Part shown: in pieces, positions 1 through 59,887 of the stretch | Layout: each line of letters opens with the position of its first letter | Position numbering within the stretch: position 1 is the stretch's first letter | DNA from: a virus | Strand: one strand, 5' to 3' | Virus record (IMG/VR): IMGVR_UViG_3300020020_000005 | Location: 1 to 59,887 of that record | Length of the DNA stretch: 59,887 nt | Program-made: the position numbers and the translations under genes | Notes under the pieces: generated by a model | Seen by the model: only the letters and a program-made list of their open reading frames with translations | What the model was told of the DNA's origin: nothing | The model's database searches: none

Positions 1-127
1 AGAACATTGGGCGCGTACGCTGGCAAGTTGCCTCAAGGCTTTTTGGAAAACAAGAAAGGCGGAACGGACAACAACGAACAATATGCGCTCGCGTCGTTGA
101 ACGGTATTCGCTTTGCACACGGCTCTG
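1..127. repeat. Terminal overlap, left copy (circular contig)
   Basis: The first 127 bases are identical to the last 127 of the window. Both copies sit in the same reading frame of one gene, so joining the ends gives an uninterrupted protein. The simplest reading is a circular assembly whose ends overlap. A length of 127 matches a k-mer size widely used by short-read assemblers, which argues against a packaged direct terminal repeat. Confidence 0.95.
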
Positions 128-954
128 AAACAGAAGACAATGCAGAGTTAAAGGCCGGCACGATCAAGGCCATTACAGGCGACGATACGATCACAGCCCG
201 CGGTTCGCATGAGAACTATAAGACATTCAGAGCGACACACAAAATCACCATCGCAACGAATCACAAGCCAATCATTCCAGCCGACGATGACGCCATGTTT
301 CGTCGGCTGTTTTTATTTCCTGCGGCGGCTAAGTTCGGGCCACAAGAAGACGTGGACAACGGCGATGCCGACTATGCCGTGAACCAGTTACTGCTTGAGC
401 AATGTTCAACACCGCAGGGACGATCGGAAGTGCTGCTATGGGCAGTGCACGCTGTCGACAAGTACAAGAAGAACGGGCTCAAGTTACCGGCGACGATTAA
501 GCATCAGGTCGCGCTACACCGCAGTGAGATGGACATCATTGGCCAGTTTGTCCGCCATGCGACAGAGTACATTGGCAAGCCAAAGATCGAAGAGCTGAAG
601 AGCTTCGTTGGCACTGGCGGTAGCAAAGAGAAGCGTGAGACATGGAAATCGTGGACGATGATTCAGCGATGCGATATTGAATACGGCCTGTTCTACAATA
701 TGTATCAGCTATGGTGCAAACAGAACGGGATTGTCCGCGTAAAGAACCGCGTGCAATTCAACAAATATCTGAAGACAGCAGTGCGTTGGTGGACGGACGA
801 AGTCAATAAGGTCGAGCTAAAAATGGAGGCGATGGAGATGCAAGAGGGAGCGACCATGAAGACCTGGCGCTGGGTTAAGCTGTCGTATGAGGGAGAGCGA
901 CTGTTCCACGAGGCTAAGGGCATGCAAGACTTCTACGATCAACACCGTACTTAA
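1..954 (+). CDS. Primase-helicase (P4/D5-type SF3 helicase), C-terminal part
   Basis: This is the second half of a gene that starts at 58936 and runs through the contig join; the whole protein is 592 aa. The part here follows directly on the Walker A motif. It carries the SF3 features FAHGSETE (Walker B-like), a TNHKP segment (sensor 1-like) and FRRLFLFP (arginine finger region). This order is typical of phage and plasmid P4-family/D5 helicases that unwind DNA at the replication origin. The AEP-type primase gene lies immediately upstream and overlaps it. A large inverted repeat follows the stop codon and is a candidate binding site. Confidence 0.9.
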   Translation, partial: RTLGAYAGKLPQGFLENKKGGTDNNEQYALASLNGIRFAHGSETEDNAELKAGTIKAITGDDTITARGSHENYKTFRATHKITIATNHKPIIPADDDAMFRRLFLFPAAAKFGPQEDVDNGDADYAVNQLLLEQCSTPQGRSEVLLWAVHAVDKYKKNGLKLPATIKHQVALHRSEMDIIGQFVRHATEYIGKPKIEELKSFVGTGGSKEKRETWKSWTMIQRCDIEYGLFYNMYQLWCKQNGIVRVKNRVQFNKYLKTAVRWWTDEVNKVELKMEAMEMQEGATMKTWRWVKLSYEGERLFHEAKGMQDFYDQHRT

Positions 955-973
955 GTCCCCAGCGACAACCGGC

Positions 974-1083
974 AAAACCCCTAAACCCCCTAAATGGGAC
1001 GTTTCCCATAAAATCCCTTACGGGGAAAACACACATAGGGGGATTTATGGGAAACGGTGTTAAAAACGGGGTTTAGGGGTTTT
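974..1083. other. Nested inverted repeat; candidate replication origin or terminator
   Basis: The outer arms AAAACCCCTAAACCCC (974-989) and its exact complement (1068-1083) pair over 16 bases. Inside them GTTTCCCATAAA(A)TCCC (1001-1017) pairs with 1040-1055 with one bulged A. The centre is A-rich. The element fills most of the 151-base gap between the helicase stop and the next gene, next to the replication genes. It could be the origin bound by the helicase or a transcription barrier before the late genes. An octamer-like CGGTGTTA overlaps the inner right arm. Confidence 0.6.
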
Positions 1084-1105
1084 ACTTGTTTTCGAAGGAC
1101 AGTTT

Positions 1106-1441
1106 ATGACTCAAGCGAGTACAGTCGATTGCGGTGTTGATCATGTGAAAGCTCTACTATTGGAGCGTTTTCCGGGCATCTCTTTTGAGAAGGAAGAGAC
1201 GTCGAAGCTAAGCAGTCGCACGTTTTATGTGCAGCTCTGGTGTCGTCGCCCGGACATTTGCGTGCTGCTTCGAAACACAAAGGACATGACGCTATTCCAT
1301 GCTTATAACCGTAGCCAGATTCATCGTACTGATGCTGATGAGTTGATCGCGCTGCTTAGTGGAGGCAACAACAAAGAAAGAGGCGTGAGGTTATTGAATC
1401 GCGTGTGGTATGAACTCGGAGTGACAGCATTGCGGTGTTGA
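1106..1441 (+). CDS. Hypothetical protein, 111 aa
   Basis: I do not recognise this protein. It is soluble, with a mixed composition and an arginine- and histidine-rich middle (VQLWCRRPDICVLLRN). The start is supported by GAAGGAC eight bases upstream of ATG. It lies between the putative origin repeat and the late promoter, so it could be expressed with the primase-helicase genes. Two copies of the genome-wide octamer CGGTGTTG lie in it, one overlapping the stop codon. Confidence 0.6.
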   Translation: MTQASTVDCGVDHVKALLLERFPGISFEKEETSKLSSRTFYVQLWCRRPDICVLLRNTKDMTLFHAYNRSQIHRTDADELIALLSGGNNKERGVRLLNRVWYELGVTALRC

Positions 1442-1456
1442 TGTTGGAGCTCGCGC

Positions 1457-1485
1457 TTGGTGCCTGGCCGCTTTGGGCCTATACT
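1457..1485 (+). promoter_or_regulatory. Sigma70-like promoter for the late operon
   Basis: TTGGTG (1457-1462), a 17-base spacer and TATACT (1480-1485) lie about 40 bases upstream of the terminase small-subunit gene. This is the only gap before a long run of head genes on the + strand. Spacing and hexamers fit a sigma70 promoter. Transcription has not been shown. Confidence 0.55.
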
Positions 1486-1526
1486 TTTCGCGTTTGCTTC
1501 TTTCTTAGAATGGTTTTGAAATTCTG

Positions 1527-1961
1527 ATGACGGACGAAGTAGATAGACCCGAAGACAACGAGGATGAGGACCGTTCTCCTGGCTGGCACCTTCGCGGCCG
1601 CAAGATGCCTGGCTCTGGGCGACAGAAGGGACAGCTGAACAAAGTGACGAAAGAGTTCAAAGCGATCGTCCAGGACCTAATCGACGAGAACCAGGACAAC
1701 GTGAAGTTGTGGCTGGATCGCGTCGCCAATGGTGTGCCCGGCGAATACCAGACGAACGACGAAGGCTTGCGCGAGACGATTCGCTATCCTGTCGTCGCTG
1801 ATCCTGCGAAGGCTGTGGACCTCATCAGCAAGCTGGCCGAGTACGTGGCTCCGAAGCTCACGCGCACAGAAGTCACGGGACCTGGCGGACAGCCGCTAGC
1901 GCCTCCGGTGTTGACCGTCCACATCGAGGGCAAGCCTAGTGACGATGAATCCAAGTCCTGA
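1527..1961 (+). CDS. terS: Terminase small subunit
   Basis: Predicted to recognise phage DNA and load the packaging motor. The 144-aa protein has an acidic N-terminus, then a basic segment (KMPGSGRQKGQLNKVTKEFK) like the DNA-binding start of many small terminases, a helical middle and an acidic tail. It directly precedes and overlaps the terminase large subunit. The call rests on position, size and the GRQKG-type basic motif rather than on a complete domain match. ATG is the first in the frame after the promoter; no strong Shine-Dalgarno is visible. Confidence 0.7.
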   Translation: MTDEVDRPEDNEDEDRSPGWHLRGRKMPGSGRQKGQLNKVTKEFKAIVQDLIDENQDNVKLWLDRVANGVPGEYQTNDEGLRETIRYPVVADPAKAVDLISKLAEYVAPKLTRTEVTGPGGQPLAPPVLTVHIEGKPSDDESKS

Positions 1962-3396
1962 CCTCGGGACAATTCTTCGTCTGCAATATAAGCAGGGACT
2001 CGCGTTCCTGTCCAAGGCAACAGAGCTCTTGTATGGTGGCGCTGCTGGCGGCGGTAAGAGTTTCTTGATGCGAGTAGCCGCGATTGCATGGTGCGTCTTG
2101 ATTCCTGGCTTGCAGGTCTACATCTTCCGGCGCACGTTCCCTGACCTCAACAAGAATCACATGGAGGGACCGACATCGTTCCCGCTGTTGCTTGCTGGTT
2201 GGATTTTGTTCAAGTGGTGCAAGATCAACTATGGGCTCGGGCAGATACGCTTCTACAATGGCTCAGTGATCCATCTCTGTCACTGCCAATACGAGCATGA
2301 CATCTATAACTATCAAGGTGCTGAGATTCATGTGCTGCTCATCGATGAGATCACGCACTGGACAGAGCCGATGTATGCGTACCTTCGAGGACGTGTCCGC
2401 ATGGTGGGTCTTGTCGTGCCTCCCGAATATGCTGGGCTCTTCCCGCGAGTGCTCGTCTCCGGCAATCCTGGCGGCATTGGGCATAATTGGGTCAAGGCGA
2501 TGTTCATCGACAACGTTGCGCCGTTCGCACTACGCGAGATGCCGGAAGAAGAAGGCGGTCTAGTGCGCAGCTTTATACCCGCCAAGCTCGCGGACAATCC
2601 AGCCCTGCTGAAGGCTGACCCGAAGTACAGAGCGCGCCTGGCGGGCCTTGGCAACCCTGCATTGGTGCGTGCCATGCTAGAAGGCGATTGGGACATCGTT
2701 GCTGGCGGCATGTTCGACGATGTCTGGCGCAGAGACATCCATATCATTGAGCCCTTTGCGATTCCCCCCTCATGGTCCATTGATCGAGCATTCGATTGGG
2801 GTTCGTCTAAGCCCTTCAGCATTGGCTGGTGGGCAGAGAGCGACGGGACAGAATGCTACCTTGCGAGCGGCAAGCGATGGTCCTACCCGCGGGGAACTTT
2901 GTTCCGCATTCACGAGTGGTATGGCTGGAACGGCAAGCCGAATCAAGGGCTGCGCCTCTCGGACAGGACTATCGGTCAGGGCATCGTGGAGCGGCAGAAG
3001 GAATGGGGCATGCACATGCGCTGCACGCCAGGTCCAGCGGACAGCAGCATCTTCGACGAGATCAACGGGGACAGTCCAGCGAAGCAGCAGGCAGCGCTCG
3101 GTGTCTACTGGACGAAGGCAGACAAGTCGCCTGGCTCGCGCAAGCGTAGATGGGCCTTGATGCGTGGGCGGTTGGCCGCGTCGCTCAAGCCTCGCATGGA
3201 AGATGCAGGACTGTTCTGCTTCAACACCTGTCCACAGTTCGTTCGCACCATACCCGTGCTGCCGCGCCTGGAGCGGGACACTGACGACATCGACACCGAC
3301 GCTGAGGATCACATCGCTGACGAGTCTGGCTATCGCTTGCTGAAGGAAGCCACCGATGCGATGACGATCAACATGGGGTTCAGCACCAATGGGTGA
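1945..3396 (+). CDS. terL: Terminase large subunit
   Basis: ATPase and nuclease that translocates and cuts DNA into the prohead. The Walker A motif GGAAGGGKS is at residues 31-39 and Walker B VLLIDE near 130-135. The C-terminal RNase H-like nuclease shows the acidic FDWGSSKP around 282 and a final acidic cluster near 455 (DHIADESGYR). The 483-aa length is usual for the family. An upstream in-frame GTG at 1939 is an alternative start. The gene overlaps the small subunit by 17 bases and is followed by two short paralogous genes before the portal. Confidence 0.93.
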   Translation: MNPSPDLGTILRLQYKQGLAFLSKATELLYGGAAGGGKSFLMRVAAIAWCVLIPGLQVYIFRRTFPDLNKNHMEGPTSFPLLLAGWILFKWCKINYGLGQIRFYNGSVIHLCHCQYEHDIYNYQGAEIHVLLIDEITHWTEPMYAYLRGRVRMVGLVVPPEYAGLFPRVLVSGNPGGIGHNWVKAMFIDNVAPFALREMPEEEGGLVRSFIPAKLADNPALLKADPKYRARLAGLGNPALVRAMLEGDWDIVAGGMFDDVWRRDIHIIEPFAIPPSWSIDRAFDWGSSKPFSIGWWAESDGTECYLASGKRWSYPRGTLFRIHEWYGWNGKPNQGLRLSDRTIGQGIVERQKEWGMHMRCTPGPADSSIFDEINGDSPAKQQAALGVYWTKADKSPGSRKRRWALMRGRLAASLKPRMEDAGLFCFNTCPQFVRTIPVLPRLERDTDDIDTDAEDHIADESGYRLLKEATDAMTINMGFSTNG

Positions 3397-3589
3397 GGCT
3401 ATGACACCAGAACTCATGATGCTGCGCGAGGCTAAGGCTTTCATTGAGGCAGATAGCCCAAAAGAAGAAAAGCACGATATCTTGTTTAGAATTGACCTGG
3501 CTATAGCAGCCGCTGAGGAAGAAAATGCAATGCCAGGCGGTGTGCGTGGCGCTGTGATTCGTTGGCTTAAACGGACTAAGGAGAGTTAG
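3389..3589 (+). CDS. Small hypothetical protein, first of a tandem pair
   Basis: A 66-aa helical protein overlapping the end of the large terminase gene. Its C-terminus MPGGVRGAVIRWLKRTKES closely resembles the C-terminus of the next gene (IGGIRGALTRWLSKGK). Both begin with a helix rich in leucine and glutamate. The two are probably tandem duplicates. The function is unknown. Position between terminase and portal suggests a packaging or head role. Confidence 0.65.
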   Translation: MGEAMTPELMMLREAKAFIEADSPKEEKHDILFRIDLAIAAAEEENAMPGGVRGAVIRWLKRTKES

Positions 3590-3590
3590 C

Positions 3591-3797
3591 ATGCTATCTG
3601 AAGAACAACGCTTGCTTCTGCTTGAGACGAAAGAATTTCTTACCGTCGTGCACGCTGGTGAGTGGAACGGCCGTCCCGAGTGGCGCGATGTGCTTGTGTC
3701 CCGTATCATTAGCACACTCGCCAAGGATGCAGAGCAAACCGAGATGATCGGCGGCATTCGCGGCGCTCTCACACGCTGGCTCTCGAAGGGCAAATAG
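3591..3797 (+). CDS. Small hypothetical protein, second of a tandem pair
   Basis: A 68-aa protein preceded by a good ribosome site (AAGGAGAG, seven bases before ATG). It shares the GG(V/I)RGA(V/L)xRWL C-terminal motif with the preceding gene and keeps a similar N-terminal helix, but has an inserted segment (HAGEWNGRPEWRD). I read the pair as a duplication that has diverged. No function is assigned. Confidence 0.7.
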   Translation: MLSEEQRLLLLETKEFLTVVHAGEWNGRPEWRDVLVSRIISTLAKDAEQTEMIGGIRGALTRWLSKGK

Positions 3798-3800
3798 ATC

Positions 3801-5435
3801 ATGGCTACACCATCAAGCATCACAAGCGACGTCTCGTTCAATCGTGTCCCACAACCCATTCGCGAACGCTGGTCCGTCGTGCGTGACGTCGTGTCCGGGG
3901 ACAATGCACTCCGGACGGACCTCTATCTTCCCATGCTCAACGCCACGGACACCAGCGTCGAGAACGTAGCGCGCAACAAGGCCTATCGCTCACGTGCAGT
4001 CTGGTACCCAGCCACGCAGTTCACACTCGAGGGCCTAGTCGGTCTGGCCTTTCACCGTGACCCTGTGACCGAGCTGCCCACTGAGCTCGAATACCTGCTC
4101 GAGGACTGCGATGGGCTGGGCGTGTCTCTGTATCAGCAGTCGCAGAGTGTCCTGCAGAACAACCTGGCTGTCGGCAGGCATGGCTTGTTCGTGGACTGGT
4201 CCGAAGCACTCGGGCACCCACTCATCAAGGCCTATCATGCCGAGGCCATCATCAACTGGCGCTACCAGATCGTAGATGGCAAAGCGTCCCTCGTGATGAT
4301 CGTCCTGGAAGAAGAAGCAGAGATAGAGGACGGTGATTGGGGCATCGTGCTCGTCAAGCAGTGGCGCGAGATACGCCTGAACGACGCAGGCAACGTGGAG
4401 GTACGCTTATGGCGCGAGGACACTGGAGTGACGAAGCACAAGCGCCTCGTGTCCATGGGCACAGTGACAAACGAAGCAGGGGACGAACTACTCATCGAGG
4501 CGGTAGAACTTCGCAGCCGCGGTGCGGTGTTGACGGAGATACCATTCACGTTCATTGGCTCGAACAACAATGATGCGAGCATCGACCCGGCACCGCTCTA
4601 TGGACTGGCGCAACTTAACCTTGCTCACTATCGGAATTCTGCTGACTATGAAGATAGTGTGTTCTTCTGCGGGCAAGTCCAGCCCTGGATTAGCGGACTC
4701 ACCGAGCAGTGGCGCGACTATATGCAGAATCCTTGGGTCATAGACTCGACGGGTGAGCGACGCTACACCGGACAGAAGATGTATATCGGTTCACGCAGCC
4801 CTTTGCTGTTGCCGCAAGGTGCGTCGTTCGGTATGGCTCAGGCCCAGCCTAACTCGCTCGCGAAGGAAGCCATGGAGCACAAGGAAGCGCAGATGGTGGC
4901 TGTCGGCGCGCGCATGATCGAGGCAACGAAGGTCAACAAGACAGCAACGGGCGAGAACAATGATCGTGAGGCCACGACGTCTGTCCTGTCGCTATGTGTC
5001 GTGAACGTATCCGAGGCGTACCAGCGGGCCATCGGCTTCTGCGCACGCTTCTTGGACATGAAAGAAGAGGACTGGGCAGATGCCTTTAAGATTCAGCAAG
5101 ACTTCGTCCAGCTTCAGGCGAACCCGCAGCTCATGGCAGAACTCACGAAGTCGTGGCAGAGCGGTCTTCTGGCGAAAAACGACGTTCGTGATTTCTTCCG
5201 CCGTCTTGGTCTTATTGCTACTGAGCGCAGTAATGACGATATAGAGAAGGATGTGGAAGCCGAAGAACCACTTGGCACGATGGGACTGCCACCGCCAGGC
5301 ACGTTGCCGGGTGTGCCAGGTGCTTCCCCCTTGGCCGCTGTTGCCGGACCGCCCCCGCAGCTGCCTGGCAAGCCTAAGCCCCCTGCCGGACCGCCCCTTC
5401 CCGTGGAGCGGCGGGCACGGGCACGGGCACGGTAA
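3801..5435 (+). CDS. Portal protein (DUF4055-like)
   Basis: Forms the dodecameric ring at the capsid vertex through which DNA enters and leaves. The 544-aa protein has the typical start of DUF4055 portals: a segment of repeated polar residues leading into YRSRAVWYPATQFTLEGLVG and GLAFHRDP near residue 85. The C-terminal about 55 residues are proline-rich and end in an RARARAR tail, probably disordered. It lies between terminase and the head morphogenesis protein, the usual order. Confidence 0.85.
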   Translation: MATPSSITSDVSFNRVPQPIRERWSVVRDVVSGDNALRTDLYLPMLNATDTSVENVARNKAYRSRAVWYPATQFTLEGLVGLAFHRDPVTELPTELEYLLEDCDGLGVSLYQQSQSVLQNNLAVGRHGLFVDWSEALGHPLIKAYHAEAIINWRYQIVDGKASLVMIVLEEEAEIEDGDWGIVLVKQWREIRLNDAGNVEVRLWREDTGVTKHKRLVSMGTVTNEAGDELLIEAVELRSRGAVLTEIPFTFIGSNNNDASIDPAPLYGLAQLNLAHYRNSADYEDSVFFCGQVQPWISGLTEQWRDYMQNPWVIDSTGERRYTGQKMYIGSRSPLLLPQGASFGMAQAQPNSLAKEAMEHKEAQMVAVGARMIEATKVNKTATGENNDREATTSVLSLCVVNVSEAYQRAIGFCARFLDMKEEDWADAFKIQQDFVQLQANPQLMAELTKSWQSGLLAKNDVRDFFRRLGLIATERSNDDIEKDVEAEEPLGTMGLPPPGTLPGVPGASPLAAVAGPPPQLPGKPKPPAGPPLPVERRARARAR

Positions 5436-5438
5436 GAC

Positions 5439-6542
5439 ATGGCACGATCAGCGAACACGAAGTTGCGTGACGCCGAGATCGGGCACGCAGTGGACCTGCG
5501 CCTCTATTCGGACACAGTGGTTCGTCGCATCATCGGCATTCTCAATCGTGCAGACGCAGCACTGTTCTCTGAGCTTGTCCAGAAGCTCGAGCACATGACG
5601 CCAGAGCGGTTCACCATTAAACGACTCGAGGTAATGTTGGAAAGTGTCCGGGTACTCAATCACGATGCTTACTCTCATCTCGATAGCACACTACGAGATG
5701 AGATCAAGGGGCTCACAGCCCTGGAGCTACAGTTCCAGGAAGGGATGCTGGCGAAGAATACACCTCCGTCAATTGACATCGCACGCGTGGACATTAATCA
5801 GGTCTACGCTGGCGCTATGTCGCGTCCCTTCCAGGGCGGGCTTCTTAGCGAGTTTCTCAAAGACCAAGAAACTTCCAAAGCTCGCTTGATTCGGCGGACC
5901 ATTGCGGACGGGTACGTGCAGAACAGGACAACAGACCAGATCATTCGCGACCTGCGCGGGACAAGAGAGAACAAGTACCGTGACGGTATTCTCGAGGTCA
6001 CGCGTCGTGAGGCAGCGGCGGTTGTAAGGACGGCGCTGTCTCACACGGCGCAGTTCGCGAAGGATAGGGTCACAGAGGCCAATGAGGATATCATTGGCAA
6101 CCTGCAGTGGCTGTCGACCCTGGACAATCGGACTACGCCCGAATGCCAGGTCCGAGACGGCAAGCTCTACACCGTCGACCACAAGCCCGTCGACCATGAA
6201 TATCCATGGGGCGCGGGACCAGGCCGCTTGCACTGGCAGTGCCGCTCGACCTATGTGCAGTTGACGAAGTCGTGGAAGGAACTCGGTGTTGACGTGGAAG
6301 AGTTTGATGCTGGCGACCGGGCGAGCATGGATGGTAGTGTTCCCGGCAAGACTGACTATGAATCATGGTTGGCCGACCAATCGCCAGCCCGGCAGACGCA
6401 GGTGCTTGGCGCAACACGGGCGAAGCTTTTCAACGAAGGCGGTTTAACGTTCGAGGAGCTGCGCAACGCCCGCGGTGAGGACTTGACCTTGGATGAACTA
6501 CGATCGCGCTATGGTGAGGCGTTTAGGCGGTCTGGTGCATGA
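5439..6542 (+). CDS. Head morphogenesis / minor capsid protein (Mu gpF-like)
   Basis: A 367-aa protein with the conserved C-terminal SPP1 gp7/Mu F segment WLSTLDNRTTPECQVRDGK, followed by HWQCRS. This is characteristic of minor head proteins that sit inside the portal vertex and are ejected or help assembly. The N-terminal two thirds are helical. It starts four bases after the portal stop. The C-terminal SPARQTQVLG... region resembles the family's usual end. Confidence 0.88.
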   Translation: MARSANTKLRDAEIGHAVDLRLYSDTVVRRIIGILNRADAALFSELVQKLEHMTPERFTIKRLEVMLESVRVLNHDAYSHLDSTLRDEIKGLTALELQFQEGMLAKNTPPSIDIARVDINQVYAGAMSRPFQGGLLSEFLKDQETSKARLIRRTIADGYVQNRTTDQIIRDLRGTRENKYRDGILEVTRREAAAVVRTALSHTAQFAKDRVTEANEDIIGNLQWLSTLDNRTTPECQVRDGKLYTVDHKPVDHEYPWGAGPGRLHWQCRSTYVQLTKSWKELGVDVEEFDAGDRASMDGSVPGKTDYESWLADQSPARQTQVLGATRAKLFNEGGLTFEELRNARGEDLTLDELRSRYGEAFRRSGA

Positions 6543-6559
6543 TTTAACAGGAGTACGAC

Positions 6560-6787
6560 ATGGAGATGATGAACCGAGCTATTGAAGACGCCAGCGACTT
6601 TGGTGGGATGCTGAAGAAGTTGCAAGAAAACATACCGCTGCGTGAGGATAGTAATCTCGCGGCGAAGCTACGGCGTGAGGTCGACGAGATGGCGGCGCAA
6701 GACATCGAACGCGTGGCGCCACCGAAACGCCCTGGCGAGAATCGCGAGCAGTACCGTGCGCGGATCAGGAGCTTGCAATGCCGCTGA
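6560..6787 (+). CDS. Small hypothetical protein, 75 aa
   Basis: Charged, helical protein with no family I can name. AGGAGTACGAC directly before ATG is a strong ribosome site. It overlaps the next small gene by ten bases, as expected in a translationally coupled late operon. Confidence 0.65.
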   Translation: MEMMNRAIEDASDFGGMLKKLQENIPLREDSNLAAKLRREVDEMAAQDIERVAPPKRPGENREQYRARIRSLQCR

Positions 6788-6936
6788 AGAAATCTTCCTC
6801 CAAGAAGGCGATGGCCAAGAACATAAAGACCGAGATCAAGGCGGGCAAGCCCGTGAAGCAGGCAGTCGCCATCGCCTACGCGGTAAAGCGGTCGGCGGCG
6901 GCGAAGAAGGGGGCTAAGAAGCGGAAGAAGGGTTAG
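6778..6936 (+). CDS. Short basic phage protein, 52 aa
   Basis: Translates as MPLKKSSSKKAMAKNIKTEI... and ends in a lysine/arginine-rich tail (KKGAKKRKKG). It resembles a recurrent class of small basic phage proteins with the pattern MPLKKG-SKK-xxxNI-xxxKxGxPxKQAVAIA, found beside head genes. Function is unknown; nucleic-acid contact is plausible from its charge. It ends in convergence with the minus-strand gene that stops at 6933. Confidence 0.75.
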   Translation: MPLKKSSSKKAMAKNIKTEIKAGKPVKQAVAIAYAVKRSAAAKKGAKKRKKG

Positions 6937-7184
6937 TCCATGGGCGTTACATCGATTACGGTCCAGCCGAATGAGATCCAGCGACCACGCTCGGGCTCCC
7001 ACCAGCGCGAGTCCCTTGCCAGGGCAACAAGCGTGACGCAGCGAGGACCGCGAAGGTGTTCGGGTGGGAGTATTGTCTCTGCGTCTGTGCCAGTGCGCGG
7101 GAAGCAGCGGTCGTAGCGCAGCATGTCGAGGGGGAAGTCCCCCCTCCCTTCCACAGTGAATTTGATGTCGGCTTTCTTGGGCAT
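6933..7184 (-). CDS. Conserved small phage protein, 83 aa
   Basis: Begins MPKKADIKFTVEGRGDFPLDMLRYD and contains a WWEPERGRWISFGW segment. I recognise this as a conserved small phage protein but know no function. Its start overlaps the stop of the upstream gene (TAATG), so the two are translationally coupled. It is part of a minus-strand island inside the late + region. Confidence 0.75.
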   Translation of the reverse strand: MPKKADIKFTVEGRGDFPLDMLRYDRCFPRTGTDAETILPPEHLRGPRCVTLVALARDSRWWEPERGRWISFGWTVIDVTPMD

Positions 7185-7723
7185 TACAGGACTTTCGGAC
7201 GGTTGATGATGGTTTGCGCAACACCGTTGTACGCGGAGTGCTCTTTGACCGTGGCCTTGACGCGGATGGTGGCACCGACCTCGCCGAGCTCGGAGGTACC
7301 TTTGTAGATGAACTGGTTGCCGTTCTCATCGACGCAGGCGTGGAAGTAGGAGGTGCCGTACATGCCCTCATGTTCCATGACGCGCTTGATGGTGAGCGTG
7401 AACTCTTCGCGCTGGCCCACGTTGCCCATGTGACGACCGCTGGTGGCGGGTGCGTTCTTGGCCGCAGTGCGCTCAGCTGCGCGGGCTTTGGCCTTCTCGA
7501 CCATGCTACGGGCTGCTGCCATCTGGCCGATGGACAGGCCACCGCGGGAGCCGTAGGACTCGAGCAGTGACTTGGCGAACTCGGACCACGAGGCGGCGCT
7601 GTGGAGGAAGTCGATCACTTCCGAGGCGTCGGGGTTCGTGCGCTCGAACTTGGCGCGGGTGGCGCGGATGATCTTGTTGCGGACTGCGTTGTCGTAGGAG
7701 TATTCGTCGTGAACGTAGGACAT
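7184..7723 (-). CDS. Conserved phage protein with OB-fold-like C-terminus
   Basis: A 179-aa protein. The N-terminal half is helical. The C-terminal about 75 residues (FTLTIKRVMEHEGMYGTSYFHACVDENGNQFIYKG..., ending in GVAQTIINRP) alternate strands and glycine turns like an OB fold, as in phage proteins that may bind single-stranded DNA. ATG was chosen because ACAGAAAGCACCTC precedes it and a -10 box lies 35 bases upstream. An early DNA-metabolism role is an inference. Confidence 0.75.
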   Translation of the reverse strand: MSYVHDEYSYDNAVRNKIIRATRAKFERTNPDASEVIDFLHSAASWSEFAKSLLESYGSRGGLSIGQMAAARSMVEKAKARAAERTAAKNAPATSGRHMGNVGQREEFTLTIKRVMEHEGMYGTSYFHACVDENGNQFIYKGTSELGEVGATIRVKATVKEHSAYNGVAQTIINRPKVL

Positions 7724-7756
7724 GAGGTGCTTTCTGTTTGGGTTGCTGAAGAGTTG

Positions 7757-7778
7757 AGTATACACCAGATCAGGTGTA
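7757..7778 (-). promoter_or_regulatory. Class B promoter with near-palindromic operator
   Basis: On the minus strand, ATCTGGTGTATACT gives a TATACT -10 box 34 bases upstream of ATG. No convincing -35 exists. The plus strand at 7761-7778 is an almost perfect palindrome (TACACCAGATCAGGTGTA, two mismatched positions), a likely protein site. The same sequence recurs at 7998. Confidence 0.5.
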
Positions 7779-7964
7779 CTGAACGAGATTAAGAAGGTGA
7801 CGTGCTGCGCGGCACAGGGCGACGGCGTGGACCGTGTTCTTGTCGGCGAACAGGCGGGCGTCGCGAATGCGGCGGAGGGCGATTTGATAGTTGGCAGTGC
7901 GCTGTTGCTTGGGGACCGCGCGGGCGCGAGCTTCGAGTGCGCGGATGTCAGTGATGATGTTCAT
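7770..7964 (-). CDS. Small hypothetical protein, 64 aa
   Basis: Helical, arginine- and alanine-rich (MNIITDIRALEARARAVPKQ...). ACAGAAAGCAAGAA precedes ATG, matching the leader used by many early genes on this strand. It has its own -10 element at 7998. Function unknown. Confidence 0.65.
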   Translation of the reverse strand: MNIITDIRALEARARAVPKQQRTANYQIALRRIRDARLFADKNTVHAVALCRAARHLLNLVQYT

Positions 7965-7997
7965 TTCTTGCTTTCTGTTTGGGTCTGTCGAAGAGTC

Positions 7998-8014
7998 GAG
8001 TATACACCAGATTA
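7998..8014 (-). promoter_or_regulatory. Class B promoter
   Basis: TATACT preceded by ATCTGGTG, the same arrangement as the element at 7757 and related to those at 44284 and 47742. It lies about 35 bases upstream of the 64-aa gene and overlaps the C-terminal codons of the gene before it. Confidence 0.5.
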
Positions 8015-8287
8015 GGCTGCCGGGGCAACCGACTTGCCAAATTTGTCGAATTCCGAACCGTAGCTGCGTGACACCTTGCGGGACTCGAGGAACCTGGCGC
8101 CTGCCGAATGGGCATTATACCCTGCTTCTACTGCCGCGGCGACGAACTCAGCCTTTGTTACATCTTCGTTGATGGCTGCAACGTAACGCAGGATTGCCGC
8201 CTGGCTGGTGAGCTCGCCATCGTCTTCCATAGCGAAGGCGAAGTCGTCCGCCAGGTGGGCTGCGAGGGCTTGTGTACGAGTGATCAT
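8012..8287 (-). CDS. Hypothetical protein, 91 aa
   Basis: Helical acidic N-terminus (LAAHLADDFAFAMEDDGE), then an alanine-rich segment. I do not recognise it. The best start is the ATG at 8287, which lies only seven bases after a TATACT box, so its mRNA may be leaderless or nearly so. First gene of the minus-strand island. Confidence 0.65.
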   Translation of the reverse strand: MITRTQALAAHLADDFAFAMEDDGELTSQAAILRYVAAINEDVTKAEFVAAAVEAGYNAHSAGARFLESRKVSRSYGSEFDKFGKSVAPAA

Positions 8288-8293
8288 GACGCA

Positions 8294-8307
8294 AGTATAC
8301 CTGATCC
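8294..8307 (-). promoter_or_regulatory. Promoter for a possibly leaderless mRNA
   Basis: ATCAGGTATACTTG on the minus strand. The TATACT box ends seven bases before ATG, so transcription would start at or next to the start codon. No -35 is apparent. The upstream half resembles the class B elements. Confidence 0.4.
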
Positions 8308-8456
8308 GATTCACCTGCGTCTATGCTATTCCTCCTAATCCTGAAGGCTATTAACGAGCTCGTATGGATGTGGTAAGAAATAAGCCTGGAAATTCATCCC
8401 GGCTTGGCGTATGGTTGCTGTGGCCTGTAGTCCGTTAGCTCAACTAGGAAATTAAC

Positions 8457-8984
8457 ATGAAGACGAAGATTGCGGTTGCTTTAATCTCGGCAGTGATGGC
8501 AGTGTCGGCGCTTGCCGCAAGTGTCCACTTCAAACAGAACCGCAGTCCGACTCTCATCGACAACGGCTTGTCCATCACGGCAGCTGGGTCGCTGGCGGGG
8601 TTGGGTGAAGGTGATGTCGTGGTTACGCTGTCGGCGACCGGGACCATCACTGCAACATGCACGAACCCCAGCGGGCAGAATCAACCTCCCGGTCAAGTGC
8701 CGCAACCCGTCACGCTCTCCGGCTCGGTAGCCATCCCAGATGAACAATTTAAGAATGGCAACGTCGGCTTCAGCGTGACAACGACGCCGCCTAGCTCCAC
8801 TGTCCCAGGTGCGCCGGATTGTCCGAACGCGAATTGGACCGAAACCATCACGGACATCCAATTCACATCGGTGACGCTCACTGTGCAACAAGCCGGGCAG
8901 ACCGTTCTCACGACAACCTGCACCTCTGCACCATCGACGAATGGTCCTTTGGCGCCGAGCACCGTGAACTGCACACGTTCATGA
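8457..8984 (+). CDS. Secreted beta-rich protein with signal peptide
   Basis: The 175-aa product starts MKTKIAVALISAVMAVSALA, a clear Sec signal peptide with a cut expected after ALA. The rest is threonine/serine-rich beta structure with two cysteine pairs (ATCTNP, APDCPN, TTTCTS, VNCTRS), consistent with an exported disulphide-bonded domain. I recall similar exported proteins in bacterial genomes, but no function. It lies alone between the minus-strand island and the scaffold gene and looks like a cargo (moron) gene. TAGGAAATTAAC precedes ATG. Confidence 0.75.
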   Translation: MKTKIAVALISAVMAVSALAASVHFKQNRSPTLIDNGLSITAAGSLAGLGEGDVVVTLSATGTITATCTNPSGQNQPPGQVPQPVTLSGSVAIPDEQFKNGNVGFSVTTTPPSSTVPGAPDCPNANWTETITDIQFTSVTLTVQQAGQTVLTTTCTSAPSTNGPLAPSTVNCTRS

Positions 8985-8988
8985 TGTC

Positions 8989-9279
8989 ATGTGTGCTCTT
9001 GCCGTCACAAAGCCAAAGCCGCCTTCTCCGAAGCTGGCGGCTTTGCTTCGTGCCAGAGCGCATCCTCTCCAGCCAGGACAGTTGCGGTGTCACCGATGCG
9101 GTTCACAGACCTACGCACGCGTCGTGAACGGTGCTTTTCAAGGTAAGCGCGGGCCGATTGGTGGTTCTGTGATTTACTCGTGTATTTGCTACGACTGCTT
9201 GCTAGTCGGAATAACTGCCCCCATGTTTTGGGACGTACAATCGGTCCCATCGCCAGGTCCAACTCCCAAGGGGATTTGA
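8989..9279 (+). CDS. Putative zinc-ribbon protein, 96 aa
   Basis: Contains CHRCG near residue 34 and CICYDC about 35 residues later, a plausible four-cysteine zinc site. It fits exactly between the secreted protein and the scaffold gene, but no good ribosome site is seen and an antisense frame is also open. The call is tentative. Confidence 0.45.
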   Translation: MCALAVTKPKPPSPKLAALLRARAHPLQPGQLRCHRCGSQTYARVVNGAFQGKRGPIGGSVIYSCICYDCLLVGITAPMFWDVQSVPSPGPTPKGI

Positions 9280-9282
9280 TTC

Positions 9283-10089
9283 ATGTACTTGACACGCAAT
9301 GTCTTGATGAAGTATCGCTCACCCGATCCGGACCCGCCTGGCGGCGGTGGCGGCGCACCTCCTCCGCCTCCTCCCCCTCCTGCTCCTCCCCAGATTCCCG
9401 AGAACCTGAAGCCCCTCGTGCAAGGCATGATCGAGGCCGCGGTTAACGAGCAGGTCGCCGGACTGAAAGCCAAGAACGGTGAACTGATTGGGAAAGAGAA
9501 GGAACTCAAGGCCAACTTGGCTCAGTTCGAAGGCATCGACCCCGAAGCCGTGCGCAACATCCTCAAGAGGTTCGCGGACGACGAAGAGGCAACGCTCATC
9601 AAGCAGGGCAAGATTGACGAAGTGCTCAACAAGCGTACCGAACGCATGGCGGCGGATTGGGACAAGAAGCTCAAGGCTGAACAGACCCGTTCCGAGAAGC
9701 TGAAGGCGAAGGCGGACAAGCTCGCAGAGCGCGCAATGGCTGAGTCCATCATCAAGGCATCGCAGAAGGCAGGCGCACTGCCCGAAGCAACAGAAGATAT
9801 CGTGCTGCGCGCTAAGGGCGCCGGCTGGACCATCGACGACGATGGCAATGTGATCGCCATGAGTGGTGATACCGTTGTCTTCGGGAAAGATGGCAAGACG
9901 CCCCTCACACCCGAGGAGTGGGCGGCTTCTCTGCGCGAGAACGCGCCCCACCTCTGGCCAAGGGCACAGGGTTCCGGTGCAATGGGCACCAACGGAGCTG
10001 CCAAGGGCGGACCGGATTATTCCAAACTTCCGCCCGAGGCAAGAATCACCGCTCATCGCGCTCAGCAGGCGCTAGGTGCTTCACGCTAA
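9283..10089 (+). CDS. Capsid scaffold protein
   Basis: Predicted internal scaffold that guides prohead assembly. The 268-aa protein has a glycine/proline-rich N-terminus, a long charged coiled-coil centre (residues about 60-150) and a C-terminal region resembling the capsid-binding end of scaffolds (LPPEARITAHRAQQALGASR). It directly precedes the major capsid gene, the standard arrangement. An in-frame ATG eight codons in (MKYRSPDPD) is an alternative start. Confidence 0.82.
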   Translation: MYLTRNVLMKYRSPDPDPPGGGGGAPPPPPPPPAPPQIPENLKPLVQGMIEAAVNEQVAGLKAKNGELIGKEKELKANLAQFEGIDPEAVRNILKRFADDEEATLIKQGKIDEVLNKRTERMAADWDKKLKAEQTRSEKLKAKADKLAERAMAESIIKASQKAGALPEATEDIVLRAKGAGWTIDDDGNVIAMSGDTVVFGKDGKTPLTPEEWAASLRENAPHLWPRAQGSGAMGTNGAAKGGPDYSKLPPEARITAHRAQQALGASR

Positions 10090-10104
10090 AGGTGACATCC
10101 TTTA
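10087..10104 (+). promoter_or_regulatory. Stem-loop before the capsid ribosome site
   Basis: TAAAGG (10087-10092) and CCTTTA (10099-10104) form a six-pair hairpin that starts at the scaffold stop codon and ends five bases before the AAGGTGA ribosome site of the capsid gene. It could tune capsid translation or mark an RNA processing site. Confidence 0.35.
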
Positions 10105-10114
10105 AGGTGAAACA

Positions 10115-11041
10115 ATGGCACTGACCCTACCCGAAGCCGCCAAGCTGAACTCTGGCGACATCGTGCGTTCGGCTGTCATCGAAATGTTTGCGCAGGAATC
10201 GGACATCCTCCAGGTCCTGCCGTTCGAAGACATCGCTGGCAACGCGTTGAAGTACAACCGTGAAGGCTCCCTACCGGGTATCAGCTTCCGCGGCGTGAAC
10301 GAAGCATTTCCGGAATCGTCCGGCGTGCTCAACCCGCAAACCGAGGCGCTCGTCATCGCAGGTGGCGACCTGGACGTGGACCGCTTCATTATCCAGACTC
10401 AAGGCCAGGGCGTGCGTGCAACACACGAACGCATGAAGGTCAAGTCGCTCGCGGCAGGTTGGACGCAGAAGTTCATCAAGGGCGATTCGTCCACGAACCC
10501 TCGCGAGTTCGACGGTCTGCAGAAGCGCCTTGTCAATCAGCAGGTCTACTCGGCCGGTGCTGGCTCTGGCGGTTCGCCGTTATCGCTGGGCATCATCGAC
10601 GACGCGACCGACAGCGTGGACAACCCGACGCACTACCTCATGTCCAAGGGCATGCGGCGCAAGTTCACCGCGGCAGCGCGCACGACAGCCGTTGCTGGTT
10701 TCGTGACGTACACCGCGGACGCATTCGGCCGACGTATCTCGAACTACAACGACCTGCCCATGCTGGTCGCATACGGCGCCAACGGCGGCGATGATATCCT
10801 TCCCTATGACGAAGCAGCGGCAAGCGGCCCTGCTACGGCCACGTCCCTCTACATCCTGAGCATCGGCGCGGGTCGCATCCAGGGCATTCAGAACGGCCCA
10901 ATGGACGTGCGTGATCTGGGCGAGCTACAAGCCGCGCCGGTGTTCCGCACTCGGGTCGAATGGTACAACGGCATCGTGATCGAACACGGACGTGCCGCTG
11001 CTCGCATCCGGCATATCAGCAACGCTGCTATCGTTGCGTAA
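10115..11041 (+). CDS. Major capsid protein (HK97-fold expected)
   Basis: The 308-aa protein begins MALTLPEAAKLNSGD and has the expected order: an N-terminal arm, then a region around FRGVNEAFPESSG and TQGQGVRATHERMKVKSLAAGW, and a C-terminal strand-rich part ending in VEWYNGIVIEHGRAAARI. These segments are typical of phage major capsid proteins of this size. It follows the scaffold and precedes a decoration-like protein. Translation starts after AAGGTGAAACA. Confidence 0.88.
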   Translation: MALTLPEAAKLNSGDIVRSAVIEMFAQESDILQVLPFEDIAGNALKYNREGSLPGISFRGVNEAFPESSGVLNPQTEALVIAGGDLDVDRFIIQTQGQGVRATHERMKVKSLAAGWTQKFIKGDSSTNPREFDGLQKRLVNQQVYSAGAGSGGSPLSLGIIDDATDSVDNPTHYLMSKGMRRKFTAAARTTAVAGFVTYTADAFGRRISNYNDLPMLVAYGANGGDDILPYDEAAASGPATATSLYILSIGAGRIQGIQNGPMDVRDLGELQAAPVFRTRVEWYNGIVIEHGRAAARIRHISNAAIVA

Positions 11042-11052
11042 GGAGAACAACT

Positions 11053-11430
11053 ATGCCTTCTCGCACCTATGACAATTTGATGCTCCTGAAAGATGCTGGC
11101 GCGACTGCTGTCGACGCGGCTGCTCAGGTAGCCGGCGCTGCTCGCGTCATCGACGTGGGGAACGCCCACATGGACGGTGTTGCCGTCATCGACACCAGCG
11201 CGGTCGACACCGCTGGCGGGTCTTATGTTGTTCGCGTCCAGGGTTCGGCGACACTGAACTTTGCCTCGCCGGTGGAACTGGCGGCGCGTGCAATCACGTC
11301 CACAGGACGCATTGAGATTCCGTTCAACAACGAGATCAACGGCGTCTACTACCCGTACATTCGGGCTTACAACGACGTCACCGGCGCGACGCCGTCCATC
11401 AACAGCACGATCTTCATCGGCAAGCCGTAA
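11053..11430 (+). CDS. Capsid-associated (decoration-like) protein
   Basis: The 125-aa protein MPSRTYDNLMLLKDAG... is beta-rich. I recognise the MPSRTYDNLMLLKDAG start as a conserved family encoded immediately after major capsid genes, probably on the head surface. AGGAGAACAACT precedes ATG. The exact position in the virion is inferred. Confidence 0.65.
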   Translation: MPSRTYDNLMLLKDAGATAVDAAAQVAGAARVIDVGNAHMDGVAVIDTSAVDTAGGSYVVRVQGSATLNFASPVELAARAITSTGRIEIPFNNEINGVYYPYIRAYNDVTGATPSINSTIFIGKP

Positions 11431-11458
11431 GACACGGCACGACGAACAGGAGCATCAT

Positions 11459-12112
11459 ATGAAAATTGCACTACGCTACACCGGCGACGATGAGGCGATG
11501 CAGAAGCGGCTAGAAGCCACCAACGGCGTTGCCTACTTCGAACCAGTCGACGCACGTGAGATTCTCGCAACACCGGACAACGAGTACGAGGTCGATGAGG
11601 ACTCTCGTAAGCTGATCGGCATGCAGTTCGATCCGACCGGACGCATGAGTTCGACTGAGCAGAAGGAACCGCAGAAGAATGCGGACGGCTCAGAGGTCAT
11701 CAACATCCCGCAGCTCAATGCGGCGGACGCAGAACTGCAGACGGGACTGTCGGCCGAGAAGTACGGTCGCAGCCAGGTCGTGAAGGCGGTGCCCGAAGCG
11801 GCTATTCCAACGTCCATGATGCCGATGACCACGACAGGTCGCCCCCTGGACCTCGAGAAGGCACGCAGCGGCGAAGGCGGCGGCTCTGGCGACCCGGCAA
11901 TGGGCTTCCAGCAAGCCAAGCAGGAGCCGACCGAGCGTGACAAGCGGCAAGAGCAAGAGAAGCAACAGCAGAACAGCGGGCCGGCCTCCGAAGGCATGAC
12001 CTCTGAAGAAATGAAGGCCGCACTCAAGGCCAAGAACGTCCAGTTCCCAGCAGACGCCAAGAAGGCGGAGCTGGCTGAATTGGTCGACCGCCATGACGCA
12101 CGTAAGGTGTGA
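11459..12112 (+). CDS. Head-region protein with C-terminal HeH/SAP-like motif
   Basis: A 217-aa, largely charged and disordered protein. Its last about 35 residues (MTSEEMKAALKAKNVQFPADAKKAELAELVDRH) form a helix-extended loop-helix motif like the HeH/LEM/SAP domains that phages often attach to structural proteins. CAGGAGCATCAT precedes ATG at 11459. It lies in the head operon between capsid and connector genes. Confidence 0.65.
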   Translation: MKIALRYTGDDEAMQKRLEATNGVAYFEPVDAREILATPDNEYEVDEDSRKLIGMQFDPTGRMSSTEQKEPQKNADGSEVINIPQLNAADAELQTGLSAEKYGRSQVVKAVPEAAIPTSMMPMTTTGRPLDLEKARSGEGGGSGDPAMGFQQAKQEPTERDKRQEQEKQQQNSGPASEGMTSEEMKAALKAKNVQFPADAKKAELAELVDRHDARKV

Positions 12113-12174
12113 ACGTGGTATCCATCGCCCGGCGTAAAGCGCGTCGGGTCTTCACCATTCAAGGAGATCTTTTC

Positions 12175-12387
12175 ATGGCAAATCCAAACGCACCCGGACA
12201 AGGCGGTGGCGCACCTGGCAAGAGCGGCGAAGCTGGTCGTGGTCATTCCCCCGAAGCCAAGGCCGAGCGCGAAGCACGTCGTGCCCGTGGCGAGAATGTG
12301 CCGGAGCCCCCGGAAGAAGAGCCGAGTGGTCCGACGCAAGCACCCGACAGCGAAGGTCCGGTGGTCAATCCGCTCGGCAAGAAGTAA
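12175..12387 (+). CDS. Small disordered head-region protein, 70 aa
   Basis: Glycine-, proline- and glutamate-rich (MANPNAPGQGGGAPGKSGEAGRGHSPEAKAERE...), so likely unstructured. AAGGAGATCTTTTC before ATG is a strong ribosome site and decides the start over the upstream GTG at 12109. It is the last gene before a strong terminator. Confidence 0.65.
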   Translation: MANPNAPGQGGGAPGKSGEAGRGHSPEAKAEREARRARGENVPEPPEEEPSGPTQAPDSEGPVVNPLGKK

Positions 12388-12431
12388 CGCCCAGCCCATA
12401 TCTATCTCCCCTGTTGATTGGGCGAAATTTA

Positions 12432-12457
12432 CTCCGGACTTCGGTCCGGAGATTTTT
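12432..12457 (+). terminator. Rho-independent terminator after the capsid gene block
   Basis: CTCCGGAC and GTCCGGAG form an eight-pair perfect stem closed by a TTCG tetraloop and followed by ATTTTT. It separates the capsid block from the connector and tail genes. Partial read-through would give more capsid mRNA than tail mRNA. Confidence 0.88.
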
Positions 12458-12473
12458 AATCGAGAGGCTAAAG

Positions 12474-12818
12474 ATGACCACTGCAAAGAAAGCGAAGTCG
12501 CCATCTATCGTAGATGACGAAGAGGCGATGGTGGAAAAGATTGCCAACGACATCAAGCCATCGGCCGGCGTTGAGCGACCGAATGCGCGGGCCATGCCAG
12601 CCTCCGCGAGCGAGCGTCCTAACGGTGAACCATCACAGGGACCGAATGAAGACGTCGGCATGACAGTCGTAGTCGACAGGGCAGCTCCCCAGACACAGGA
12701 CAACGATGAGACCGTGCGCCTTGTGAATGTGGACGGCGTCGAGCTCGACGTACCCCTTGCTGACGTGAAGATGCATGAGCGTTCCGGCTGGAAGAGGCTC
12801 AAGGAAGAAGAGGCGTAG
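12474..12818 (+). CDS. Hypothetical head-region protein, 114 aa
   Basis: Acidic and largely disordered up to residue 80, then a short folded end (VRLVNVDGVELDVPLADVKMHERSGWKRL). It is the first gene after the terminator, and GAGAGGCTAAAG precedes ATG. Related proteins with this C-terminal pattern occur before head-tail connector genes; function unknown. Confidence 0.6.
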   Translation: MTTAKKAKSPSIVDDEEAMVEKIANDIKPSAGVERPNARAMPASASERPNGEPSQGPNEDVGMTVVVDRAAPQTQDNDETVRLVNVDGVELDVPLADVKMHERSGWKRLKEEEA

Positions 12819-12824
12819 CGCATC

Positions 12825-13286
12825 ATGGCTGTAGCCGTCTACCCGGCTCCGGGCTATGACAGCTTCATCAGCCTAGAGGATGCCAACAAATATCTGACCG
12901 ATCTCGGCTTCGCAAAGAATGTCTGGGACAACAAGACAGTGACAGAGCGCGAAGCGGCACTACGGCGTGGCACACAGTTCATCTACGCTCGTCGTCTTCT
13001 TCCTCAAGCACTGTGGGACACATCAACGATTCCGGCAACACCGCGAGTTCATCCGAATGTCGCTGCCGCAACGGCCGAGGCGGCACGTCGCCACGTTGAG
13101 GGCACTTTGTACCGGGACCTAGATGCTGCCCCTATCATTGAAAAGACCGTAGGGCCGCTTACGCTGCGCTATGGACTACCTGGCGATGTGAAGCCAGCAG
13201 AACACTATCCAGTCATCGGGGACCTACTATATGGCTTGATCGAGCTAACAGGCGGATACGGTTCCGTGACCTTTGAAAGAATTTGA
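12825..13286 (+). CDS. Head-tail adaptor (DnaT-like/gp6-type)
   Basis: A 153-aa, mostly helical protein with the pattern DSFISLEDANKYL, ALRRGTQFIYARRL and ATAEAARRHVEGTL. This is the usual pattern of the head-tail adaptor family annotated as DnaT-like. It should bind the portal and extend the neck. It is followed without gaps by three further neck genes. Confidence 0.75.
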   Translation: MAVAVYPAPGYDSFISLEDANKYLTDLGFAKNVWDNKTVTEREAALRRGTQFIYARRLLPQALWDTSTIPATPRVHPNVAAATAEAARRHVEGTLYRDLDAAPIIEKTVGPLTLRYGLPGDVKPAEHYPVIGDLLYGLIELTGGYGSVTFERI

Positions 13287-13657
13287 TGGCATCTGCACTG
13301 TACGGCGAGCTAGCGCAAGCTGCGGTTGACCTGCTCAATGAGTTGGGACAACTTGTGCTCGTGTCGCGTGCAGGTGCTGGTGGAGGCTATGACCCGGACA
13401 GTGGCTTTGTCGACGAAGAAGCCGTTCAAGTATGGAGTGCCAGCGGTGTTGAATTTCAATATAACCAGCGTGAGGTCGACGGTTCTCTCATACAGAGTGG
13501 AGATCGTCGCGTTCTTATTGCTCCTAGCCTGGGCACGACTCCGCAGAGCGGCGATGTTGTCACGCTGGGGACGGTTCGTCTCGAGGTTGTTGAATCACGT
13601 CCACTACAGCCTGCTGGCGTAGTCGTGTTGCATGAAGTGCAAGCGAGGGGCACATGA
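13286..13657 (+). CDS. Head-closure (stopper) protein
   Basis: The 123-aa beta-rich protein has the size, composition and position of neck stopper proteins that seal the filled head: GDRRVLIAP, GDVVTLGTVRLEVVES and a final RPLQPAGVVVLHEV. ATG overlaps the previous stop codon (TGATG), so ATG at 13286 is preferred to an earlier TTG. Confidence 0.7.
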   Translation: MASALYGELAQAAVDLLNELGQLVLVSRAGAGGGYDPDSGFVDEEAVQVWSASGVEFQYNQREVDGSLIQSGDRRVLIAPSLGTTPQSGDVVTLGTVRLEVVESRPLQPAGVVVLHEVQARGT

Positions 13658-14055
13658 GCTTCGCCGACGACATCAGGAAATTCCAGCAGAAGACAAACTT
13701 GTCCATGGACTTGATTGTTCGCAAGGTCACGATTGATATCACGACCGCGCTTGTCCGGATGTCGCCAGTGGATACAGGCCGGTTCCGCGGGAACTGGATG
13801 ATTGGCGTAGGTTCGCCGAATGTGTCCACGATTGATGCAGTCGACAAAGATGGGTCGACAACTGTGGCACGTATCACGACTGCTGCTGGCTCGCTGGAAG
13901 CAGGCGGTGTTGTCTACATTACCAATTCATTGCCATACGCTAGGCGTCTGGAATATGGATGGTCAAAGCAGGCGCCGTCACCGCCAGGCATCGTGCGCTT
14001 AACGGTGCAACGCTATTCAGAGTACATAGCGAATGCGGTGAGGGACATAAAATGA
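13654..14055 (+). CDS. Neck / tail-completion protein (HK97 gp10-like)
   Basis: A 133-aa protein with the family motif RMSPVDTGRFRGNWMIG in the middle and YARRLEYGWSKQAPSPPGIV near the end. This is diagnostic of the gp10-type neck proteins that connect head and tail. ATGA overlap with the upstream gene. Confidence 0.85.
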   Translation: MSFADDIRKFQQKTNLSMDLIVRKVTIDITTALVRMSPVDTGRFRGNWMIGVGSPNVSTIDAVDKDGSTTVARITTAAGSLEAGGVVYITNSLPYARRLEYGWSKQAPSPPGIVRLTVQRYSEYIANAVRDIK

Positions 14056-14459
14056 GTCTGCCGCAAATACGCCGTGCCCTTGAGAAGCATTTGGCAGCTC
14101 TTACACCGGCTGTGCCTACAGCCTGGGACAACGTGTCGTTCTCTCCACCGGCTGATGGCTCGGTGTATCAAGAGGCGAAGCTCGTGCCCAATGATCCGAT
14201 TACGCCGATGGATACACTCACGTTCATCGAACAAGGTTTCCTTCAAGTCGCGTTGTTCTATCCGCAGGGTAAAGGTCCAAGGGACGCTGAGAACCGAGTA
14301 GACGCATTGCGCACCCACTTTCGTCGGGGCACAACTTTAGTTGAGGGTGGCGTTTCAACGATAATTACCCATGTCCCAACTGTGGCGGCTGGTCTGCCGG
14401 TAGAGGGACAGTGGCGGGTTCCGGTGACTATCTACTGGCAAGCGCAAGTAGAGAGTTGA
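14052..14459 (+). CDS. Tail terminator protein (gpU-like)
   Basis: The 135-aa protein starts with a helix (LPQIRRALEKHLAAL) and has the segment TFIEQGFLQVALFYPQGKG followed by RVDALRTHFRRG. This is the pattern of phage tail terminators that cap the tail tube. It overlaps the gp10-like gene (ATGA) and precedes the tail tube gene. Confidence 0.75.
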   Translation: MSLPQIRRALEKHLAALTPAVPTAWDNVSFSPPADGSVYQEAKLVPNDPITPMDTLTFIEQGFLQVALFYPQGKGPRDAENRVDALRTHFRRGTTLVEGGVSTIITHVPTVAAGLPVEGQWRVPVTIYWQAQVES

Positions 14460-14489
14460 CAGATCAACGTTCTTCTTTGAGGACACATC

Positions 14490-15713
14490 ATGGCAATCGC
14501 TAAAGGTGCAAATAAGCTCCTAATCATGAAGCGGCAGCCGGCGAAGGGAACGCTTGCGATTCCCACGACCGGAGGTCAAGTCATTCGTCGGGACACGTCT
14601 ACATTCGACCGTTCGAAAGAGTCCTATACAACCGAGTCCGAGCAGACATCGCGCAAGCAGCTTATGTCCTCGCGTCACGGTGCTGTGACTGTCAACGGGT
14701 CCATATCTTCTCTATTCTCGCCTGGGACATACGCAGATTTCTTTGCTGCACTGCTGATGCGCGAGTTCACGGCTATCCCTCCCATCACCGGCATCACCGC
14801 TACTGTTGGCGGAACAGGTCCGACCTATACCATCGACCGCACGACAGGTTCGTGGTTGACCGATGGTGCCAAGATTGGGCGCGTGATCCGTCCCACTGCT
14901 GGCCTTGCAGCAGGCTCGCGGCGCAACATGCTCATTACTGGCGTGACTGCACTCCGGTTGACGGTCATGCCACTGAACCGGAAAGCACCAGCCACCGAGA
15001 CAGCAATCGCCGCGTCTTCCTTCATGTTCCCAGGTGGGATCACGTTTGTCCCGGAGACAGGACACACGGACATCTACTACACCGCTGAAGAATGGTTCCC
15101 GGAAGTCCCGCGTAGCCAACGCAACCAGGACGTGAAAGCATCGTCAGTGAATATTCGTCTACCTGGCTCGGGCAACGCTGGCCTGGACTGGACCTTCCTG
15201 GGACTGGACCAACTCAAAGATCCGGCACGGTACTTCGTAGCACCTGCTAATGAGACCACGACAGGCGTGATGGTAGCGGCTGGTGGCGCGCTTATCGTGG
15301 GTGGGGTACGTCGAGGCACAGTGACCGACCTTACGCTCACCCTGGACGCCCGTGGCGCGGTTGCTGACCCTGTTGTGGGCGACGTGATCCGGCCGGACGT
15401 GTTCACCGGCAAGCTCATGGCGTCCGGCAGCTTCACGGCCTATTACGACAGCGCGGACATTCCCGATCTGTACGACGACGAAGTTGAGACGAGCATCGTG
15501 TCGGCACTGGCGGCAAGCAACGCGGACACAGCAGACTTCAACACGTTCTCGCTGCACAAGATCAAACTCAACTCCAGCACGCCGGATGACGTAGAGACGG
15601 GCCTCAAGCGCACGTACAACTTCGTCGGCTTGTTCAATGACCTCGGAGGCCCGGCGCTGGTGGCAAATGCTACCACGATCGAGCTTCAGGACAGTGCAGT
15701 CGTTCCAGCGTAG
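14490..15713 (+). CDS. Tail tube protein
   Basis: The 407-aa protein forms the tail tube. It carries a conserved N-terminus (NKLLIMKRQPAKGTLAIP...TTGGQVIRRDTSTF, then ESEQTSRKQLMSSRHG) and a beta-rich remainder with a probable extra immunoglobulin-like domain. The length exceeds simple tube proteins of about 200-250 aa, which fits an added surface domain. Tail terminator upstream and tail chaperones downstream support the call. Confidence 0.85.
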   Translation: MAIAKGANKLLIMKRQPAKGTLAIPTTGGQVIRRDTSTFDRSKESYTTESEQTSRKQLMSSRHGAVTVNGSISSLFSPGTYADFFAALLMREFTAIPPITGITATVGGTGPTYTIDRTTGSWLTDGAKIGRVIRPTAGLAAGSRRNMLITGVTALRLTVMPLNRKAPATETAIAASSFMFPGGITFVPETGHTDIYYTAEEWFPEVPRSQRNQDVKASSVNIRLPGSGNAGLDWTFLGLDQLKDPARYFVAPANETTTGVMVAAGGALIVGGVRRGTVTDLTLTLDARGAVADPVVGDVIRPDVFTGKLMASGSFTAYYDSADIPDLYDDEVETSIVSALAASNADTADFNTFSLHKIKLNSSTPDDVETGLKRTYNFVGLFNDLGGPALVANATTIELQDSAVVPA

Positions 15714-15738
15714 CCGGTACTCACACAAGGAGATTCAC

Positions 15739-17289
15739 ATGGAAGATGATGGCGCAAAGGTAGACCCGCAAAGAGCGATAGATAGCCAAATGCTGACGGG
15801 CACATTCACCGGCACATTCACGGGTCGGTTCGTGGCGTCGCCTGTGGCATCACCGTCGCCTACACCTGTGCCGCCATCACCTTCACCGGCACCGCCGCCC
15901 GTGGCGACGCAGCCGCCCGCAACTTCTCCGCCAGCCGGTGGAGCCTCGCCAACAGAGAGTCCAAGTGGTACGGCTATCCCTCCAGCCACACGCATCATCG
16001 ACCAATATGGACACCTGTGGAAAGTCGTCGACGGTGTTGTCTGGCGCAACGATACGGCAACGCCGTCGTCGAATGTGAAGATGTTGCTCTATCACGGCGG
16101 CAAGGTATATCAAACGAATGAAGCTGGCGGCTGGTGGTCATGGAATGTGAATCAATGGGCCGGTGCAGTCGATCCGCGTCTGCCTCCTGCACCGACACAA
16201 GCGCCGCCGCCGACACCGGCCGCAGGTACGGTGCCTGACATCCCAAATCCTGTCCGGCACGTTTACGACTTTCTTGAGGTTGGAAAGTATTGGGTATTCG
16301 ACAACCGCTGGGGCAGCTCTGGTATTCAAGAGGGCACTGCTGCGCATCAATACACGCAAGCAATCGAGCGCTCGCTGACGGTGTCGCCCGAAGGTGCTGT
16401 TGCTGCACGCATTGTGTGGAAGTGGCCTGAGTTCGATCAGTCTGGTGCGGCAATCGACCACAATCCGAGCTATGGTGAAGTCAAGGGCTATCCCTGTCTG
16501 ATCTATGGTCCGCCTCCTGGACACTACAACGCCGGACAATATTCGGCCGGTGAGTTCGCTGTGCGTGCGCCGGACGGCAAGACGGTTCCTACTGCTCCGG
16601 CGAACGCGCCTGGAAGCACTGCATCGCAATGGCAACCGCAGGGCGGTTCGGTTATCACAAGAACACCGGCGAATGGTCCGCCTAAAGGACTCCTGCCACT
16701 GCGGGTCGGTATGCCTAGCGGCGCGCTCGTTGCGAATATGAAGTGGGCAAAGAACAAGGCGCCTACTGGACGAGGTCACTTGGCCTGGGACATCTGGCTG
16801 CAGGAGACACAGGATCAGGGACAAGGCTTCGTGAATGCTTCGCTCACACACGAGATCATGATTCCAATTGGCAATTGGGGCGACTACGGTCGGCATCCGA
16901 ATGGCCGCAATCCTGGCTGGTATAGCCATGACGTTACGATCGATGGCGTGATCTATCATGTGTATTTCGCGGGCTCGAGCGGCAAGCAGTGCACCTATAC
17001 ATTCGGCGGGCTATCGGGCAAGTTCACGAATGAAGAGACAGGACAACCGCGCACGGGCTGGAAGTTCATCGTGTTCCAGCATGACGGCGCGAATCATCCA
17101 ACAGACGATCAAGGCAATATCCGCTTGGACTTGCCAAAGTTCTTCGATCACATGGCGACGCATAAGGACTCGCGCGGCATTACGCTGGCACGCGGCACCG
17201 AATACTGCACGAACGCGCAGTGCGGTGTTGAGATGGTCTGGGGTGCCGGCGACATCACTGTCTACGACTTCAACATCACGGGAAGGTGA
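15739..17289 (+). CDS. Virion-associated GH12-like glycanase with carbohydrate-binding region
   Basis: A 516-aa protein with four parts. Residues 1-35 contain a repeated TGTFTGTFTG. Residues about 36-75 are a proline/serine/threonine linker. Residues about 80-150 resemble a small module common in phage and bacterial surface proteins (YGHLWKVVDGVVWRN, GKVYQTNEAGGWWSW). From about 175 to the end the protein resembles glycoside hydrolase family 12: LAWDIWLQ, HEIMIPIGNWG with Glu372 as likely nucleophile, FFDHMA and ARGTEYC with Glu488 as likely acid/base. Family 12 enzymes cut beta-1,4-glucans, so a target such as cellulose-like exopolysaccharide is plausible. AAGGAGATTCAC sets the start. Position between tube and chaperone genes suggests a tail protein. 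Confidence 0.6.
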   Translation: MEDDGAKVDPQRAIDSQMLTGTFTGTFTGRFVASPVASPSPTPVPPSPSPAPPPVATQPPATSPPAGGASPTESPSGTAIPPATRIIDQYGHLWKVVDGVVWRNDTATPSSNVKMLLYHGGKVYQTNEAGGWWSWNVNQWAGAVDPRLPPAPTQAPPPTPAAGTVPDIPNPVRHVYDFLEVGKYWVFDNRWGSSGIQEGTAAHQYTQAIERSLTVSPEGAVAARIVWKWPEFDQSGAAIDHNPSYGEVKGYPCLIYGPPPGHYNAGQYSAGEFAVRAPDGKTVPTAPANAPGSTASQWQPQGGSVITRTPANGPPKGLLPLRVGMPSGALVANMKWAKNKAPTGRGHLAWDIWLQETQDQGQGFVNASLTHEIMIPIGNWGDYGRHPNGRNPGWYSHDVTIDGVIYHVYFAGSSGKQCTYTFGGLSGKFTNEETGQPRTGWKFIVFQHDGANHPTDDQGNIRLDLPKFFDHMATHKDSRGITLARGTEYCTNAQCGVEMVWGAGDITVYDFNITGR

Positions 17290-17290
17290 C

Positions 17291-17764
17291 ATGGAATTAG
17301 ATCAAGTACAGGAAGAACCCAACACTCAGCGCGTGGCTATAGCTTGGGATGAAGATGGTGAACCGACCGATGGCTTCATCATTGTCGGCAAAGACTCGGA
17401 CGAATATCAGAAGACGATTGCGGGTCAACGGCAGAAGGCAATTCGTCGCCAGGCTGTGAAGCGCACACGCTTCGACCTCAAGACCGAAGAGGGTGCCGAA
17501 CAACTCGACGCCACACTGCGGCAGAACGAGTTCGAGGTTGCTGCTGCTGTTGTCGTGGGCTGGTTTGGCTTTACGGTCAATGGCACGCCGGCACCGTTTG
17601 TCCGTGAACGCGTGACACAAATACTGGCCGTGAAGCCGAGCTGGAAGGACCGCATACTTGCAGCGCTGGAGGATGAGGCGGCTTTTTTGAAGCAATCGCA
17701 GAAGACATCTGCGCCTTCGTTGAAGCCAGTGCCCGCGGTAGTAAAAGAGGTAAAGACGGCGTAA
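17291..17764 (+). CDS. Tail assembly chaperone G
   Basis: The 157-aa product is the short form of a lambda gpG/gpGT pair that coats the tape measure before tube assembly. It lies between the tail genes and the tape measure, as in lambda. A T TTT TTG slippery heptamer at codons 131-133 is in the correct phase for -1 frameshifting. The segment FVRERVTQILAVKPSWKDRILAAL is the most conserved-looking part. Confidence 0.8.
   Translation: MELDQVQEEPNTQRVAIAWDEDGEPTDGFIIVGKDSDEYQKTIAGQRQKAIRRQAVKRTRFDLKTEEGAEQLDATLRQNEFEVAAAVVVGWFGFTVNGTPAPFVRERVTQILAVKPSWKDRILAALEDEAAFLKQSQKTSAPSLKPVPAVVKEVKTA
17683..17689 (+). other. Programmed -1 ribosomal frameshift site
   Basis: The heptamer TTTTTTG is read T TTT TTG in the G frame, a canonical X XXY YYZ slippery site. 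After a one-base slip back, the new frame is open from here through the T coding region to 18066 with no stop. Confidence 0.88.
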
Positions 17765-18066
17765 CGCTGTTCGAGACTCTTGAAGTCGTCGAAAGGATGA
17801 CAGGTGCAACACCGGACGAACTTGTTCAGCTACGACGACATGAAATGCCGGCTGGAACCGACTATCTGTGGGACTGGTTCATCCGTCTCGGCCATACACG
17901 ACCGCCTGGTTTTGGCCTTGCTGCAATCTCAGAACAGGAGCTCTATTGCTTCTTTCGGAATCGGAATTTCTTGCCTACACGCTGGGAGCTTGATATGCTT
18001 GTCCGCATGGATAAAACTATGCGTGACGCCTCTTCAGATGATAAGCCACAAGACGACGAGGAATAG
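17689..18066 (+). CDS. Tail assembly chaperone T (translated as GT fusion)
   Basis: Second part of the lambda-type GT fusion. Reading on from the slip gives FEAIAEDICAFVEASARG and then the conserved part MTGATPDELVQLRRHEMPAG and YLWDWFIRLGHTRPPGFGL. The T part adds 125 residues, so GT is about 258 aa. The ATG at 17797 in this frame has a plausible ribosome site (GAAAGG), so some free T is possible, but the open frame between slip and ATG argues for fusion. GT recruits the tail tube subunits onto the tape measure. Confidence 0.85.
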   Translation, partial: EAIAEDICAFVEASARGSKRGKDGVTLFETLEVVERMTGATPDELVQLRRHEMPAGTDYLWDWFIRLGHTRPPGFGLAAISEQELYCFFRNRNFLPTRWELDMLVRMDKTMRDASSDDKPQDDEE

Positions 18067-18069
18067 CCC

Positions 18070-21000
18070 GTGGACATAACAACACTCGGCATCGGCGTCG
18101 ACTCACGACAGGTAGACACCGGCAGGCAAGCGCTCGACGAACTCACGCGCTCGGCTGGTAAGGCTGAGAACGCAATCAGGGGTGCCGGTGACGGCGCGCA
18201 GCAGGGCGGCGATAACATAGCCAAGGGCGTGATGAAAGGCACGCTGGCTGCGCAAGCTATTGAGAAGGCAGTAGAGCTAGCCATCGAGGCCGTTAAACAG
18301 CTCTATGCGTTGATGTCCCAAGCGGGAGAGTATGCCGACCTGGCGGACATGACCGGCGCGTCCGCGGTCAACATCGCGAAGCTGCAGACCGCGGCAGATA
18401 TCGCCGGCGTGTCCATTCAAGGCATGGCTGGCTATATGAATCAGATGACGCGCATACTCGCGTCGACTGACGAAGAAGGGGACAAAGCAGCGCGGGCATT
18501 GGGTAAGATTGGCCTGAGCTTTGAAGACCTAAAAGCACTCGACCCAGCGGAGCGCATAGCGGCAGTTGCGCAGGCAATGTCTGGGTACGCCGACGGTGTT
18601 GAGAAAACACAAATCATGCAGGCCCTCTTTGGCCGGGGCGCTGGTGAGGTTATCAAGGTGATGAAGGTGCTGGGGGACGAGACGAAGTTCCAGACTAATC
18701 TCACCAAAGAAATGATTGAGCGGACCGACGCAATGTCCGATGCTCATGCTGAAATGTCGTCCAAGGCACGGCAGGCGATTCAAGCTATAGCGACTGGCGT
18801 TATCCCTGGGATGGAAGCATTCAAGGGTGCGGTCATTGAGACAGCCCTAGAGATATTTGGCTTGAGCGAAAAAACAGACATACTCGGTGCGAACAGAGGT
18901 GTCGAAGAGTTTGTTATCAACGCAGGGCATTTCCTCACAACGATTACCATTCCTTTTGAGTTGCTGGGTCGTTTGATCGAGGCCACTATATCTGCAATCA
19001 AGGCTCTAGCTCAAGCATCAGCGGCTGTTTTGCGCCTAGATTGGTCGGGCGTTGAAAATGCAGTAGCAGGTCACCTGGACCGGATTAAAGAACTCGGTGA
19101 GCGTAAGTTCCTGGGCGAGAAGTTTCAAGAAAACCTCGACAAGCAGAACGCTGAAGCCGCACTTGCGATGTTCGCTGCTGGTGAAGAGCAAAAGAAAATA
19201 GCAGCAGGTGAAACAGATGCACAGATAAAAGAACGTGAGAGGCGTGAGAAGGAACTTGCCCGGATAGCAAAGGCTGCCGCGGCCGATCGTAAGCGCGACG
19301 CAGAAGCTGAGCGCAAGTTCATGATGGAGCTGGGTCGTAAGGCCGCGATGGATGCTGGCGACGCACTCGAAGACGCTAACAAAGTATATCGTGAGCGTGT
19401 TGCAGAGCAAGCAGAACTTGATGCAAAGAATCTTGAGAACGCCACGAAGGACGTTGCCAAGATTCACGAGAAGGCTGCGGCTATTGAAGAAGAGGTTGCC
19501 GGACATGGCAAGCTCAAGTCGGCCATTGAGGAAGTCACGATTGCCAGGTTAGAGGACGACCTGGCAAAGTTCGAAGGTAGCGATCAAGCAAAACAAGTTC
19601 TTGAGAACGAGATTGCTGCACGCAAGCGCCTGGCAGAAGCTATCAGAAGCAAGGAAGTCACCGACGCCGCTGCCGAGTCCGCGAAGGGTGCGCAGAAGGA
19701 ATTCGAGAAGGCCTGGGAACAGGTTGGACAGTCGCTCACCGACCAATTGATGAAGGGCTCGCTCGATGCTGCCGACCTCATAAAGAATCTGTTCAAGACG
19801 ATGGTCCTGCGTCCGACGATCATGGGTGCAGCACAGGGCTTCGGACAGAGTTTCATGGGCGGTGCAGTAGGTGGCGCGGCAGGTGGCGGCGCGGCAGGTG
19901 GCGGCGGTGGCGGCATGGGCGGTATAGGTTCGATGGCAGGACAAATGGCTGGGACAGCAATGTTTGGCGGTGTTGCCTCTGCCGCAGCCACGACCTACAC
20001 CGGCGCTATGGCGGCGGGCTTGCCTGTGGCTAATGCTATCGGCATGGGTGCTGGTGCAGGCCTCGCTGCTATTCCTGTGGTCGGTTGGGTTGCCCTGGCG
20101 GCGATCGCGGCTTATGCTCTTTACAAGAAGTTCGGCAAAGGCGGCGGGCCAAAGATTGAAGGTACTGCTGGCTATGATGCGAGTGCTTTGATTGGTGCTC
20201 AAGGCAACGTGATGGACCAGAACGCCATGACCGCGGTTAAGGATTTGAACGCGAACTACAGACGCATGGCATCGGCACTTGGCTCTACAAGCGCGAACGC
20301 GCAATTCGGCGTCGGCTATTCTATGGACCCGAAAGGCGATGCGCCGTCGATGGTTCATATTCGCACTCAATTCGGCGAGTATGTAAATAAAGAGGCTGGA
20401 CGTACTGCTGAAGAATTAGCGAAAGCATTGGCCGAAGGTTCGGCAGTCATCATGGTTGAAGCATTACGCAACTCGGGCTTGGAACCGCAGATGCTCGCGT
20501 ACTTCGACAAGATTACTGTCGGCATGACTGCAGAAGCAAAGGTCGCGGCATTCGAACAAGTTGCCGCCGTCGGTGCATACTGGAGGCAGCTGCAGACGTT
20601 CGGTGGCGTTTTAAAGCAATTTAATAATATTACGCTTGAGGCGTCTGTCCATCTAGCTGAGCTTTCTGGTGGCGTCTCGAATCTTGGGGCTAACATCTCG
20701 ACCTACACTCAGAACTTCTTGAAGCCTGAAGAACAAGCAGCGCTGCAGTATCAACAGATTGCCGCACAACTTAATCAAGCGGGCTCTGGGTGGACAGGCT
20801 GGAGCGAAGCAATCCTGCGCACCTATAACAAGGAGACGTTCCGCAAATTGGTAGAAGGTCTTGACCTGGCGAGCGAAGGCGACAGGATGCGTTATGCAGC
20901 GCTGATGCAAGTTGCCGGTGCGTTTGCTGAACTCAATCCGGAGATAGACAAAACCACGGATGCGCTTAAGAAACAAGAAGCGGCACAAGAAAGATATGAG

Positions 21001-21813
21001 ACAGCCCTGGACACTCTGCGCAATGCGTACGAGCGTCAGAGGGATGTGCTAACGACGACGCGTGATGCAATGCATGACGCGACACGGTCGTTCTTGGACT
21101 TCAACAAGTCGTTGAGGCTGGACCAGACACTGAGCAACCTTACGCCAGGGCACAGGCAGTGGGAGCTCCAGGCGCAGTACGAAGGGGCACGTAATACAGC
21201 GCAGGCGGGTGGTTATAAGGCCGAAGACAACGCGCGCATGCAAGAGGCAGCGCGTGCTCTGTTGCAAGGCAGCAGAGAATTCTACGGCTCGGGTGCGGAC
21301 TACGATATCATCTTCAAAAAGATCACGGATGAAATGACCGCCGCTGCGGATGTGACTCGCACGCGCGAGTTCGTTGCCGAATCGCAGTTGCAAGCACTTG
21401 AGAAGCAGGTCGGCCATCTCGTGAGTATCGACAACACATTGATTAGCGTGCACCAAGCATTGCAGGAATTCATTCAAGCCCGTACTGAAATGTATGCGCT
21501 CGGCTTTCCGCATGCTGAAGGTCTGTCGCGTGTACCGTTCAATAATTACCCTGCGCTGCTTCACAAGGAAGAAATGGTCCTGCCACAACAGGAATCGAAT
21601 TTCATCCGCGGTCTGCCGGACTTCTCAGGGGAGTTGCGAGCACTGCGCCAAGAAGTTGCAGCTCTGCGCAAAGAGAACCGACAGGATGCCGGCAATACAA
21701 TTGGGGCCACGTTTACGGCGGCCCAGCAAGCAGCTCAAGTGCAAAGCGAGGCGACCATTCGGGCCGCTCGTCAGCGAACCTATCAATCTCGTTCACGGCC
21801 TGTACTGGCCTAA
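18070..21813 (+). CDS. Tail tape measure protein
   Basis: The 1247-aa protein sets tail length. It starts with GTG three bases after the T stop. It has an N-terminal helical region, hydrophobic helices around residues 220-340, a long charged coiled coil (about 340-550), a glycine/alanine-rich hydrophobic stretch (about 590-690) and a C-terminal segment typical for tape measures (HAEGLSRVPFNNYPALLHKEEMVLPQ). Length predicts a tail of very roughly 180-190 nm if each residue spans about 0.15 nm. Confidence 0.93.
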   Translation: MDITTLGIGVDSRQVDTGRQALDELTRSAGKAENAIRGAGDGAQQGGDNIAKGVMKGTLAAQAIEKAVELAIEAVKQLYALMSQAGEYADLADMTGASAVNIAKLQTAADIAGVSIQGMAGYMNQMTRILASTDEEGDKAARALGKIGLSFEDLKALDPAERIAAVAQAMSGYADGVEKTQIMQALFGRGAGEVIKVMKVLGDETKFQTNLTKEMIERTDAMSDAHAEMSSKARQAIQAIATGVIPGMEAFKGAVIETALEIFGLSEKTDILGANRGVEEFVINAGHFLTTITIPFELLGRLIEATISAIKALAQASAAVLRLDWSGVENAVAGHLDRIKELGERKFLGEKFQENLDKQNAEAALAMFAAGEEQKKIAAGETDAQIKERERREKELARIAKAAAADRKRDAEAERKFMMELGRKAAMDAGDALEDANKVYRERVAEQAELDAKNLENATKDVAKIHEKAAAIEEEVAGHGKLKSAIEEVTIARLEDDLAKFEGSDQAKQVLENEIAARKRLAEAIRSKEVTDAAAESAKGAQKEFEKAWEQVGQSLTDQLMKGSLDAADLIKNLFKTMVLRPTIMGAAQGFGQSFMGGAVGGAAGGGAAGGGGGGMGGIGSMAGQMAGTAMFGGVASAAATTYTGAMAAGLPVANAIGMGAGAGLAAIPVVGWVALAAIAAYALYKKFGKGGGPKIEGTAGYDASALIGAQGNVMDQNAMTAVKDLNANYRRMASALGSTSANAQFGVGYSMDPKGDAPSMVHIRTQFGEYVNKEAGRTAEELAKALAEGSAVIMVEALRNSGLEPQMLAYFDKITVGMTAEAKVAAFEQVAAVGAYWRQLQTFGGVLKQFNNITLEASVHLAELSGGVSNLGANISTYTQNFLKPEEQAALQYQQIAAQLNQAGSGWTGWSEAILRTYNKETFRKLVEGLDLASEGDRMRYAALMQVAGAFAELNPEIDKTTDALKKQEAAQERYETALDTLRNAYERQRDVLTTTRDAMHDATRSFLDFNKSLRLDQTLSNLTPGHRQWELQAQYEGARNTAQAGGYKAEDNARMQEAARALLQGSREFYGSGADYDIIFKKITDEMTAAADVTRTREFVAESQLQALEKQVGHLVSIDNTLISVHQALQEFIQARTEMYALGFPHAEGLSRVPFNNYPALLHKEEMVLPQQESNFIRGLPDFSGELRALRQEVAALRKENRQDAGNTIGATFTAAQQAAQVQSEATIRAARQRTYQSRSRPVLA

Positions 21814-21826
21814 GGAGTAGATTCAA

Positions 21827-22267
21827 ATGCCAGCAGCACAAAAATTCAACGACTACAGCGAGCAGAAGAATCGCGGCGTCCACAATTGGGGCTCGCATGT
21901 CTTCAAGCTGTTCTTAACCAACACAGCGCCAGCAGCCGCGAACACAATTCTCTCGGACATCACGCAACTCACCACGGGCGGCGGATACACAGGCGGCGCG
22001 GGCGGCGGTGTTGCCCTCTCTGGCGTCACCATCAGCGAGACAGGTGGCACGACGACTGTCCAGGCCAATCAGGTTGTGGTGACAGCGACGGGTGCAGCAA
22101 TCGGACCGTTCCGCTATTACGGCATCTACAATGACACCGCGGCTGCGCCGGTCGATGCTCTTGTCCTGTTTTGGGACCACGGCTCTGCTGTGACTCTGAA
22201 CGATGGCGACTCGTTCACCGTGAAGTTCAACAACGCCAGTCCCGGCACGATCTTCACTGATTCGTAA
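21827..22267 (+). CDS. Minor tail protein, 146 aa
   Basis: Beta-rich protein beginning MPAAQKFNDYSEQKNRGVHNWGSHVFKLFLTNTAP. I recognise the KFND...GVHN...FKLFLTNTAP pattern from small conserved tail-region proteins. TAAGGAGTAGATTC precedes the start. It lies between the tape measure and the large hub gene. Role in the tail tip is inferred. Confidence 0.7.
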   Translation: MPAAQKFNDYSEQKNRGVHNWGSHVFKLFLTNTAPAAANTILSDITQLTTGGGYTGGAGGGVALSGVTISETGGTTTVQANQVVVTATGAAIGPFRYYGIYNDTAAAPVDALVLFWDHGSAVTLNDGDSFTVKFNNASPGTIFTDS

Positions 22268-22335
22268 ATCATGACGGCTCGTTAAACGTTCGGCGCTTGT
22301 ATAGCGCTGGGCGTGAGCCTTAATGCGCGCCTGCA

Positions 22336-25300
22336 ATGGCAACCATCTTCCACCAAGGCGGATTTGGCACTACGTCTGCCAACGTAGTTAACACGCCGAG
22401 TTATCCCGTCACGTTCACGCCTGCGGCCGATACGCTGCTGGTCGTGTTCATTGGTGTGAGTGGCAACATAACGCCGACGGAGAATGTGGTATCCAACATC
22501 GGTGGACTGACATTCACGAAGGTTCCGGGCTCAGACGTAACGAACACCGACGACTTGCGCAAATCGTCGATGTGGGTTGCTAATCAACTCACGACGGCAG
22601 TCTCAACGACAATCAGCTACGTCAGCAACATCGCTCACACATCGGGCTATGTTGAAGTATTCGGCATCAGCGGCATGAGCCGCGTGGGTCTGGATGCGGT
22701 GCGCCAGATTGCGACGGCGCAAACGCCTGCATTCAACACCGCGATCACGGCCACATTCCCAGGTCCGGCACTTACGACGAACCCTCTTGCCATTGGCTTC
22801 AACGCTACGCAAGGTTCAGGCAATCCTACCGTTGCGAGTGCGGGCTGGGAAACAGCAGCGGGCGCTCTCTGGTCGACCAACTCACCGGCTAGCCGCTACA
22901 TTTCCTATTGGCGCAGCGGTGGCTTCTCCGCTGCTTCTGAAGTCATGCCCTCGTATGGATCACCGCGTAGTGCGGTGATGATCGAGCTTGACGCGAGCCC
23001 GAGCGGTCCTGTCGGTGCGAACACGCCAAGCACTGCGGACACGCAAGTCTTCGAGCCGATGGTGCCGTTCGCGGCGGCGGACATCGTCACTAAGTTCAGC
23101 GCCGCACTGGCTGTGACGCCTGCATATGCGGTTGCGGGAGCCGCTGCAACATCTACGGTGACTCGTGCGCCGGTTCTGACGACAAGCGTTGCAGACCCGG
23201 CTGTCTTCGCGGCAACGCCGACAGCCGCCACGGCAACGGTGTCGAAGGTCTACACCAGCGTAGCATTGCCATTTGCTCACGCGACAACACTGATTGCGTC
23301 GAAGGACCATGTTGCGACTGGAGCAGCACCATTTACTCATGTGCCAATGGCACCGGCCGATGCTACAGGAACTAAAGCAATCGGTATCGTTAACATTGAG
23401 AGCATAGCGCTGCCGGCAGTGTACCTGACAACACCGGCACTAGCCACGAGCTCGCGCCAGGCGTACAGCATTGCAACGCCGTACACCTACTCTGCAACGC
23501 CGGCTGCAACGGTATCGACCGCGGCACGAGTTTTCATCAGCAGTGCCGATGCTACTGTCTTTGCACCGCTAGTTCCGACACCGACGAACGTAAACCTCAC
23601 GAGTGCTGCGTCACCCGCGAGCTTTGCGCTTGTCCCATCACTGATTGATGTTTTCTTCAGTGGCGTCACAAGCCTATACTGCGTCACCGACCCGACGATT
23701 GATAGTCCACCGGGTGCGCTGAGAGCAACAAATCTTCCGAAGGCGCTGAACAACGTTGCGCCAGGTAGTGCGATCGAAGGCACGTTGAGTTCCTTCTGGG
23801 GCGGCGTAGGCAACGTCGTCGACCGTGTTGTCACTTCACAAGCGACGACCGCCCAGCAGTCGCATTTCTTCGGACGATTCACTTCTCGTCCGTTAGCTGC
23901 GCAAACAATTCACGCGCAGAATTGGAACTACGCTTTCGTTGTCGCCGCGGCTAACCTCGATGCGAACACATACTTCTGGCCAGTCATGTATGTGTGGCGT
24001 CCATCGACGCAACAAGTCGTTGGACATATTTTCGATGCGGCAGCGAATGCGAGTACCGCATGGCCTGCCACGATTACGACTGCTCCGACGCGCAACATTC
24101 CAGGTGCACGGGTAGAAGCGCAAGAGGGTGACTTGCTTATCGTCGAATGCTGGGCGGTAAGCACATCATCAACGGGCATAGCGCGGCTTCAGACATGGCG
24201 GATGACGGCGAACACATCGCGCATCATCTCGCAGTACAAGCTCCTCTACAAGCCGACGTCGATTCTGTACTTCAGAGCCGACGCACCGCCTGTCTCACCT
24301 ACGGCTGGCGAGAAGGCGACATATCTGCCATTGGCGCAGAATGTTAATTGGTCCGGTATTGCCAATGAAGGATTGCTCAGTGAGACGATGGTCCAGGCTC
24401 CGGTCGGACGGACCATCAGCACGATTGCCACAACGAATCCGCAGTCGCTCTATTACGGGAGGCACTCGAGTCTTCCACTCGCCGCGCAAACAATTCCCGC
24501 GCAGAATTGGGGATGGGAAGTATCGTGCGGCACGACGCATGCCAATTGCCACATCTGGCATTGGCCGGTGTTGTACGTGTGGCGTCCATCGACGCAGCAA
24601 GTTGTTCAATACATTCTGAATGCATCGGCGGACACGGGCGCTGAGTGGCGCGTTGGCGTCGACCCATTGCTCAATCAACAGTTCGCAGGTGAGTCGGCAA
24701 CTGTTGAAGCTGGCGATATATTGGTCTGTGAAGTCTGGGGAGTTGCACGGCAATCGGCCGCCACGTCCTATGGCCCGATGGTCTGGACGACCGCGATCAA
24801 CTCTAGCCTCGTCTCGCCGTTCAAGCTGGAATACTACACCGGCGTAACAGCTATCACGTCGAATGCCGCACCGGCTACATACGAACTCGTTGAAGCAGAT
24901 GCGACAGGTACTATCACGCTACCGACGCGGGCGTTGATTGAGACATTCCAAGAGAACTTCGAAGCGGGGCCAGACCCTGAGAAGTGGACTGTGGTCAATT
25001 GGGACGGCTCGGTCGCGTTCACAGGTGGCGTAGGCGTCTTCACCGTTACGAATGGAATAGCTGGCGCACAGGCTCTTGCTGAATCGAAGCCGTACTTTGA
25101 TCTCAGAGGCAGTGGGGTATTTGCCAGGCTTGTCCAACCATTCCGGCAAGTCGGCGATCCGCCTGACAACGATTTCTCGTTCGGTGTTAAATCACCCGGC
25201 AACAACACAGTAGCGTTCTCGTTTAGCACTAGCGGGCGCCTACGCATAATAAAATTTACGAACGGTGTCTGGGGTGAAGTTTTTCTACTGACCACGTCCT

Positions 25301-28300
25301 ATTTCGCAAACGTCGATGCTTATAGGCATCTGCGCATTAGTGAGCGTGCTGGGACAACATATTTCGAGTCGGCACCGAGTACCGCTGCTAACCCGCCGAC
25401 TGAAGGCCAGTGGGTCGTCCGGCATTCTGTTGCTACAAGCACACTGCCAATCGACGTATCGTCGTGTCAGTTCGTCGCCTGGGTATACACGAACAGCGCG
25501 GGCACGGTTTCGCAGCCTGCACAGATCGATGGGCTCAACATTGCCACTGCCCCCATCACTGCGGTGGACGTACCGTCGGTTGCGGACCCGTCTTCCTTCG
25601 CGCTTGTGCCTACGGCAACGACAGCCAGGTTCGGCTACGCTAGCGTCGCCGGCCCGGTCCTGTACGCGGTTTCAACACCTGGGACTACCAACCCCCTTAC
25701 CCGTACAACGATCGCGTTGCCTGGCGCGTTTTCGCAAGCCTACGCCCCGAATACTGTGGACCTGGCTGGCTACACAAGCCAGGCCGTCCCGACAACGTAC
25801 CTCTACAGCCCGACAGCTGCCACGGTATCGCTCGGACGGGTCTATGCTTCTGCTGCCCTGCCGCCGACCTATACGTTCAGCACAGGGTTTGCAGGCGACA
25901 CCGTCACGTCCTTCTCGATTGCGACTCCTGCAACATACAGTGCCGTATACGCACTGTCCACGACAAGCATAGTAAGAGCTGCTATTGCGGTGACATCCGC
26001 GGCCTTGCCAGCGGAATACACACTCGCTCCTCAGGCTGCCACGGTATCGCTCGGACGAGTTTACACATCCGCGGCGCTGCCGACATCGTTCTTCTTCAAC
26101 AACACGATTGAACCTGTTGTAGGGTTTGCTCGACTCAGCGCCGCGACTGCAAGCGCGTACAGCCTGGGCGGTGTTGCCACGACAGCACGTTTCGCCAGGT
26201 TGTCTATTGCGATGCAGGCAGTCTACGATACGGCTGCGCTGTCTGCTACCGTATCGCTCGGACGGGTCTACACATCGGTTGCGTTGCCGACATCGTTCTT
26301 CCTAAACTGGACGATTGAAACTGGCTGGCAGTTCGCGCACGTTACTAGAGCGCTGCCCGCGACGTACACCGCGGCATTCACGGCAGCGACAGACACGGCA
26401 ATAGCGCAGATAGTCTCGATTGCGCTTGAAGCGATATATAGCCACACGGCACCGAACACGGTTGATGTCATCACGTTGGCCGCGGCCGGTGCCGCACAGA
26501 CCGCGACATATACCAGCATCGCGCATGAAGCGTATGCTTATGTATTGCGCCCATCGGTTGCGTTGCCTGTCGCCTTCGCCGGTGTTGTCGGGACACCTAC
26601 GACGACTCGAGCCTCGCGAGTCACGTATGCGTTGCCGACAGAGTTCAATACACAAGCGTATCCGACGAATATTGCCGGTGCCGCAGTTGTACGGCATAGC
26701 AGCGTTGCTGAGCCCACGACGTTCAAGCTCAGTGGTGCGTGGGGCGGTAGTGCAGTTAACAGCAACTCGATTGCCACGGGTATTACGTATAGCCTGGCGC
26801 CGGCATTGGCTACAGCGACGCCGTCGAAGAACTCGATTGCTGTACCGGCGAACTATGCTCAGATTCCTTCGGACACATGGTCTGGACGTGAAAAGATATC
26901 GGCAGCACTGCCTGCGACATACGCTATTGCCTCACCAGCAACGAACTCGTTTGCCTCAGTCAAGTATGTCTCTGCAGCACTGCCTACATCGTTCCTGCTC
27001 ACCCCGACAGCGACGGGTGTGCGGCGCGGCTATGCGACGCCGGCAGTTTCAGCCAGGTACCTGCAAGAGGGTTGGAGTACAGCGGACTATGCAGACAGTG
27101 AGATCAAGCCACCGCTTGTCTACCCGGTGCCAGTCGTCCGGCCGGTGTTGTCCGACGCACAGTTCGATGCGTGGCTTAGCGATGAGCGTGCGCTTCGTGT
27201 TACGTTGATCGAGACGAAGTGCATTGACGCCGTGACGGGTGTGACAGAGCTTGTGTACTTCGCATCGCATGGTTTCGTCACGAAATATGAAGATGGTTCG
27301 CCAACATTCTATGCGCCGCTGATGCGCGGAGGTCTTGATTTCGCGCAGACACTCGATCTTGATTTAAGCGGCAACGAATCGTATGGTGACATCGAGCTAG
27401 ACAATTCAACAGGTGAGCTTGATTGGATGTTTGACCGCGTGTGGCTGTATCAAGAGTTCAAAGCCTACATCGGTGATGCGGATTGGCCGCGCAGGGACTT
27501 CCGGCAAATCTTCGATGGCACGATTGAAGACATTGATAGCAGCCAGCGCGACACCGTGAACGTGCGGCTGCGCGATAAACTCTATCGCCTCGAGATGCCG
27601 CTGCACGAATATAAGATGCTAGGCGGCGGACCCAATCTTGATCGGCTTGTGCCGTTTACGGCCGGCGAATGCCACAACATAACACCGTTACTGTCGAACG
27701 CGAACACGTTGACTTATGTGTGGCATCCAAGAAGCGCGGAGAAGAATATCGAGGTGCGGGACAACGGCATCCCTGTGTCGTTCACTGAGGTTGTCGGCGG
27801 CTTCACGTTAGCCAAGCAGCCCTATGGACGCATCACCTGCAGCGTGCAAGGTGACAGAGTCACGACGGGCTATTTCAGCACAGGCTACACCAACACCGTC
27901 GGTAAGCTCGTGCTGCACATGATGCTTGAGTGGGGTACGGAAGTCGCTCATCGTTTCACGATCAACGATATTGACATCGACAACTTCACCGCGTTCGAGG
28001 CTGCCAACAAATATGCTGTCGGATTGTATTCAACAGAGCGGTTAACTGTGCGCGCTGCATGTCAGCAATTAGCCGCGTCCGTAGGTGCACGCCTTACGAT
28101 GACAGCGCTCGGTAAAGCGCAACTCGTGAAGCTGCAACTGCCGCCGCCAGCGACGCAGCCAAATCTATTGTTCAATGGTGACTTCTCATCGGGCATGAGC
28201 GGCTGGTCGTATAGCGGCACGTCCGGTGGCATCGTGGAAGCAGCATCGGGCATCAACCTCAATGAGGTATGGTATCCACCGGGCAAGTATGTATTCTGGA

Positions 28301-29172
28301 TGCGTCAAGATGGATCGAAGAACAATCAGAACTCTTACATCGAGTACATCGGCAAGGCAATTCCTGTCGAGGCGAACAAGCGATACACCATCAGCGCCTA
28401 CACAGGCGCGCACCGTTGCAAGGTTCAGATTGTCTTCTGGGAATATAGCGCGACAGGTGTATTGCTTCGTTCGTCTGTTCAAGCTCCATCGGCATTCAAT
28501 GACGGGGAATTTCAAGGCGGCAATACGATGGCCGCTTTCAAGCACGTTTTCGATTATGCGACAACGGGTGCGGACACAGCGTATATCCGGCCGCTGATGC
28601 GCAAGTGGGATACCTATGCTGGTGCGGTGCCGTTCGACTCTTATATGTTCGTCACGGACGTTGTGATCGAGAGTTCAGATAACGTGAACGCGTTGATCGA
28701 GGTAGGTGAGTCGGACATGGTGTCGGGTTCTCTGCACATTGCGGACCGTTTGCCCATTGTGCCAGGTGCACGCCTGGGCTACTGCAAGAATTGGACAGTG
28801 CAAGAGGACACTGCGCAGGGTGTGCCAGAAGATCACAAGGCAATGTATGCGCGAGAGTGGCTGAGCGTTCTTGTCACTGAGCCAGCGCTCCGCGACAAGT
28901 ATGAGGTGTGGGGTGAGCCAGAGCAGGAAAACTGTTTGCTGCTTGAAAGTGCAAGTGCCACGACAGAATGCAGTCGTCGTGTGAACTTGCGCTCGACGCA
29001 GCGTCACATCTATGAATACATTGGCTTTGCGAACCTCATGTTCACGCCAGTAGGCGCGCCCATGAAGCTAACTCACCGGCGTTTCAATTTGTCCGGCGGC
29101 AAGATCGGACAAGTTGTTTCGGTCGCTGTAAACTGGCAAACGTCCCAGGTCACAATCAGGGTTCTAATCTAA
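22336..29172 (+). CDS. Giant tail hub and adhesin protein, 2278 aa
   Basis: Largest gene. Residues 1-215 form a beta-rich domain. About 225-460 and 1085-1570 are degenerate alanine/threonine-rich repeats around the pattern SxALPxxYxxxP. Two copies of a module of about 170 residues lie at about 455-830 (QNWN or QNWG, then VLYVWRPSTQQVV). A laminin-G-like domain spans about 865-1070 (FEAGPDPEKWTVVNWDG). A hub-like part follows from about 1600 (EIKPPLVYPVPVV, DAQFDAWLSDER). A carbohydrate-binding-like domain at about 1942-2112 (NLLFNGDFSSGMSGWSYSG) is inserted before the hub's last 160 residues. The product probably builds the tail tip and binds the host surface. Confidence 0.7.
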   Translation: MATIFHQGGFGTTSANVVNTPSYPVTFTPAADTLLVVFIGVSGNITPTENVVSNIGGLTFTKVPGSDVTNTDDLRKSSMWVANQLTTAVSTTISYVSNIAHTSGYVEVFGISGMSRVGLDAVRQIATAQTPAFNTAITATFPGPALTTNPLAIGFNATQGSGNPTVASAGWETAAGALWSTNSPASRYISYWRSGGFSAASEVMPSYGSPRSAVMIELDASPSGPVGANTPSTADTQVFEPMVPFAAADIVTKFSAALAVTPAYAVAGAAATSTVTRAPVLTTSVADPAVFAATPTAATATVSKVYTSVALPFAHATTLIASKDHVATGAAPFTHVPMAPADATGTKAIGIVNIESIALPAVYLTTPALATSSRQAYSIATPYTYSATPAATVSTAARVFISSADATVFAPLVPTPTNVNLTSAASPASFALVPSLIDVFFSGVTSLYCVTDPTIDSPPGALRATNLPKALNNVAPGSAIEGTLSSFWGGVGNVVDRVVTSQATTAQQSHFFGRFTSRPLAAQTIHAQNWNYAFVVAAANLDANTYFWPVMYVWRPSTQQVVGHIFDAAANASTAWPATITTAPTRNIPGARVEAQEGDLLIVECWAVSTSSTGIARLQTWRMTANTSRIISQYKLLYKPTSILYFRADAPPVSPTAGEKATYLPLAQNVNWSGIANEGLLSETMVQAPVGRTISTIATTNPQSLYYGRHSSLPLAAQTIPAQNWGWEVSCGTTHANCHIWHWPVLYVWRPSTQQVVQYILNASADTGAEWRVGVDPLLNQQFAGESATVEAGDILVCEVWGVARQSAATSYGPMVWTTAINSSLVSPFKLEYYTGVTAITSNAAPATYELVEADATGTITLPTRALIETFQENFEAGPDPEKWTVVNWDGSVAFTGGVGVFTVTNGIAGAQALAESKPYFDLRGSGVFARLVQPFRQVGDPPDNDFSFGVKSPGNNTVAFSFSTSGRLRIIKFTNGVWGEVFLLTTSYFANVDAYRHLRISERAGTTYFESAPSTAANPPTEGQWVVRHSVATSTLPIDVSSCQFVAWVYTNSAGTVSQPAQIDGLNIATAPITAVDVPSVADPSSFALVPTATTARFGYASVAGPVLYAVSTPGTTNPLTRTTIALPGAFSQAYAPNTVDLAGYTSQAVPTTYLYSPTAATVSLGRVYASAALPPTYTFSTGFAGDTVTSFSIATPATYSAVYALSTTSIVRAAIAVTSAALPAEYTLAPQAATVSLGRVYTSAALPTSFFFNNTIEPVVGFARLSAATASAYSLGGVATTARFARLSIAMQAVYDTAALSATVSLGRVYTSVALPTSFFLNWTIETGWQFAHVTRALPATYTAAFTAATDTAIAQIVSIALEAIYSHTAPNTVDVITLAAAGAAQTATYTSIAHEAYAYVLRPSVALPVAFAGVVGTPTTTRASRVTYALPTEFNTQAYPTNIAGAAVVRHSSVAEPTTFKLSGAWGGSAVNSNSIATGITYSLAPALATATPSKNSIAVPANYAQIPSDTWSGREKISAALPATYAIASPATNSFASVKYVSAALPTSFLLTPTATGVRRGYATPAVSARYLQEGWSTADYADSEIKPPLVYPVPVVRPVLSDAQFDAWLSDERALRVTLIETKCIDAVTGVTELVYFASHGFVTKYEDGSPTFYAPLMRGGLDFAQTLDLDLSGNESYGDIELDNSTGELDWMFDRVWLYQEFKAYIGDADWPRRDFRQIFDGTIEDIDSSQRDTVNVRLRDKLYRLEMPLHEYKMLGGGPNLDRLVPFTAGECHNITPLLSNANTLTYVWHPRSAEKNIEVRDNGIPVSFTEVVGGFTLAKQPYGRITCSVQGDRVTTGYFSTGYTNTVGKLVLHMMLEWGTEVAHRFTINDIDIDNFTAFEAANKYAVGLYSTERLTVRAACQQLAASVGARLTMTALGKAQLVKLQLPPPATQPNLLFNGDFSSGMSGWSYSGTSGGIVEAASGINLNEVWYPPGKYVFWMRQDGSKNNQNSYIEYIGKAIPVEANKRYTISAYTGAHRCKVQIVFWEYSATGVLLRSSVQAPSAFNDGEFQGGNTMAAFKHVFDYATTGADTAYIRPLMRKWDTYAGAVPFDSYMFVTDVVIESSDNVNALIEVGESDMVSGSLHIADRLPIVPGARLGYCKNWTVQEDTAQGVPEDHKAMYAREWLSVLVTEPALRDKYEVWGEPEQENCLLLESASATTECSRRVNLRSTQRHIYEYIGFANLMFTPVGAPMKLTHRRFNLSGGKIGQVVSVAVNWQTSQVTIRVLI
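25816..26316 (+). repeat. Three near-identical coding repeats in the tail adhesin
   Basis: The segment encoding TVSLGRVYxSxALPxxF is repeated with starts near 25822, 26041 and 26248, with spacing of 73 and 69 codons. DNA identity (CACGGTATCGCTCGGACGG core) is much higher here than in the surrounding degenerate repeats, so duplication or gene conversion is recent. Confidence 0.75.
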
Positions 29173-29681
29173 TGGCCGTCACAGTTAACGAACGCGACAA
29201 GATCATGCAGACATCGCCTGCGCGCATAGTGCCAGTGCAGCCTGCAGATCAAATTGTCGTGGAAGGGTATACCGGCATCAAACTGGTGAGCGATGTCTCT
29301 ATCTGGAATGCAGCACCGGCATCGTCGCCATATCGCATTCAACCCGGTAATGGTCTGCAACGCGAGACGCTATCAGTGCAGCTCACCGGCATCGCGCCGG
29401 GTACAGCTATCACATGGGAAATAGGAAGCTATGCACAGGCGTGGAATGAAGCGACGCAAAGTTATGTGATCACATGGTTCTCGGTGACGCCGGTGACGGA
29501 TCATGGCATTCTTCTTACACCGGGCGGCAATCCAAACATGGTGCGGACCATCGAGATGACTAGCTATCCGCGCTCACAGGCTTTCCCAGGCAAGTACGGC
29601 ACTTTCAACGGCGGTGTGCGCGTTAGAGCAATATGGGCAACTAAGTTATTCGAAAGCGTCAAGGGCATCATTCAACACTAG
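29172..29681 (+). CDS. Tail-tip region protein, 169 aa
   Basis: Starts by overlapping the stop of the giant tail gene (TAATG). Beta-rich with the segments VSDVSIWNAAPASSPYRIQPGNG and TWEIGSYAQAWNEATQSYVITW. I do not recognise a family. Position suggests a tail-tip or baseplate component. Confidence 0.65.
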   Translation: MAVTVNERDKIMQTSPARIVPVQPADQIVVEGYTGIKLVSDVSIWNAAPASSPYRIQPGNGLQRETLSVQLTGIAPGTAITWEIGSYAQAWNEATQSYVITWFSVTPVTDHGILLTPGGNPNMVRTIEMTSYPRSQAFPGKYGTFNGGVRVRAIWATKLFESVKGIIQH

Positions 29682-29688
29682 GATCATC

Positions 29689-30543
29689 GTGAGCAATATT
29701 CGCATCGTCTGGGACAACGCAATCGACCGCGCCACGCTTGCTGCGTCGAGTGAGTCCGGCTCACTCGTGGCCGCTAACCTGTTGTCGAACCTCAAGGCTA
29801 AGGTCTGGCGCTCTGTCAACACGAACGCCGGTGTTGTCTGTACCTGGCCAAAGCCCGAAACAGTGAGCTGCGTCGTGGCAGCATTCAACAACCTCACCGC
29901 ACAGGCCACTATGCGCGTCTTCGGGTACACATGGGAGACAGACCCAATGCCTGTGTTCGACACCGGCGCAGTCGAGTGTGCAGCGGCTCCGGGCTTAGGA
30001 CAGTTCATGTGGGGTGCCCCATTGGGCGAGAATTTCTATCAGCGTGGCGGTGCCTCTCTGTTCGCCTACGGCTACGGTGGCTATGGGGTTGTCTGGATAC
30101 CTGGCAACTATGCCGTGCGCAAACTCGAGGTTCACATCTTCGACCTGGACAATCCCGACACCTATCTCGAGGTCGGCAGGTTGATTGCCGGTCCGGTCTG
30201 GTCGCCGCGGTACAACTTCAACTTCGGACACAGCGTCACCTTCGTGGACTCAAGCAAGAACAAGCGCACTGAGTCCGGCGACTTGCGCGGTGAACGTGGA
30301 CCGAAGTGGAAGCGCATTGAGTTTGAACTTAGCAACATGGACAGCGAAGATCGTGCGGCCATGCTACGGCTTATAAGATTGAACGGCGTAACGGAACCGT
30401 TGTTCGTTAGTCTGTTCCCGGAGAGCGACGACACACTGCTCGAGCAGAGTTATCAACTGTGGGGCAAGTTCGCCGACAACGCATCACTGTCTCAGCCCAA
30501 TTATGATGTCTATGCTACACGAGTAGCGATGGAGGAAGTGTGA
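29689..30543 (+). CDS. Tail-tip region protein, 284 aa
   Basis: GTG start at 29689 is chosen because the upstream part of the frame overlaps the previous gene. The protein begins MSNIRIVWDNAIDRATLAAS and includes a beta-rich carbohydrate-binding-like portion (FDLDNPDTYLEVGRLIAGP) typical of phage tail proteins that sit next to the hub. Overlaps the next gene by one base. Confidence 0.65.
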   Translation: MSNIRIVWDNAIDRATLAASSESGSLVAANLLSNLKAKVWRSVNTNAGVVCTWPKPETVSCVVAAFNNLTAQATMRVFGYTWETDPMPVFDTGAVECAAAPGLGQFMWGAPLGENFYQRGGASLFAYGYGGYGVVWIPGNYAVRKLEVHIFDLDNPDTYLEVGRLIAGPVWSPRYNFNFGHSVTFVDSSKNKRTESGDLRGERGPKWKRIEFELSNMDSEDRAAMLRLIRLNGVTEPLFVSLFPESDDTLLEQSYQLWGKFADNASLSQPNYDVYATRVAMEEV

Positions 30544-30941
30544 TGGCTACACGCCCCTTTGAATATGGTCGCAGAGACTACATCTCGAGGTTGAATGATA
30601 TCTACAACTCCGGCCTCCCGCGCGTGCGTGCTGACCCAGCGGACCCAGACTCGCCCGGTGTTGATGTCTCGGCAAGTAGACAGATGCGTCTGGGCGACAA
30701 CGGCTGTATCGTCGATGTCAGAGCGAGCTGCACCATTACCTTTCATGCGGAGTGCCTTGTGGATGGCTTTTCAATCTTCGTCAATGCTATTGCAGGTACG
30801 GCGACCATCAACCCTGTTGCCGCTGGCGGTGTGACCTTTGTCGACGGCACAGCAACGAACAAGACGATCACTGCCGGCAACGCCGCAATCATCTCGAGTA
30901 ACGGTATCGGCTTCCGTATCTTTCGCATGTCTGCGGTGTAA
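30543..30941 (+). CDS. Tail-tip region protein, 132 aa
   Basis: The start overlaps the previous stop (TGATG). The C-terminal half is a repetitive beta structure (TITFHAECLVDGFSIFVNA..., ending in IISSNGIGFRIFRMSAV), like small decorating domains of tail fibres. Function not known. Confidence 0.6.
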   Translation: MATRPFEYGRRDYISRLNDIYNSGLPRVRADPADPDSPGVDVSASRQMRLGDNGCIVDVRASCTITFHAECLVDGFSIFVNAIAGTATINPVAAGGVTFVDGTATNKTITAGNAAIISSNGIGFRIFRMSAV

Positions 30942-30950
30942 GGTCACATC

Positions 30951-32954
30951 ATGTCTCGTCGTCCCTTCTCGACTAGTCCGATCAAGCCACCGCGTCCATG
31001 GTTCCCGGAGAACGCTCCGCCGACGAACACTGTTCCGTCTGGGCAGACCGGGTACGTGAGTTCATCGAAGTATTTTACGGAGGCCGGTGGCAACCGGCTA
31101 CTGCTGCGCGACGTCGATACGCCACTGGTAACGGCTACATTGACGACGACGAACGGGACACTCTCGGTTGTTCAGAATCCAGGTGTGATTGTTTCGCACA
31201 ATGGGACAAATCGGGTCATCGTCGTCGGCTCAGTGGACAACATCAACAGGGCCATGAATGGTATGCGTCTGGACCCGGAGACGGGATTCAGTGGCACTGC
31301 GGTTGTTACTCTGCGTACCAGCGACGGCCATACACCTATCTCGAACAGCTTCACCGTCGCAATCTCCGGTGTTGCCCCGCCGCCGCCTCCGCAGCCGCCA
31401 ATGAATTATGTTGACCCTGCTGCAAGGTCAACGGCGTACGAAACCAATTACACGTTCCCGGCGAACAGTATCAGTGTATACGATGCAGACTCGCCGAACG
31501 TTACTGTGACGCTTGCCGTGACGGGCGGCACCGCAGCGATCTACACCGCGGGCGGCTCGGTGCTTACTGGCAACGGTTCGCCTAACGTCACAATCTCTGG
31601 CACGCAGGCACAGGTCAACACCGCACTCAACTCGATGGTGTTCATGCCGACAACGACCTTCTCTGGCGTTGCACGGATTACGATGACGACTTCGGACGGT
31701 TCACTTACCGATAGCGACGTCATCCAGATTGTTGTGCGCTCACCTGCATTGGCCCCGACCAATATTGTCCCAGGCCCGCAAGTCACGCCAAGGAATACAC
31801 CGATTCAACTTCGTTCATATCCTAATAACACTGAATTCAGAGTCGCCTCTGCATACAAGCCATCGTTGGAAACAAGGTTCAAGTGCTTCAACGGGACATT
31901 GAGGATCGAAATTGGCGGAACACAGGGTGCGCTTCTGGCAGACGGTTTTCCTGCCAAAATTGTCTATGGCTATTGGACCTATTGGAGCACGCAGGTCATT
32001 ACAGAAGTGACAATGAGTATGTATGCCATTGGTTTGCTCAGTATGCGCAACTCGGGCAATGGGTTGGACAACGGTGCTGTGTCATGGCCGACTCCTGGCT
32101 GGCCGTTGGCACTCGATGTGCAGACGGTCCGGGCACGCGGACAGAAGGTGCTTGTTGTCATAGGAGATGACACGCACAAGTTCTATTACACGACGCGTCA
32201 GCAATCGACAAACCTGTTGAATTCAATCAGAGAGTATGCCAACGCGTTAGGCGGCATCGACGGCATTGACTTCCAATGCTTTGATGGTGCTCCTGTAGGC
32301 ACGTTGCTCGGGCCAGAAGCAATCTATATTGCGCAGCAGTTGAGAGCGGAATACGGACCAAACTTTGCGATTGTGTTGTCGTTCCGTGGGTGGAATGAGC
32401 CCATGAAGAATTTGGCAATCGCACTATTTAACGCGAACTGTCTGACATGGCTTCAGTGTCTATATCTTGATTGGTCGGGAAACAAGAACGCGACTGCGGT
32501 GATCAATACGACTCAGATGATCTTCAATGACACGGGTATAACCGGGACGAAGATGGTTCTAGGTTTGTCGTCTAACTATGACTACGCAAACAACCTGACT
32601 CTTGCGGAATGCACGCGTGAATGGGACGCAGCCGTTACGGCAACACCGTCGCTGCGTGGCGTAGGCTGCTTCACCACTGAGACAGATGCGATGGCTCCGT
32701 CCTATGGGGCATTCGCGGGCACATTTAAGAATCAAAAATTCGGGGTCGCTGGTGTGGCTCCACAGGGACCAGGCATCACGGGACAAGACACGAAGGAAGT
32801 TGTCGCCGTTGGAAACTTGAGTCAGATCAATTATGCAATTGGCTGGATGACCTACACGCCGGACCCGGCTTACTTTGGTTCGGACACTATCACGATGACG
32901 ACGAGCGACGGCACGCTGTCGGACGTGGATACGATGCCGATCACAGTGACGTGA
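30951..32954 (+). CDS. Adhesin with cadherin-like repeats and an inserted GH18-like domain
   Basis: 667 aa. Two cadherin-like repeats, each ending in TSDG, cover about residues 40-265. A third repeat begins at about 300-325 (CFNGTLRIEI) and is completed only at about 600-667 (GPGITGQDTKEVVAVGNLSQ through MTTSDGTLSD). Between its halves lies a TIM-barrel-like domain resembling glycoside hydrolase family 18 (KIVYGYWTYWS, KVLVVIGDD). The family motif DGxDxDxE appears as DGIDFQCF at 437-444, so the catalytic Glu is replaced by Phe. I infer a sugar-binding pseudo-enzyme on the tail. Confidence 0.65.
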   Translation: MSRRPFSTSPIKPPRPWFPENAPPTNTVPSGQTGYVSSSKYFTEAGGNRLLLRDVDTPLVTATLTTTNGTLSVVQNPGVIVSHNGTNRVIVVGSVDNINRAMNGMRLDPETGFSGTAVVTLRTSDGHTPISNSFTVAISGVAPPPPPQPPMNYVDPAARSTAYETNYTFPANSISVYDADSPNVTVTLAVTGGTAAIYTAGGSVLTGNGSPNVTISGTQAQVNTALNSMVFMPTTTFSGVARITMTTSDGSLTDSDVIQIVVRSPALAPTNIVPGPQVTPRNTPIQLRSYPNNTEFRVASAYKPSLETRFKCFNGTLRIEIGGTQGALLADGFPAKIVYGYWTYWSTQVITEVTMSMYAIGLLSMRNSGNGLDNGAVSWPTPGWPLALDVQTVRARGQKVLVVIGDDTHKFYYTTRQQSTNLLNSIREYANALGGIDGIDFQCFDGAPVGTLLGPEAIYIAQQLRAEYGPNFAIVLSFRGWNEPMKNLAIALFNANCLTWLQCLYLDWSGNKNATAVINTTQMIFNDTGITGTKMVLGLSSNYDYANNLTLAECTREWDAAVTATPSLRGVGCFTTETDAMAPSYGAFAGTFKNQKFGVAGVAPQGPGITGQDTKEVVAVGNLSQINYAIGWMTYTPDPAYFGSDTITMTTSDGTLSDVDTMPITVT

Positions 32955-33286
32955 TGTGGGAAGACATCCAACAATGGGGTTTGCGTCTAGCCGGTGTTGC
33001 CGGTGCTTTGGTGTCGATGCGATTTGTCAGCGGCACGCTTTCAGAGCGCATTCCAATGTTTATCGGCGGTGCGTTCTTCTCGTTCTATGCTACTGAGTGG
33101 ACATCACAGTGGCTAGCGCTGCCTGAAGGGCTCACCGGCTTCTTGCTTGGCTTGTTCGGTATGTCGGTGCTCAATCGTGTGTGGGAGTGGATGCAGGCAA
33201 CAACTGTTGTGCGTGATTTTCTCGATGCGTGGTTTCGCAAAAGCACACCGCCACCATTGCCCCCGAAGAAGGACGACGAGCGATGA
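32954..33286 (+). CDS. Putative holin, 110 aa
   Basis: Contains about three hydrophobic segments (LRLAGVAGALVSMRFV, PMFIGGAFFSFYATEW, EGLTGFLLGLFGMSVL) and a charged C-terminal tail (PPPLPPKKDDER), the layout of phage holins. It directly precedes a second membrane protein and the endolysin. ATG overlaps the adhesin stop (TGATG). Confidence 0.75.
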   Translation: MWEDIQQWGLRLAGVAGALVSMRFVSGTLSERIPMFIGGAFFSFYATEWTSQWLALPEGLTGFLLGLFGMSVLNRVWEWMQATTVVRDFLDAWFRKSTPPPLPPKKDDER

Positions 33287-33591
33287 GCGACTACTTCACT
33301 GAACCTAACTTCACGGCGCTGTGCTGGTTGTTCGTTGGCATCTCTGCCATTGTTGCAGAGTTCGCTGGCGCTGTGCGCAAGACAGTCGCGGAATGCATTG
33401 CGTTAGGTGTCATCAGCCTGGGCGCGTTCTCGCGGGCTTACTATGTGTTCATGCGACAAGAGATACTGCCTGACGGCTTTTGGATTGCAGTCGCGCTCGC
33501 GTTCTACTGCCTCACGATGTGGTACAAAATGCTGTGGGTCGTTCCGCATCGTCCTGACTACAAGCCGCCGCGCAAGTCGAAGTTCTACTGA
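33283..33591 (+). CDS. Second holin-like membrane protein, 102 aa
   Basis: Three hydrophobic segments (LCWLFVGISAIVAEFAG, TVAECIALGVISLGAF, FWIAVALAFYCLTMWYKML) and a basic end. Overlaps both neighbours in the lysis cassette. It could be an antiholin or co-holin of the protein before it. Confidence 0.7.
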   Translation: MSDYFTEPNFTALCWLFVGISAIVAEFAGAVRKTVAECIALGVISLGAFSRAYYVFMRQEILPDGFWIAVALAFYCLTMWYKMLWVVPHRPDYKPPRKSKFY

Positions 33592-34832
33592 TGGCTAGCA
33601 TCACCCTCACCGATTTCATCGTCAAGCGGAACGTACGAGCGTTCCTGTGGGCGATACGATATGGCGAGGGCACGCAGGGTGAGGACGGTTATCGCACACT
33701 GTTCGGCGGCAAGTTGTTCCTAGGAGCGGACGGCGTATATTCGACGTTCGACGACTTCGCCGATCACCCGCGCATCAGGACAACAGTCACGCTCCGGAAC
33801 GGTAAGAGACTCACGTCCACCGCGGCGGGTGCCTATCAATTCCTGGAGAAGACCTGGGACAACGTTTGCAATGAATACGGGTTCATCAATTTCGAGCCGC
33901 CGACGCAAGACCTGGCTGCTATCGCTTTGATACATGGGCGCAAGGCACTCGAAGACGTAGTAGAAGGCCGCATCCATATTGCGGTGTTGAAGTGCAATAA
34001 AGAATGGGCGAGCTTACCTGGCAGTCCCTATGGTCAGCCGGTCGTTACCCTGGAGGAATTTCTACGCGAGTACGAAGAGGCAGGCGGACTGTTAATGAAC
34101 GAAGAGGCGGCACATGAACCAACGATGCTGCCTGTAGCGGCGCTTCCGGCTAAGCTACCTCACATCCCCAGCAAGACAGTCGAGATAGCCCGCGGCAGCA
34201 CAGACCTCGGCGTTGAATTGCAACAGGAGAAAGCCATGCCCATTCCAGCCATCATTGCGGCTCTGCTGCCGTCTCTTATTCAACTGGTCCCACAACTCAC
34301 AAAGATATTCGGTTCCGGCTCTGAAGTGTCTCAACGCAATATCGCAGCGGCAGAAGCTGTCTTTGCTGTAGCGAAGGATGCCATTGGTGCGAAGAACGAG
34401 CAGGAGGTCATTGAAGCTATTAAGGCTGACCCTGTCCAGGCTACAGCAGTGAAGACAGCTATCGAGAAGAACTATCTGAATATTCAAGAGGCCGGTGGCG
34501 GAGGTATCGCGGCAGCACGGGACTTCAGCATTGCCGTTGCCAATATGCGAACACCGGAAGGCCAGCCGTTATCTCTCCTCACGCAACCAGCATTTGTCAT
34601 ATCGATGGTGATGCTTGCCCTTGTTGTCTTGATGGTGCTCGTGGTCCTGTTCCCTTGGGAAATACTTAGAGAGGGCGGTGGACAGATCTACACCGACGAG
34701 GTTAGACTGATTGTGGTGACGGCCATCATCGGTTCACTATCAACGATCGGGGCCTTCTGGCTCGGGTCATCTTTCGCGAGCCGTCGAGAACCACCTAGTG
34801 CGCTTGGCTCACGCACACGTTCAACAGACTAG
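33591..34832 (+). CDS. Endolysin (lambda R-like) fused to a GTA-type 3TM holin domain
   Basis: 413 aa. Residues 1-170 resemble lambda R, a peptidoglycan lytic transglycosylase. They show the catalytic Glu26 in YGEGTQ, FADHPR, STAAGAYQFLEKTWD and WASLPGSPYGQ. After a linker, residues 216-413 match the separate family of 3TM holins linked to gene-transfer-agent release (MPIPAIIAALLPSLIQLVP), with membrane segments near 334-360 and 371-392. AACAGGAG before the internal ATG at 34236 should also give this part alone. Cuts the murein and probably opens or anchors to the inner membrane. Confidence 0.85.
   Translation: MASITLTDFIVKRNVRAFLWAIRYGEGTQGEDGYRTLFGGKLFLGADGVYSTFDDFADHPRIRTTVTLRNGKRLTSTAAGAYQFLEKTWDNVCNEYGFINFEPPTQDLAAIALIHGRKALEDVVEGRIHIAVLKCNKEWASLPGSPYGQPVVTLEEFLREYEEAGGLLMNEEAAHEPTMLPVAALPAKLPHIPSKTVEIARGSTDLGVELQQEKAMPIPAIIAALLPSLIQLVPQLTKIFGSGSEVSQRNIAAAEAVFAVAKDAIGAKNEQEVIEAIKADPVQATAVKTAIEKNYLNIQEAGGGGIAAARDFSIAVANMRTPEGQPLSLLTQPAFVISMVMLALVVLMVLVVLFPWEILREGGGQIYTDEVRLIVVTAIIGSLSTIGAFWLGSSFASRREPPSALGSRTRSTD
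34236..34832 (+). CDS. Internal-start product: 3TM holin-like protein
   Basis: In-frame ATG at codon 216 of the endolysin fusion, six bases after ACAGGAG. The resulting 198-aa protein starts exactly where stand-alone members of the family start. Expression as a separate protein is inferred. Confidence 0.55.
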   Translation: MPIPAIIAALLPSLIQLVPQLTKIFGSGSEVSQRNIAAAEAVFAVAKDAIGAKNEQEVIEAIKADPVQATAVKTAIEKNYLNIQEAGGGGIAAARDFSIAVANMRTPEGQPLSLLTQPAFVISMVMLALVVLMVLVVLFPWEILREGGGQIYTDEVRLIVVTAIIGSLSTIGAFWLGSSFASRREPPSALGSRTRSTD

Positions 34833-34840
34833 GAGTTAAT

Positions 34841-35050
34841 ATGAAGATCGAAGTCAGCGAAGGTTCCAGCGGCGTATGGTCCTGGCGTTTCAAGAGCGAC
34901 AACGGCGTCACGATTGCCGAGGGTACGAAGACCTTCGAATCGAAGGGCGATGCACAGAAGGCTATTGCATCTTTCGGTGATGCAGTGGGCGTGAAAGCGA
35001 AGGACGTTTCATTCGTTCCACTCATCCCGGAGAAAGAAGAGGGGGAGTGA
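34841..35050 (+). CDS. DUF1508 (YegP-like) protein
   Basis: A 69-aa protein of the short alpha-beta YegP/DUF1508 type: WSWRFKSDNGVTIAEGTKTFESKGDAQKAIASF. The family is common but of unknown function. CTAGGAGTTAAT precedes ATG. Last gene of the rightward late region; its end overlaps the convergent nuclease gene by 29 bases. Confidence 0.8.
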   Translation: MKIEVSEGSSGVWSWRFKSDNGVTIAEGTKTFESKGDAQKAIASFGDAVGVKAKDVSFVPLIPEKEEGE

Positions 35051-35519
35051 GCTGGACCGTGCCTGGCAGTCTTTCAATAAGGGCTAGGGGTAGGGTACCA
35101 CCCATCCGCTGACCGCAGTGCCAGGCAGCTGCCTGGCGTAGCCTGGCACTACTGGCGACCGAGAGGGAGGCCATGTCGGCCGGGGACATCCCCCGGAGGT
35201 CCACCAGCCAGGTCGCCGATTGATTGCCGATCAAGCACCAGCACAATCCGCCAGCCCACACTCTGCGCGAAGCATAGATGATCTGGGACCGTCGCATACC
35301 GTGCTGAATCCCAAGCACCTGTGCGGTGTCGCCCGGTGCAGTGTCGCTGAACTTCAACTCGATGCCACCTTCAACACCGTCGATGCAGTAGTTGACGTCG
35401 GGTGTCCCGTCGCCAACTACATTCTCGATGCGTTCAAGATGGAAGCGTAGCTTCAGTGCTTGACAGCTCTTGGTGATGTTGGGACGAATGCGCTCCGCCC
35501 AGAAGCCGACTTCATCCAT
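35022..35519 (-). CDS. VRR-NUC/PDDEXK-type nuclease
   Basis: A 165-aa protein. The motif GDGTPDVNYCIDG, followed by GGIELKFS, is the PD...ExK active site of the VRR-NUC and Holliday-resolvase-like nucleases. It probably trims or resolves replicating phage DNA. Last gene of the replication and modification operon, overlapping the upstream gene by eight bases. Confidence 0.8.
   Translation of the reverse strand: MDEVGFWAERIRPNITKSCQALKLRFHLERIENVVGDGTPDVNYCIDGVEGGIELKFSDTAPGDTAQVLGIQHGMRRSQIIYASRRVWAGGLCWCLIGNQSATWLVDLRGMSPADMASLSVASSARLRQAAAWHCGQRMGGTLPLALIERLPGTVQLTPPLLSPG
35120..35137. repeat. Perfect 18-base palindrome
   Basis: GCCAGGCAGCTGCCTGGC is its own complement. It lies in the last codons of the nuclease gene, about 70 bases from the convergence of the two big operons. 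Related GCCTGGC units occur at 35058-35064 and 35141-35147. No U-run follows, so a plain terminator is unlikely. Confidence 0.6.
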
Positions 35520-35829
35520 TTGGCTTTGCGTGACGATCGAGGAAGAACATTTGCGCTAGGCTAGGACGCTCCAGCTTCGGAGTGAAGCCCTCGAGCTTCA
35601 TAACGAAGCGCAATGGTAGGTTTGTCTCCAGCGCCCAATAGTCTTTGTCGTTGATCTTCATTCTGCAGACCAATGCTTCTATAGCGTTGTACTTGCTGCC
35701 ATCCGGCGTCTCAAGATATCCCTTCATCTTGAGCGGTACGCGTTCGCCGATCTCATGGCTCACGTGTCGTGGGACGTCTATTGTTCCTAGCAGACGATCT
35801 GTCTCAGTTGACCAGAGCTCGTATATCAT
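35512..35829 (-). CDS. Hypothetical protein, 105 aa
   Basis: Beta-rich, beginning MIYELWSTETDRLLGTIDVPRHV. The start at 35829 overlaps the polymerase stop (ATGA), which fixes it against an upstream in-frame ATG. No family recognised. Co-expressed with DNA polymerase. Confidence 0.65.
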   Translation of the reverse strand: MIYELWSTETDRLLGTIDVPRHVSHEIGERVPLKMKGYLETPDGSKYNAIEALVCRMKINDKDYWALETNLPLRFVMKLEGFTPKLERPSLAQMFFLDRHAKPNG

Positions 35830-37865
35830 GCACAGGCTCCCCAATTCGGTCCGCGTGTTTGATCAGCGCGGATTGGGACATCCAGTGTCATACAGTTCTC
35901 CATAATGTTCCTCACTTCGTTGATTGCTTCCTGATGTTGCTTACTCGCGTTTGCACTGTGTCCGAGCTCGTCATGACAGGTGAGCTTCGGAACGCCAATG
36001 ACCTTTGTGGCACCACTACGGTGAATGTCCCGCATGGCTGTCTTCATCAAGTCCGCGGCACTGCCTTGCAGTAGACCGTTCAATGCTTTGTGAGTGTAGG
36101 CACGGGCAACGCGCGGACCCCATGTCTCGATCGCGTCATCATAGCGCATGGCTTTGCCGTTGTACCCTTCACTGCCCCAGCGCGGCTCGAATAGATCGAA
36201 GCGAACACGTCGACCGCCAAATGTCTTGATGTAACCACGCTCTGCCGCGCGCTTCTGGGCAACGTTGTATGTGGCACGTACGAACGGGACAGCGTTGTGA
36301 TACTGCTGGATGATGTACTCGGACTCCTCACGCGAGAGTCCCAGGTAAGAGATCAGTGTGTCGATGCCCATGCCGTATACGAGCCCGAAGTTGATGTTCT
36401 TCACAGGCTTACGGAAGCTCTTGCGCTGTACCTTTGTGCTGATGTCCCAGCCAGCAAATGGTGCCACGAGGTCCAGAGTCATCTCATGGAAGTCAGTGGT
36501 CGGGTCATTGCGATAACGCTCTCGGACCGACTCCCCAGACGGCCCGCGGGCGTAATGGGCGAGGAACCGATACTCGATCTGCGACCAGTCGTGGCGGACC
36601 CACTGCTCACCTTCTTCTGGTATGAACAACGCCCTGAGCTTCGGACCCCAATACTCATCGCGTGCTGGAATGTTCTGTAGGTTCGGAAGGGATGATGAGA
36701 AGCGGCCAGACACGGTGCCGTTCTCGTCACCTTTGAGCTGATGGAATAGCGCGTACAACCGACCGTTGACATGCTTGTCCAGAACATAGGAGCGAACAAA
36801 CGTGTTGCGGTACTTCTGGAGTTGCCTGCGGTGTCGAACGAGTTCACCAGCCGGATGCTTAACGCGCTCCAGCCACTCTTTAACGAACGATGGCTGACCC
36901 GTAGCTGTCTTCGGATAGGCAACACCGGCTGCGTCGAACAGTGCGGCTAGGTCGCTCTTGCTGATGTCCTTGTCCGGGTCCAGGTTCGTTAGCATGCCAC
37001 CTGACACGGTCTTCAGCCGCATGTCGGCCTCGAGGATGCCAGCGGTGAGCTCGTCGTCCAGGCGCTTGGCGTACTCGATGTCTACGCGCACGCCAGCCTG
37101 GCGCATCTGGACCATCAACGGGATGAGTTCAGTTTCTAAATCGAACAAGCCCATCATGAGCTGTTGCTCTATGATGATTCTTTGCTTGCTCCAGATGCGC
37201 AGGGGCAGGTCGACGTCGCCTTCTGCGTATGGTCCCACTAGGCAGGGAGGCGCAGCCCAGATGTGTGCCCGATAGTGATCGCCGTCACCGTATGCACGTT
37301 CGATCCATGCAGCGAGCTCGTTCTTTACCTTTGTCTCGCCGAGGTACGACTTGCTCAGGGCGTCCAAGTTATACGTAAATCTATTAGAGTCTATTAGCGC
37401 TTCTGCGTGTTGTACGTCGATGAACGGTCCGCTCACGGGGACGCCCTCGCTCCACAAGGCGTCTACGTCATAGGACAGATTCGCACCGACCTTTGCCTGG
37501 CCCTCGGTGCAGAGGTTGTCGCGCGCCCAGGCTAGCACATGGCCAGGGTCAAGGTTCTGTTCTGGTGCTATCTTGTGCCGCATGGGGAAGTACCAGCGGC
37601 CACCTTCCATCGTACCGACGCTGATGCCTACGATGTGAGCACCTTCTTCACCTTCTCGACGGAAGCCTGGACCTTTCTCAACAAGTGCTCGGTCCTTTGT
37701 CTCAGTATCCAGACCCAATATCTTAGCCTCACATAGCCTCGGAAAAGCGCCCGGCGCCACCCATCCTGTATCGGGAATAGGTGGCGTCGGCCGATCATAG
37801 TTGATCCGCTTTTCCTTGACCTGGATTTCTTCCCAGAAGAAGCCAACACTGTCGTCTCGCTGCAT
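35826..37865 (-). CDS. polA: DNA polymerase I (family A) with 3'-5' exonuclease
   Basis: A 679-aa replicative family A polymerase without a 5' nuclease domain. Exonuclease motifs: LGLDTETKD (Asp53, Glu55), NLSYDVDAL and YAEGDVDLPL. Polymerase motif A is DWSQIEYRFLAHYARG near residue 425. Motif B is RKSFRKPVKNINFGLVYGMG near 480-500, and keeps Phe at the position that discriminates dideoxynucleotides. Motif C is HDE near 630. Neighbours are a clamp-like protein and the DNA-modification genes. Confidence 0.95.
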   Translation of the reverse strand: MQRDDSVGFFWEEIQVKEKRINYDRPTPPIPDTGWVAPGAFPRLCEAKILGLDTETKDRALVEKGPGFRREGEEGAHIVGISVGTMEGGRWYFPMRHKIAPEQNLDPGHVLAWARDNLCTEGQAKVGANLSYDVDALWSEGVPVSGPFIDVQHAEALIDSNRFTYNLDALSKSYLGETKVKNELAAWIERAYGDGDHYRAHIWAAPPCLVGPYAEGDVDLPLRIWSKQRIIIEQQLMMGLFDLETELIPLMVQMRQAGVRVDIEYAKRLDDELTAGILEADMRLKTVSGGMLTNLDPDKDISKSDLAALFDAAGVAYPKTATGQPSFVKEWLERVKHPAGELVRHRRQLQKYRNTFVRSYVLDKHVNGRLYALFHQLKGDENGTVSGRFSSSLPNLQNIPARDEYWGPKLRALFIPEEGEQWVRHDWSQIEYRFLAHYARGPSGESVRERYRNDPTTDFHEMTLDLVAPFAGWDISTKVQRKSFRKPVKNINFGLVYGMGIDTLISYLGLSREESEYIIQQYHNAVPFVRATYNVAQKRAAERGYIKTFGGRRVRFDLFEPRWGSEGYNGKAMRYDDAIETWGPRVARAYTHKALNGLLQGSAADLMKTAMRDIHRSGATKVIGVPKLTCHDELGHSANASKQHQEAINEVRNIMENCMTLDVPIRADQTRGPNWGACA

Positions 37866-38096
37866 TTATTTCTTCAGTATGTTCGGCGGTAGTGTCCCAG
37901 TGAGTACATGCATCTTCGCCGGGTCTGCCACTGCTACGTGATGCACCGGCTCGCGTTGCTGTTCGGCAGTGATTGCGTTACTCTGCACAATCGTTTTGGC
38001 CTGTGCCATGAGTTCATCTAGCCGCCTATTACGCTCCTGTATCTCGTGGCATAGTTGAATCATCTCTTCGTAAATCGCTGCAATTGTCTCGCTCAT
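37866..38096 (-). CDS. Small coiled-coil protein, 76 aa
   Basis: Residues 1-45 form a probable coiled coil (IAAIYEEMIQLCHEIQERNRRLDELMAQAK). The remainder looks disordered. ATGA overlap with the clamp-like gene fixes the start. It could be a small accessory factor of the polymerase, but nothing proves it. Confidence 0.65.
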   Translation of the reverse strand: MSETIAAIYEEMIQLCHEIQERNRRLDELMAQAKTIVQSNAITAEQQREPVHHVAVADPAKMHVLTGTLPPNILKK

Positions 38097-39052
38097 CGCT
38101 GTCCTCCGAATAGCCCGATCACTTCGCCAGCTTTGAAGGCGTGTGTATCGGGTTTGATATGCCACTGAATAGCCGTGGCGTGCTCGAAGACCAATGCCGC
38201 CATGCGCGCATTGAGCTTCCCTGTAGCCGGCAACTCAAGGTCGTCGGCTTCGAATGTTTCATCTAGTAGCTTGAGCCCGCCCTCGCGGAACTCCACTACG
38301 GGTATGCGCATGTCCGCCAACTTCACCGCAGCATCGAGCACGCCAGCCAGTGCGCTGTGCGGTGTTGCCCAATTGACCTCCTCTAATCCGTTCACGTAGC
38401 CATCAACAACGTGCGTTGGCCACTGTGCGGCAATCAGAAGTGTCTTCACCCAGCAGTCGTCATCGAAGTAGAATGTGACACTGTCCTCTGTGACACCCAT
38501 GTCGATCGGTTCTCCCTTCGTCGTTACTGCACCGAAGCAGGCAGAGGGAACAATCACCGTTGCTGGCAACACCGTTGGGAATGGGACACGGCACAGAATC
38601 ACGTTGTTCGTGGCATAGGCGAACCCGTTGTGAAGACAGATGCCGTTGGCCCATATCTTCGAGGAGTCGGTGGCGACGAAGGGCTCTAGTTGTTCAATGA
38701 GGGCAGATACGCCAGAGGCCGTGTGGCTGGTTTTCGGAGTGGGGGCAGTACGTGGGTACTCCCCACTGTCTGCCAGACCGATACGGGACCGCCTGGCGTG
38801 GCCCACGACCATTAAACTCGCGTCCGTGACCCGGAAGGTGGGGTCGCTATCGCAGACGCCCCATGCACTCGCCAGCTTGGCCGCGTCCACTGTGCAGAGT
38901 GGCATGTTGCATGGCACGTCGACTGTATAACGGCCGTTGTTCACCTGTGCACGGCGATCACCGTTCTCGTCGTCGTAGACGTGTAGCTTTTGAAAGGCTG
39001 GCAGTAGTGTGCCTATGTGCGCACATAGGTATTTGAGAGTATCGAGGTCCAT
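38093..39052 (-). CDS. Sliding-clamp-like (DnaN-like) protein
   Basis: A 319-aa protein similar in pattern to phage beta-clamp-like proteins: an N-terminal domain with NNGRYTVDVPCN and CTVDAAKLASAW, a second domain with DSSKIWANGICLHNGFAYATNNVILCRVPFP, and a C-terminal domain with KLNARMAALVFEHATAIQW. It would tether the polymerase. The upstream ATG is rejected because 39052 overlaps the DpdA stop (TAATG). Confidence 0.65.
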   Translation of the reverse strand: MDLDTLKYLCAHIGTLLPAFQKLHVYDDENGDRRAQVNNGRYTVDVPCNMPLCTVDAAKLASAWGVCDSDPTFRVTDASLMVVGHARRSRIGLADSGEYPRTAPTPKTSHTASGVSALIEQLEPFVATDSSKIWANGICLHNGFAYATNNVILCRVPFPTVLPATVIVPSACFGAVTTKGEPIDMGVTEDSVTFYFDDDCWVKTLLIAAQWPTHVVDGYVNGLEEVNWATPHSALAGVLDAAVKLADMRIPVVEFREGGLKLLDETFEADDLELPATGKLNARMAALVFEHATAIQWHIKPDTHAFKAGEVIGLFGGQR

Positions 39053-39990
39053 TAGAAGAACGTGACTGCTGCACGCATATACGTGGGCCGGCCAATCTTT
39101 TTCATGTAGTGTTTGAAGTAGCGGAGGTTCCACGCATCGCGCATACCGTAGTTCGTCGCCAGGTCTTCCGGCTTGAAGCCTTCTGCGTGTAGGAGATCGG
39201 TGACGTATTTCTGCGTCACGCTGTCCAGGCTCCAGAAGCTCTTGTCTTCGGTCTTCACATTGGGGCTCTTCTCAGAGAATGAGATGGCCCGCCGCTTGCC
39301 ACCGATGTCCATGATGCAACTACCGAACATCGAGATCATGACCCATGACGTTGAGTCTACTGAATACCACGGGTAGCGTTCCATCAACTCGAACGTTGTC
39401 AACCCGAAGCCGTGGACCTTGACCCTGGCGCTGCCGTCCGGGTTCGCCAGGTACTTGTCGAAGATATGGTCCAGCCACTCAATCAAGTACGGTGTTGCCT
39501 CCGGTACCATACCGCCGATGAAGATGTAGTCGTAGCCTTCGTCCAGGTACCGCACAAGCCACTCATCTCGATCGCGGGCGTGATGCACAGGGCAGACCTG
39601 TATCGGCAACTTCAACGACTCCAGGTATTTCTGATTCGCGTAGCTCTCCGCCTCGAGGCCTTTGCCAATGGCGTCGACGTTCGAAGCTATCTCAATAAAG
39701 TCCTGTGCCGCAATCAGATAACGGGCGTATTTGTCGAGGTCCACTTTAATACCCAGCGTGAACATCGAGAACGCGCCCGAGTCCATGAATATCTTGTGGC
39801 CGTTGCGGCGGATCACTTCATCGCATTGCCCTTTGCCGATGTAGTGATAGCTCTCGAGGTGGAACGGATACGACTCGGCGGCGGCAGCAATCTGCATCGG
39901 ATTGCCGCTTTGAGAATCCGCGCGATGACCGTTGTAGCGAGCTGCCGCATAGATCTTAATGCAGTCATTGAAGTCCTCGGTGTGGTTCAT
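39052..39990 (-). CDS. dpdA: DpdA-like DNA transglycosylase (deazaguanine insertion)
   Basis: A 312-aa member of the tRNA-guanine transglycosylase-like phage DpdA group, which swaps guanine in DNA for a 7-deazaguanine base. It shows FMDSGAFSMF (Asp70), then YDYIFIGGMVPEAT and KVHGFGLTTFELMERYPWYSVDSTSW (Asp near 212), all family hallmarks. The preQ0 synthesis genes lie just upstream in the same operon. Start fixed by ATGA overlap with the zinc-ribbon gene. Confidence 0.88.
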   Translation of the reverse strand: MNHTEDFNDCIKIYAAARYNGHRADSQSGNPMQIAAAAESYPFHLESYHYIGKGQCDEVIRRNGHKIFMDSGAFSMFTLGIKVDLDKYARYLIAAQDFIEIASNVDAIGKGLEAESYANQKYLESLKLPIQVCPVHHARDRDEWLVRYLDEGYDYIFIGGMVPEATPYLIEWLDHIFDKYLANPDGSARVKVHGFGLTTFELMERYPWYSVDSTSWVMISMFGSCIMDIGGKRRAISFSEKSPNVKTEDKSFWSLDSVTQKYVTDLLHAEGFKPEDLATNYGMRDAWNLRYFKHYMKKIGRPTYMRAAVTFF

Positions 39991-40181
39991 GGGCACTCGG
40001 TAAAGATATATCGGGTGAAGGACATGCCGCATTTGGTACAGTGGCTTGGCTCTTCATTGAGGCGTCCATCTTCGTCTTTCACTTGAAGATAAGCCCACTC
40101 GTGCTTGCATCCAGGAGGATAAGCAGGAGTGACATGAATAACAACGCCCGGAGGATCATCCACATCTTTGTCGTCTTTCAT
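39987..40181 (-). CDS. Small zinc-ribbon-like protein, 64 aa
   Basis: Has GCKHEW and HCTKCG, plus a final FTECP; the cysteines and histidine could bind one zinc. It is encoded between FolE and DpdA, so a role in DNA modification is possible but not shown. Confidence 0.65.
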   Translation of the reverse strand: MKDDKDVDDPPGVVIHVTPAYPPGCKHEWAYLQVKDEDGRLNEEPSHCTKCGMSFTRYIFTECP

Positions 40182-40187
40182 TTTGGT

Positions 40188-40526
40188 TCACTTGATCTTG
40201 TTTACCACATCATTAGATTGCTGTTCGACAGTGTCTAAAGCTGTCATCATTTCTGCTGCTTTTATAAATACTCCAAGAGAAGTTTCGATCAAAACAACGC
40301 TACCGTCTTCTCTGTCCGCTCGGATGATGACAGCGGGTGTGCCGCCTGGTTCCCGGATGCCACCTGACAATCGACCGATAGAGAGTTCAGTTGTGTCCAC
40401 GCCCATCCACTCCACATCATCGCGAAGTGGGTAGGCACCGTCTGCACGTTGCGGCTGAGTTTCGTCATGTAGGTCGGCCCATTGACCATGAGTCAAATCG
40501 AAAACGATTTTCACTGTACTGGTCAT
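40188..40526 (-). CDS. Hypothetical protein, 112 aa
   Basis: GGAGGTTAGC before ATG at 40526 gives a very good ribosome site. Beta-rich, with no motif I recognise (KIVFDLTHGQWADLHDETQ). Between FolE and the zinc-ribbon gene in the modification operon. Confidence 0.65.
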   Translation of the reverse strand: MTSTVKIVFDLTHGQWADLHDETQPQRADGAYPLRDDVEWMGVDTTELSIGRLSGGIREPGGTPAVIIRADREDGSVVLIETSLGVFIKAAEMMTALDTVEQQSNDVVNKIK

Positions 40527-40527
40527 G

Positions 40528-41136
40528 CTAACCTCCGTTGCAGGCGGCGAGGAATTCGGCACGAGCTTTAGCGTCATCTTTGATAGCTCCCTTCAAGGCG
40601 TTTGTGATTGTGTAGTGACCCTGCTGGCACACACCGCGCGACTCCATACACATATGCCGTGCGCGTACCTGTACGCCGACTCCAATGGGTTTGAGGTTGC
40701 GGTCGATCGCCTCGACAATCTGTGCCGTGATTCGCTCTTGCACCTGCAAGCGTCGGGCGAAGGCATCGACAACGCGATTGATCTTCGACAGCCCAACGAT
40801 GCGACCGTTCGGAATATAGGCCACTGTAGCAGTGCCGAAGAATGGTGCGAGATGATGCTCACAGTGCGAATAGAGTGGGATGTTCTTCACCACAATCATC
40901 TCATCAACACCGTCGGCTCCGTCCATGAACGTCTTGAGCAGACTATCGACATCCACTCGGTAGCCCGCGGCCCAATAGTCGCGCCAGGCAGCAGCGACGC
41001 GTGCCGGTGTTTCCTCAATTCCCTCGCGTAGTGCGTCGCTATGTGCTAGGCTTTCGATGTGGCGTAGCAGTTCTTCAACTGCAATTGGCATCGGGTCACG
41101 GGCGCGCGGGTAATGGCCGTCGTCGTATAGGCTCAT
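40528..41136 (-). CDS. folE: GTP cyclohydrolase I
   Basis: Converts GTP to dihydroneopterin triphosphate, the first step toward preQ0. The 202-aa protein has both conserved zinc and substrate motifs: YSHCEHHLAPF (His91, Cys92, His94, His95) and ARHMCMESRGV (His161, Cys163). GGAGGTGTTGA precedes ATG, which overlaps the QueE stop. Confidence 0.95.
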   Translation of the reverse strand: MSLYDDGHYPRARDPMPIAVEELLRHIESLAHSDALREGIEETPARVAAAWRDYWAAGYRVDVDSLLKTFMDGADGVDEMIVVKNIPLYSHCEHHLAPFFGTATVAYIPNGRIVGLSKINRVVDAFARRLQVQERITAQIVEAIDRNLKPIGVGVQVRARHMCMESRGVCQQGHYTITNALKGAIKDDAKARAEFLAACNGG

Positions 41137-41975
41137 TCAACACCTCCGAACAGATGCGTCTGACAGGTCATGCGCCTGTTGTAATCCATGGCCAGCCGGG
41201 CGGCGTGACGGTAGTTGCGCGCTGTTTCTTTCTGGTCGATCAACGTATCGTCCCATACGGTAGCAATCTCACCTGGCATAGGACTGCGCTTGTAGACAGC
41301 CATGCCACTGATGTAGATGCTGTTCTCAGCTGCGAGTGCATCCTCGGGTATGTCGTGATACGGTGACACACTGTCGGCCGTCACGACATACTTGAGGTCC
41401 AGTACATCAGCGCTATTGAACCAGAACTGCGGGATGAGCGGATAGGTGGAGCGTGAGTGCGGCACTTTGGGCGAGCACACGAAGCGCATGTGCCCTTGGC
41501 GACGTGCGGTGTCGATCATATCTTCACGTAGCAGCAGACCATTGGTTTCGAGCTGCCAGGTCGGCCGGCTTAACATCCCGAAGTGTGGGTCGACCTGAGT
41601 GATGACCTGCTTGATGTGTTGCCACTGCAGCAACGGTTCACCGCCAGTGAGCACAATGAGACTGCACTTGTGCGCATGTAGCTCGTGCATGATGGCGTCG
41701 TGTGCCTCGACCACTCTGCCATCGGCCAGGTGAAACTTCGTGTCGCACCAGGGGCAGTCCTGCTTCAGACCGATGTTGCAGCCAGCCAATCGTATGAATA
41801 ACGCTGGCACGCCGGCGTATGGGCCTTCGCCTTGGATTGTGTAGAACATACTGTGGATGAGCAATTGCCCATCACGCAGCATGTCGTAGGAGTTCTTGGT
41901 GGCGTTGATGTCCGCGTTGATGACGGGGAACTTACGCTTAGTGGGAGGATCAAGAAGATGCATGAGCTTTGCCAT
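41133..41975 (-). CDS. queE: 7-carboxy-7-deazaguanine synthase (radical SAM)
   Basis: Forms the deazaguanine ring from carboxytetrahydropterin. The 280-aa protein has FYTIQGEGPYAGVPALFIRLAGC, an unusual cluster CxxxxxxxCxxC (Cys66, Cys74, Cys77) and LTGGEPLL (111-114). Most relatives use CX14CX2C or CX3CX2C, so the CX7CX2C spacing is worth checking. An in-frame ATG at 41963 is an alternative start. Confidence 0.92.
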   Translation of the reverse strand: MAKLMHLLDPPTKRKFPVINADINATKNSYDMLRDGQLLIHSMFYTIQGEGPYAGVPALFIRLAGCNIGLKQDCPWCDTKFHLADGRVVEAHDAIMHELHAHKCSLIVLTGGEPLLQWQHIKQVITQVDPHFGMLSRPTWQLETNGLLLREDMIDTARRQGHMRFVCSPKVPHSRSTYPLIPQFWFNSADVLDLKYVVTADSVSPYHDIPEDALAAENSIYISGMAVYKRSPMPGEIATVWDDTLIDQKETARNYRHAARLAMDYNRRMTCQTHLFGGVE

Positions 41976-42423
41976 TTGGATTGATATACCTCCCTGAATT
42001 CTTGTCGTTCTCTCTTACCTCAACGCTAATGACCCAACACCGCCCCATCGACTTTGCGATGAGATGGTTGTTGACCCACTCGCAGACGAACTGCGCTGTG
42101 TCTTCCATGCCGACGCCGTAGGGCAGCGTGCGAATGGTAGCGGCACCCGCGACCTCGAGCTGGCGGAACTGCGGCATCAACGGGTCATCTTCACACAGAA
42201 GCAGTGTGTGATCGAAGAACTCATCGAGGAACGACTTCACCCATCCCAGCTGACCGAAGTCGACTACGAAGCCGCAGTCGTCACGATCGCTTGCCCCGAA
42301 GACGAAGTGGAAGCTGCGCGAGTACCCGTGCACGCGTGCGCAGACACCCTTGTGCCGGTGTTGCCGATGTGCGCAGGGATAGTTCCAATAGGCTTTCGTG
42401 CTTTGATAGGTTGATTCGCTCAT
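41950..42423 (-). CDS. queD: 6-carboxy-tetrahydropterin synthase
   Basis: Second enzyme of the preQ0 route. The 157-aa protein belongs to a QueD subfamily with HGYS instead of HGHS. Visible residues are CAHR, KGVCARVHGYS (Cys28 as likely catalytic), VVDFGQL and FDHTLLLCEDDP. Start fixed by ATGA overlap with QueC. Confidence 0.9.
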   Translation of the reverse strand: MSESTYQSTKAYWNYPCAHRQHRHKGVCARVHGYSRSFHFVFGASDRDDCGFVVDFGQLGWVKSFLDEFFDHTLLLCEDDPLMPQFRQLEVAGAATIRTLPYGVGMEDTAQFVCEWVNNHLIAKSMGRCWVISVEVRENDKNSGRYINPNGKAHASS

Positions 42424-43283
42424 GGTCTTTCCTTGGCGGTGCCAGGTGGGGGTTTGCGGTGCCAATTTGCCGGGTCGCGTTCGAAGTCTCCAATCTCACC
42501 GAGGGTGATGCCACTCGCCATTGCCGCAGGCCACCGCTCTTTAATCACCCGCCAACGTTCGACCAGTGGATCAGGTACCCCAGCCTGCCTGAAGCCTTCC
42601 GCGCGCAGCACACACGCATGGCACCGCCCGCATGGGGGCGTTTCGCCGGCATAGCAGGTATGGCTCATCCCCATGACCCGCTCCCAGCCTGGGAAGGTAC
42701 TGGCGAGCTTCACCGTCTCTGCCTTCGTTAGGCTGATGAGAGGGGTAAGCACGCGCAGCTGTGGATGGTCGGCCTTGATGTAGTCAGCACGGTTCATCCC
42801 GAGTGCCTCCTGCATGGCAAAGGTCGTGGCTGAGATGAACTGGTCTGTGCAGTCGGGATAGTTGGCGTTGTCCATTGCGCACACGCCGGTGACGAGGTCA
42901 TAGCAGTCGAGTGACAGCCCGTAGTTCGCTGCCAACACGAGGAACAGCATGTTGCGCAGTGGCACGAACGTGAGCTCGACCCGGCTTTGAATCGTGTCTT
43001 CCATTTGCCGGAAGTCTTTGTATGTCTCGAGTGGCTCGTGCGGGTTGATGAGCGGGCTGCGACCGCGCAGGGTGCCAGCCACGTTCATGATACGGTGCGA
43101 GTCAACACCGACCATTGAGGCGATGCAGCTTGCGGCATCAATCTCGACGCGATGCTTCTGCCCGTAGTCGAACGTGAGGGCGTGAACCTTCTCGTAGTGT
43201 TCCTTGGCCCATAGCAGGCAGGTTGTTGAGTCCTGCCCGCCCGATAGGATCACGAGGCATTTTGTGCGATTGAGTTCGTTCAC
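42420..43283 (-). CDS. queC: 7-cyano-7-deazaguanine (preQ0) synthase
   Basis: Turns carboxydeazaguanine into preQ0. The 287-aa protein has the PP-loop SGGQDST at 14-20 and the zinc cysteines in CYAGETPPCGRCHACVLRAEGF. Usual length is about 225-230 aa; here about 50 extra residues follow the zinc site (ending in NWHRKPPPGTAKERP). No amidotransferase domain is fused, so the product should remain preQ0. Overlaps the upstream gene by ATGA. Confidence 0.93.
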   Translation of the reverse strand: MNELNRTKCLVILSGGQDSTTCLLWAKEHYEKVHALTFDYGQKHRVEIDAASCIASMVGVDSHRIMNVAGTLRGRSPLINPHEPLETYKDFRQMEDTIQSRVELTFVPLRNMLFLVLAANYGLSLDCYDLVTGVCAMDNANYPDCTDQFISATTFAMQEALGMNRADYIKADHPQLRVLTPLISLTKAETVKLASTFPGWERVMGMSHTCYAGETPPCGRCHACVLRAEGFRQAGVPDPLVERWRVIKERWPAAMASGITLGEIGDFERDPANWHRKPPPGTAKERP

Positions 43284-43927
43284 GCTGCCGCCTCCGGTGT
43301 TGCCTTCTTGGCTTCCTTGGCGGCCGCTTTCTTTTCAGCTGCCGCTGCCGGCCTGGCGAAGCTCACGCCGTTGTTGCGCGCCCAGACGCCTGCCTGTGTC
43401 ACGGCCGTGCCTTCACTGATGCCGGAGGCCACGAGTGCGTCGATGCACTCTTTGCGACTCATCAAGCCCTTGCGAATCTTGTCGAACTTTGAGTCCAGGT
43501 ACTTGTGAACCTTGGCCACCGGGCCTTCAGGCTTTCGGAATCCCTCGTCTTTGCTAGTTGTCATGATGGTCTCCTGTTGCGATGCCGAATCGTCAGCCTC
43601 GCCTTCAGTGGCTGGCTGGCTGCCACGGATGATCGCAGTGAGTACCCGTAGCGCCGAGGGCGCAATCGGCATCATCTTGCGCGCCTCTGTTTTCATGTAG
43701 CTTGTGGCGAACTCAACTGGCGTGTACTCGAGGTCAACGCCGGCGACCTTCTTGAGTGGGGTATGGAAGAACTCGCGTTCGAACTTCTCGTTGTCGGCGA
43801 CGCAGACAGCCAGCTGAGGGCCGTCGATTCCGACGTAATAGGTCTGCTTGGGACCGCGCTTGAAGACGCACACGATGTTGCGCTGGCGGTTGGACCGGAT
43901 GGTCATCTCGTTCATTTCTGTAGTCAT
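43280..43927 (-). CDS. Unknown two-part protein with internal start, 215 aa
   Basis: First gene of the modification operon. Residues 1-121 are a folded unknown domain (RGPKQTYYVGIDGPQLAV, YTPVEFATSYMKTEARKMM). Residues 122-215 form a helical domain (DKIRKGLMSRKECIDALVASGISEGTA) with an alanine/lysine tail. An internal in-frame ATG at 43564 has AACAGGAG six bases upstream, so the second part may also be made alone (94 aa). The gene at 50236 shows the same plan. Confidence 0.75.
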   Translation of the reverse strand: MTTEMNEMTIRSNRQRNIVCVFKRGPKQTYYVGIDGPQLAVCVADNEKFEREFFHTPLKKVAGVDLEYTPVEFATSYMKTEARKMMPIAPSALRVLTAIIRGSQPATEGEADDSASQQETIMTTSKDEGFRKPEGPVAKVHKYLDSKFDKIRKGLMSRKECIDALVASGISEGTAVTQAGVWARNNGVSFARPAAAAEKKAAAKEAKKATPEAAA

Positions 43928-43955
43928 GGTGACTGCCTTTCTGTGGTGAGCTTCA

Positions 43956-43983
43956 ATTATAGGGGCAAACTGCCCCCATCCAA
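43956..43983 (-). promoter_or_regulatory. Promoter of the modification/polymerase operon
   Basis: TTGGAT, a 16-base spacer and TATAAT on the minus strand, 29 bases upstream of ATG. A GGGGC/GCCCC hairpin (43962-43976) fills the spacer and may be the terminator of the preceding gene or an operator. This would drive about 14 genes down to 35022. Confidence 0.6.
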
Positions 43984-43991
43984 ATGAATTT

Positions 43992-44258
43992 TTATACCGC
44001 CACAATGCGGTGAGCGTATTCGCGACGAGCCAGGAGGTGAGGCACAGCGACCTGGCAACCCCTCCTGAAAGTTACTGCCTCGCCGCCGAATACGTGGCGG
44101 GTGACTTCGATGATATAGGCATCGTAGCCATGTTCACGGTTGCAGGTTTCAATGACCTTGCCTTCGTGGTAGCAGTCGTCACGACCTGCCATCGGTTGGA
44201 ACTCGTAAGCGCGGACGGTGTCGCCGGTGTTGAAGCGATTGACGTGGGAGAGAACCAT
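43992..44258 (-). CDS. Hypothetical protein, 88 aa
   Basis: Beta-rich basic protein (RFNTGDTVRAYEFQPMAGRDDCYHEGKVIE), resembling small SH3-like barrels. AGAAAGGCAAATC precedes ATG, and its own class B promoter lies 26 bases upstream. Function unknown. Confidence 0.7.
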   Translation of the reverse strand: MVLSHVNRFNTGDTVRAYEFQPMAGRDDCYHEGKVIETCNREHGYDAYIIEVTRHVFGGEAVTFRRGCQVAVPHLLARREYAHRIVAV

Positions 44259-44283
44259 GATTTGCCTTTCTGTGTTGATGAGT

Positions 44284-44300
44284 GATTATACACCGGAATG
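44284..44300 (-). promoter_or_regulatory. Class B promoter
   Basis: CATTCCGGTGTATAATC on the minus strand: perfect TATAAT, no -35, with the upstream ATTC-n-GGTG shared with other early genes. It overlaps the stop codon of the preceding 37-aa gene. Confidence 0.6.
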
Positions 44301-44399
44301 AACGACCGCCTCGGATTTCTTTGGGATGTGAAGGCAGACAGCGACCAGGGCGGTGACGGCCAGGGAGGCCAGGGCGATGTTGACGAGAATTTCTAGCAT
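44286..44399 (-). CDS. Small membrane peptide, 37 aa
   Basis: Translates as MLEILVNIALASLAVTALVAV..., a single membrane helix followed by a basic end (CLHIPKKSEAVVHSGV). ACAGAAAGCCAACC precedes ATG and a perfect TATAAT lies 26 bases upstream. Role unknown; small single-pass peptides are common among early phage genes that act at the membrane. Confidence 0.6.
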   Translation of the reverse strand: MLEILVNIALASLAVTALVAVCLHIPKKSEAVVHSGV

Positions 44400-44424
44400 G
44401 GTTGGCTTTCTGTTGAGGTGCCCC

Positions 44425-44433
44425 ATTATAGCA
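44425..44433 (-). promoter_or_regulatory. Extended -10 promoter
   Basis: TGCTATAAT on the minus strand, a full extended -10 element. This can explain the lack of a recognisable -35. It drives the 37-aa membrane peptide gene. Confidence 0.6.
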
Positions 44434-44461
44434 CAACCATTGCCGCCCTGTAGGTTATACC

Positions 44462-44845
44462 CTACGGTTTTGGTAGGCTATCCCCTACCGCACGCTCGGC
44501 AGCTTCAGCCTTGCGCATCTCGACGCAATACTCATCCCATGAATGCTTCGAGATCCAAATACAACGCTCCATAAGCGCTTGCATCATGGCACCAGTACAG
44601 TCACCATGCGCGGCCTCTGCCAGCACCTTCTCGAGCTCCCTGGCGTTGTCGTTGTCGGGTTCAATGAGGCCGTAGATGCCCGCGAACGTATGCGCCTTGA
44701 GGTCGCCGCCGCTCAGCTTCTTTTCCATCATCCAGTTCACGCCAGCGCTTAGCATGTCTTGGCAGACGGCTTCGTAGCCGCCACCGAACCCAGAAATCTC
44801 GCCCATGTCGGGCGTGTGCCTGTATTGGGTTGGAGTGTGCATCAT
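44462..44845 (-). CDS. Conserved phage protein, 127 aa
   Basis: The pattern ISGFGGGYEAVCQDMLSAGVNWMM, GIYGLIEPDNDNARELEKVLAEAAHGDCTGAMMQAL and W-I-SKHSWDEYC recurs in a conserved family of phage early proteins that I know, without a function. Start at 44845; a second ATG follows at once. Confidence 0.7.
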   Translation of the reverse strand: MMHTPTQYRHTPDMGEISGFGGGYEAVCQDMLSAGVNWMMEKKLSGGDLKAHTFAGIYGLIEPDNDNARELEKVLAEAAHGDCTGAMMQALMERCIWISKHSWDEYCVEMRKAEAAERAVGDSLPKP

Positions 44846-44852
44846 AGTCCTT

Positions 44853-45050
44853 TCAGGTTGTGACAGCAAAGCGTCTGTCTAGGGCGTCGAGAACTTCATG
44901 AGCTCTACGGGTAGCGTGGCGTGCCTTGGCAGCGTTTTCAGCCGACCCGTATGGGTTGACCCCTACACACAGCCGCAGCACTCGGCGCGCCTGGCGTAGC
45001 AGTTCTTCGTCGGTATGTTCTTTGATCGTTGCTTCGGGTTCTTCGCTCAT
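44853..45050 (-). CDS. Hypothetical protein, 65 aa
   Basis: Charged, helical, arginine-rich (EELLRQARRVLRLCVG). AGGAGAAGCA precedes ATG. Spacing to the next gene is eight bases. Confidence 0.6.
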   Translation of the reverse strand: MSEEPEATIKEHTDEELLRQARRVLRLCVGVNPYGSAENAAKARHATRRAHEVLDALDRRFAVTT

Positions 45051-45058
45051 TGCTTCTC

Positions 45059-45277
45059 CTAGTCAACACCGCGGTTGCGGCGCAAGTGGGCGTATACCTC
45101 GGTCACGAGGCTGTGGAATGAATCGTTCTCGACTGATTCACCTGGGAAGTAGATGAGTAGCGACGCCTCGACGTCTTCGTGCGTGGCATCGCGCGGTCCT
45201 ACCCTATCAGCCAGGTTGCGCAACAGCATGCGCTTGTCGAGCTTCGACCAGTGCTCCCAGGGCAGGATGAAGTTCAT
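45059..45277 (-). CDS. Hypothetical protein, 72 aa
   Basis: Helical (FILPWEHWSKLDKRMLLRNLADRVG). ATGA overlap with the gene upstream supports the start. Unknown function. Confidence 0.6.
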   Translation of the reverse strand: MNFILPWEHWSKLDKRMLLRNLADRVGPRDATHEDVEASLLIYFPGESVENDSFHSLVTEVYAHLRRNRGVD

Positions 45278-45489
45278 ACTGGGATGCCAGCGCCGGTCGG
45301 GTCGCCGCTGTTGTCGCGGTACAGTTTGAAGTCGACCTCGATCGTCTCGAGGTTGTTGCCGTACATGACCTGCCAGACGTCTTCGCCCTCTTGATGCTCG
45401 GCTTCGTCGGTGTACTCTCTGATGAGCGCCTCGTCGTCGGTGAACTTGTTGAGGAGGTGCTGGCGCACGAGGTCTTTGTTTAGATTCAC
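45274..45489 (-). CDS. Hypothetical protein, 71 aa (GTG start)
   Basis: GTG overlaps the upstream stop (GTGA), which fixes the start and excludes the longer open frame. Acidic protein (VNLNKDLVRQHLLNKFTDDE...). Unknown function. Confidence 0.65.
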   Translation of the reverse strand: MNLNKDLVRQHLLNKFTDDEALIREYTDEAEHQEGEDVWQVMYGNNLETIEVDFKLYRDNSGDPTGAGIPV

Positions 45490-45683
45490 GAGGTGATTCC
45501 CCTGTTGAGATGGTTGAGGAGTTCGGCCAGGTCGATCAGGCCTTCTTCTTGGATGAGAGCGACCGTAATGATCGGCTTCCCTTGTGGGTCGAGAATTTCT
45601 CTCACAGGGTAGCCGCCGAATAGGGTGATGCTCCGGCGTTCGGAGAGGGCGTACCTCCCGGTGCCTGGCGTGGGTTTTGTCAT
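45486..45683 (-). CDS. Hypothetical protein, 65 aa
   Basis: Short protein with TLFGGYPVREILDPQGKPIITVALIQEEGLIDLAELLNHL, which looks like a compact alpha-beta fold. No strong ribosome site. Coupled to the gene after it by a GTGA overlap. Confidence 0.6.
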   Translation of the reverse strand: MTKPTPGTGRYALSERRSITLFGGYPVREILDPQGKPIITVALIQEEGLIDLAELLNHLNRGITS

Positions 45684-45689
45684 CGTGGG

Positions 45690-45947
45690 TTAGTCGTTGT
45701 AGATTCGGAGGTAGGTGCATCCGCACTGCTGGCTGTACTCAACGGCGACGAGGTCGTTGTCGTTGCCTTCGAAGATGTACTTCGTGCGGAGGAACGGCTG
45801 GCCGTTGCCGAATTGCGGGTCGTTGATCTGGAAGCTGCTAGGCCACGTGCCAGGGGGAAAGCCCATGCTGGAGGCTTCGCCGGTGAACTTGAAGTACGGA
45901 CCTTCGGTCAGGGCGGAACGGGCGACGGTTGCGTCAATTTGAATCAT
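45690..45947 (-). CDS. Hypothetical protein, 85 aa
   Basis: Begins MIQIDATVARSALTEGPYFKFTGEASSMGFPPG; beta-rich. ACAGAAAGACAGAA precedes ATG and TATAAT lies 35 bases upstream, so it starts the transcript that covers the next few small genes. Confidence 0.65.
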   Translation of the reverse strand: MIQIDATVARSALTEGPYFKFTGEASSMGFPPGTWPSSFQINDPQFGNGQPFLRTKYIFEGNDNDLVAVEYSQQCGCTYLRIYND

Positions 45948-45967
45948 TTCTGTCTTTCTGTTTGAGT

Positions 45968-46012
45968 GGGGCCGAAGCCCCATTATACCCGATTACTGTG
46001 CGACGATGTCAA
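45968..46012 (-). promoter_or_regulatory. Promoter with abutting UUCG hairpin
   Basis: TTGACA (46007-46012), a 19-base spacer and TATAAT (45982-45987) on the minus strand. Directly after the -10 comes GGGGC-TTCG-GCCCC (45968-45981), probably the terminator of the DUF932 gene. The spacer is longer than ideal. Confidence 0.5.
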
Positions 46013-46799
46013 GTACGCGATTCGCGAAGGTCCAGATATTCGCATTGAAGTCGATGTCGCGGTTCACTGCGTTGATGCCGGCGACGGTGATGGTGCGACC
46101 GCCGCGGTCCTGTGCGGTGTAGCCGCCCTTCATGGCGTTCTCTTGTACGCGGTTGAAGACGCTCCAGAGGGTGTTGCTGTCGTCTTCGGCACGGCGAACC
46201 GACAGGAGGCCGTCGACGTGATCTTCACGCTTCTCGCCCCACTTCAGGAGGGTTGCGCCCGTGGCGAACTCGATGGCTTGTTGCTTGCTGAGTTCGATGG
46301 ACTTCATCTTCTCAATTTTGGGCAGTGCCAGGTTGGAATGCACTTCGCGAACGAGCTCGGTGCTGTCGATGATGTGGTCCATCATCTTCGGGTCGTTGTG
46401 CAGCACGCGGATGCGACCGTATTGTGCCGAATTGACCATCAGGCCGTTGAGGCACGCCAGCACCTTCAGGGCAGCCATCATCTCATAGGCCGAGGTGCGA
46501 TTGTGGCTGTTCGTCATGGCTAGCTCGGGCACGTAGTCGCCCACTTCGAGCTTGCCGGTCAGGTAGTCATTGTGAACGAGGCGAACGAGGTGCTTTGCGT
46601 AAGGTTTCTTCTCCGAGTTGAGGGTCTTGGATTGCGATGCCGAAACCACTTCCCAGCCCTCGCTGCGCATCGTGTCGATGACGTCAGCGGTGCGAACGAA
46701 TTGGTAGCGGTTGGATGCGCCAGGGCCGGCTTCTTCAGCGAAGACGCTGGGGGCGGTGCGGGCGATGTCGGAATTTGTGAGAGCGAGGAGCTTAGCCAT
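45993..46799 (-). CDS. DUF932 protein
   Basis: The 268-aa protein belongs to the DUF932 family of phage and plasmid proteins: WEVVSASQSK, HLVRLVHNDYLTGKLEVGDYVPELAMTNSHNRTSAYEM and a C-terminal MKGGYTAQDRGGRT. The biochemical role is unknown; some members are made in large amounts early in infection. AGAAAGGCAAATC precedes the ATG. Confidence 0.85.
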   Translation of the reverse strand: MAKLLALTNSDIARTAPSVFAEEAGPGASNRYQFVRTADVIDTMRSEGWEVVSASQSKTLNSEKKPYAKHLVRLVHNDYLTGKLEVGDYVPELAMTNSHNRTSAYEMMAALKVLACLNGLMVNSAQYGRIRVLHNDPKMMDHIIDSTELVREVHSNLALPKIEKMKSIELSKQQAIEFATGATLLKWGEKREDHVDGLLSVRRAEDDSNTLWSVFNRVQENAMKGGYTAQDRGGRTITVAGINAVNRDIDFNANIWTFANRVLDIVAQ

Positions 46800-46894
46800 G
46801 ATTTGCCTTTCTGGGGTTGTCGCAACAACGTGTTGCGATGGGTGTATTATGGGGCAGAAAATGAGCTCCTCGGTAGAGGAACCCATCTTTAATG

Positions 46895-47716
46895 TTACGA
46901 GTTGTGACCAACAGCCCGGCGCGCGTACTCAGCCAGGCGCTCGGCGTCGTCAGCCTGGCCACCAATGGCACGGCGGGTGACGTCAATCTTCTTGCCAGCC
47001 TCACGACCATCGTGGAACGCGCTGACGTCGAACTGTGCCTTGGACTCGCGCGACTCGTACTTGAACTCGCCGAACTTCTCCGTGATGGCGTGCTGCTTTA
47101 CGACCACGAGGGCGCGGCTGGCAACCTCCTGTTGCTGCTCACGGTGGCGTTCCTCGGTGATCTTCTTGATCGTGTTGAGGATGCCCGTGGCCATGCCGTT
47201 ACGGTAGGAGTTCATCACCACACGACCGCCAGCGATATAGCGCGGGTCTTTGCGGAACTGCTTGCACAGGCGGTTCACCGTCTTGACGAGGTAGTCGAAC
47301 GTCCACGACGCGACCTTAACGTCCGCGGTGTAGCCGTAGAAGCGGATACAGGCTTCTTGCCCCTTGTCGGTGATGGTGTACTGGCTACGCGCGCCGCAGT
47401 CGTGCATACCAGCCACCGCCACGGCGATCCACTGCGCCCAGCCTGGCACCCGCTCGCTGGGTGTGCCGTTGTCTTTGGCGGTTGCCACGACATCAGCTGT
47501 CGTCATGTTCTCGCCGTGACCCTTGCGCACGTCGTTGGCGATCTCCTGTGCGAAGTCGACGTTGAACTTGCGCATGAGCTTCTCAGCCTGGCCAGCAGCG
47601 GCCGCGGCCTCATGCTCGTTGGCACGGTTGTCGTTGGCGATTGCCAAGAGCTTCTGGATGCGGCGGATGACCGACTCACGCTCGGTGTTGAAGTTGGAAT
47701 TGGTAGACGTTGTCAT
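46895..47716 (-). CDS. DUF2786 protein
   Basis: 273 aa. The N-terminal RRIQKLLAIANDNRANEHEAAAAAGQAEKLMRKFNVD is the DUF2786 signature. The middle (WAQWIAVAVAG, FYGYTADVKVASWTFDYL) resembles the second domain often joined to it. Such proteins are common on plasmids and phages, with no proven function. The leader ACAGAAAGCACATC precedes ATG. Confidence 0.85.
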   Translation of the reverse strand: MTTSTNSNFNTERESVIRRIQKLLAIANDNRANEHEAAAAAGQAEKLMRKFNVDFAQEIANDVRKGHGENMTTADVVATAKDNGTPSERVPGWAQWIAVAVAGMHDCGARSQYTITDKGQEACIRFYGYTADVKVASWTFDYLVKTVNRLCKQFRKDPRYIAGGRVVMNSYRNGMATGILNTIKKITEERHREQQQEVASRALVVVKQHAITEKFGEFKYESRESKAQFDVSAFHDGREAGKKIDVTRRAIGGQADDAERLAEYARRAVGHNS

Positions 47717-47741
47717 GATGTGCTTTCTGTTTGGGAAGTTG

Positions 47742-47760
47742 GATTATACACTGAATCAGG
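47742..47760 (-). promoter_or_regulatory. Class B promoter
   Basis: CCTGATTCAGTGTATAATC on the minus strand: perfect TATAAT preceded by ATTC-A-GTG and no -35. It drives the DUF2786 gene. Confidence 0.6.
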
Positions 47761-47950
47761 TCTTGTTCGACACCGCCCATGTGAATGCGGCAACCCATCC
47801 GATGCCGGTCCAGCCGGTGAGCAGGTTGATCGAGGCAACAGCCGCGAGATTGTTGTGCCTACGTTTCGCCGCGATGATCGTGGGCAGCAAGTAGAGCGAA
47901 CCCATGATGATGAAGAAGAGGATGCCTGTGATGAGTGTTTCGACGGTCAT
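47756..47950 (-). CDS. imm: Superinfection immunity protein (T4 Imm-like)
   Basis: The 64-aa membrane protein has LITGILFFIIMGSLYLLPTIIAAKRRH and INLLTGWTGIGWVAAFTWA, the two hydrophobic segments and LPTIIAxxRxH signature of the T4 Imm family. These proteins block DNA entry of a second phage at the inner membrane. Start at 47950 is chosen because of the size of the family; ACAGAAAGCACATC lies before it. Confidence 0.88.
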   Translation of the reverse strand: MTVETLITGILFFIIMGSLYLLPTIIAAKRRHNNLAAVASINLLTGWTGIGWVAAFTWAVSNKT

Positions 47951-47975
47951 GATGTGCTTTCTGTTGGAGAGAGGA

Positions 47976-48212
47976 TTAAGCGGTGAAGAAATCGGCGCCG
48001 GTGAACTCAATGGCAACACCGGAGGCGTGGCAGTACGATTCCCAGCAAGCGGCGGTGATTGCCTGTGCGCGCAGTGCGTCGAAGCGGCTGGCCATGTAGG
48101 CCGAACGGAAGTTGCCCTCCAGCTTCTTGCCGCGGGCAGCGTGGATGGTGAGGGAGGAGCCAGCCTTGGCGAGCTTGGACACGAGGGCGAGGACGTTGGA
48201 GGAGGTGTTCAT
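47976..48212 (-). CDS. Hypothetical protein, 78 aa
   Basis: Helical, basic (VLALVSKLAKAGSSLTIHAARGKKLEGNFRSAYMASRFD). ACAGAAAGTTAGAA precedes ATG; class B-type promoter 50 bases upstream. Unknown. Confidence 0.65.
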   Translation of the reverse strand: MNTSSNVLALVSKLAKAGSSLTIHAARGKKLEGNFRSAYMASRFDALRAQAITAACWESYCHASGVAIEFTGADFFTA

Positions 48213-48261
48213 TTCTAACTTTCTGTTTGGTTTGTTCGACTGACGAACTTGTCGTCGATGA

Positions 48262-48280
48262 GTTAATGTACCCCAGAATG
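48262..48280 (-). promoter_or_regulatory. Promoter, GGGGTACATTAAC variant
   Basis: CATTCTGGGGTACATTAAC on the minus strand. TACATT replaces TATAAT, while the upstream ATTC-n-GGGG part matches the class B elements. The same form recurs at 49162 and 51140. Confidence 0.5.
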
Positions 48281-48306
48281 AGGCAGCTCCCGCCGCCTCG
48301 CCTGAT

Positions 48307-48522
48307 TCAATTGTTCGGAGATGTGTCTTTGACAGCCAGGTCGATGGCCAGCTTACGCTTTTCGTGCCTCAGGATAGCCTCAACTAGACCATGTTGTTTC
48401 AAGTCAGGCATGATCTGGGCGCGTGCGGCGGCGTACAGCGGCGTCAAGGCGGCGAGTGCCTCCTGGCGGCGGGCGTCTTTTGCCTTGTCGGCAATGTTCT
48501 GTTTGTATTCCTCGAAGCTCAT
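48307..48522 (-). CDS. Hypothetical protein, 71 aa
   Basis: Fully helical, basic (EEYKQNIADKAKDARRQEALAALTPLYAAARAQIMPDLKQHG). GAGAAACGAAA precedes ATG. Unknown. Confidence 0.6.
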   Translation of the reverse strand: MSFEEYKQNIADKAKDARRQEALAALTPLYAAARAQIMPDLKQHGLVEAILRHEKRKLAIDLAVKDTSPNN

Positions 48523-48535
48523 TTTCGTTTCTCAG

Positions 48536-48862
48536 TTAATGGTTGTTGACTTTGCACTCATTGGAAATGCCCTTACCGAGGTCCACAGCCTCAAATTTGA
48601 TTGTGCCCTCGAACTGTGGATTCGACCGGGCGAGGTGTTCGGCCATCGACACCGCACGCTTCATCGTGGTGAGCCGTACCGACCAGAGAACAGACAGCTT
48701 GCCCTCGATCATTTTGATGCCGTAGCGCCCATTCGGGTGTGACAGCATGCAGTTCGGGCCGTAGCTGAACCAGCTATATGATTCTTCATCCCAGGCTTCG
48801 TCGGCCACGGGCTTGCCGCAGTAGCAGCAGTTCGGACGCGGAGGTATGCTCTTGAAATACAC
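48536..48862 (-). CDS. Zinc-ribbon-like protein, 108 aa (GTG start)
   Basis: Begins with GTG after GAGGAAGACCA. PNCCYCGKPVADEA, followed later by NCMLSH, could hold a zinc ion. Probably a small early regulatory or metabolic protein; unknown. Confidence 0.65.
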   Translation of the reverse strand: MYFKSIPPRPNCCYCGKPVADEAWDEESYSWFSYGPNCMLSHPNGRYGIKMIEGKLSVLWSVRLTTMKRAVSMAEHLARSNPQFEGTIKFEAVDLGKGISNECKVNNH

Positions 48863-48873
48863 TGGTCTTCCTC

Positions 48874-48890
48874 GGGGGCGCGTAGCCCCC
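48874..48890 (-). terminator. Hairpin after the 72-aa gene
   Basis: GGGGGC and GCCCCC pair around a five-base loop, 11 bases after a stop codon. There is no U-run, and the ribosome site of the next gene follows directly, so it may instead protect the upstream mRNA end. Confidence 0.45.
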
Positions 48891-48901
48891 CTTCGTTTTG
48901 A

Positions 48902-49120
48902 TTAGTTCGCGACACAGAAGTGGAAATGCATGCCTGCCCGAATTGCGCGCTCGCCTAGGAACATCGGGAAGAAGCGGCCCTCGGCATTCGCCACGACGAC
49001 GAACTCAATCTTCTCGTCGCGAGTTTGACGATTGACGAACGCCTTCTCGACGGCCTTGATGGCGTTGTCGCGGGTTGCGTAGGTCTTGGCTGGTGTCATT
49101 TCGAGGAGGCTGATGGTCAT
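48902..49120 (-). CDS. Hypothetical protein, 72 aa
   Basis: MTISLLEMTPAKTYATRDNAIKAVEKAF... looks like a small alpha-beta protein; residues YATRDNAIKAVEK resemble the DNA-contact helix-like repeats in small phage proteins, but I assign no function. CAGAAAGCCAGAA precedes ATG at 49120. Confidence 0.65.
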   Translation of the reverse strand: MTISLLEMTPAKTYATRDNAIKAVEKAFVNRQTRDEKIEFVVVANAEGRFFPMFLGERAIRAGMHFHFCVAN

Positions 49121-49161
49121 TTCTGGCTTTCTGTTGTTCGCCACAACCGTTGCGGCGATGA

Positions 49162-49180
49162 GTTAATGTACCCTGAATTG
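49162..49180 (-). promoter_or_regulatory. Promoter, GGGTACATTAAC variant
   Basis: CAATTCAGGGTACATTAAC on the minus strand, nearly identical to the element at 48262. Located 42 bases before ATG. Confidence 0.5.
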
Positions 49181-49202
49181 CCCCTGGATTTGCGCCAGGG
49201 GC
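49180..49202 (-). terminator. Hairpin after the 84-aa gene
   Basis: GCCCCTGG and CCAGGGGC form an eight-pair stem with a seven-base loop, 14 bases after a stop codon. No U-run follows on the minus strand, so efficiency is uncertain. Confidence 0.55.
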
Positions 49203-49215
49203 AAAAGAATTTGCA

Positions 49216-49470
49216 CTAGTCGTCTGATTCCAACACGACCTCCAGCTCGCGGGAATGACGGTTAACCCATTTGACTATGTCGGCCAGCGAAGCGTCGGGG
49301 GGAAGCAGGCCCATGAGCTCGCAGCGTACTGATTCTGTTTCCAGATTTTCGTCATCGAGGATGACTTGGTTGATGACGGCAGTGAGTTCTTCCTCGTTGC
49401 CGATGGAAGTGAGCGGGTAATAGGGATGATCAGCCTTGTCGTTGAGGAGGGAAATGACGTGCAATTTCAT
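49216..49470 (-). CDS. Hypothetical protein, 84 aa
   Basis: Acidic (ending in ELEVVLESDD) with MKLHVISLLNDKADHPYYPLTSIGN at the start. AGAAAGGTAAGTAC precedes ATG and TATAAT (49500-49505) lies 30 bases upstream, marking an independent transcript. Confidence 0.65.
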   Translation of the reverse strand: MKLHVISLLNDKADHPYYPLTSIGNEEELTAVINQVILDDENLETESVRCELMGLLPPDASLADIVKWVNRHSRELEVVLESDD

Positions 49471-49548
49471 GTACTTACCTTTCTGGTGGGGGGATAAAAA
49501 TTATAGCCGGAAAGTACCCCATGGCCAGGGTACTGTCGCGCTAAATTT

Positions 49549-49722
49549 TTACCAGCGGACGCTCGGGTCCTTGGCTGCCCACTTGGCCAGAGCTTGATAC
49601 TGAGCTTCTGAAATCCAGCCACGCTCGCCGTATTGAACGGCAATAGAGCTGAGGAACTGGCTGCGTTCGCAGTTTGCGGCGAGCCATTTTTGTTGCAGGT
49701 CGGAGAGGGTACGTTTGTTCAT
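49549..49722 (-). CDS. Small conserved phage protein, 57 aa
   Basis: Translates as MNKRTLSDLQQKWLAANCER..., ending in GWISEAQYQALAKWAAKDPSVRW. The segment GWISExQYxALxKWA recurs in small phage proteins and at the ends of larger phage proteins. ATGA overlap with the upstream gene shows it is genuine. Function unknown. Confidence 0.75.
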   Translation of the reverse strand: MNKRTLSDLQQKWLAANCERSQFLSSIAVQYGERGWISEAQYQALAKWAAKDPSVRW

Positions 49723-49976
49723 GTGCTGATTATAGCATCATTCTTGGCTGGCAAACAATCTTCACAGAGGTACTTGCGCTCTGCCTCACTGCGCGGGTCA
49801 TCGCGGTGTGGCCCGCAGTTCATGGTACAGACCTTGGAGGCCGGGTCGAACTGTTTCAACACCGCGGGTTCGACCCGCTGCCACACGATGGCAGCGGGCT
49901 TCGGCTCAGGTGGCCTAGAGGGCTTGTCGCGTGACGGCTTCGGCTTGTCACGCGGTGTTGGCCGATCGGGGTTCAT
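49719..49976 (-). CDS. Hypothetical protein with cysteine/histidine cluster, 85 aa
   Basis: Starts with a basic, proline-rich disordered stretch (RPTPRDKPKPSRDKPSRPPEPK) and ends with VCTMNCGPH and YLCEDCLP, a possible zinc site. Start fixed by the ATGA overlap with the gene before it. Confidence 0.65.
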   Translation of the reverse strand: MNPDRPTPRDKPKPSRDKPSRPPEPKPAAIVWQRVEPAVLKQFDPASKVCTMNCGPHRDDPRSEAERKYLCEDCLPAKNDAIIST

Positions 49977-50179
49977 TTCCAGATGAAGACAAGGGCGACC
50001 GCGAGGATGATGGTGATGGCCGCACAGGTAAGAACCCATGCCAGCAGGCCACCGGAAATGCCGGGCTTAGGGGGAGGTTCAATGTTGCCCAGGTAGGTCG
50101 GTCCCACCTGGCTGTTGAAAGTGGTGCCTGGCTTGTTTTCGCTGGGGTCGTAGGGTTTGTTTGCGCGGTCGATGGCCAT
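49973..50179 (-). CDS. Single-pass membrane protein, 68 aa
   Basis: Soluble N-terminus of about 43 residues with prolines (NIEPPPKPGISGG), then one membrane helix (LLAWVLTCAAITIILAVALVFIW). AGAAAGGCAAACAC precedes ATG. Unknown early membrane protein. Confidence 0.65.
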   Translation of the reverse strand: MAIDRANKPYDPSENKPGTTFNSQVGPTYLGNIEPPPKPGISGGLLAWVLTCAAITIILAVALVFIWK

Positions 50180-50210
50180 GTGTTTGCCTTTCTGGTTGGA
50201 GCTCAGTAAA

Positions 50211-50228
50211 GCGGGGCCGAAGCCCCGC
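50211..50228 (-). terminator. Rho-independent terminator with UUCG loop
   Basis: GCGGGGC-TTCG-GCCCCGC on the minus strand followed by TTTACT, eight bases after the stop of the 283-aa gene. A compact strong stem; U-run is short. Confidence 0.7.
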
Positions 50229-50235
50229 GGTTGAT

Positions 50236-51087
50236 TCACTCGGTCGTCGCCGTCTTCTTGGCTTCTTCTGCAGCCTTGGCTTCGGCCTTGGCCTTGGCTT
50301 CGGCTTCCTTCTTGGCCTTGGCTTCCTCGTCGGCCTTGGCCTTGGCTTCCGCCTTCGCCTTGGCTTCAGCTTCACGGTCGGCCTTGGCCTTCGCCTTGGC
50401 TTCCTCGTCGGCCTTCTTCTTGGCGGCGCGCTCTTCGGCTTCGGTGGCACGGTTCTCGGCACGCTCTTGGTGAGCTTCCCACTTGGCACTGCGGGCGTAT
50501 TGGAACTGCGTGCTCACTGTTGCCGGGCTGATGCCGAGCTCACGGTCTGCCGTGATGGTGAGCGCGTCGCCGCGGGTGAGCGCCTTGTCTTCCCAGAGTG
50601 CCAGGGCACGAACGAAGTCGACCTTGGACATCTGATTGGTGCGCACCAGCTTGTCGAGGTTCTTGGCGTGCTCGCGGGCACGAGCCAGCACATCGTCGGC
50701 GGTCTTCACACGCTTGGGTTCTTCTTTTTCCTTCTTGCCGACAGTGGTTCGCTTGGATTGCTCGTTGGCAACCTGTTCGGCGGCGCCGAGGATGGTTGCG
50801 TCAGCCGGCTTTTCTTCCGGAGCAGTCACGTTCGTGTTGACCTCGTCGGTCTTGTCGGCGGCGGGATTGGGATTGGTCATGATGATTTCCTTTTCGTTAG
50901 CGGGAGTTGCGGGGATCGGCGCAGGTGCCAGTTTACCATCGATCTGGAGCTGGTTGAAGTCGGCCTCGGTCTTAACCGTGCCTTCGTTGTTGCGGGCGAA
51001 CTCACGGGCTTCTTCACGGTTGCCAATGGATGCCAGCAGAACACGTTGGCCGGTTGCGTTGAGGTTCTTGGAGACGACGTAGAACAT
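50236..51087 (-). CDS. Two-part protein with lysine/alanine-rich tail and internal start
   Basis: 283 aa. Residues 1-69 are a small unknown domain. After an internal ATG at 50880 (AAAAGGAA seven bases upstream) come an acidic linker, a helical domain (residues about 138-190; FVRALALWEDKAL, RELGISPATVSTQFQYARSAKW) that looks helix-turn-helix-like, and about 80 residues of AKAKAEAKAKADEEAK repeats forming one long charged helix. A DNA-binding role with a histone-like tail is possible. The gene at 43280 has the same plan. Confidence 0.7.
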   Translation of the reverse strand: MFYVVSKNLNATGQRVLLASIGNREEAREFARNNEGTVKTEADFNQLQIDGKLAPAPIPATPANEKEIIMTNPNPAADKTDEVNTNVTAPEEKPADATILGAAEQVANEQSKRTTVGKKEKEEPKRVKTADDVLARAREHAKNLDKLVRTNQMSKVDFVRALALWEDKALTRGDALTITADRELGISPATVSTQFQYARSAKWEAHQERAENRATEAEERAAKKKADEEAKAKAKADREAEAKAKAEAKAKADEEAKAKKEAEAKAKAEAKAAEEAKKTATTE

Positions 51088-51139
51088 GGTGTGCCTTTCT
51101 GGGGTTGTTGATTAGTGCCGCTTGTTTGCTGCGACCTAT

Positions 51140-51158
51140 GTAATGTACCCCAGAACCC
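51140..51158 (-). promoter_or_regulatory. Promoter, GGGGTACATTAC variant
   Basis: GGGTTCTGGGGTACATTAC on the minus strand, related to the elements at 48262 and 49162. It precedes the 283-aa gene. Confidence 0.5.
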
Positions 51159-51208
51159 AGCAGCAACCAGCCCAACCGCTAACTGAAGTGGAACAAGTTG
51201 TTCCTGAG

Positions 51209-51520
51209 CTATACCTTGAAACCTTTTGGTTCTGGAAACCGCCACCGCGCCAGGTATTCCTCGGCTTGCCTATTAAAGGTGGCAACCGCCTTGGTAAACA
51301 CGATGACACCGCGACGCTCGAAGTAGCTCGATTGCATGGCACCCACGACCATGTCACTCGCTGGCGGTGCCCCGTAGTGCCAGGCGGCATTGGAGGTCGC
51401 CTCGGTGTTGGCGGTGACGATGTAGCAGTCACCTATGCGGTGTAGATCACCGCGCACGTACTTGCCCTCGAGGGGGCTATGAAAATAACAGCCGGTCAGA
51501 ATGCAATCGGGGAGATTCAT
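51209..51520 (-). CDS. Hypothetical protein, 103 aa
   Basis: The start MNLPDCILTGCYFHSPLEGK is chosen because its ATG overlaps the stop of a 36-aa membrane peptide (ATGA). Longer starts in this frame would run through that gene. Beta-rich (RGDLHRIGDCYIVTANTEA); unknown. Confidence 0.65.
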   Translation of the reverse strand: MNLPDCILTGCYFHSPLEGKYVRGDLHRIGDCYIVTANTEATSNAAWHYGAPPASDMVVGAMQSSYFERRGVIVFTKAVATFNRQAEEYLARWRFPEPKGFKV

Positions 51521-51627
51521 CTTGGTATCGAAAAGAAGAATAGGGAGATAAACACTGTAGCGCATATGATTACCGCTATCAGAAGAAGAATGCGTGCGGC
51601 GCAGACCGCAAGCTCGGTTGCAGTCAT
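51517..51627 (-). CDS. Small membrane peptide, 36 aa
   Basis: Translates as MTATELAVCAARILLLIAVI... with one hydrophobic helix. It overlaps the upstream and downstream genes by ATGA at both ends, which is good evidence that it is translated. Unknown role. Confidence 0.65.
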   Translation of the reverse strand: MTATELAVCAARILLLIAVIICATVFISLFFFSIPR

Positions 51628-51821
51628 GGTTCGAAGCCAGGTTGGAGGACGTAGTCATCGTCTACGACGACGTAAAAGCGGTCGGTAGTCTCTGGCTGCG
51701 TACTGTTGATTGCATCGCAGATGACCTTAGCCTGCTCTGCATTCAGGCGAGGTAAACCCGTGACGAACTTCTCGTCTGGGTAATCGCCGGCGAAGTTGTC
51801 TGTGTGAATGATTTTGGCCAT
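51624..51821 (-). CDS. Conserved small phage protein, 65 aa
   Basis: MAKIIHTDNFAGDYPDEKFVTGLPRLN..., ending in FYVVVDDDYVLQPGFEP. I recognise this family, short and often present on phages and plasmids, with the end LQPGFEP well conserved. Function unknown. Preceded by a 155-base gap in which I see no gene. Confidence 0.75.
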   Translation of the reverse strand: MAKIIHTDNFAGDYPDEKFVTGLPRLNAEQAKVICDAINSTQPETTDRFYVVVDDDYVLQPGFEP

Positions 51822-51976
51822 AAGAATTAGGAGGGCAGTTTTCTCGGCATGCCCAGGCTCAAGCCACATTGTTTGTAGATCACAGGGCGTGTGGCAGATT
51901 AACCTTCAGTGCTTTAGAGGCCCACGATGCGAAAAATCCTCTGCAGCTAGTTTGCCCCTGTCGCCGGGCTGTACCC

Positions 51977-52882
51977 CTAGAAGGGGATATCTTCATCAGG
52001 GCCGCTAGCCCCTTCAGGTGCCTTCGAGAAGTCCGGCTTCACGGCACCAGTCTTCACGCTCTTGGCGAACTCTTGTGCCTCAATGAACACCGGGTCTTGT
52101 GGACCCTTCAGATAGCCTTCGTGTGTGAAGGCCCAGCCCATCCAGCTGCCCTTCTCGTTGCTCTCGGGCACTGTGGTGACGCGCCATTTGCTGGCAAACA
52201 TCGGAGGCGTATAGGGACCATTCGGCCCGCGGAGCTTGAGCAGGTTCTGCTGCATCAGCCACTGTCGCGCCTTCTTGATCTGCGTCGACGTCATTGTGAT
52301 GAGTGCCGGCGACACCGTGCCTTCGTCCTCGTCGTAAACCATCACAGAGAATGTGCGTGTGTCGTTGAGCTGATTGCCGCTCTCGATGATGTCGCGATTC
52401 TTGTCGTCACGCATACTCTTTTGGAGCAGTGTCAGACCTTCTTCGACTTCGTGCTGGCCCTGGAAGCCGCCGCCGTTCTCGCGTAGACGCCACTCGATGA
52501 AGTAGCGGTCGTAAGCACAGGGCACAACAATGATGCGCCTGGCCACCGGGTCCATGAGCTCGCGTGTGACACTATTGAAGAGCATGCCCTCTGCTGCGCC
52601 TTCGATGTACTCGCCCTCGCTGCGCTTTACCTGCGGGCTGTTCGATTGCAGAATGACAAGGAACGGGATTGCCAGGTCGTCCTTCGTGAGGCCGGCGAAC
52701 CCTTCGCCAGCGAAGCCGCTGAAGTCGTTATCTGCGGCTGTCGTCACGGCACCATTCGGCTTGACGGCGATGTTCGCCTCATCACCGTGCCCGTGGTGCG
52801 GCTGGTCGAACGCCTTGTCGGCGGGACTCTTGTCTTGCGGTGTTGCCGGTGGAATGGTGGAGGTTTTAACTTCGTCGGTCAT
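51977..52882 (-). CDS. SSB-like protein with acidic tip
   Basis: 301 aa. Ends in DEDIPF, matching the acidic tip that bacterial SSB uses to dock partners. The central part (DDLAIPFLVILQSNSPQVKRSEGEYIEGAAEGMLFNSVT) belongs to a family of phage proteins found with replication genes. The start at 52882 overlaps the gene upstream (ATGA). I infer single-stranded DNA binding; the OB fold is not obvious by eye. Confidence 0.65.
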   Translation of the reverse strand: MTDEVKTSTIPPATPQDKSPADKAFDQPHHGHGDEANIAVKPNGAVTTAADNDFSGFAGEGFAGLTKDDLAIPFLVILQSNSPQVKRSEGEYIEGAAEGMLFNSVTRELMDPVARRIIVVPCAYDRYFIEWRLRENGGGFQGQHEVEEGLTLLQKSMRDDKNRDIIESGNQLNDTRTFSVMVYDEDEGTVSPALITMTSTQIKKARQWLMQQNLLKLRGPNGPYTPPMFASKWRVTTVPESNEKGSWMGWAFTHEGYLKGPQDPVFIEAQEFAKSVKTGAVKPDFSKAPEGASGPDEDIPF

Positions 52883-53439
52883 CTTGATTTCCTTGCTTTC
52901 TCTTTGAGCTCTGCCTTTTTGAACTGAAACACGCTGATAGAAGGTGGCAGAGCGGTACCTTCTTCCAGCAATTCTTTGACGAGGGACTTGAGAGTAGAAG
53001 CGTGTATCGATTCGATACTCTCTGGGATTACGCCGAACTCCGTTATCGCGCTGCGCAGCCAAGTGCGTTGCTCCTCTGTTAATGTTCGAACGTCGACGTT
53101 GAATGCTTCTTTGATGACGCCGCCGTGCCCGTGCAGCCGCAGCCACTCGTGAGCGAAGGGACGGTTTTCGATGCTGATGTTGGCCTTGACGTCTGGTCGT
53201 ACTGTGAGCACGGTGCCATCGGATAGGGTGTACGTGGCAACACCGGCGAGCTCCATGGCCTCGGGTAGGACGCCGAGCTGGAACTGGTTGAGGTCCGCGG
53301 TGAGGCGGTCGAGCTCTGCTTGTGCGTCGGCGACAGCGTTGATCTTCTCGCGAAGCGTCTGCGCCATCGTCACCAGCATCTGCAAGTGGTCCTCACGCGG
53401 AGGGCCAGTGTCTACGCCGCTGAAGTCGAAGTCGCTCAT
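52879..53439 (-). CDS. Conserved phage replication-associated protein
   Basis: 186 aa. An N-terminal coiled coil (MAQTLREKINAVADAQAELDRLTADLNQFQLGVLPEAMELAG), a short beta region (YTLSDGTVLTVRPDVKANI) and NRPFAHEWLRLHGHGGVIK form a recurrent family encoded next to SSB-like proteins. A role with the SSB-like protein is likely but not established. Confidence 0.7.
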   Translation of the reverse strand: MSDFDFSGVDTGPPREDHLQMLVTMAQTLREKINAVADAQAELDRLTADLNQFQLGVLPEAMELAGVATYTLSDGTVLTVRPDVKANISIENRPFAHEWLRLHGHGGVIKEAFNVDVRTLTEEQRTWLRSAITEFGVIPESIESIHASTLKSLVKELLEEGTALPPSISVFQFKKAELKEKARKSR

Positions 53440-53666
53440 ATGGCACTCGGGCTGAAGTCTTGGCGGAAGGCCGTCTCGGACACGACGACGGTTTTGTTCG
53501 GGTCGCCTGTGCTGTAGTAGACTATAGCCGGCAGCTCGGTGCCGAGTACCTTGAGCACTGTTTCGGTGGGTGTACCTTCATGGACATTGCCTGCCAACAC
53601 GGTGAAGATTTCACCCGTCGCATTCTCGACGTACTCGCCGTCGTCTTCGATTGGTCCGTCAATCAT
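53436..53666 (-). CDS. Hypothetical protein, 76 aa
   Basis: Acidic beta-rich protein (VENATGEIFTVLAGNVHEGTPTETVLKVLGTE). Overlaps both neighbours, so translation is coupled. Unknown. Confidence 0.6.
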   Translation of the reverse strand: MIDGPIEDDGEYVENATGEIFTVLAGNVHEGTPTETVLKVLGTELPAIVYYSTGDPNKTVVVSETAFRQDFSPSAI

Positions 53667-53845
53667 GGCGTCTTCCTTTCCTCTTCATGTGATATCTGCA
53701 GGCTCAGTCTTATCATGATGTCGGCCATCTCGACCAGGAGTCGTCGTGCGAACATGATGTCGACGTGCTCGTTCAAGATGCGTGTTCTGAGCGCATCCCA
53801 GCAGCGAGCCTTGAACTCGTCCTTGTGTTGTTCTACTTGCGCCAT
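53663..53845 (-). CDS. Hypothetical protein, 60 aa
   Basis: AAGGGGAGCAC before ATG at 53845 selects the start. Helical (EQHKDEFKARCWDALRTRILNEHVDIMFARRLL). Unknown. Confidence 0.65.
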   Translation of the reverse strand: MAQVEQHKDEFKARCWDALRTRILNEHVDIMFARRLLVEMADIMIRLSLQISHEEERKTP

Positions 53846-54060
53846 GTGCTCCCCTTGATTGCGCAAGCGCTGCAACGTGTCTGCTTGCCGGACGTTAGGT
53901 TATATGCGTAGTATTCCCGAACCGTGCCGCACACTTTGCATTTCGCTTTGACGAAAATTTTGTAGCCAACACGGCGCAGTGACGCTAGGTCGAGTTGTAG
54001 TGATTGGAGCTTCAATGAGCCGAGCTTCTCAATCAACTTGTTGAATGGGATGGATGTCAT
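53833..54060 (-). CDS. Zinc-ribbon protein, 75 aa
   Basis: KCKVCGTVREYYAYNLTSGKQTRCSACA is a four-cysteine zinc ribbon with a tyrosine-rich middle, suggesting nucleic-acid contact. The ATG overlaps the stop of the gene before it (ATGA). Confidence 0.7.
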   Translation of the reverse strand: MTSIPFNKLIEKLGSLKLQSLQLDLASLRRVGYKIFVKAKCKVCGTVREYYAYNLTSGKQTRCSACAIKGSTWRK

Positions 54061-54236
54061 CGCGGCAACATCCCTGCTCGGTTGTTCCACTCGCGCCGGC
54101 CGCAGGTGCTGCAGATGCGGTAGTTGCTCTCATTGCTCTCCCACTGCCAGGAGTGGGGACGGCTGATCTGATCCGGTGGGTCGGAGTCAACGGTGCAGTT
54201 ATTCTCGGTGTTGTCGGCGCGTAGGTCTTCGTTCAT
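54057..54236 (-). CDS. Short protein with CxxC motif, 59 aa
   Basis: MNEDLRADNTENNCTV... includes ESNYRICSTCGRREW. Both its ends overlap neighbouring genes (TAATG and ATGA), which supports it as a true gene. Possibly a half-site zinc knuckle. Confidence 0.65.
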   Translation of the reverse strand: MNEDLRADNTENNCTVDSDPPDQISRPHSWQWESNESNYRICSTCGRREWNNRAGMLPR

Positions 54237-54532
54237 TACTTGACCTCTTTTATATTGCCATGTTCGTCGATAGTGACTACGGTCTTACCCATCGTCATTG
54301 CGATCTTCTGAAGATCCCTGCTGTCGATCTTGTTCTGATCGCCGAAAGCCTTGTCCCATTCCTCTTGCGTTACACCGGACATGAGGAACTGCCGCTGGTC
54401 CGCGGTAAGTTCGGGGAAGACTATCTGGATGAGTTCACCGCTTGTCAGCCAGTGGTTCACTCTCTCCGCTGTCACTGGGAGGTCCAGTGTGTTCCACTTA
54501 TCTGTGAGTACACTCTGCCTGGTTATCAGCAT
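54236..54532 (-). CDS. Small conserved protein of a duplicated pair (98 aa)
   Basis: MLITRQSVLTDKWNTLDLPVTAERVNHWL... with LTADQRQFLMSGVTQEEWDKAFG. This family (TxxQxxFLxTGxTxxEWD) is frequent on phages and plasmids, with no known function. The next upstream gene is a paralogue. Confidence 0.75.
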   Translation of the reverse strand: MLITRQSVLTDKWNTLDLPVTAERVNHWLTSGELIQIVFPELTADQRQFLMSGVTQEEWDKAFGDQNKIDSRDLQKIAMTMGKTVVTIDEHGNIKEVK

Positions 54533-54741
54533 GATTCGCTTTCCTTTCTGGTTAAGATTTCCCACTCAGCTAGCGTGGTGCCAGTGGTGAGAAAATGAAT
54601 CTGTTGCTTGGTGAGTTTGGGATAAGTGTCTCGAATTGCCGAGACGCCCTCCCTCTGCCATGCGTCGAATTGTTCTTGGGTTAATGGCACCTCCATCGTG
54701 TGCCATTGTTTCGTGAGCACGCTCTGCAACTTAACTAGCAT
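54526..54741 (-). CDS. Small conserved protein of a duplicated pair (71 aa)
   Basis: MLVKLQSVLTKQWHTMEVPLTQEQFDAWQ... with LTKQQIHFLTTGTTLAEWEIL. Paralogue of the downstream gene over about 70 residues. AGAAAGGATGAA precedes ATG at 54741. Confidence 0.75.
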   Translation of the reverse strand: MLVKLQSVLTKQWHTMEVPLTQEQFDAWQREGVSAIRDTYPKLTKQQIHFLTTGTTLAEWEILTRKESESC

Positions 54742-54767
54742 TTCATCCTTTCTGGGTTGGGAAACTA

Positions 54768-55139
54768 TTACGCCGGCACTGCTTCGCTTTGCCGCTTGGT
54801 ATGAATGTCGACGACGATTGCGAGGTACTTCCGCACCTGGCGGTCCCACACAAGCACGGGAACGACACCGCCGTTGACCTCGGAGACGATTGCGCTGGCA
54901 GCTGCGATGACGACAGGGTCGCCCAGGCACAGTAGCCAGTCGTTCGGTTTGAAGTCGCGCAGCTTCTCACGCATCTGAGTGATGGCGAGCTGAGGCGAGA
55001 TCAACACGGGGCCAGAGGGCAAGAGCACCTCGAGGCTGCCGTACTCGCGCGCGGCTGTCAGGTCGTATTTGTAGACGAGGTCGTTGTAGACGTTTCGTCG
55101 CATGGGGTTCTGGGTAATAAAGACGCGACCGGATTTCAT
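54768..55139 (-). CDS. Hypothetical protein, 123 aa
   Basis: Folded alpha-beta protein (GRVFITQNPMRRNVYNDLVYKYDLTAAREYG, KPNDWLLCLGDPVVIAAASAIVSEV) that I recognise as recurring in phages without known function. GAGAAAGGGAGCCACC precedes ATG. A TACAAT box lies about 35 bases upstream. Confidence 0.7.
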   Translation of the reverse strand: MKSGRVFITQNPMRRNVYNDLVYKYDLTAAREYGSLEVLLPSGPVLISPQLAITQMREKLRDFKPNDWLLCLGDPVVIAAASAIVSEVNGGVVPVLVWDRQVRKYLAIVVDIHTKRQSEAVPA

Positions 55140-55195
55140 GGTGGCTCCCTTTCTCAATAGAGTTTTGGTATTGTAGTGTAAAAGCAAGAAAGTCG

Positions 55196-56767
55196 CTATT
55201 GCCATACATGAGCAATCGCTGCACGCAATACTACTTCACTGACGTCTTCAGCATTGCGCAAACAGCGCACGACATCTTCATCGATTGTGTGCTGCGCTGT
55301 GAGGTCGTACACCTGCACAGTTTGCGCACCATCAGTACGTGCCAGCCGGCTGATAGCCTGGAGACGGTCGAGGTATGGGTAATCGTTGGAGTAGAAAACC
55401 ATGTAGGAGGCAACGCCTTGAAGACCGTCTAACCCTGTGCCTCCTGCCTTCTGCTGACCGACGAAGAAACGGCACTTCGGATCATCGATGAAGCGTCGCT
55501 TGCTGGCATCCTTTTCTTTGGCGGTCATGCGCCCGTGATATTGAGTCACAGCCTCAGCACCGCAGACGTGTGTTAGCGTGCTAACGACCATGTCGATCTC
55601 TGCCGAGAACCTACACCAGATGACGAGCTTCTCGTCTTCGAGCTCGAGAGCGAGCTGTAGGAGTTCCTGCACCTTGGGATTCTCGCCCTCCGGTGTGACA
55701 GGCTTGGCTTGTGGGTCGTCGTCGCTGGGCGCAAAGCCCCCTACAACTTGCGATAGGCGGATGGCCAGGGCCAGTGCCCCCTCAGTGGTCAGTTGTCCGC
55801 CAGGGGCCTGTGCCACGCCCCATTTGATGAGTTCGTCGTAGAGCGTCTGCTGGGCTGGATGAAGTGAGACGTAGCGATGGTCTTGGTTGACGATCGGCTC
55901 GGTACCGTTGACATCCGCCAGGGTAAGGAAGACCGAATGCTTCTCGATGCGCCGACGCAGGTCGCCAAGGTTGCGGTAGATAGGCTTGTCTTCGTCATCC
56001 TTGGCAATGATTGCCGGGTAGATGGGGTTGCCATTCTTGTCCCGTCGAAGCCGGCCTTTCGAGTCTAGGTTCTTGACGATGTGCTGCACAAGAGGATTGT
56101 GCGGGCCTAGCATGAGGGCATAGGTACTCTTGAAAGACGCTAAGCTGGCGAATCCCAGCGTAGCGTCGCCTAGCAACTCGAACTGCCCCCATGCAGAGAA
56201 CGGGTTCTGGCGAATGAGTGTGCCTGTGCCGATGCGCTTCACACGCGCGTAGCGCATCACCGGCTTGACAGCCTTATACACGTCGCTGCGCGGATTGCTG
56301 GTGCGGTGGCTCTCGTCGTCGATGCACATATAGCGCTTCACGGCTTGCAGCATCTTGATGAGCTTCTTACCGCGGGGCGTTTGTAGTGCATCGAAGCTCA
56401 TGGTCAACACGAACATGGTGTCGTTCGGCGGTGTTGCCAGAACTGCACGCTCGAGTTTCTCGAACGCGAGCTTACGCATCTTCGAATGGTAGTTCCAGCA
56501 GACCGTGGGAACAGCGCAATGCTTCGGCACGCCTTCCTCGATCCACTGGCGGTCAACACCGTCGGGAGCGATCACGACCAATGCGTCGATGCGGTGTGCT
56601 AGGAAATTCATAGCAGCCTGGTCCAGGCCGATCTTAGTCTTACCCGTACCTGGACGGCACAGGTAAGCCAAAGATGGGCGGTCCCAGGAGGACTCGATGA
56701 CCTCGCCCTGTTTGCCACGAGGTGCGGTCTTATACTTAAACGCGGGCGGCGGTGGCGTCAGCAGCAT
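55196..56767 (-). CDS. SNF2-type DEAD/DEAH helicase
   Basis: A 523-aa SF2 helicase of the SNF2 class, probably for replication or recombination. Motif I is RPGTGKTKI near residue 35-43, motif II IDDESHR near 150, motif III GTGTLIRQNP, motif V QQKAGGTGLDGLQ and motif VI QAISRLARTDGAQTVQVY. The start at 56767 (MLLTPPPPAFKYK) overlaps the gene before it by 32 bases; an upstream ATG gives a longer but less typical N-terminus. Confidence 0.9.
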   Translation of the reverse strand: MLLTPPPPAFKYKTAPRGKQGEVIESSWDRPSLAYLCRPGTGKTKIGLDQAAMNFLAHRIDALVVIAPDGVDRQWIEEGVPKHCAVPTVCWNYHSKMRKLAFEKLERAVLATPPNDTMFVLTMSFDALQTPRGKKLIKMLQAVKRYMCIDDESHRTSNPRSDVYKAVKPVMRYARVKRIGTGTLIRQNPFSAWGQFELLGDATLGFASLASFKSTYALMLGPHNPLVQHIVKNLDSKGRLRRDKNGNPIYPAIIAKDDEDKPIYRNLGDLRRRIEKHSVFLTLADVNGTEPIVNQDHRYVSLHPAQQTLYDELIKWGVAQAPGGQLTTEGALALAIRLSQVVGGFAPSDDDPQAKPVTPEGENPKVQELLQLALELEDEKLVIWCRFSAEIDMVVSTLTHVCGAEAVTQYHGRMTAKEKDASKRRFIDDPKCRFFVGQQKAGGTGLDGLQGVASYMVFYSNDYPYLDRLQAISRLARTDGAQTVQVYDLTAQHTIDEDVVRCLRNAEDVSEVVLRAAIAHVWQ

Positions 56768-57299
56768 GATGAGTCTTTGGGTGATAAGCGGCTCGTCGCT
56801 GGATGGCCGTGAGCCAGCCGACATTGCCTGGCTCGTAGTTCCTGAGCTTGTTGAGGCGACAGAACATGGTGCCTTCTGGACGTGGGCCTACGTCTTCCAG
56901 CCAGTGCTCGAACGACTGTAGCCAGCGTTCACACACGCGAACGCCGAGTGCGCCTGCGTCTGGGTAGCCCTTGTGATAACTCTTGGTTGTTTTGAGAATC
57001 ATGTTCTTCCAAATCATGTAGAGCGGGTGATCGCTTTTCTTCTTGCCGTCGACTCTGATCTTATTGAGGCAACCACACGATGTCACCCTTCCGAGGCGTA
57101 GATACCTGCCTTGAACGGGCTTGACAACACCGCAGTCGCACTGCACGACGAACGCACGGTTGCTGCCGACATTGTCTGAACGCTTGACGACGACGAGCGC
57201 GCCGTAGCGGGTACCTGGCGGGAGGTCGATGGTGCCGAACGCGCTTGTGTTGGCGCTATGCCAGGAATTAGGCCATGTGCTGGTAATTGGGTTCTTCAT
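56736..57299 (-). CDS. HNH/AP2-like homing-type DNA-binding protein
   Basis: 187 aa. GTRYGALVVVKR, a zinc-like CDCG and SCGCL pair, PLYMIWKNM and VCERWLQSFEHWLEDVGPRPEGTMFCRLNKLRNYEPGNVGWLT follow the pattern of phage HNH-associated proteins that copy themselves between genomes. The nuclease histidines are not clear, so it may be an inactive DNA-binding relative. ACAGAAAGCAAGAA precedes ATG. Confidence 0.75.
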   Translation of the reverse strand: MKNPITSTWPNSWHSANTSAFGTIDLPPGTRYGALVVVKRSDNVGSNRAFVVQCDCGVVKPVQGRYLRLGRVTSCGCLNKIRVDGKKKSDHPLYMIWKNMILKTTKSYHKGYPDAGALGVRVCERWLQSFEHWLEDVGPRPEGTMFCRLNKLRNYEPGNVGWLTAIQRRAAYHPKTHHAADATAARV

Positions 57300-57322
57300 T
57301 TCTTGCTTTCTGTTGGCTGGGC

Positions 57323-57577
57323 TTAGTGCAGTGATAACGGGTTGCAGTTGAGGACTAAGAACTGCTCGAGGCGTGCTTCGACCTCCTCGAGTTGAGGCGT
57401 CTTCTCACGCCAGGTTTTAATCTGCCGCTGGAATGTTTTGCGCATGGCGCCGGTGAGGTATGTGAAGGAATGATTCTCCTTGTCGACGACCTCAAATCCC
57501 TCAGAGCGTAGTGCCCCGGAGCCGCTGATTTGGCAGACGATGTAGTGTTCGTTTTCGAAGAGGCAGTTGAGTTCCAT
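57323..57577 (-). CDS. DUF3567-like protein
   Basis: 84 aa. The pattern YIVCQISGSG, GFEVVDKENHSFTYLTGAMRKTFQRQI, PQLEEVEARLEQFL and final NPLSLH follows that of DUF3567 proteins from Burkholderiales. If this is right, the gene may be a viral mimic or regulator of a host system and hints at the host. I do not know the function of the family. Confidence 0.6.
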   Translation of the reverse strand: MELNCLFENEHYIVCQISGSGALRSEGFEVVDKENHSFTYLTGAMRKTFQRQIKTWREKTPQLEEVEARLEQFLVLNCNPLSLH

Positions 57578-57578
57578 T

Positions 57579-57818
57579 TTAGTTTCCGATCCGCTTGGTA
57601 AGTTCTTTCGTGAGTAGTGCCTCGAATTCTTTTGGGTCGAATTCTTTTATGCCGCGGTCGTGTAAGTCTCGATGAAGACGTGCTGCTGCTTTGTAGCCCA
57701 TAGCCTCCGTCTTTTCCTGGTCGCGTCGTGTCAGCCTGGCGAAGTTTATTCCCTCTATTGTTCTTGCCACCTCGCGATCGAGCCAGGTTGAAAATTCTGT
57801 GCTTACTGTGAGTGCCAT
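57579..57818 (-). CDS. Hypothetical protein, 79 aa
   Basis: First gene of the leftward early arm, beginning MALTVSTEFSTWLDREVARTIEGINFARL; helical and basic. AGAAAGGCAGCCAAG precedes ATG at 57818. A strong promoter lies 32 bases upstream. Unknown. Confidence 0.65.
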   Translation of the reverse strand: MALTVSTEFSTWLDREVARTIEGINFARLTRRDQEKTEAMGYKAAARLHRDLHDRGIKEFDPKEFEALLTKELTKRIGN

Positions 57819-57849
57819 CTTGGCTGCCTTTCTGGGTTGGGATGTGGCG

Positions 57850-57877
57850 ACTATACAGGGGAAAAGCGAGCTGTCAA
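57850..57877 (-). promoter_or_regulatory. Leftward early promoter (sigma70 consensus)
   Basis: TTGACA, 16-base spacer and TATAGT on the minus strand. A perfect palindrome TCAACTGTTGA (57874-57884) overlaps the -35 and may be an operator. Divergent from the rightward promoter 21 bases away. Confidence 0.75.
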
Positions 57878-57897
57878 CTGTTGAGTGTAGTCGGATT

Positions 57898-57925
57898 TTG
57901 ACACCCACAAAACCGGGTGTAAAAT
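57898..57925 (+). promoter_or_regulatory. Rightward replication promoter (sigma70 consensus)
   Basis: TTGACA, 16-base spacer and TAAAAT, 48 bases upstream of the primase gene. ACACCC (57901-57906) and GGGTGT (57915-57920) form an inverted repeat between -35 and -10, a plausible operator site. Confidence 0.78.
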
Positions 57926-57973
57926 GTACGGCCCGACCTACACAGAACCCTACCCAGAAAGGTAAGAAAGAAT

Positions 57974-58939
57974 ATGCCTGCACTAGAGGGCGTGACGAAC
58001 AGCATTGTGCTGTCGGAACTCTTCAAAGGCCTTGGCACCGATGAGCGAGCTATCCTCTGCTCGGTGCGAGGCAATCCAAGCGAGGCCGATCCAACAGCCT
58101 GGGTCGGTACACCGTGGGGCGGTGGGGCTTGCCCCCTACACCACGACCGCAACAACTACGTTGCCATCAGCACCTTCCGCGAGGAAGATGGTCGATTCAA
58201 ACGCCGCAAGGCACAGTTTGCAAAGACGTGGTGCATCATGATCGACGACATAGGCACGAAGCTCCCACTCAATGTGATACCCGAAGAGCTTGTGCCTACA
58301 CTGGTCGTTGAGTCCTCGCCAGGTAACTTCCAAGCGAGCTTCTTCCTACAGCAGCCCGAGTCCAATGCAGAGCGAGTCACAGACGCAATACGACAGATCA
58401 TTGCAAAGCTCACAGGAGGCGGTGCGGACCCTGGCATGGCTGGCGTTACGCGTGTGCTGCGCTTGCCTGACGGTGTTAATGGTAAACCTACTAGCATGAT
58501 CGACGGCCAGCCCTGGCGCTGTAAGGTCTGGGTCTGGCGGCCGAATATACGGACGTCGTGGAGCGAGCTGCGACATGCCTTTGGCCTTGTCGAAAGATTC
58601 AGAAACTTCGTTGAGCCGAACGATGGCGTAACGCTCGAGCGCAAGCGCTGCTTCGATTTGGTTCGATACGCACTCAAGCGGCTGGGTCGCATCAAGCATG
58701 CGACTGGCAGCGGCTGGATGGACATTACGTGTCCATGGATCGAGAGTCACACCGCACGTAGCAACACCGGCACGGCAGTGGCCCCTCCCATGAAAGCGAA
58801 TGGCTATATGGGTGGCTTCAAGTGTCATCACGGACACTGTGAGGCTAAGAATTGGGGCGACCTCGAGACATGGGTGGCCGAGGAAGTGATTAAGCAGGGC
58901 ACGCGGCGTCGCGGACCCTTCTACGGAGAGAACGCGTGA
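57974..58939 (+). CDS. RepB-family (AEP-type) DNA primase
   Basis: 321 aa. NNYVAISTFR, KTWCIMIDDIGTK, TLVVESSPGNFQASFFL and GVTRVLRLPDGVNGK follow the RepB/AEP primase pattern; the acidic pair in MIDDIG is the likely metal site. A small zinc motif KCHHGHCEAKNWGDLETWV closes the protein. AAAGGTAAGAAAGA precedes ATG. GTG of the helicase overlaps its stop. Confidence 0.82.
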   Translation: MPALEGVTNSIVLSELFKGLGTDERAILCSVRGNPSEADPTAWVGTPWGGGACPLHHDRNNYVAISTFREEDGRFKRRKAQFAKTWCIMIDDIGTKLPLNVIPEELVPTLVVESSPGNFQASFFLQQPESNAERVTDAIRQIIAKLTGGGADPGMAGVTRVLRLPDGVNGKPTSMIDGQPWRCKVWVWRPNIRTSWSELRHAFGLVERFRNFVEPNDGVTLERKRCFDLVRYALKRLGRIKHATGSGWMDITCPWIESHTARSNTGTAVAPPMKANGYMGGFKCHHGHCEAKNWGDLETWVAEEVIKQGTRRRGPFYGENA

Positions 58940-59887
58940 CAGACCCACTTAACCCAGCGGACGCATTCAATGAACGAGCCAACGAAAAGGAAAGGCAAGA
59001 GCGTCTTAAACCCAAAGGTGAGCGTGTAGAGGTAGTCCATCCAGACTTATCGGATCACGCTACAGCCGATGGCCTCGGCACTCTGGACACTGACCTCAAG
59101 CACGCGTTCCTCACAAAGTACGGTCATCTGTTTTGCATGGACCTTGGGCCGAAGGGAAAAGGCTCAGACCTCTTCGCGTACAATGTCCAGCGAGGAATGT
59201 GGTTTAGCGGTAGTGTTAGAGAGTTAATCAACGCGCAGGTGTCCACGATGTCGGTGGATGTTATTCGCAATCAATTTAATGTCCTGCTCGAAGAGCTTCG
59301 CACGGCGCCACAAGAGCGGCGCGATGAGCTTGATCGACAGCGACAGCATCTGTCGAAGTTGATTCAACGATGGGGTCGTGCCAGCACCATAAGCCAGATT
59401 TCAACGCTGGTCTATAACCACTTGAAGTCTGTCCACGAGCCGCGTCCTGTAGAGATGAACCCGAACCCGTGGCACTTGAACTGCACGAACGGCGTCATTG
59501 ACCTAGAGACAGGCGTCCTACATTGGCGACAGCCAGATCATTATTTAACGGTATGCACCGACACCGTGTTCGATCCGCATGCAGACTATTCACGGTGGGA
59601 GAAAGTAGTCCGGCAGATTTGCCTCGAGAAAGAGGATATGTATGAGTTCTTGCATACCTGGATCGGGTACAGCATTACAGGGTTGCGCCGGGATCATGGA
59701 CTCGTGATGATGTTCGGCAAGGGCAGCAATGGCAAGAGCTTATTCATTGACGTCATTGCTAGAACATTGGGCGCGTACGCTGGCAAGTTGCCTCAAGGCT
59801 TTTTGGAAAACAAGAAAGGCGGAACGGACAACAACGAACAATATGCGCTCGCGTCGTTGAACGGTATTCGCTTTGCACACGGCTCTG
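58936..59887 (+). CDS. Primase-helicase (P4/D5-type SF3 helicase), N-terminal part
   Basis: Starts with GTG overlapping the primase stop (GTGA) and is open to the end of the window, continuing in phase at base 1. After an acidic N-terminus it has NPNPWHLNCTNGVIDLETG (D5-N-like), FLHTWIGYSITG and the Walker A motif GKGSNGKS at 261-268. With the part at 1-954 it gives 592 aa. It probably unwinds the origin, with the AEP primase providing primers. Confidence 0.9.
   Translation, partial: MTDPLNPADAFNERANEKERQERLKPKGERVEVVHPDLSDHATADGLGTLDTDLKHAFLTKYGHLFCMDLGPKGKGSDLFAYNVQRGMWFSGSVRELINAQVSTMSVDVIRNQFNVLLEELRTAPQERRDELDRQRQHLSKLIQRWGRASTISQISTLVYNHLKSVHEPRPVEMNPNPWHLNCTNGVIDLETGVLHWRQPDHYLTVCTDTVFDPHADYSRWEKVVRQICLEKEDMYEFLHTWIGYSITGLRRDHGLVMMFGKGSNGKSLFIDVIARTLGAYAGKLPQGFLENKKGGTDNNEQYALASLNGIRFAHGS
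59761..59887. repeat. Terminal overlap, right copy (circular contig)
   Basis: Exact second copy of bases 1-127. It belongs to the primase-helicase gene that starts at 58936 and ends at 954 after the ends are joined. Confidence 0.95.

Follow-up and report, generated by a model that had tools for sequence, protein, structure and literature searches.

Mostly silent changes have rewritten the genes of a soil phage with one octamer about once per kilobase

The window, by which we mean the whole 59,887-nt stretch of phage DNA analyzed here, encodes an AEP-type primase-helicase, a DUF932 protein and the following two features, which are given as context.

38093..44005, minus strand, cassette of clamp, DpdA, FolE, QueE, QueD, QueC and gene 43280 (PHROG matches), dispensable for the motif
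51977..53146, minus strand, Pam3 gp34-like protein (Pfam PF23977; C-terminus ..DIPF)

Among the congeners read, the cassette is present only in the window and in G004. The gp34-like protein is probably the single-strand binding protein of the phage, judged from the Pfam match and from its C-terminal end, which is like the tails of bacterial SSB. No match to RecT, Red-beta, Erf, Sak or UvsX was found among the window proteins scanned; the DUF932 protein may be an example of a divergent phage recombinase, and inhibitors of RecBCD are hard to recognize. The DUF932 and gp34-like proteins gave AlphaFold models too poor for use (pLDDT 39 and 35), and PDB sequence searches gave no match.

Across these genes the octamer CGGTGTTG is repeated 57 times between positions 407 and 58769, with 33 copies on the plus strand and 24 on the minus strand (read there as CAACACCG), one more than the minimum of 56 (32 and 24) originally predicted. 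This amounts to 0.95 copies per kb. The sites are listed below; all are exact matches, and those described as kept in relatives also rest on alignment.

407..414, -, CGGTGTTG site, also in G011
940..947, -, CGGTGTTG site, also in G011
1132..1139, +, CGGTGTTG site, also in G011
1433..1440, +, CGGTGTTG site over the TGA stop of ORF 1106-1441
1906..1913, +, CGGTGTTG site kept in 12/12 relatives aligning here
4525..4532, +, CGGTGTTG site
6284..6291, +, CGGTGTTG site
7219..7226, -, CGGTGTTG site, left border of longest gap
11175..11182, +, CGGTGTTG site, right border of longest gap
11568..11575, -, CGGTGTTG site
13036..13043, -, CGGTGTTG site
13444..13451, +, CGGTGTTG site kept in 7/10 aligned relatives
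13905..13912, +, CGGTGTTG site
16032..16039, +, CGGTGTTG site
17223..17230, +, CGGTGTTG site
17807..17814, -, CGGTGTTG site
18594..18601, +, CGGTGTTG site
19968..19975, +, CGGTGTTG site
22006..22013, +, CGGTGTTG site
22734..22741, -, CGGTGTTG site
23429..23436, -, CGGTGTTG site
24566..24573, +, CGGTGTTG site
26169..26176, +, CGGTGTTG site
26580..26587, +, CGGTGTTG site
27143..27150, +, CGGTGTTG site
27891..27898, -, CGGTGTTG site
29829..29836, +, CGGTGTTG site
30656..30663, +, CGGTGTTG site
31367..31374, +, CGGTGTTG site
31616..31623, -, CGGTGTTG site
32641..32648, -, CGGTGTTG site
32992..32999, +, CGGTGTTG site kept in 6/8 aligned relatives
33982..33989, +, CGGTGTTG site kept in 5/7 aligned relatives
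35372..35379, -, CGGTGTTG site
36920..36927, -, CGGTGTTG site in DNA polymerase gene, kept in 6/7 aligned relatives
38360..38367, +, CGGTGTTG site in clamp gene, kept in G004
38567..38574, -, CGGTGTTG site
39490..39497, +, CGGTGTTG site
40905..40912, -, CGGTGTTG site
42035..42042, -, CGGTGTTG site
42356..42363, +, CGGTGTTG site
43103..43110, -, CGGTGTTG site
43295..43302, +, CGGTGTTG site
44225..44232, +, CGGTGTTG site
45064..45071, -, CGGTGTTG site
47683..47690, +, CGGTGTTG site
48014..48021, -, CGGTGTTG site
49857..49864, -, CGGTGTTG site
49953..49960, +, CGGTGTTG site
51403..51410, +, CGGTGTTG site
52838..52845, +, CGGTGTTG site
53238..53245, -, CGGTGTTG site kept in 4/6 aligned relatives
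54206..54213, +, CGGTGTTG site
56429..56436, +, CGGTGTTG site
56554..56561, -, CGGTGTTG site
57125..57132, -, CGGTGTTG site
58762..58769, -, CGGTGTTG site kept in 8/10 aligned relatives

Dinucleotide shuffles contained a mean of 2.49 copies (largest value 7), in agreement with the original prediction that composition accounts for about two. When all octamers were counted against a third-order Markov null, as had been suggested, CGGTGTTG ranked first (5.35 expected, z = 22). Shuffling of synonymous codons yielded 6.31 +/- 2.21 copies (maximum 14 in 300 shuffles), and 9.81 +/- 2.34 (maximum 18 in 500 shuffles) with a curated gene set; no shuffle among the 800 came to the 50 or more copies at which codon usage would explain the word. 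With either kind of null, Markov or codon-aware, CGGTGTTG ranked first among octamers. The automatic gene set held spurious antisense ORFs, recognized by stops in relatives, and was therefore curated by strand; the count and saturation tests hold.

The word is sharply bounded. Its core CGGTGTT occurs 67 times and lacks the final G in 10 cases (about 9 of roughly 65 in the earlier count). One-mismatch neighbors are scarce, with 0-18 copies each, and the best-tolerated mismatch lies at position 7 (T to C, 18 copies; T to A, 12 copies). CGGTGTTG is thus a short, exact and asymmetric word with few one-mismatch variants, as is expected of a Chi site. The flanking sequence is uninformative, as had been noted before. 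A slight preference for A/C and then C after the site was rejected as a flank signal and attributed to codon context, because 22-27 sites share the phase xxC GGT GTT Gxx. A full-text search of an open-access library returned no biological paper naming CGGTGTTG.

Nearly all sites lie within genes, and no association with promoters or intergenic regions was observed. The site across a stop codon at 1433-1440 and the longest gap of about 4 kb (7219-11175) were both found as first described. Using the curated gene set, 53 of the 130 positions at which CGGTGTTG is synonymously possible are filled (41%), whereas 60 permuted octamers fill a median of 3.5% and never more than 12.5%. Opportunities are used alike in sense (36/84) and antisense (20/55) orientation, and in three genomes no strand switch of the motif along the genome was detected after correction for coding capacity (P = 0.19, 0.87 and 0.60). 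We therefore place its function at the level of DNA rather than RNA. The sites are spaced more evenly than expected from coding capacity (P = 0.002). Third codon positions within sites are more conserved than those of the same codons elsewhere (z = 5.9 for G004 and 5.5 for G008), and further relatives gave the same picture (z = 5.1 for G002, 4.4 for G011 and 4.0 for G005). CGGTGTTG, which is common to congeneric phages at 73-82% DNA identity, is a strand-symmetric octamer under strong selection throughout the genus, and its sites are filled mainly via synonymous positions.

Other lineages carry other words. The distant relative G022 has the octamer TTGCGACA on both strands (53 copies vs. 7.6 expected, 33% saturation), which was not enriched in the short contigs of its nearest relatives. 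The word of the VPv64 group is TGTGGNCA; this weaker word is found in two phages that are 94% identical and were isolated on Variovorax and Stenotrophomonas. Related phages without enrichment of CGGTGTTG include VPv64 (1 copy) and a Stenotrophomonas phage (5 copies). The genus-conserved genes are equally similar in the motif-poor G001 and G002 and in motif-rich congeners, and therefore no gene was observed to vary with the motif. Among the records listed when IMG/VR was scanned by pair pattern for CGGTGTTG-rich unrelated phages, nine were examined by codon shuffling and none of these was strongly enriched, and a near-DNA search of phage records gave no match.

We propose, with about even confidence, that CGGTGTTG is a Chi-like octamer read by an end-processing helicase-nuclease of the RecBCD or AddAB type in the putative host. 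In an identical test on phage P1, Chi of Escherichia coli was the top octamer (50 copies vs. 13.3 expected) with a saturation of 44/124 (35%), while 50 kb of E. coli K-12 gave an O/E of 2.8 and a saturation of 25%. Chi is over-represented in lambdoid phages without recombinases (median O/E 3.12), and most strongly in P1- and T5-like phages (Bobay et al. 2013, PMC3784561). Since P1 has the same pattern and such enrichment in recombinase-less phages is published, a known class does fit, contrary to the original prediction; of the options it listed, a Chi-like host site agrees best with the data. Chi varies by host, that of Pseudomonas syringae Lz4W having been shown biochemically to be GCTGGCGC (PMC5959072), and the different octamer of G022 is in line with such differences.

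From these patterns we infer that the motif most likely has a reader protein, that this reader is most likely a host nuclease, and that the role is most likely protective. The host enzyme would enter a free end of phage DNA, be it the incoming linear genome, a break at a replication fork or a cut concatemer, and would read CGGTGTTG on double-stranded DNA. At the next correctly oriented site, degradation would stop and RecA would be loaded, so that phage DNA would be protected and recombination-dependent replication and packaging supported. We suggest that the sites are kept because the phage is without a recognizable recombinase.

Several observations speak against a Chi-like site. Among 299 Pseudomonadota and 145 Verrucomicrobiota genomes, the density of CGGTGTTG never exceeded about 190 per Mb, and 18 top-density bacterial candidates (18-100 kb sampled each) gave O/E values of 0-2.5 and saturations of at most 12%, which falls short of the excess of Chi in E. 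coli. G403, G417, G040, G088, G295, G382, G410, G434 and others were rejected as hosts because their codon-shuffle excess was too small, and contig scans with capsid and terminase revealed no close prophage or host. Sites in the window are about twice as dense as those of Chi in P1 and about five times as dense as in Rec-minus lambdoids, and their even spacing is not seen for Chi in P1. Phages of one host should share an octamer, yet none of the nine listed records examined was strongly enriched. That the two 94% identical phages from Variovorax and Stenotrophomonas share TGTGGNCA is hard to predict simply from a host-specific Chi, and the DUF932 protein, as a possible divergent recombinase, likewise counts against this reading.

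This sharing of TGTGGNCA between different isolation hosts, the genus-wide occurrence of the motif, the change of octamer in G022, the lack of TTGCGACA enrichment around G022 and the even spacing would also suit a phage-encoded DNA-binding protein of lineage-dependent specificity (packaging, nucleoid-organizing, replication or segregation) that reads the octamer genome-wide. We regard such a protein as a possible, if doubtful, explanation: the motif is not tracked by any gene when G001 and G002 are compared with motif-rich congeners, nearly all sites fall within genes with no link to promoters or intergenic regions, and we know of no phage protein that reads an exact asymmetric octamer scattered in this way in coding DNA. 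It is also conceivable, and we say so tentatively, that the octamers CGGTGTTG, TTGCGACA and TGTGGNCA are lineage-specific marks of an undescribed phage- or host-encoded system other than RecBCD/AddAB Chi, for example in self/non-self recognition, packaging or DNA-end protection.

A site of a DNA-modifying or defense system (7-deazaguanine insertion by DpdA, a host methyltransferase or a BREX-like system), for which many sites would be advantageous, appears improbable. The window does hold a full preQ0 and DpdA cassette, and saturation is highest in the two genomes found to bear it, G000 (40%) and G004 (38%). However, G001, G002, G003, G005 and G008 cover this place without QueC/D/E-FolE-DpdA and are nevertheless enriched, with saturation up to 37%, and because these five congeners keep the motif, the proposed DpdA recognition motif is contradicted. 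Moreover, the Stenotrophomonas phage has the cassette with only its 5 copies, and restriction-type sites are normally avoided, as palindromes are in these genomes. Recognition by a lagging-strand primase, once per Okazaki fragment, was likewise among the original options and would match both the even spacing near 1 kb and the AEP-type enzyme of the phage; we consider it about equally improbable, because the motif does not switch strands along the genome after correction for coding capacity. Primase sites known so far measure 3-5 nt, and motif strength is not tracked by primase or helicase identity. Finally, CGGTGTTG can hardly have arisen without function, as a side effect of codon usage, of composition or of other words being avoided. 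There is mild enrichment (1.5-2.6 fold) of CGGTG and CGGTGT across the genus, along with avoidance of many palindromes in the window and in the genomes of relatives, but enrichment climbs stepwise to about 9-fold as T and G are added to the core while one-mismatch words stay rare, and the codon-aware null and the excess conservation of silent positions already refute this explanation.

To our knowledge, Chi is experimentally known in only a handful of bacteria. Should CGGTGTTG prove Chi-like, codon-aware counting in a single phage genome would predict which Chi octamer an uncultured host uses and offer a new clue for phage-host linking, and the phage would have given over about 40% of its synonymous opportunities to a single word. 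Otherwise, virulent phages would possess a genome-wide recognition system so far undescribed. In either case a single octamer is predicted, which is easily tested.

Asymmetric sites repeated along a phage genome are also known as the stoperators of mycobacteriophage L5 and cluster A, repressor sites of about 13 bp that lie mostly between genes and are oriented with transcription. CGGTGTTG differs in being 8 bp long, more numerous and located in coding sequence with equal sense and antisense use, which speaks against stoperators. DNA uptake sequences of Neisseria and Pasteurellaceae are short exact words that likewise occur about once per kb on both strands, but on chromosomes of transformable hosts rather than in a virulent phage, and the words are different. 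The RecBCD octamer of P. syringae Lz4W (PMC5959072), an example of host dependence, is another octamer than CGGTGTTG. Compared to Chi of E. coli (GCTGGTGG) in P1, the octamer is a different one, its density is about twofold higher, its spacing is even where P1 has a large gap, and its reader enzyme and host are putative. Both are exact, asymmetric, G/T-rich octamers that are the most over-represented by the same test, occur on both strands within genes and fill at least about one third of their synonymous opportunities.

The window of 59,887 bases contains 57 copies of the octamer CGGTGTTG, 33 on the plus and 24 on the minus strand, in agreement with the original prediction of at least 56 copies on both strands. 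It is the top over-represented octamer, with 5.4 copies expected under a third-order Markov model. Shuffling of synonymous codons yielded 6.3 +/- 2.2 copies (maximum 14 in 300 shuffles), or 9.8 +/- 2.3 with a strand-curated gene set (maximum 18 in 500), so that the codon-aware null proposed with the prediction falls far short of the observed number. The copy-free stretch at 7219-11175 and the site overlapping a stop codon at 1433-1440 were likewise described correctly. Across 79 scanned viral loci, the top octamer had a median score of 5.2, compared with 19.6 for the window; only two loci scored above 11. One of these is L035, itself part of G022 (a relative discussed below), and the second is a local tandem repeat.

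To assess saturation, all positions at which the octamer could be written with the protein unchanged were counted. CGGTGTTG is realised at 53 of 130 such positions (41%), while among 60 permuted octamers the median was 3.5% and none exceeded 12.5%. Usage was alike in sense (36/84) and antisense (20/55) orientation, a search along the genome found no strand switch, and codon context was the sole signal in the flanks. Within the sites, silent third positions show clearly higher conservation than in the same codons elsewhere (z of 4-6 against G004, G008, G002, G011 and G005, all related genomes). Spacing was also more even than in random draws from the possible positions in the window (P = 0.002) and in G004 (P = 0.03), suggesting diminishing returns from close neighbours; the same test did not detect even spacing in G005. 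Together, saturation, orientation parity, the lack of a strand switch, silent-site conservation and spacing show that selection for CGGTGTTG acts on double-stranded DNA.

We identified 23 contigs sharing 87-91% of terminase sequence with the window, some near-identical and the independent ones at roughly 73-82% DNA identity. Saturation was about 40% in the window, 38% in G004, 37% in G008, 34% in G005, 33% in G006 and 26% in G003, and lowest in G001 and G002 (18% each). The shortfall in G002 is concentrated in the structural module, where 1 of 37 possible positions is filled (30 to 48 kb, L108-L110), suggesting a mosaic import from a phage lacking the word; the rest of that genome is enriched. 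The structural modules of contigs G012 and G015 are likewise almost devoid of it. The octamer was absent from relatives with terminase identity below about 66%.

The window is a virus contig from IMG/VR. According to PHROG and Pfam matches, its plus strand encodes a head and tail module of siphovirus-like type (terminase, portal, scaffold, capsid, tape measure), followed on the minus strand by DNA polymerase A, sliding clamp, DpdA, FolE, QueE, QueD, QueC and helicases. Judged by the polymerase, its closest relatives among isolated phages, at about 48% identity, are Microcystis phage Me-ZS1, Variovorax phage VPv64 and a Stenotrophomonas phage. One further protein belongs to a family that may, judged by sequence, represent a phage SSB:

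51977-53146, Pam3 gp34-like protein with an acidic C-terminal tail ending in DIPF, as in bacterial SSB proteins

Of the congeners with contigs spanning the corresponding region, only the window (37866-44005) and G004 carry the Que/DpdA cassette. The octamer is nevertheless enriched in G001, G002, G003, G005 and G008, none of which has the cassette, and we therefore reject DpdA, the modification enzyme originally suggested as an example, as creator of the pattern. Six-base palindromes are hardly avoided in the cassette-bearing window, G004, Stenotrophomonas phage (L161) and VPv64 (L157), the last counted as such because it is 94% identical to L161; strong avoidance affects 3-7 of 31-47 palindromes in this group, whereas in the cassette-free congeners G001, G002, G003, G005 and G008, 9-27 of 22-47 are strongly avoided, many at zero copies (CGCGCG in G001, 0 against 44 expected). 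The difference is consistent with protection from restriction by 7-deazaguanine in the DNA. Stoperators were also rejected, since the sites are neither intergenic nor oriented with transcription. The window encodes an AEP-type primase (PHROG, Pfam); the lack of strand polarity argues against the lagging-strand priming site that had been considered.

Other repeated words were observed. A 9-mer, AACAGAAAG, occurs 8-15 times per genome in the window and relatives (e.g., L108-L110), far above chance and in many cases with CA or G directly after it; it may function as a ribosome-binding or start-associated element. TAACGGTGC and TGCTATAAT, repeated in G001, G003 and G009 (L105-L107, L111-L113, L126) and outside the window's top list, are probably phage-specific promoters. 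CCTGGG (GCCTGGG, GCCCAGG) is a second enriched word in G001 and G002 (L105-L110), 2-4 fold over-represented after codon shuffling. TGTGGTCA has 9 copies in 12 kb of locus L407.

Counting in 444 bacterial genomes from two phyla, Pseudomonadota and Verrucomicrobiota, revealed no E. coli-like excess of CGGTGTTG, nor did codon shuffling of the 18 best of these. In 100 kb of the Verrucomicrobiota genome G417 (L167-L171), the third-order Markov model shows an excess of about 15-20 fold for CTGACTCC and words overlapping it (31 copies against 1.5 expected), probably a dispersed repeat. In one scan, no unrelated phage strongly enriched for CGGTGTTG appeared among the matches listed. The Variovorax and Stenotrophomonas phages, 94% identical though isolated on different hosts, have a less strongly enriched word in common, TGTGGNCA, present in 30 and 35 copies where 6-7 are expected (about 5-fold, both strands), for which a host-specific Chi is no simple explanation. 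Given this word in phages from two isolation hosts, the missing host excess and the phage scan, a phage-encoded protein reading the octamer, although rather improbable, keeps appreciable weight.

We favor, at about even probability, a Chi-like site of an end-processing nuclease of the host, an option of the original prediction. G022 (88 kb, L317-L321; terminase identity 57%) carries a different asymmetric octamer of the same anatomy, TTGCGACA, with 53 copies against 7.6 expected and 51 of 155 possible positions filled (33%) on both strands. No match to known recombinase families was found among the window proteins scanned. In published work, Chi was over-represented in lambdoid phages without recombinases (median O/E 3.12) and, most strongly of all, in P1- and T5-like phages (PMC3784561); its sequence varies from host to host (PMC5959072). 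These points, together with the window's score and the P1 parallel below, favor the Chi-like reading. While selection on the octamer is observed, we infer the further steps: the nuclease would read CGGTGTTG as a Chi-like site, and this recognition would protect the phage DNA. When phage P1 was put through the identical codon-aware scan, E. coli Chi, GCTGGTGG, came out as top octamer (50 copies against 13.3 expected; 44 of 124 possible positions), and 50 kb of E. coli K-12 gave an O/E of 2.8 and a saturation of 25%. CGGTGTTG in the window thus resembles Chi in phage P1, each being the top octamer of its genome, with 41% and 35% of possible positions filled, respectively.
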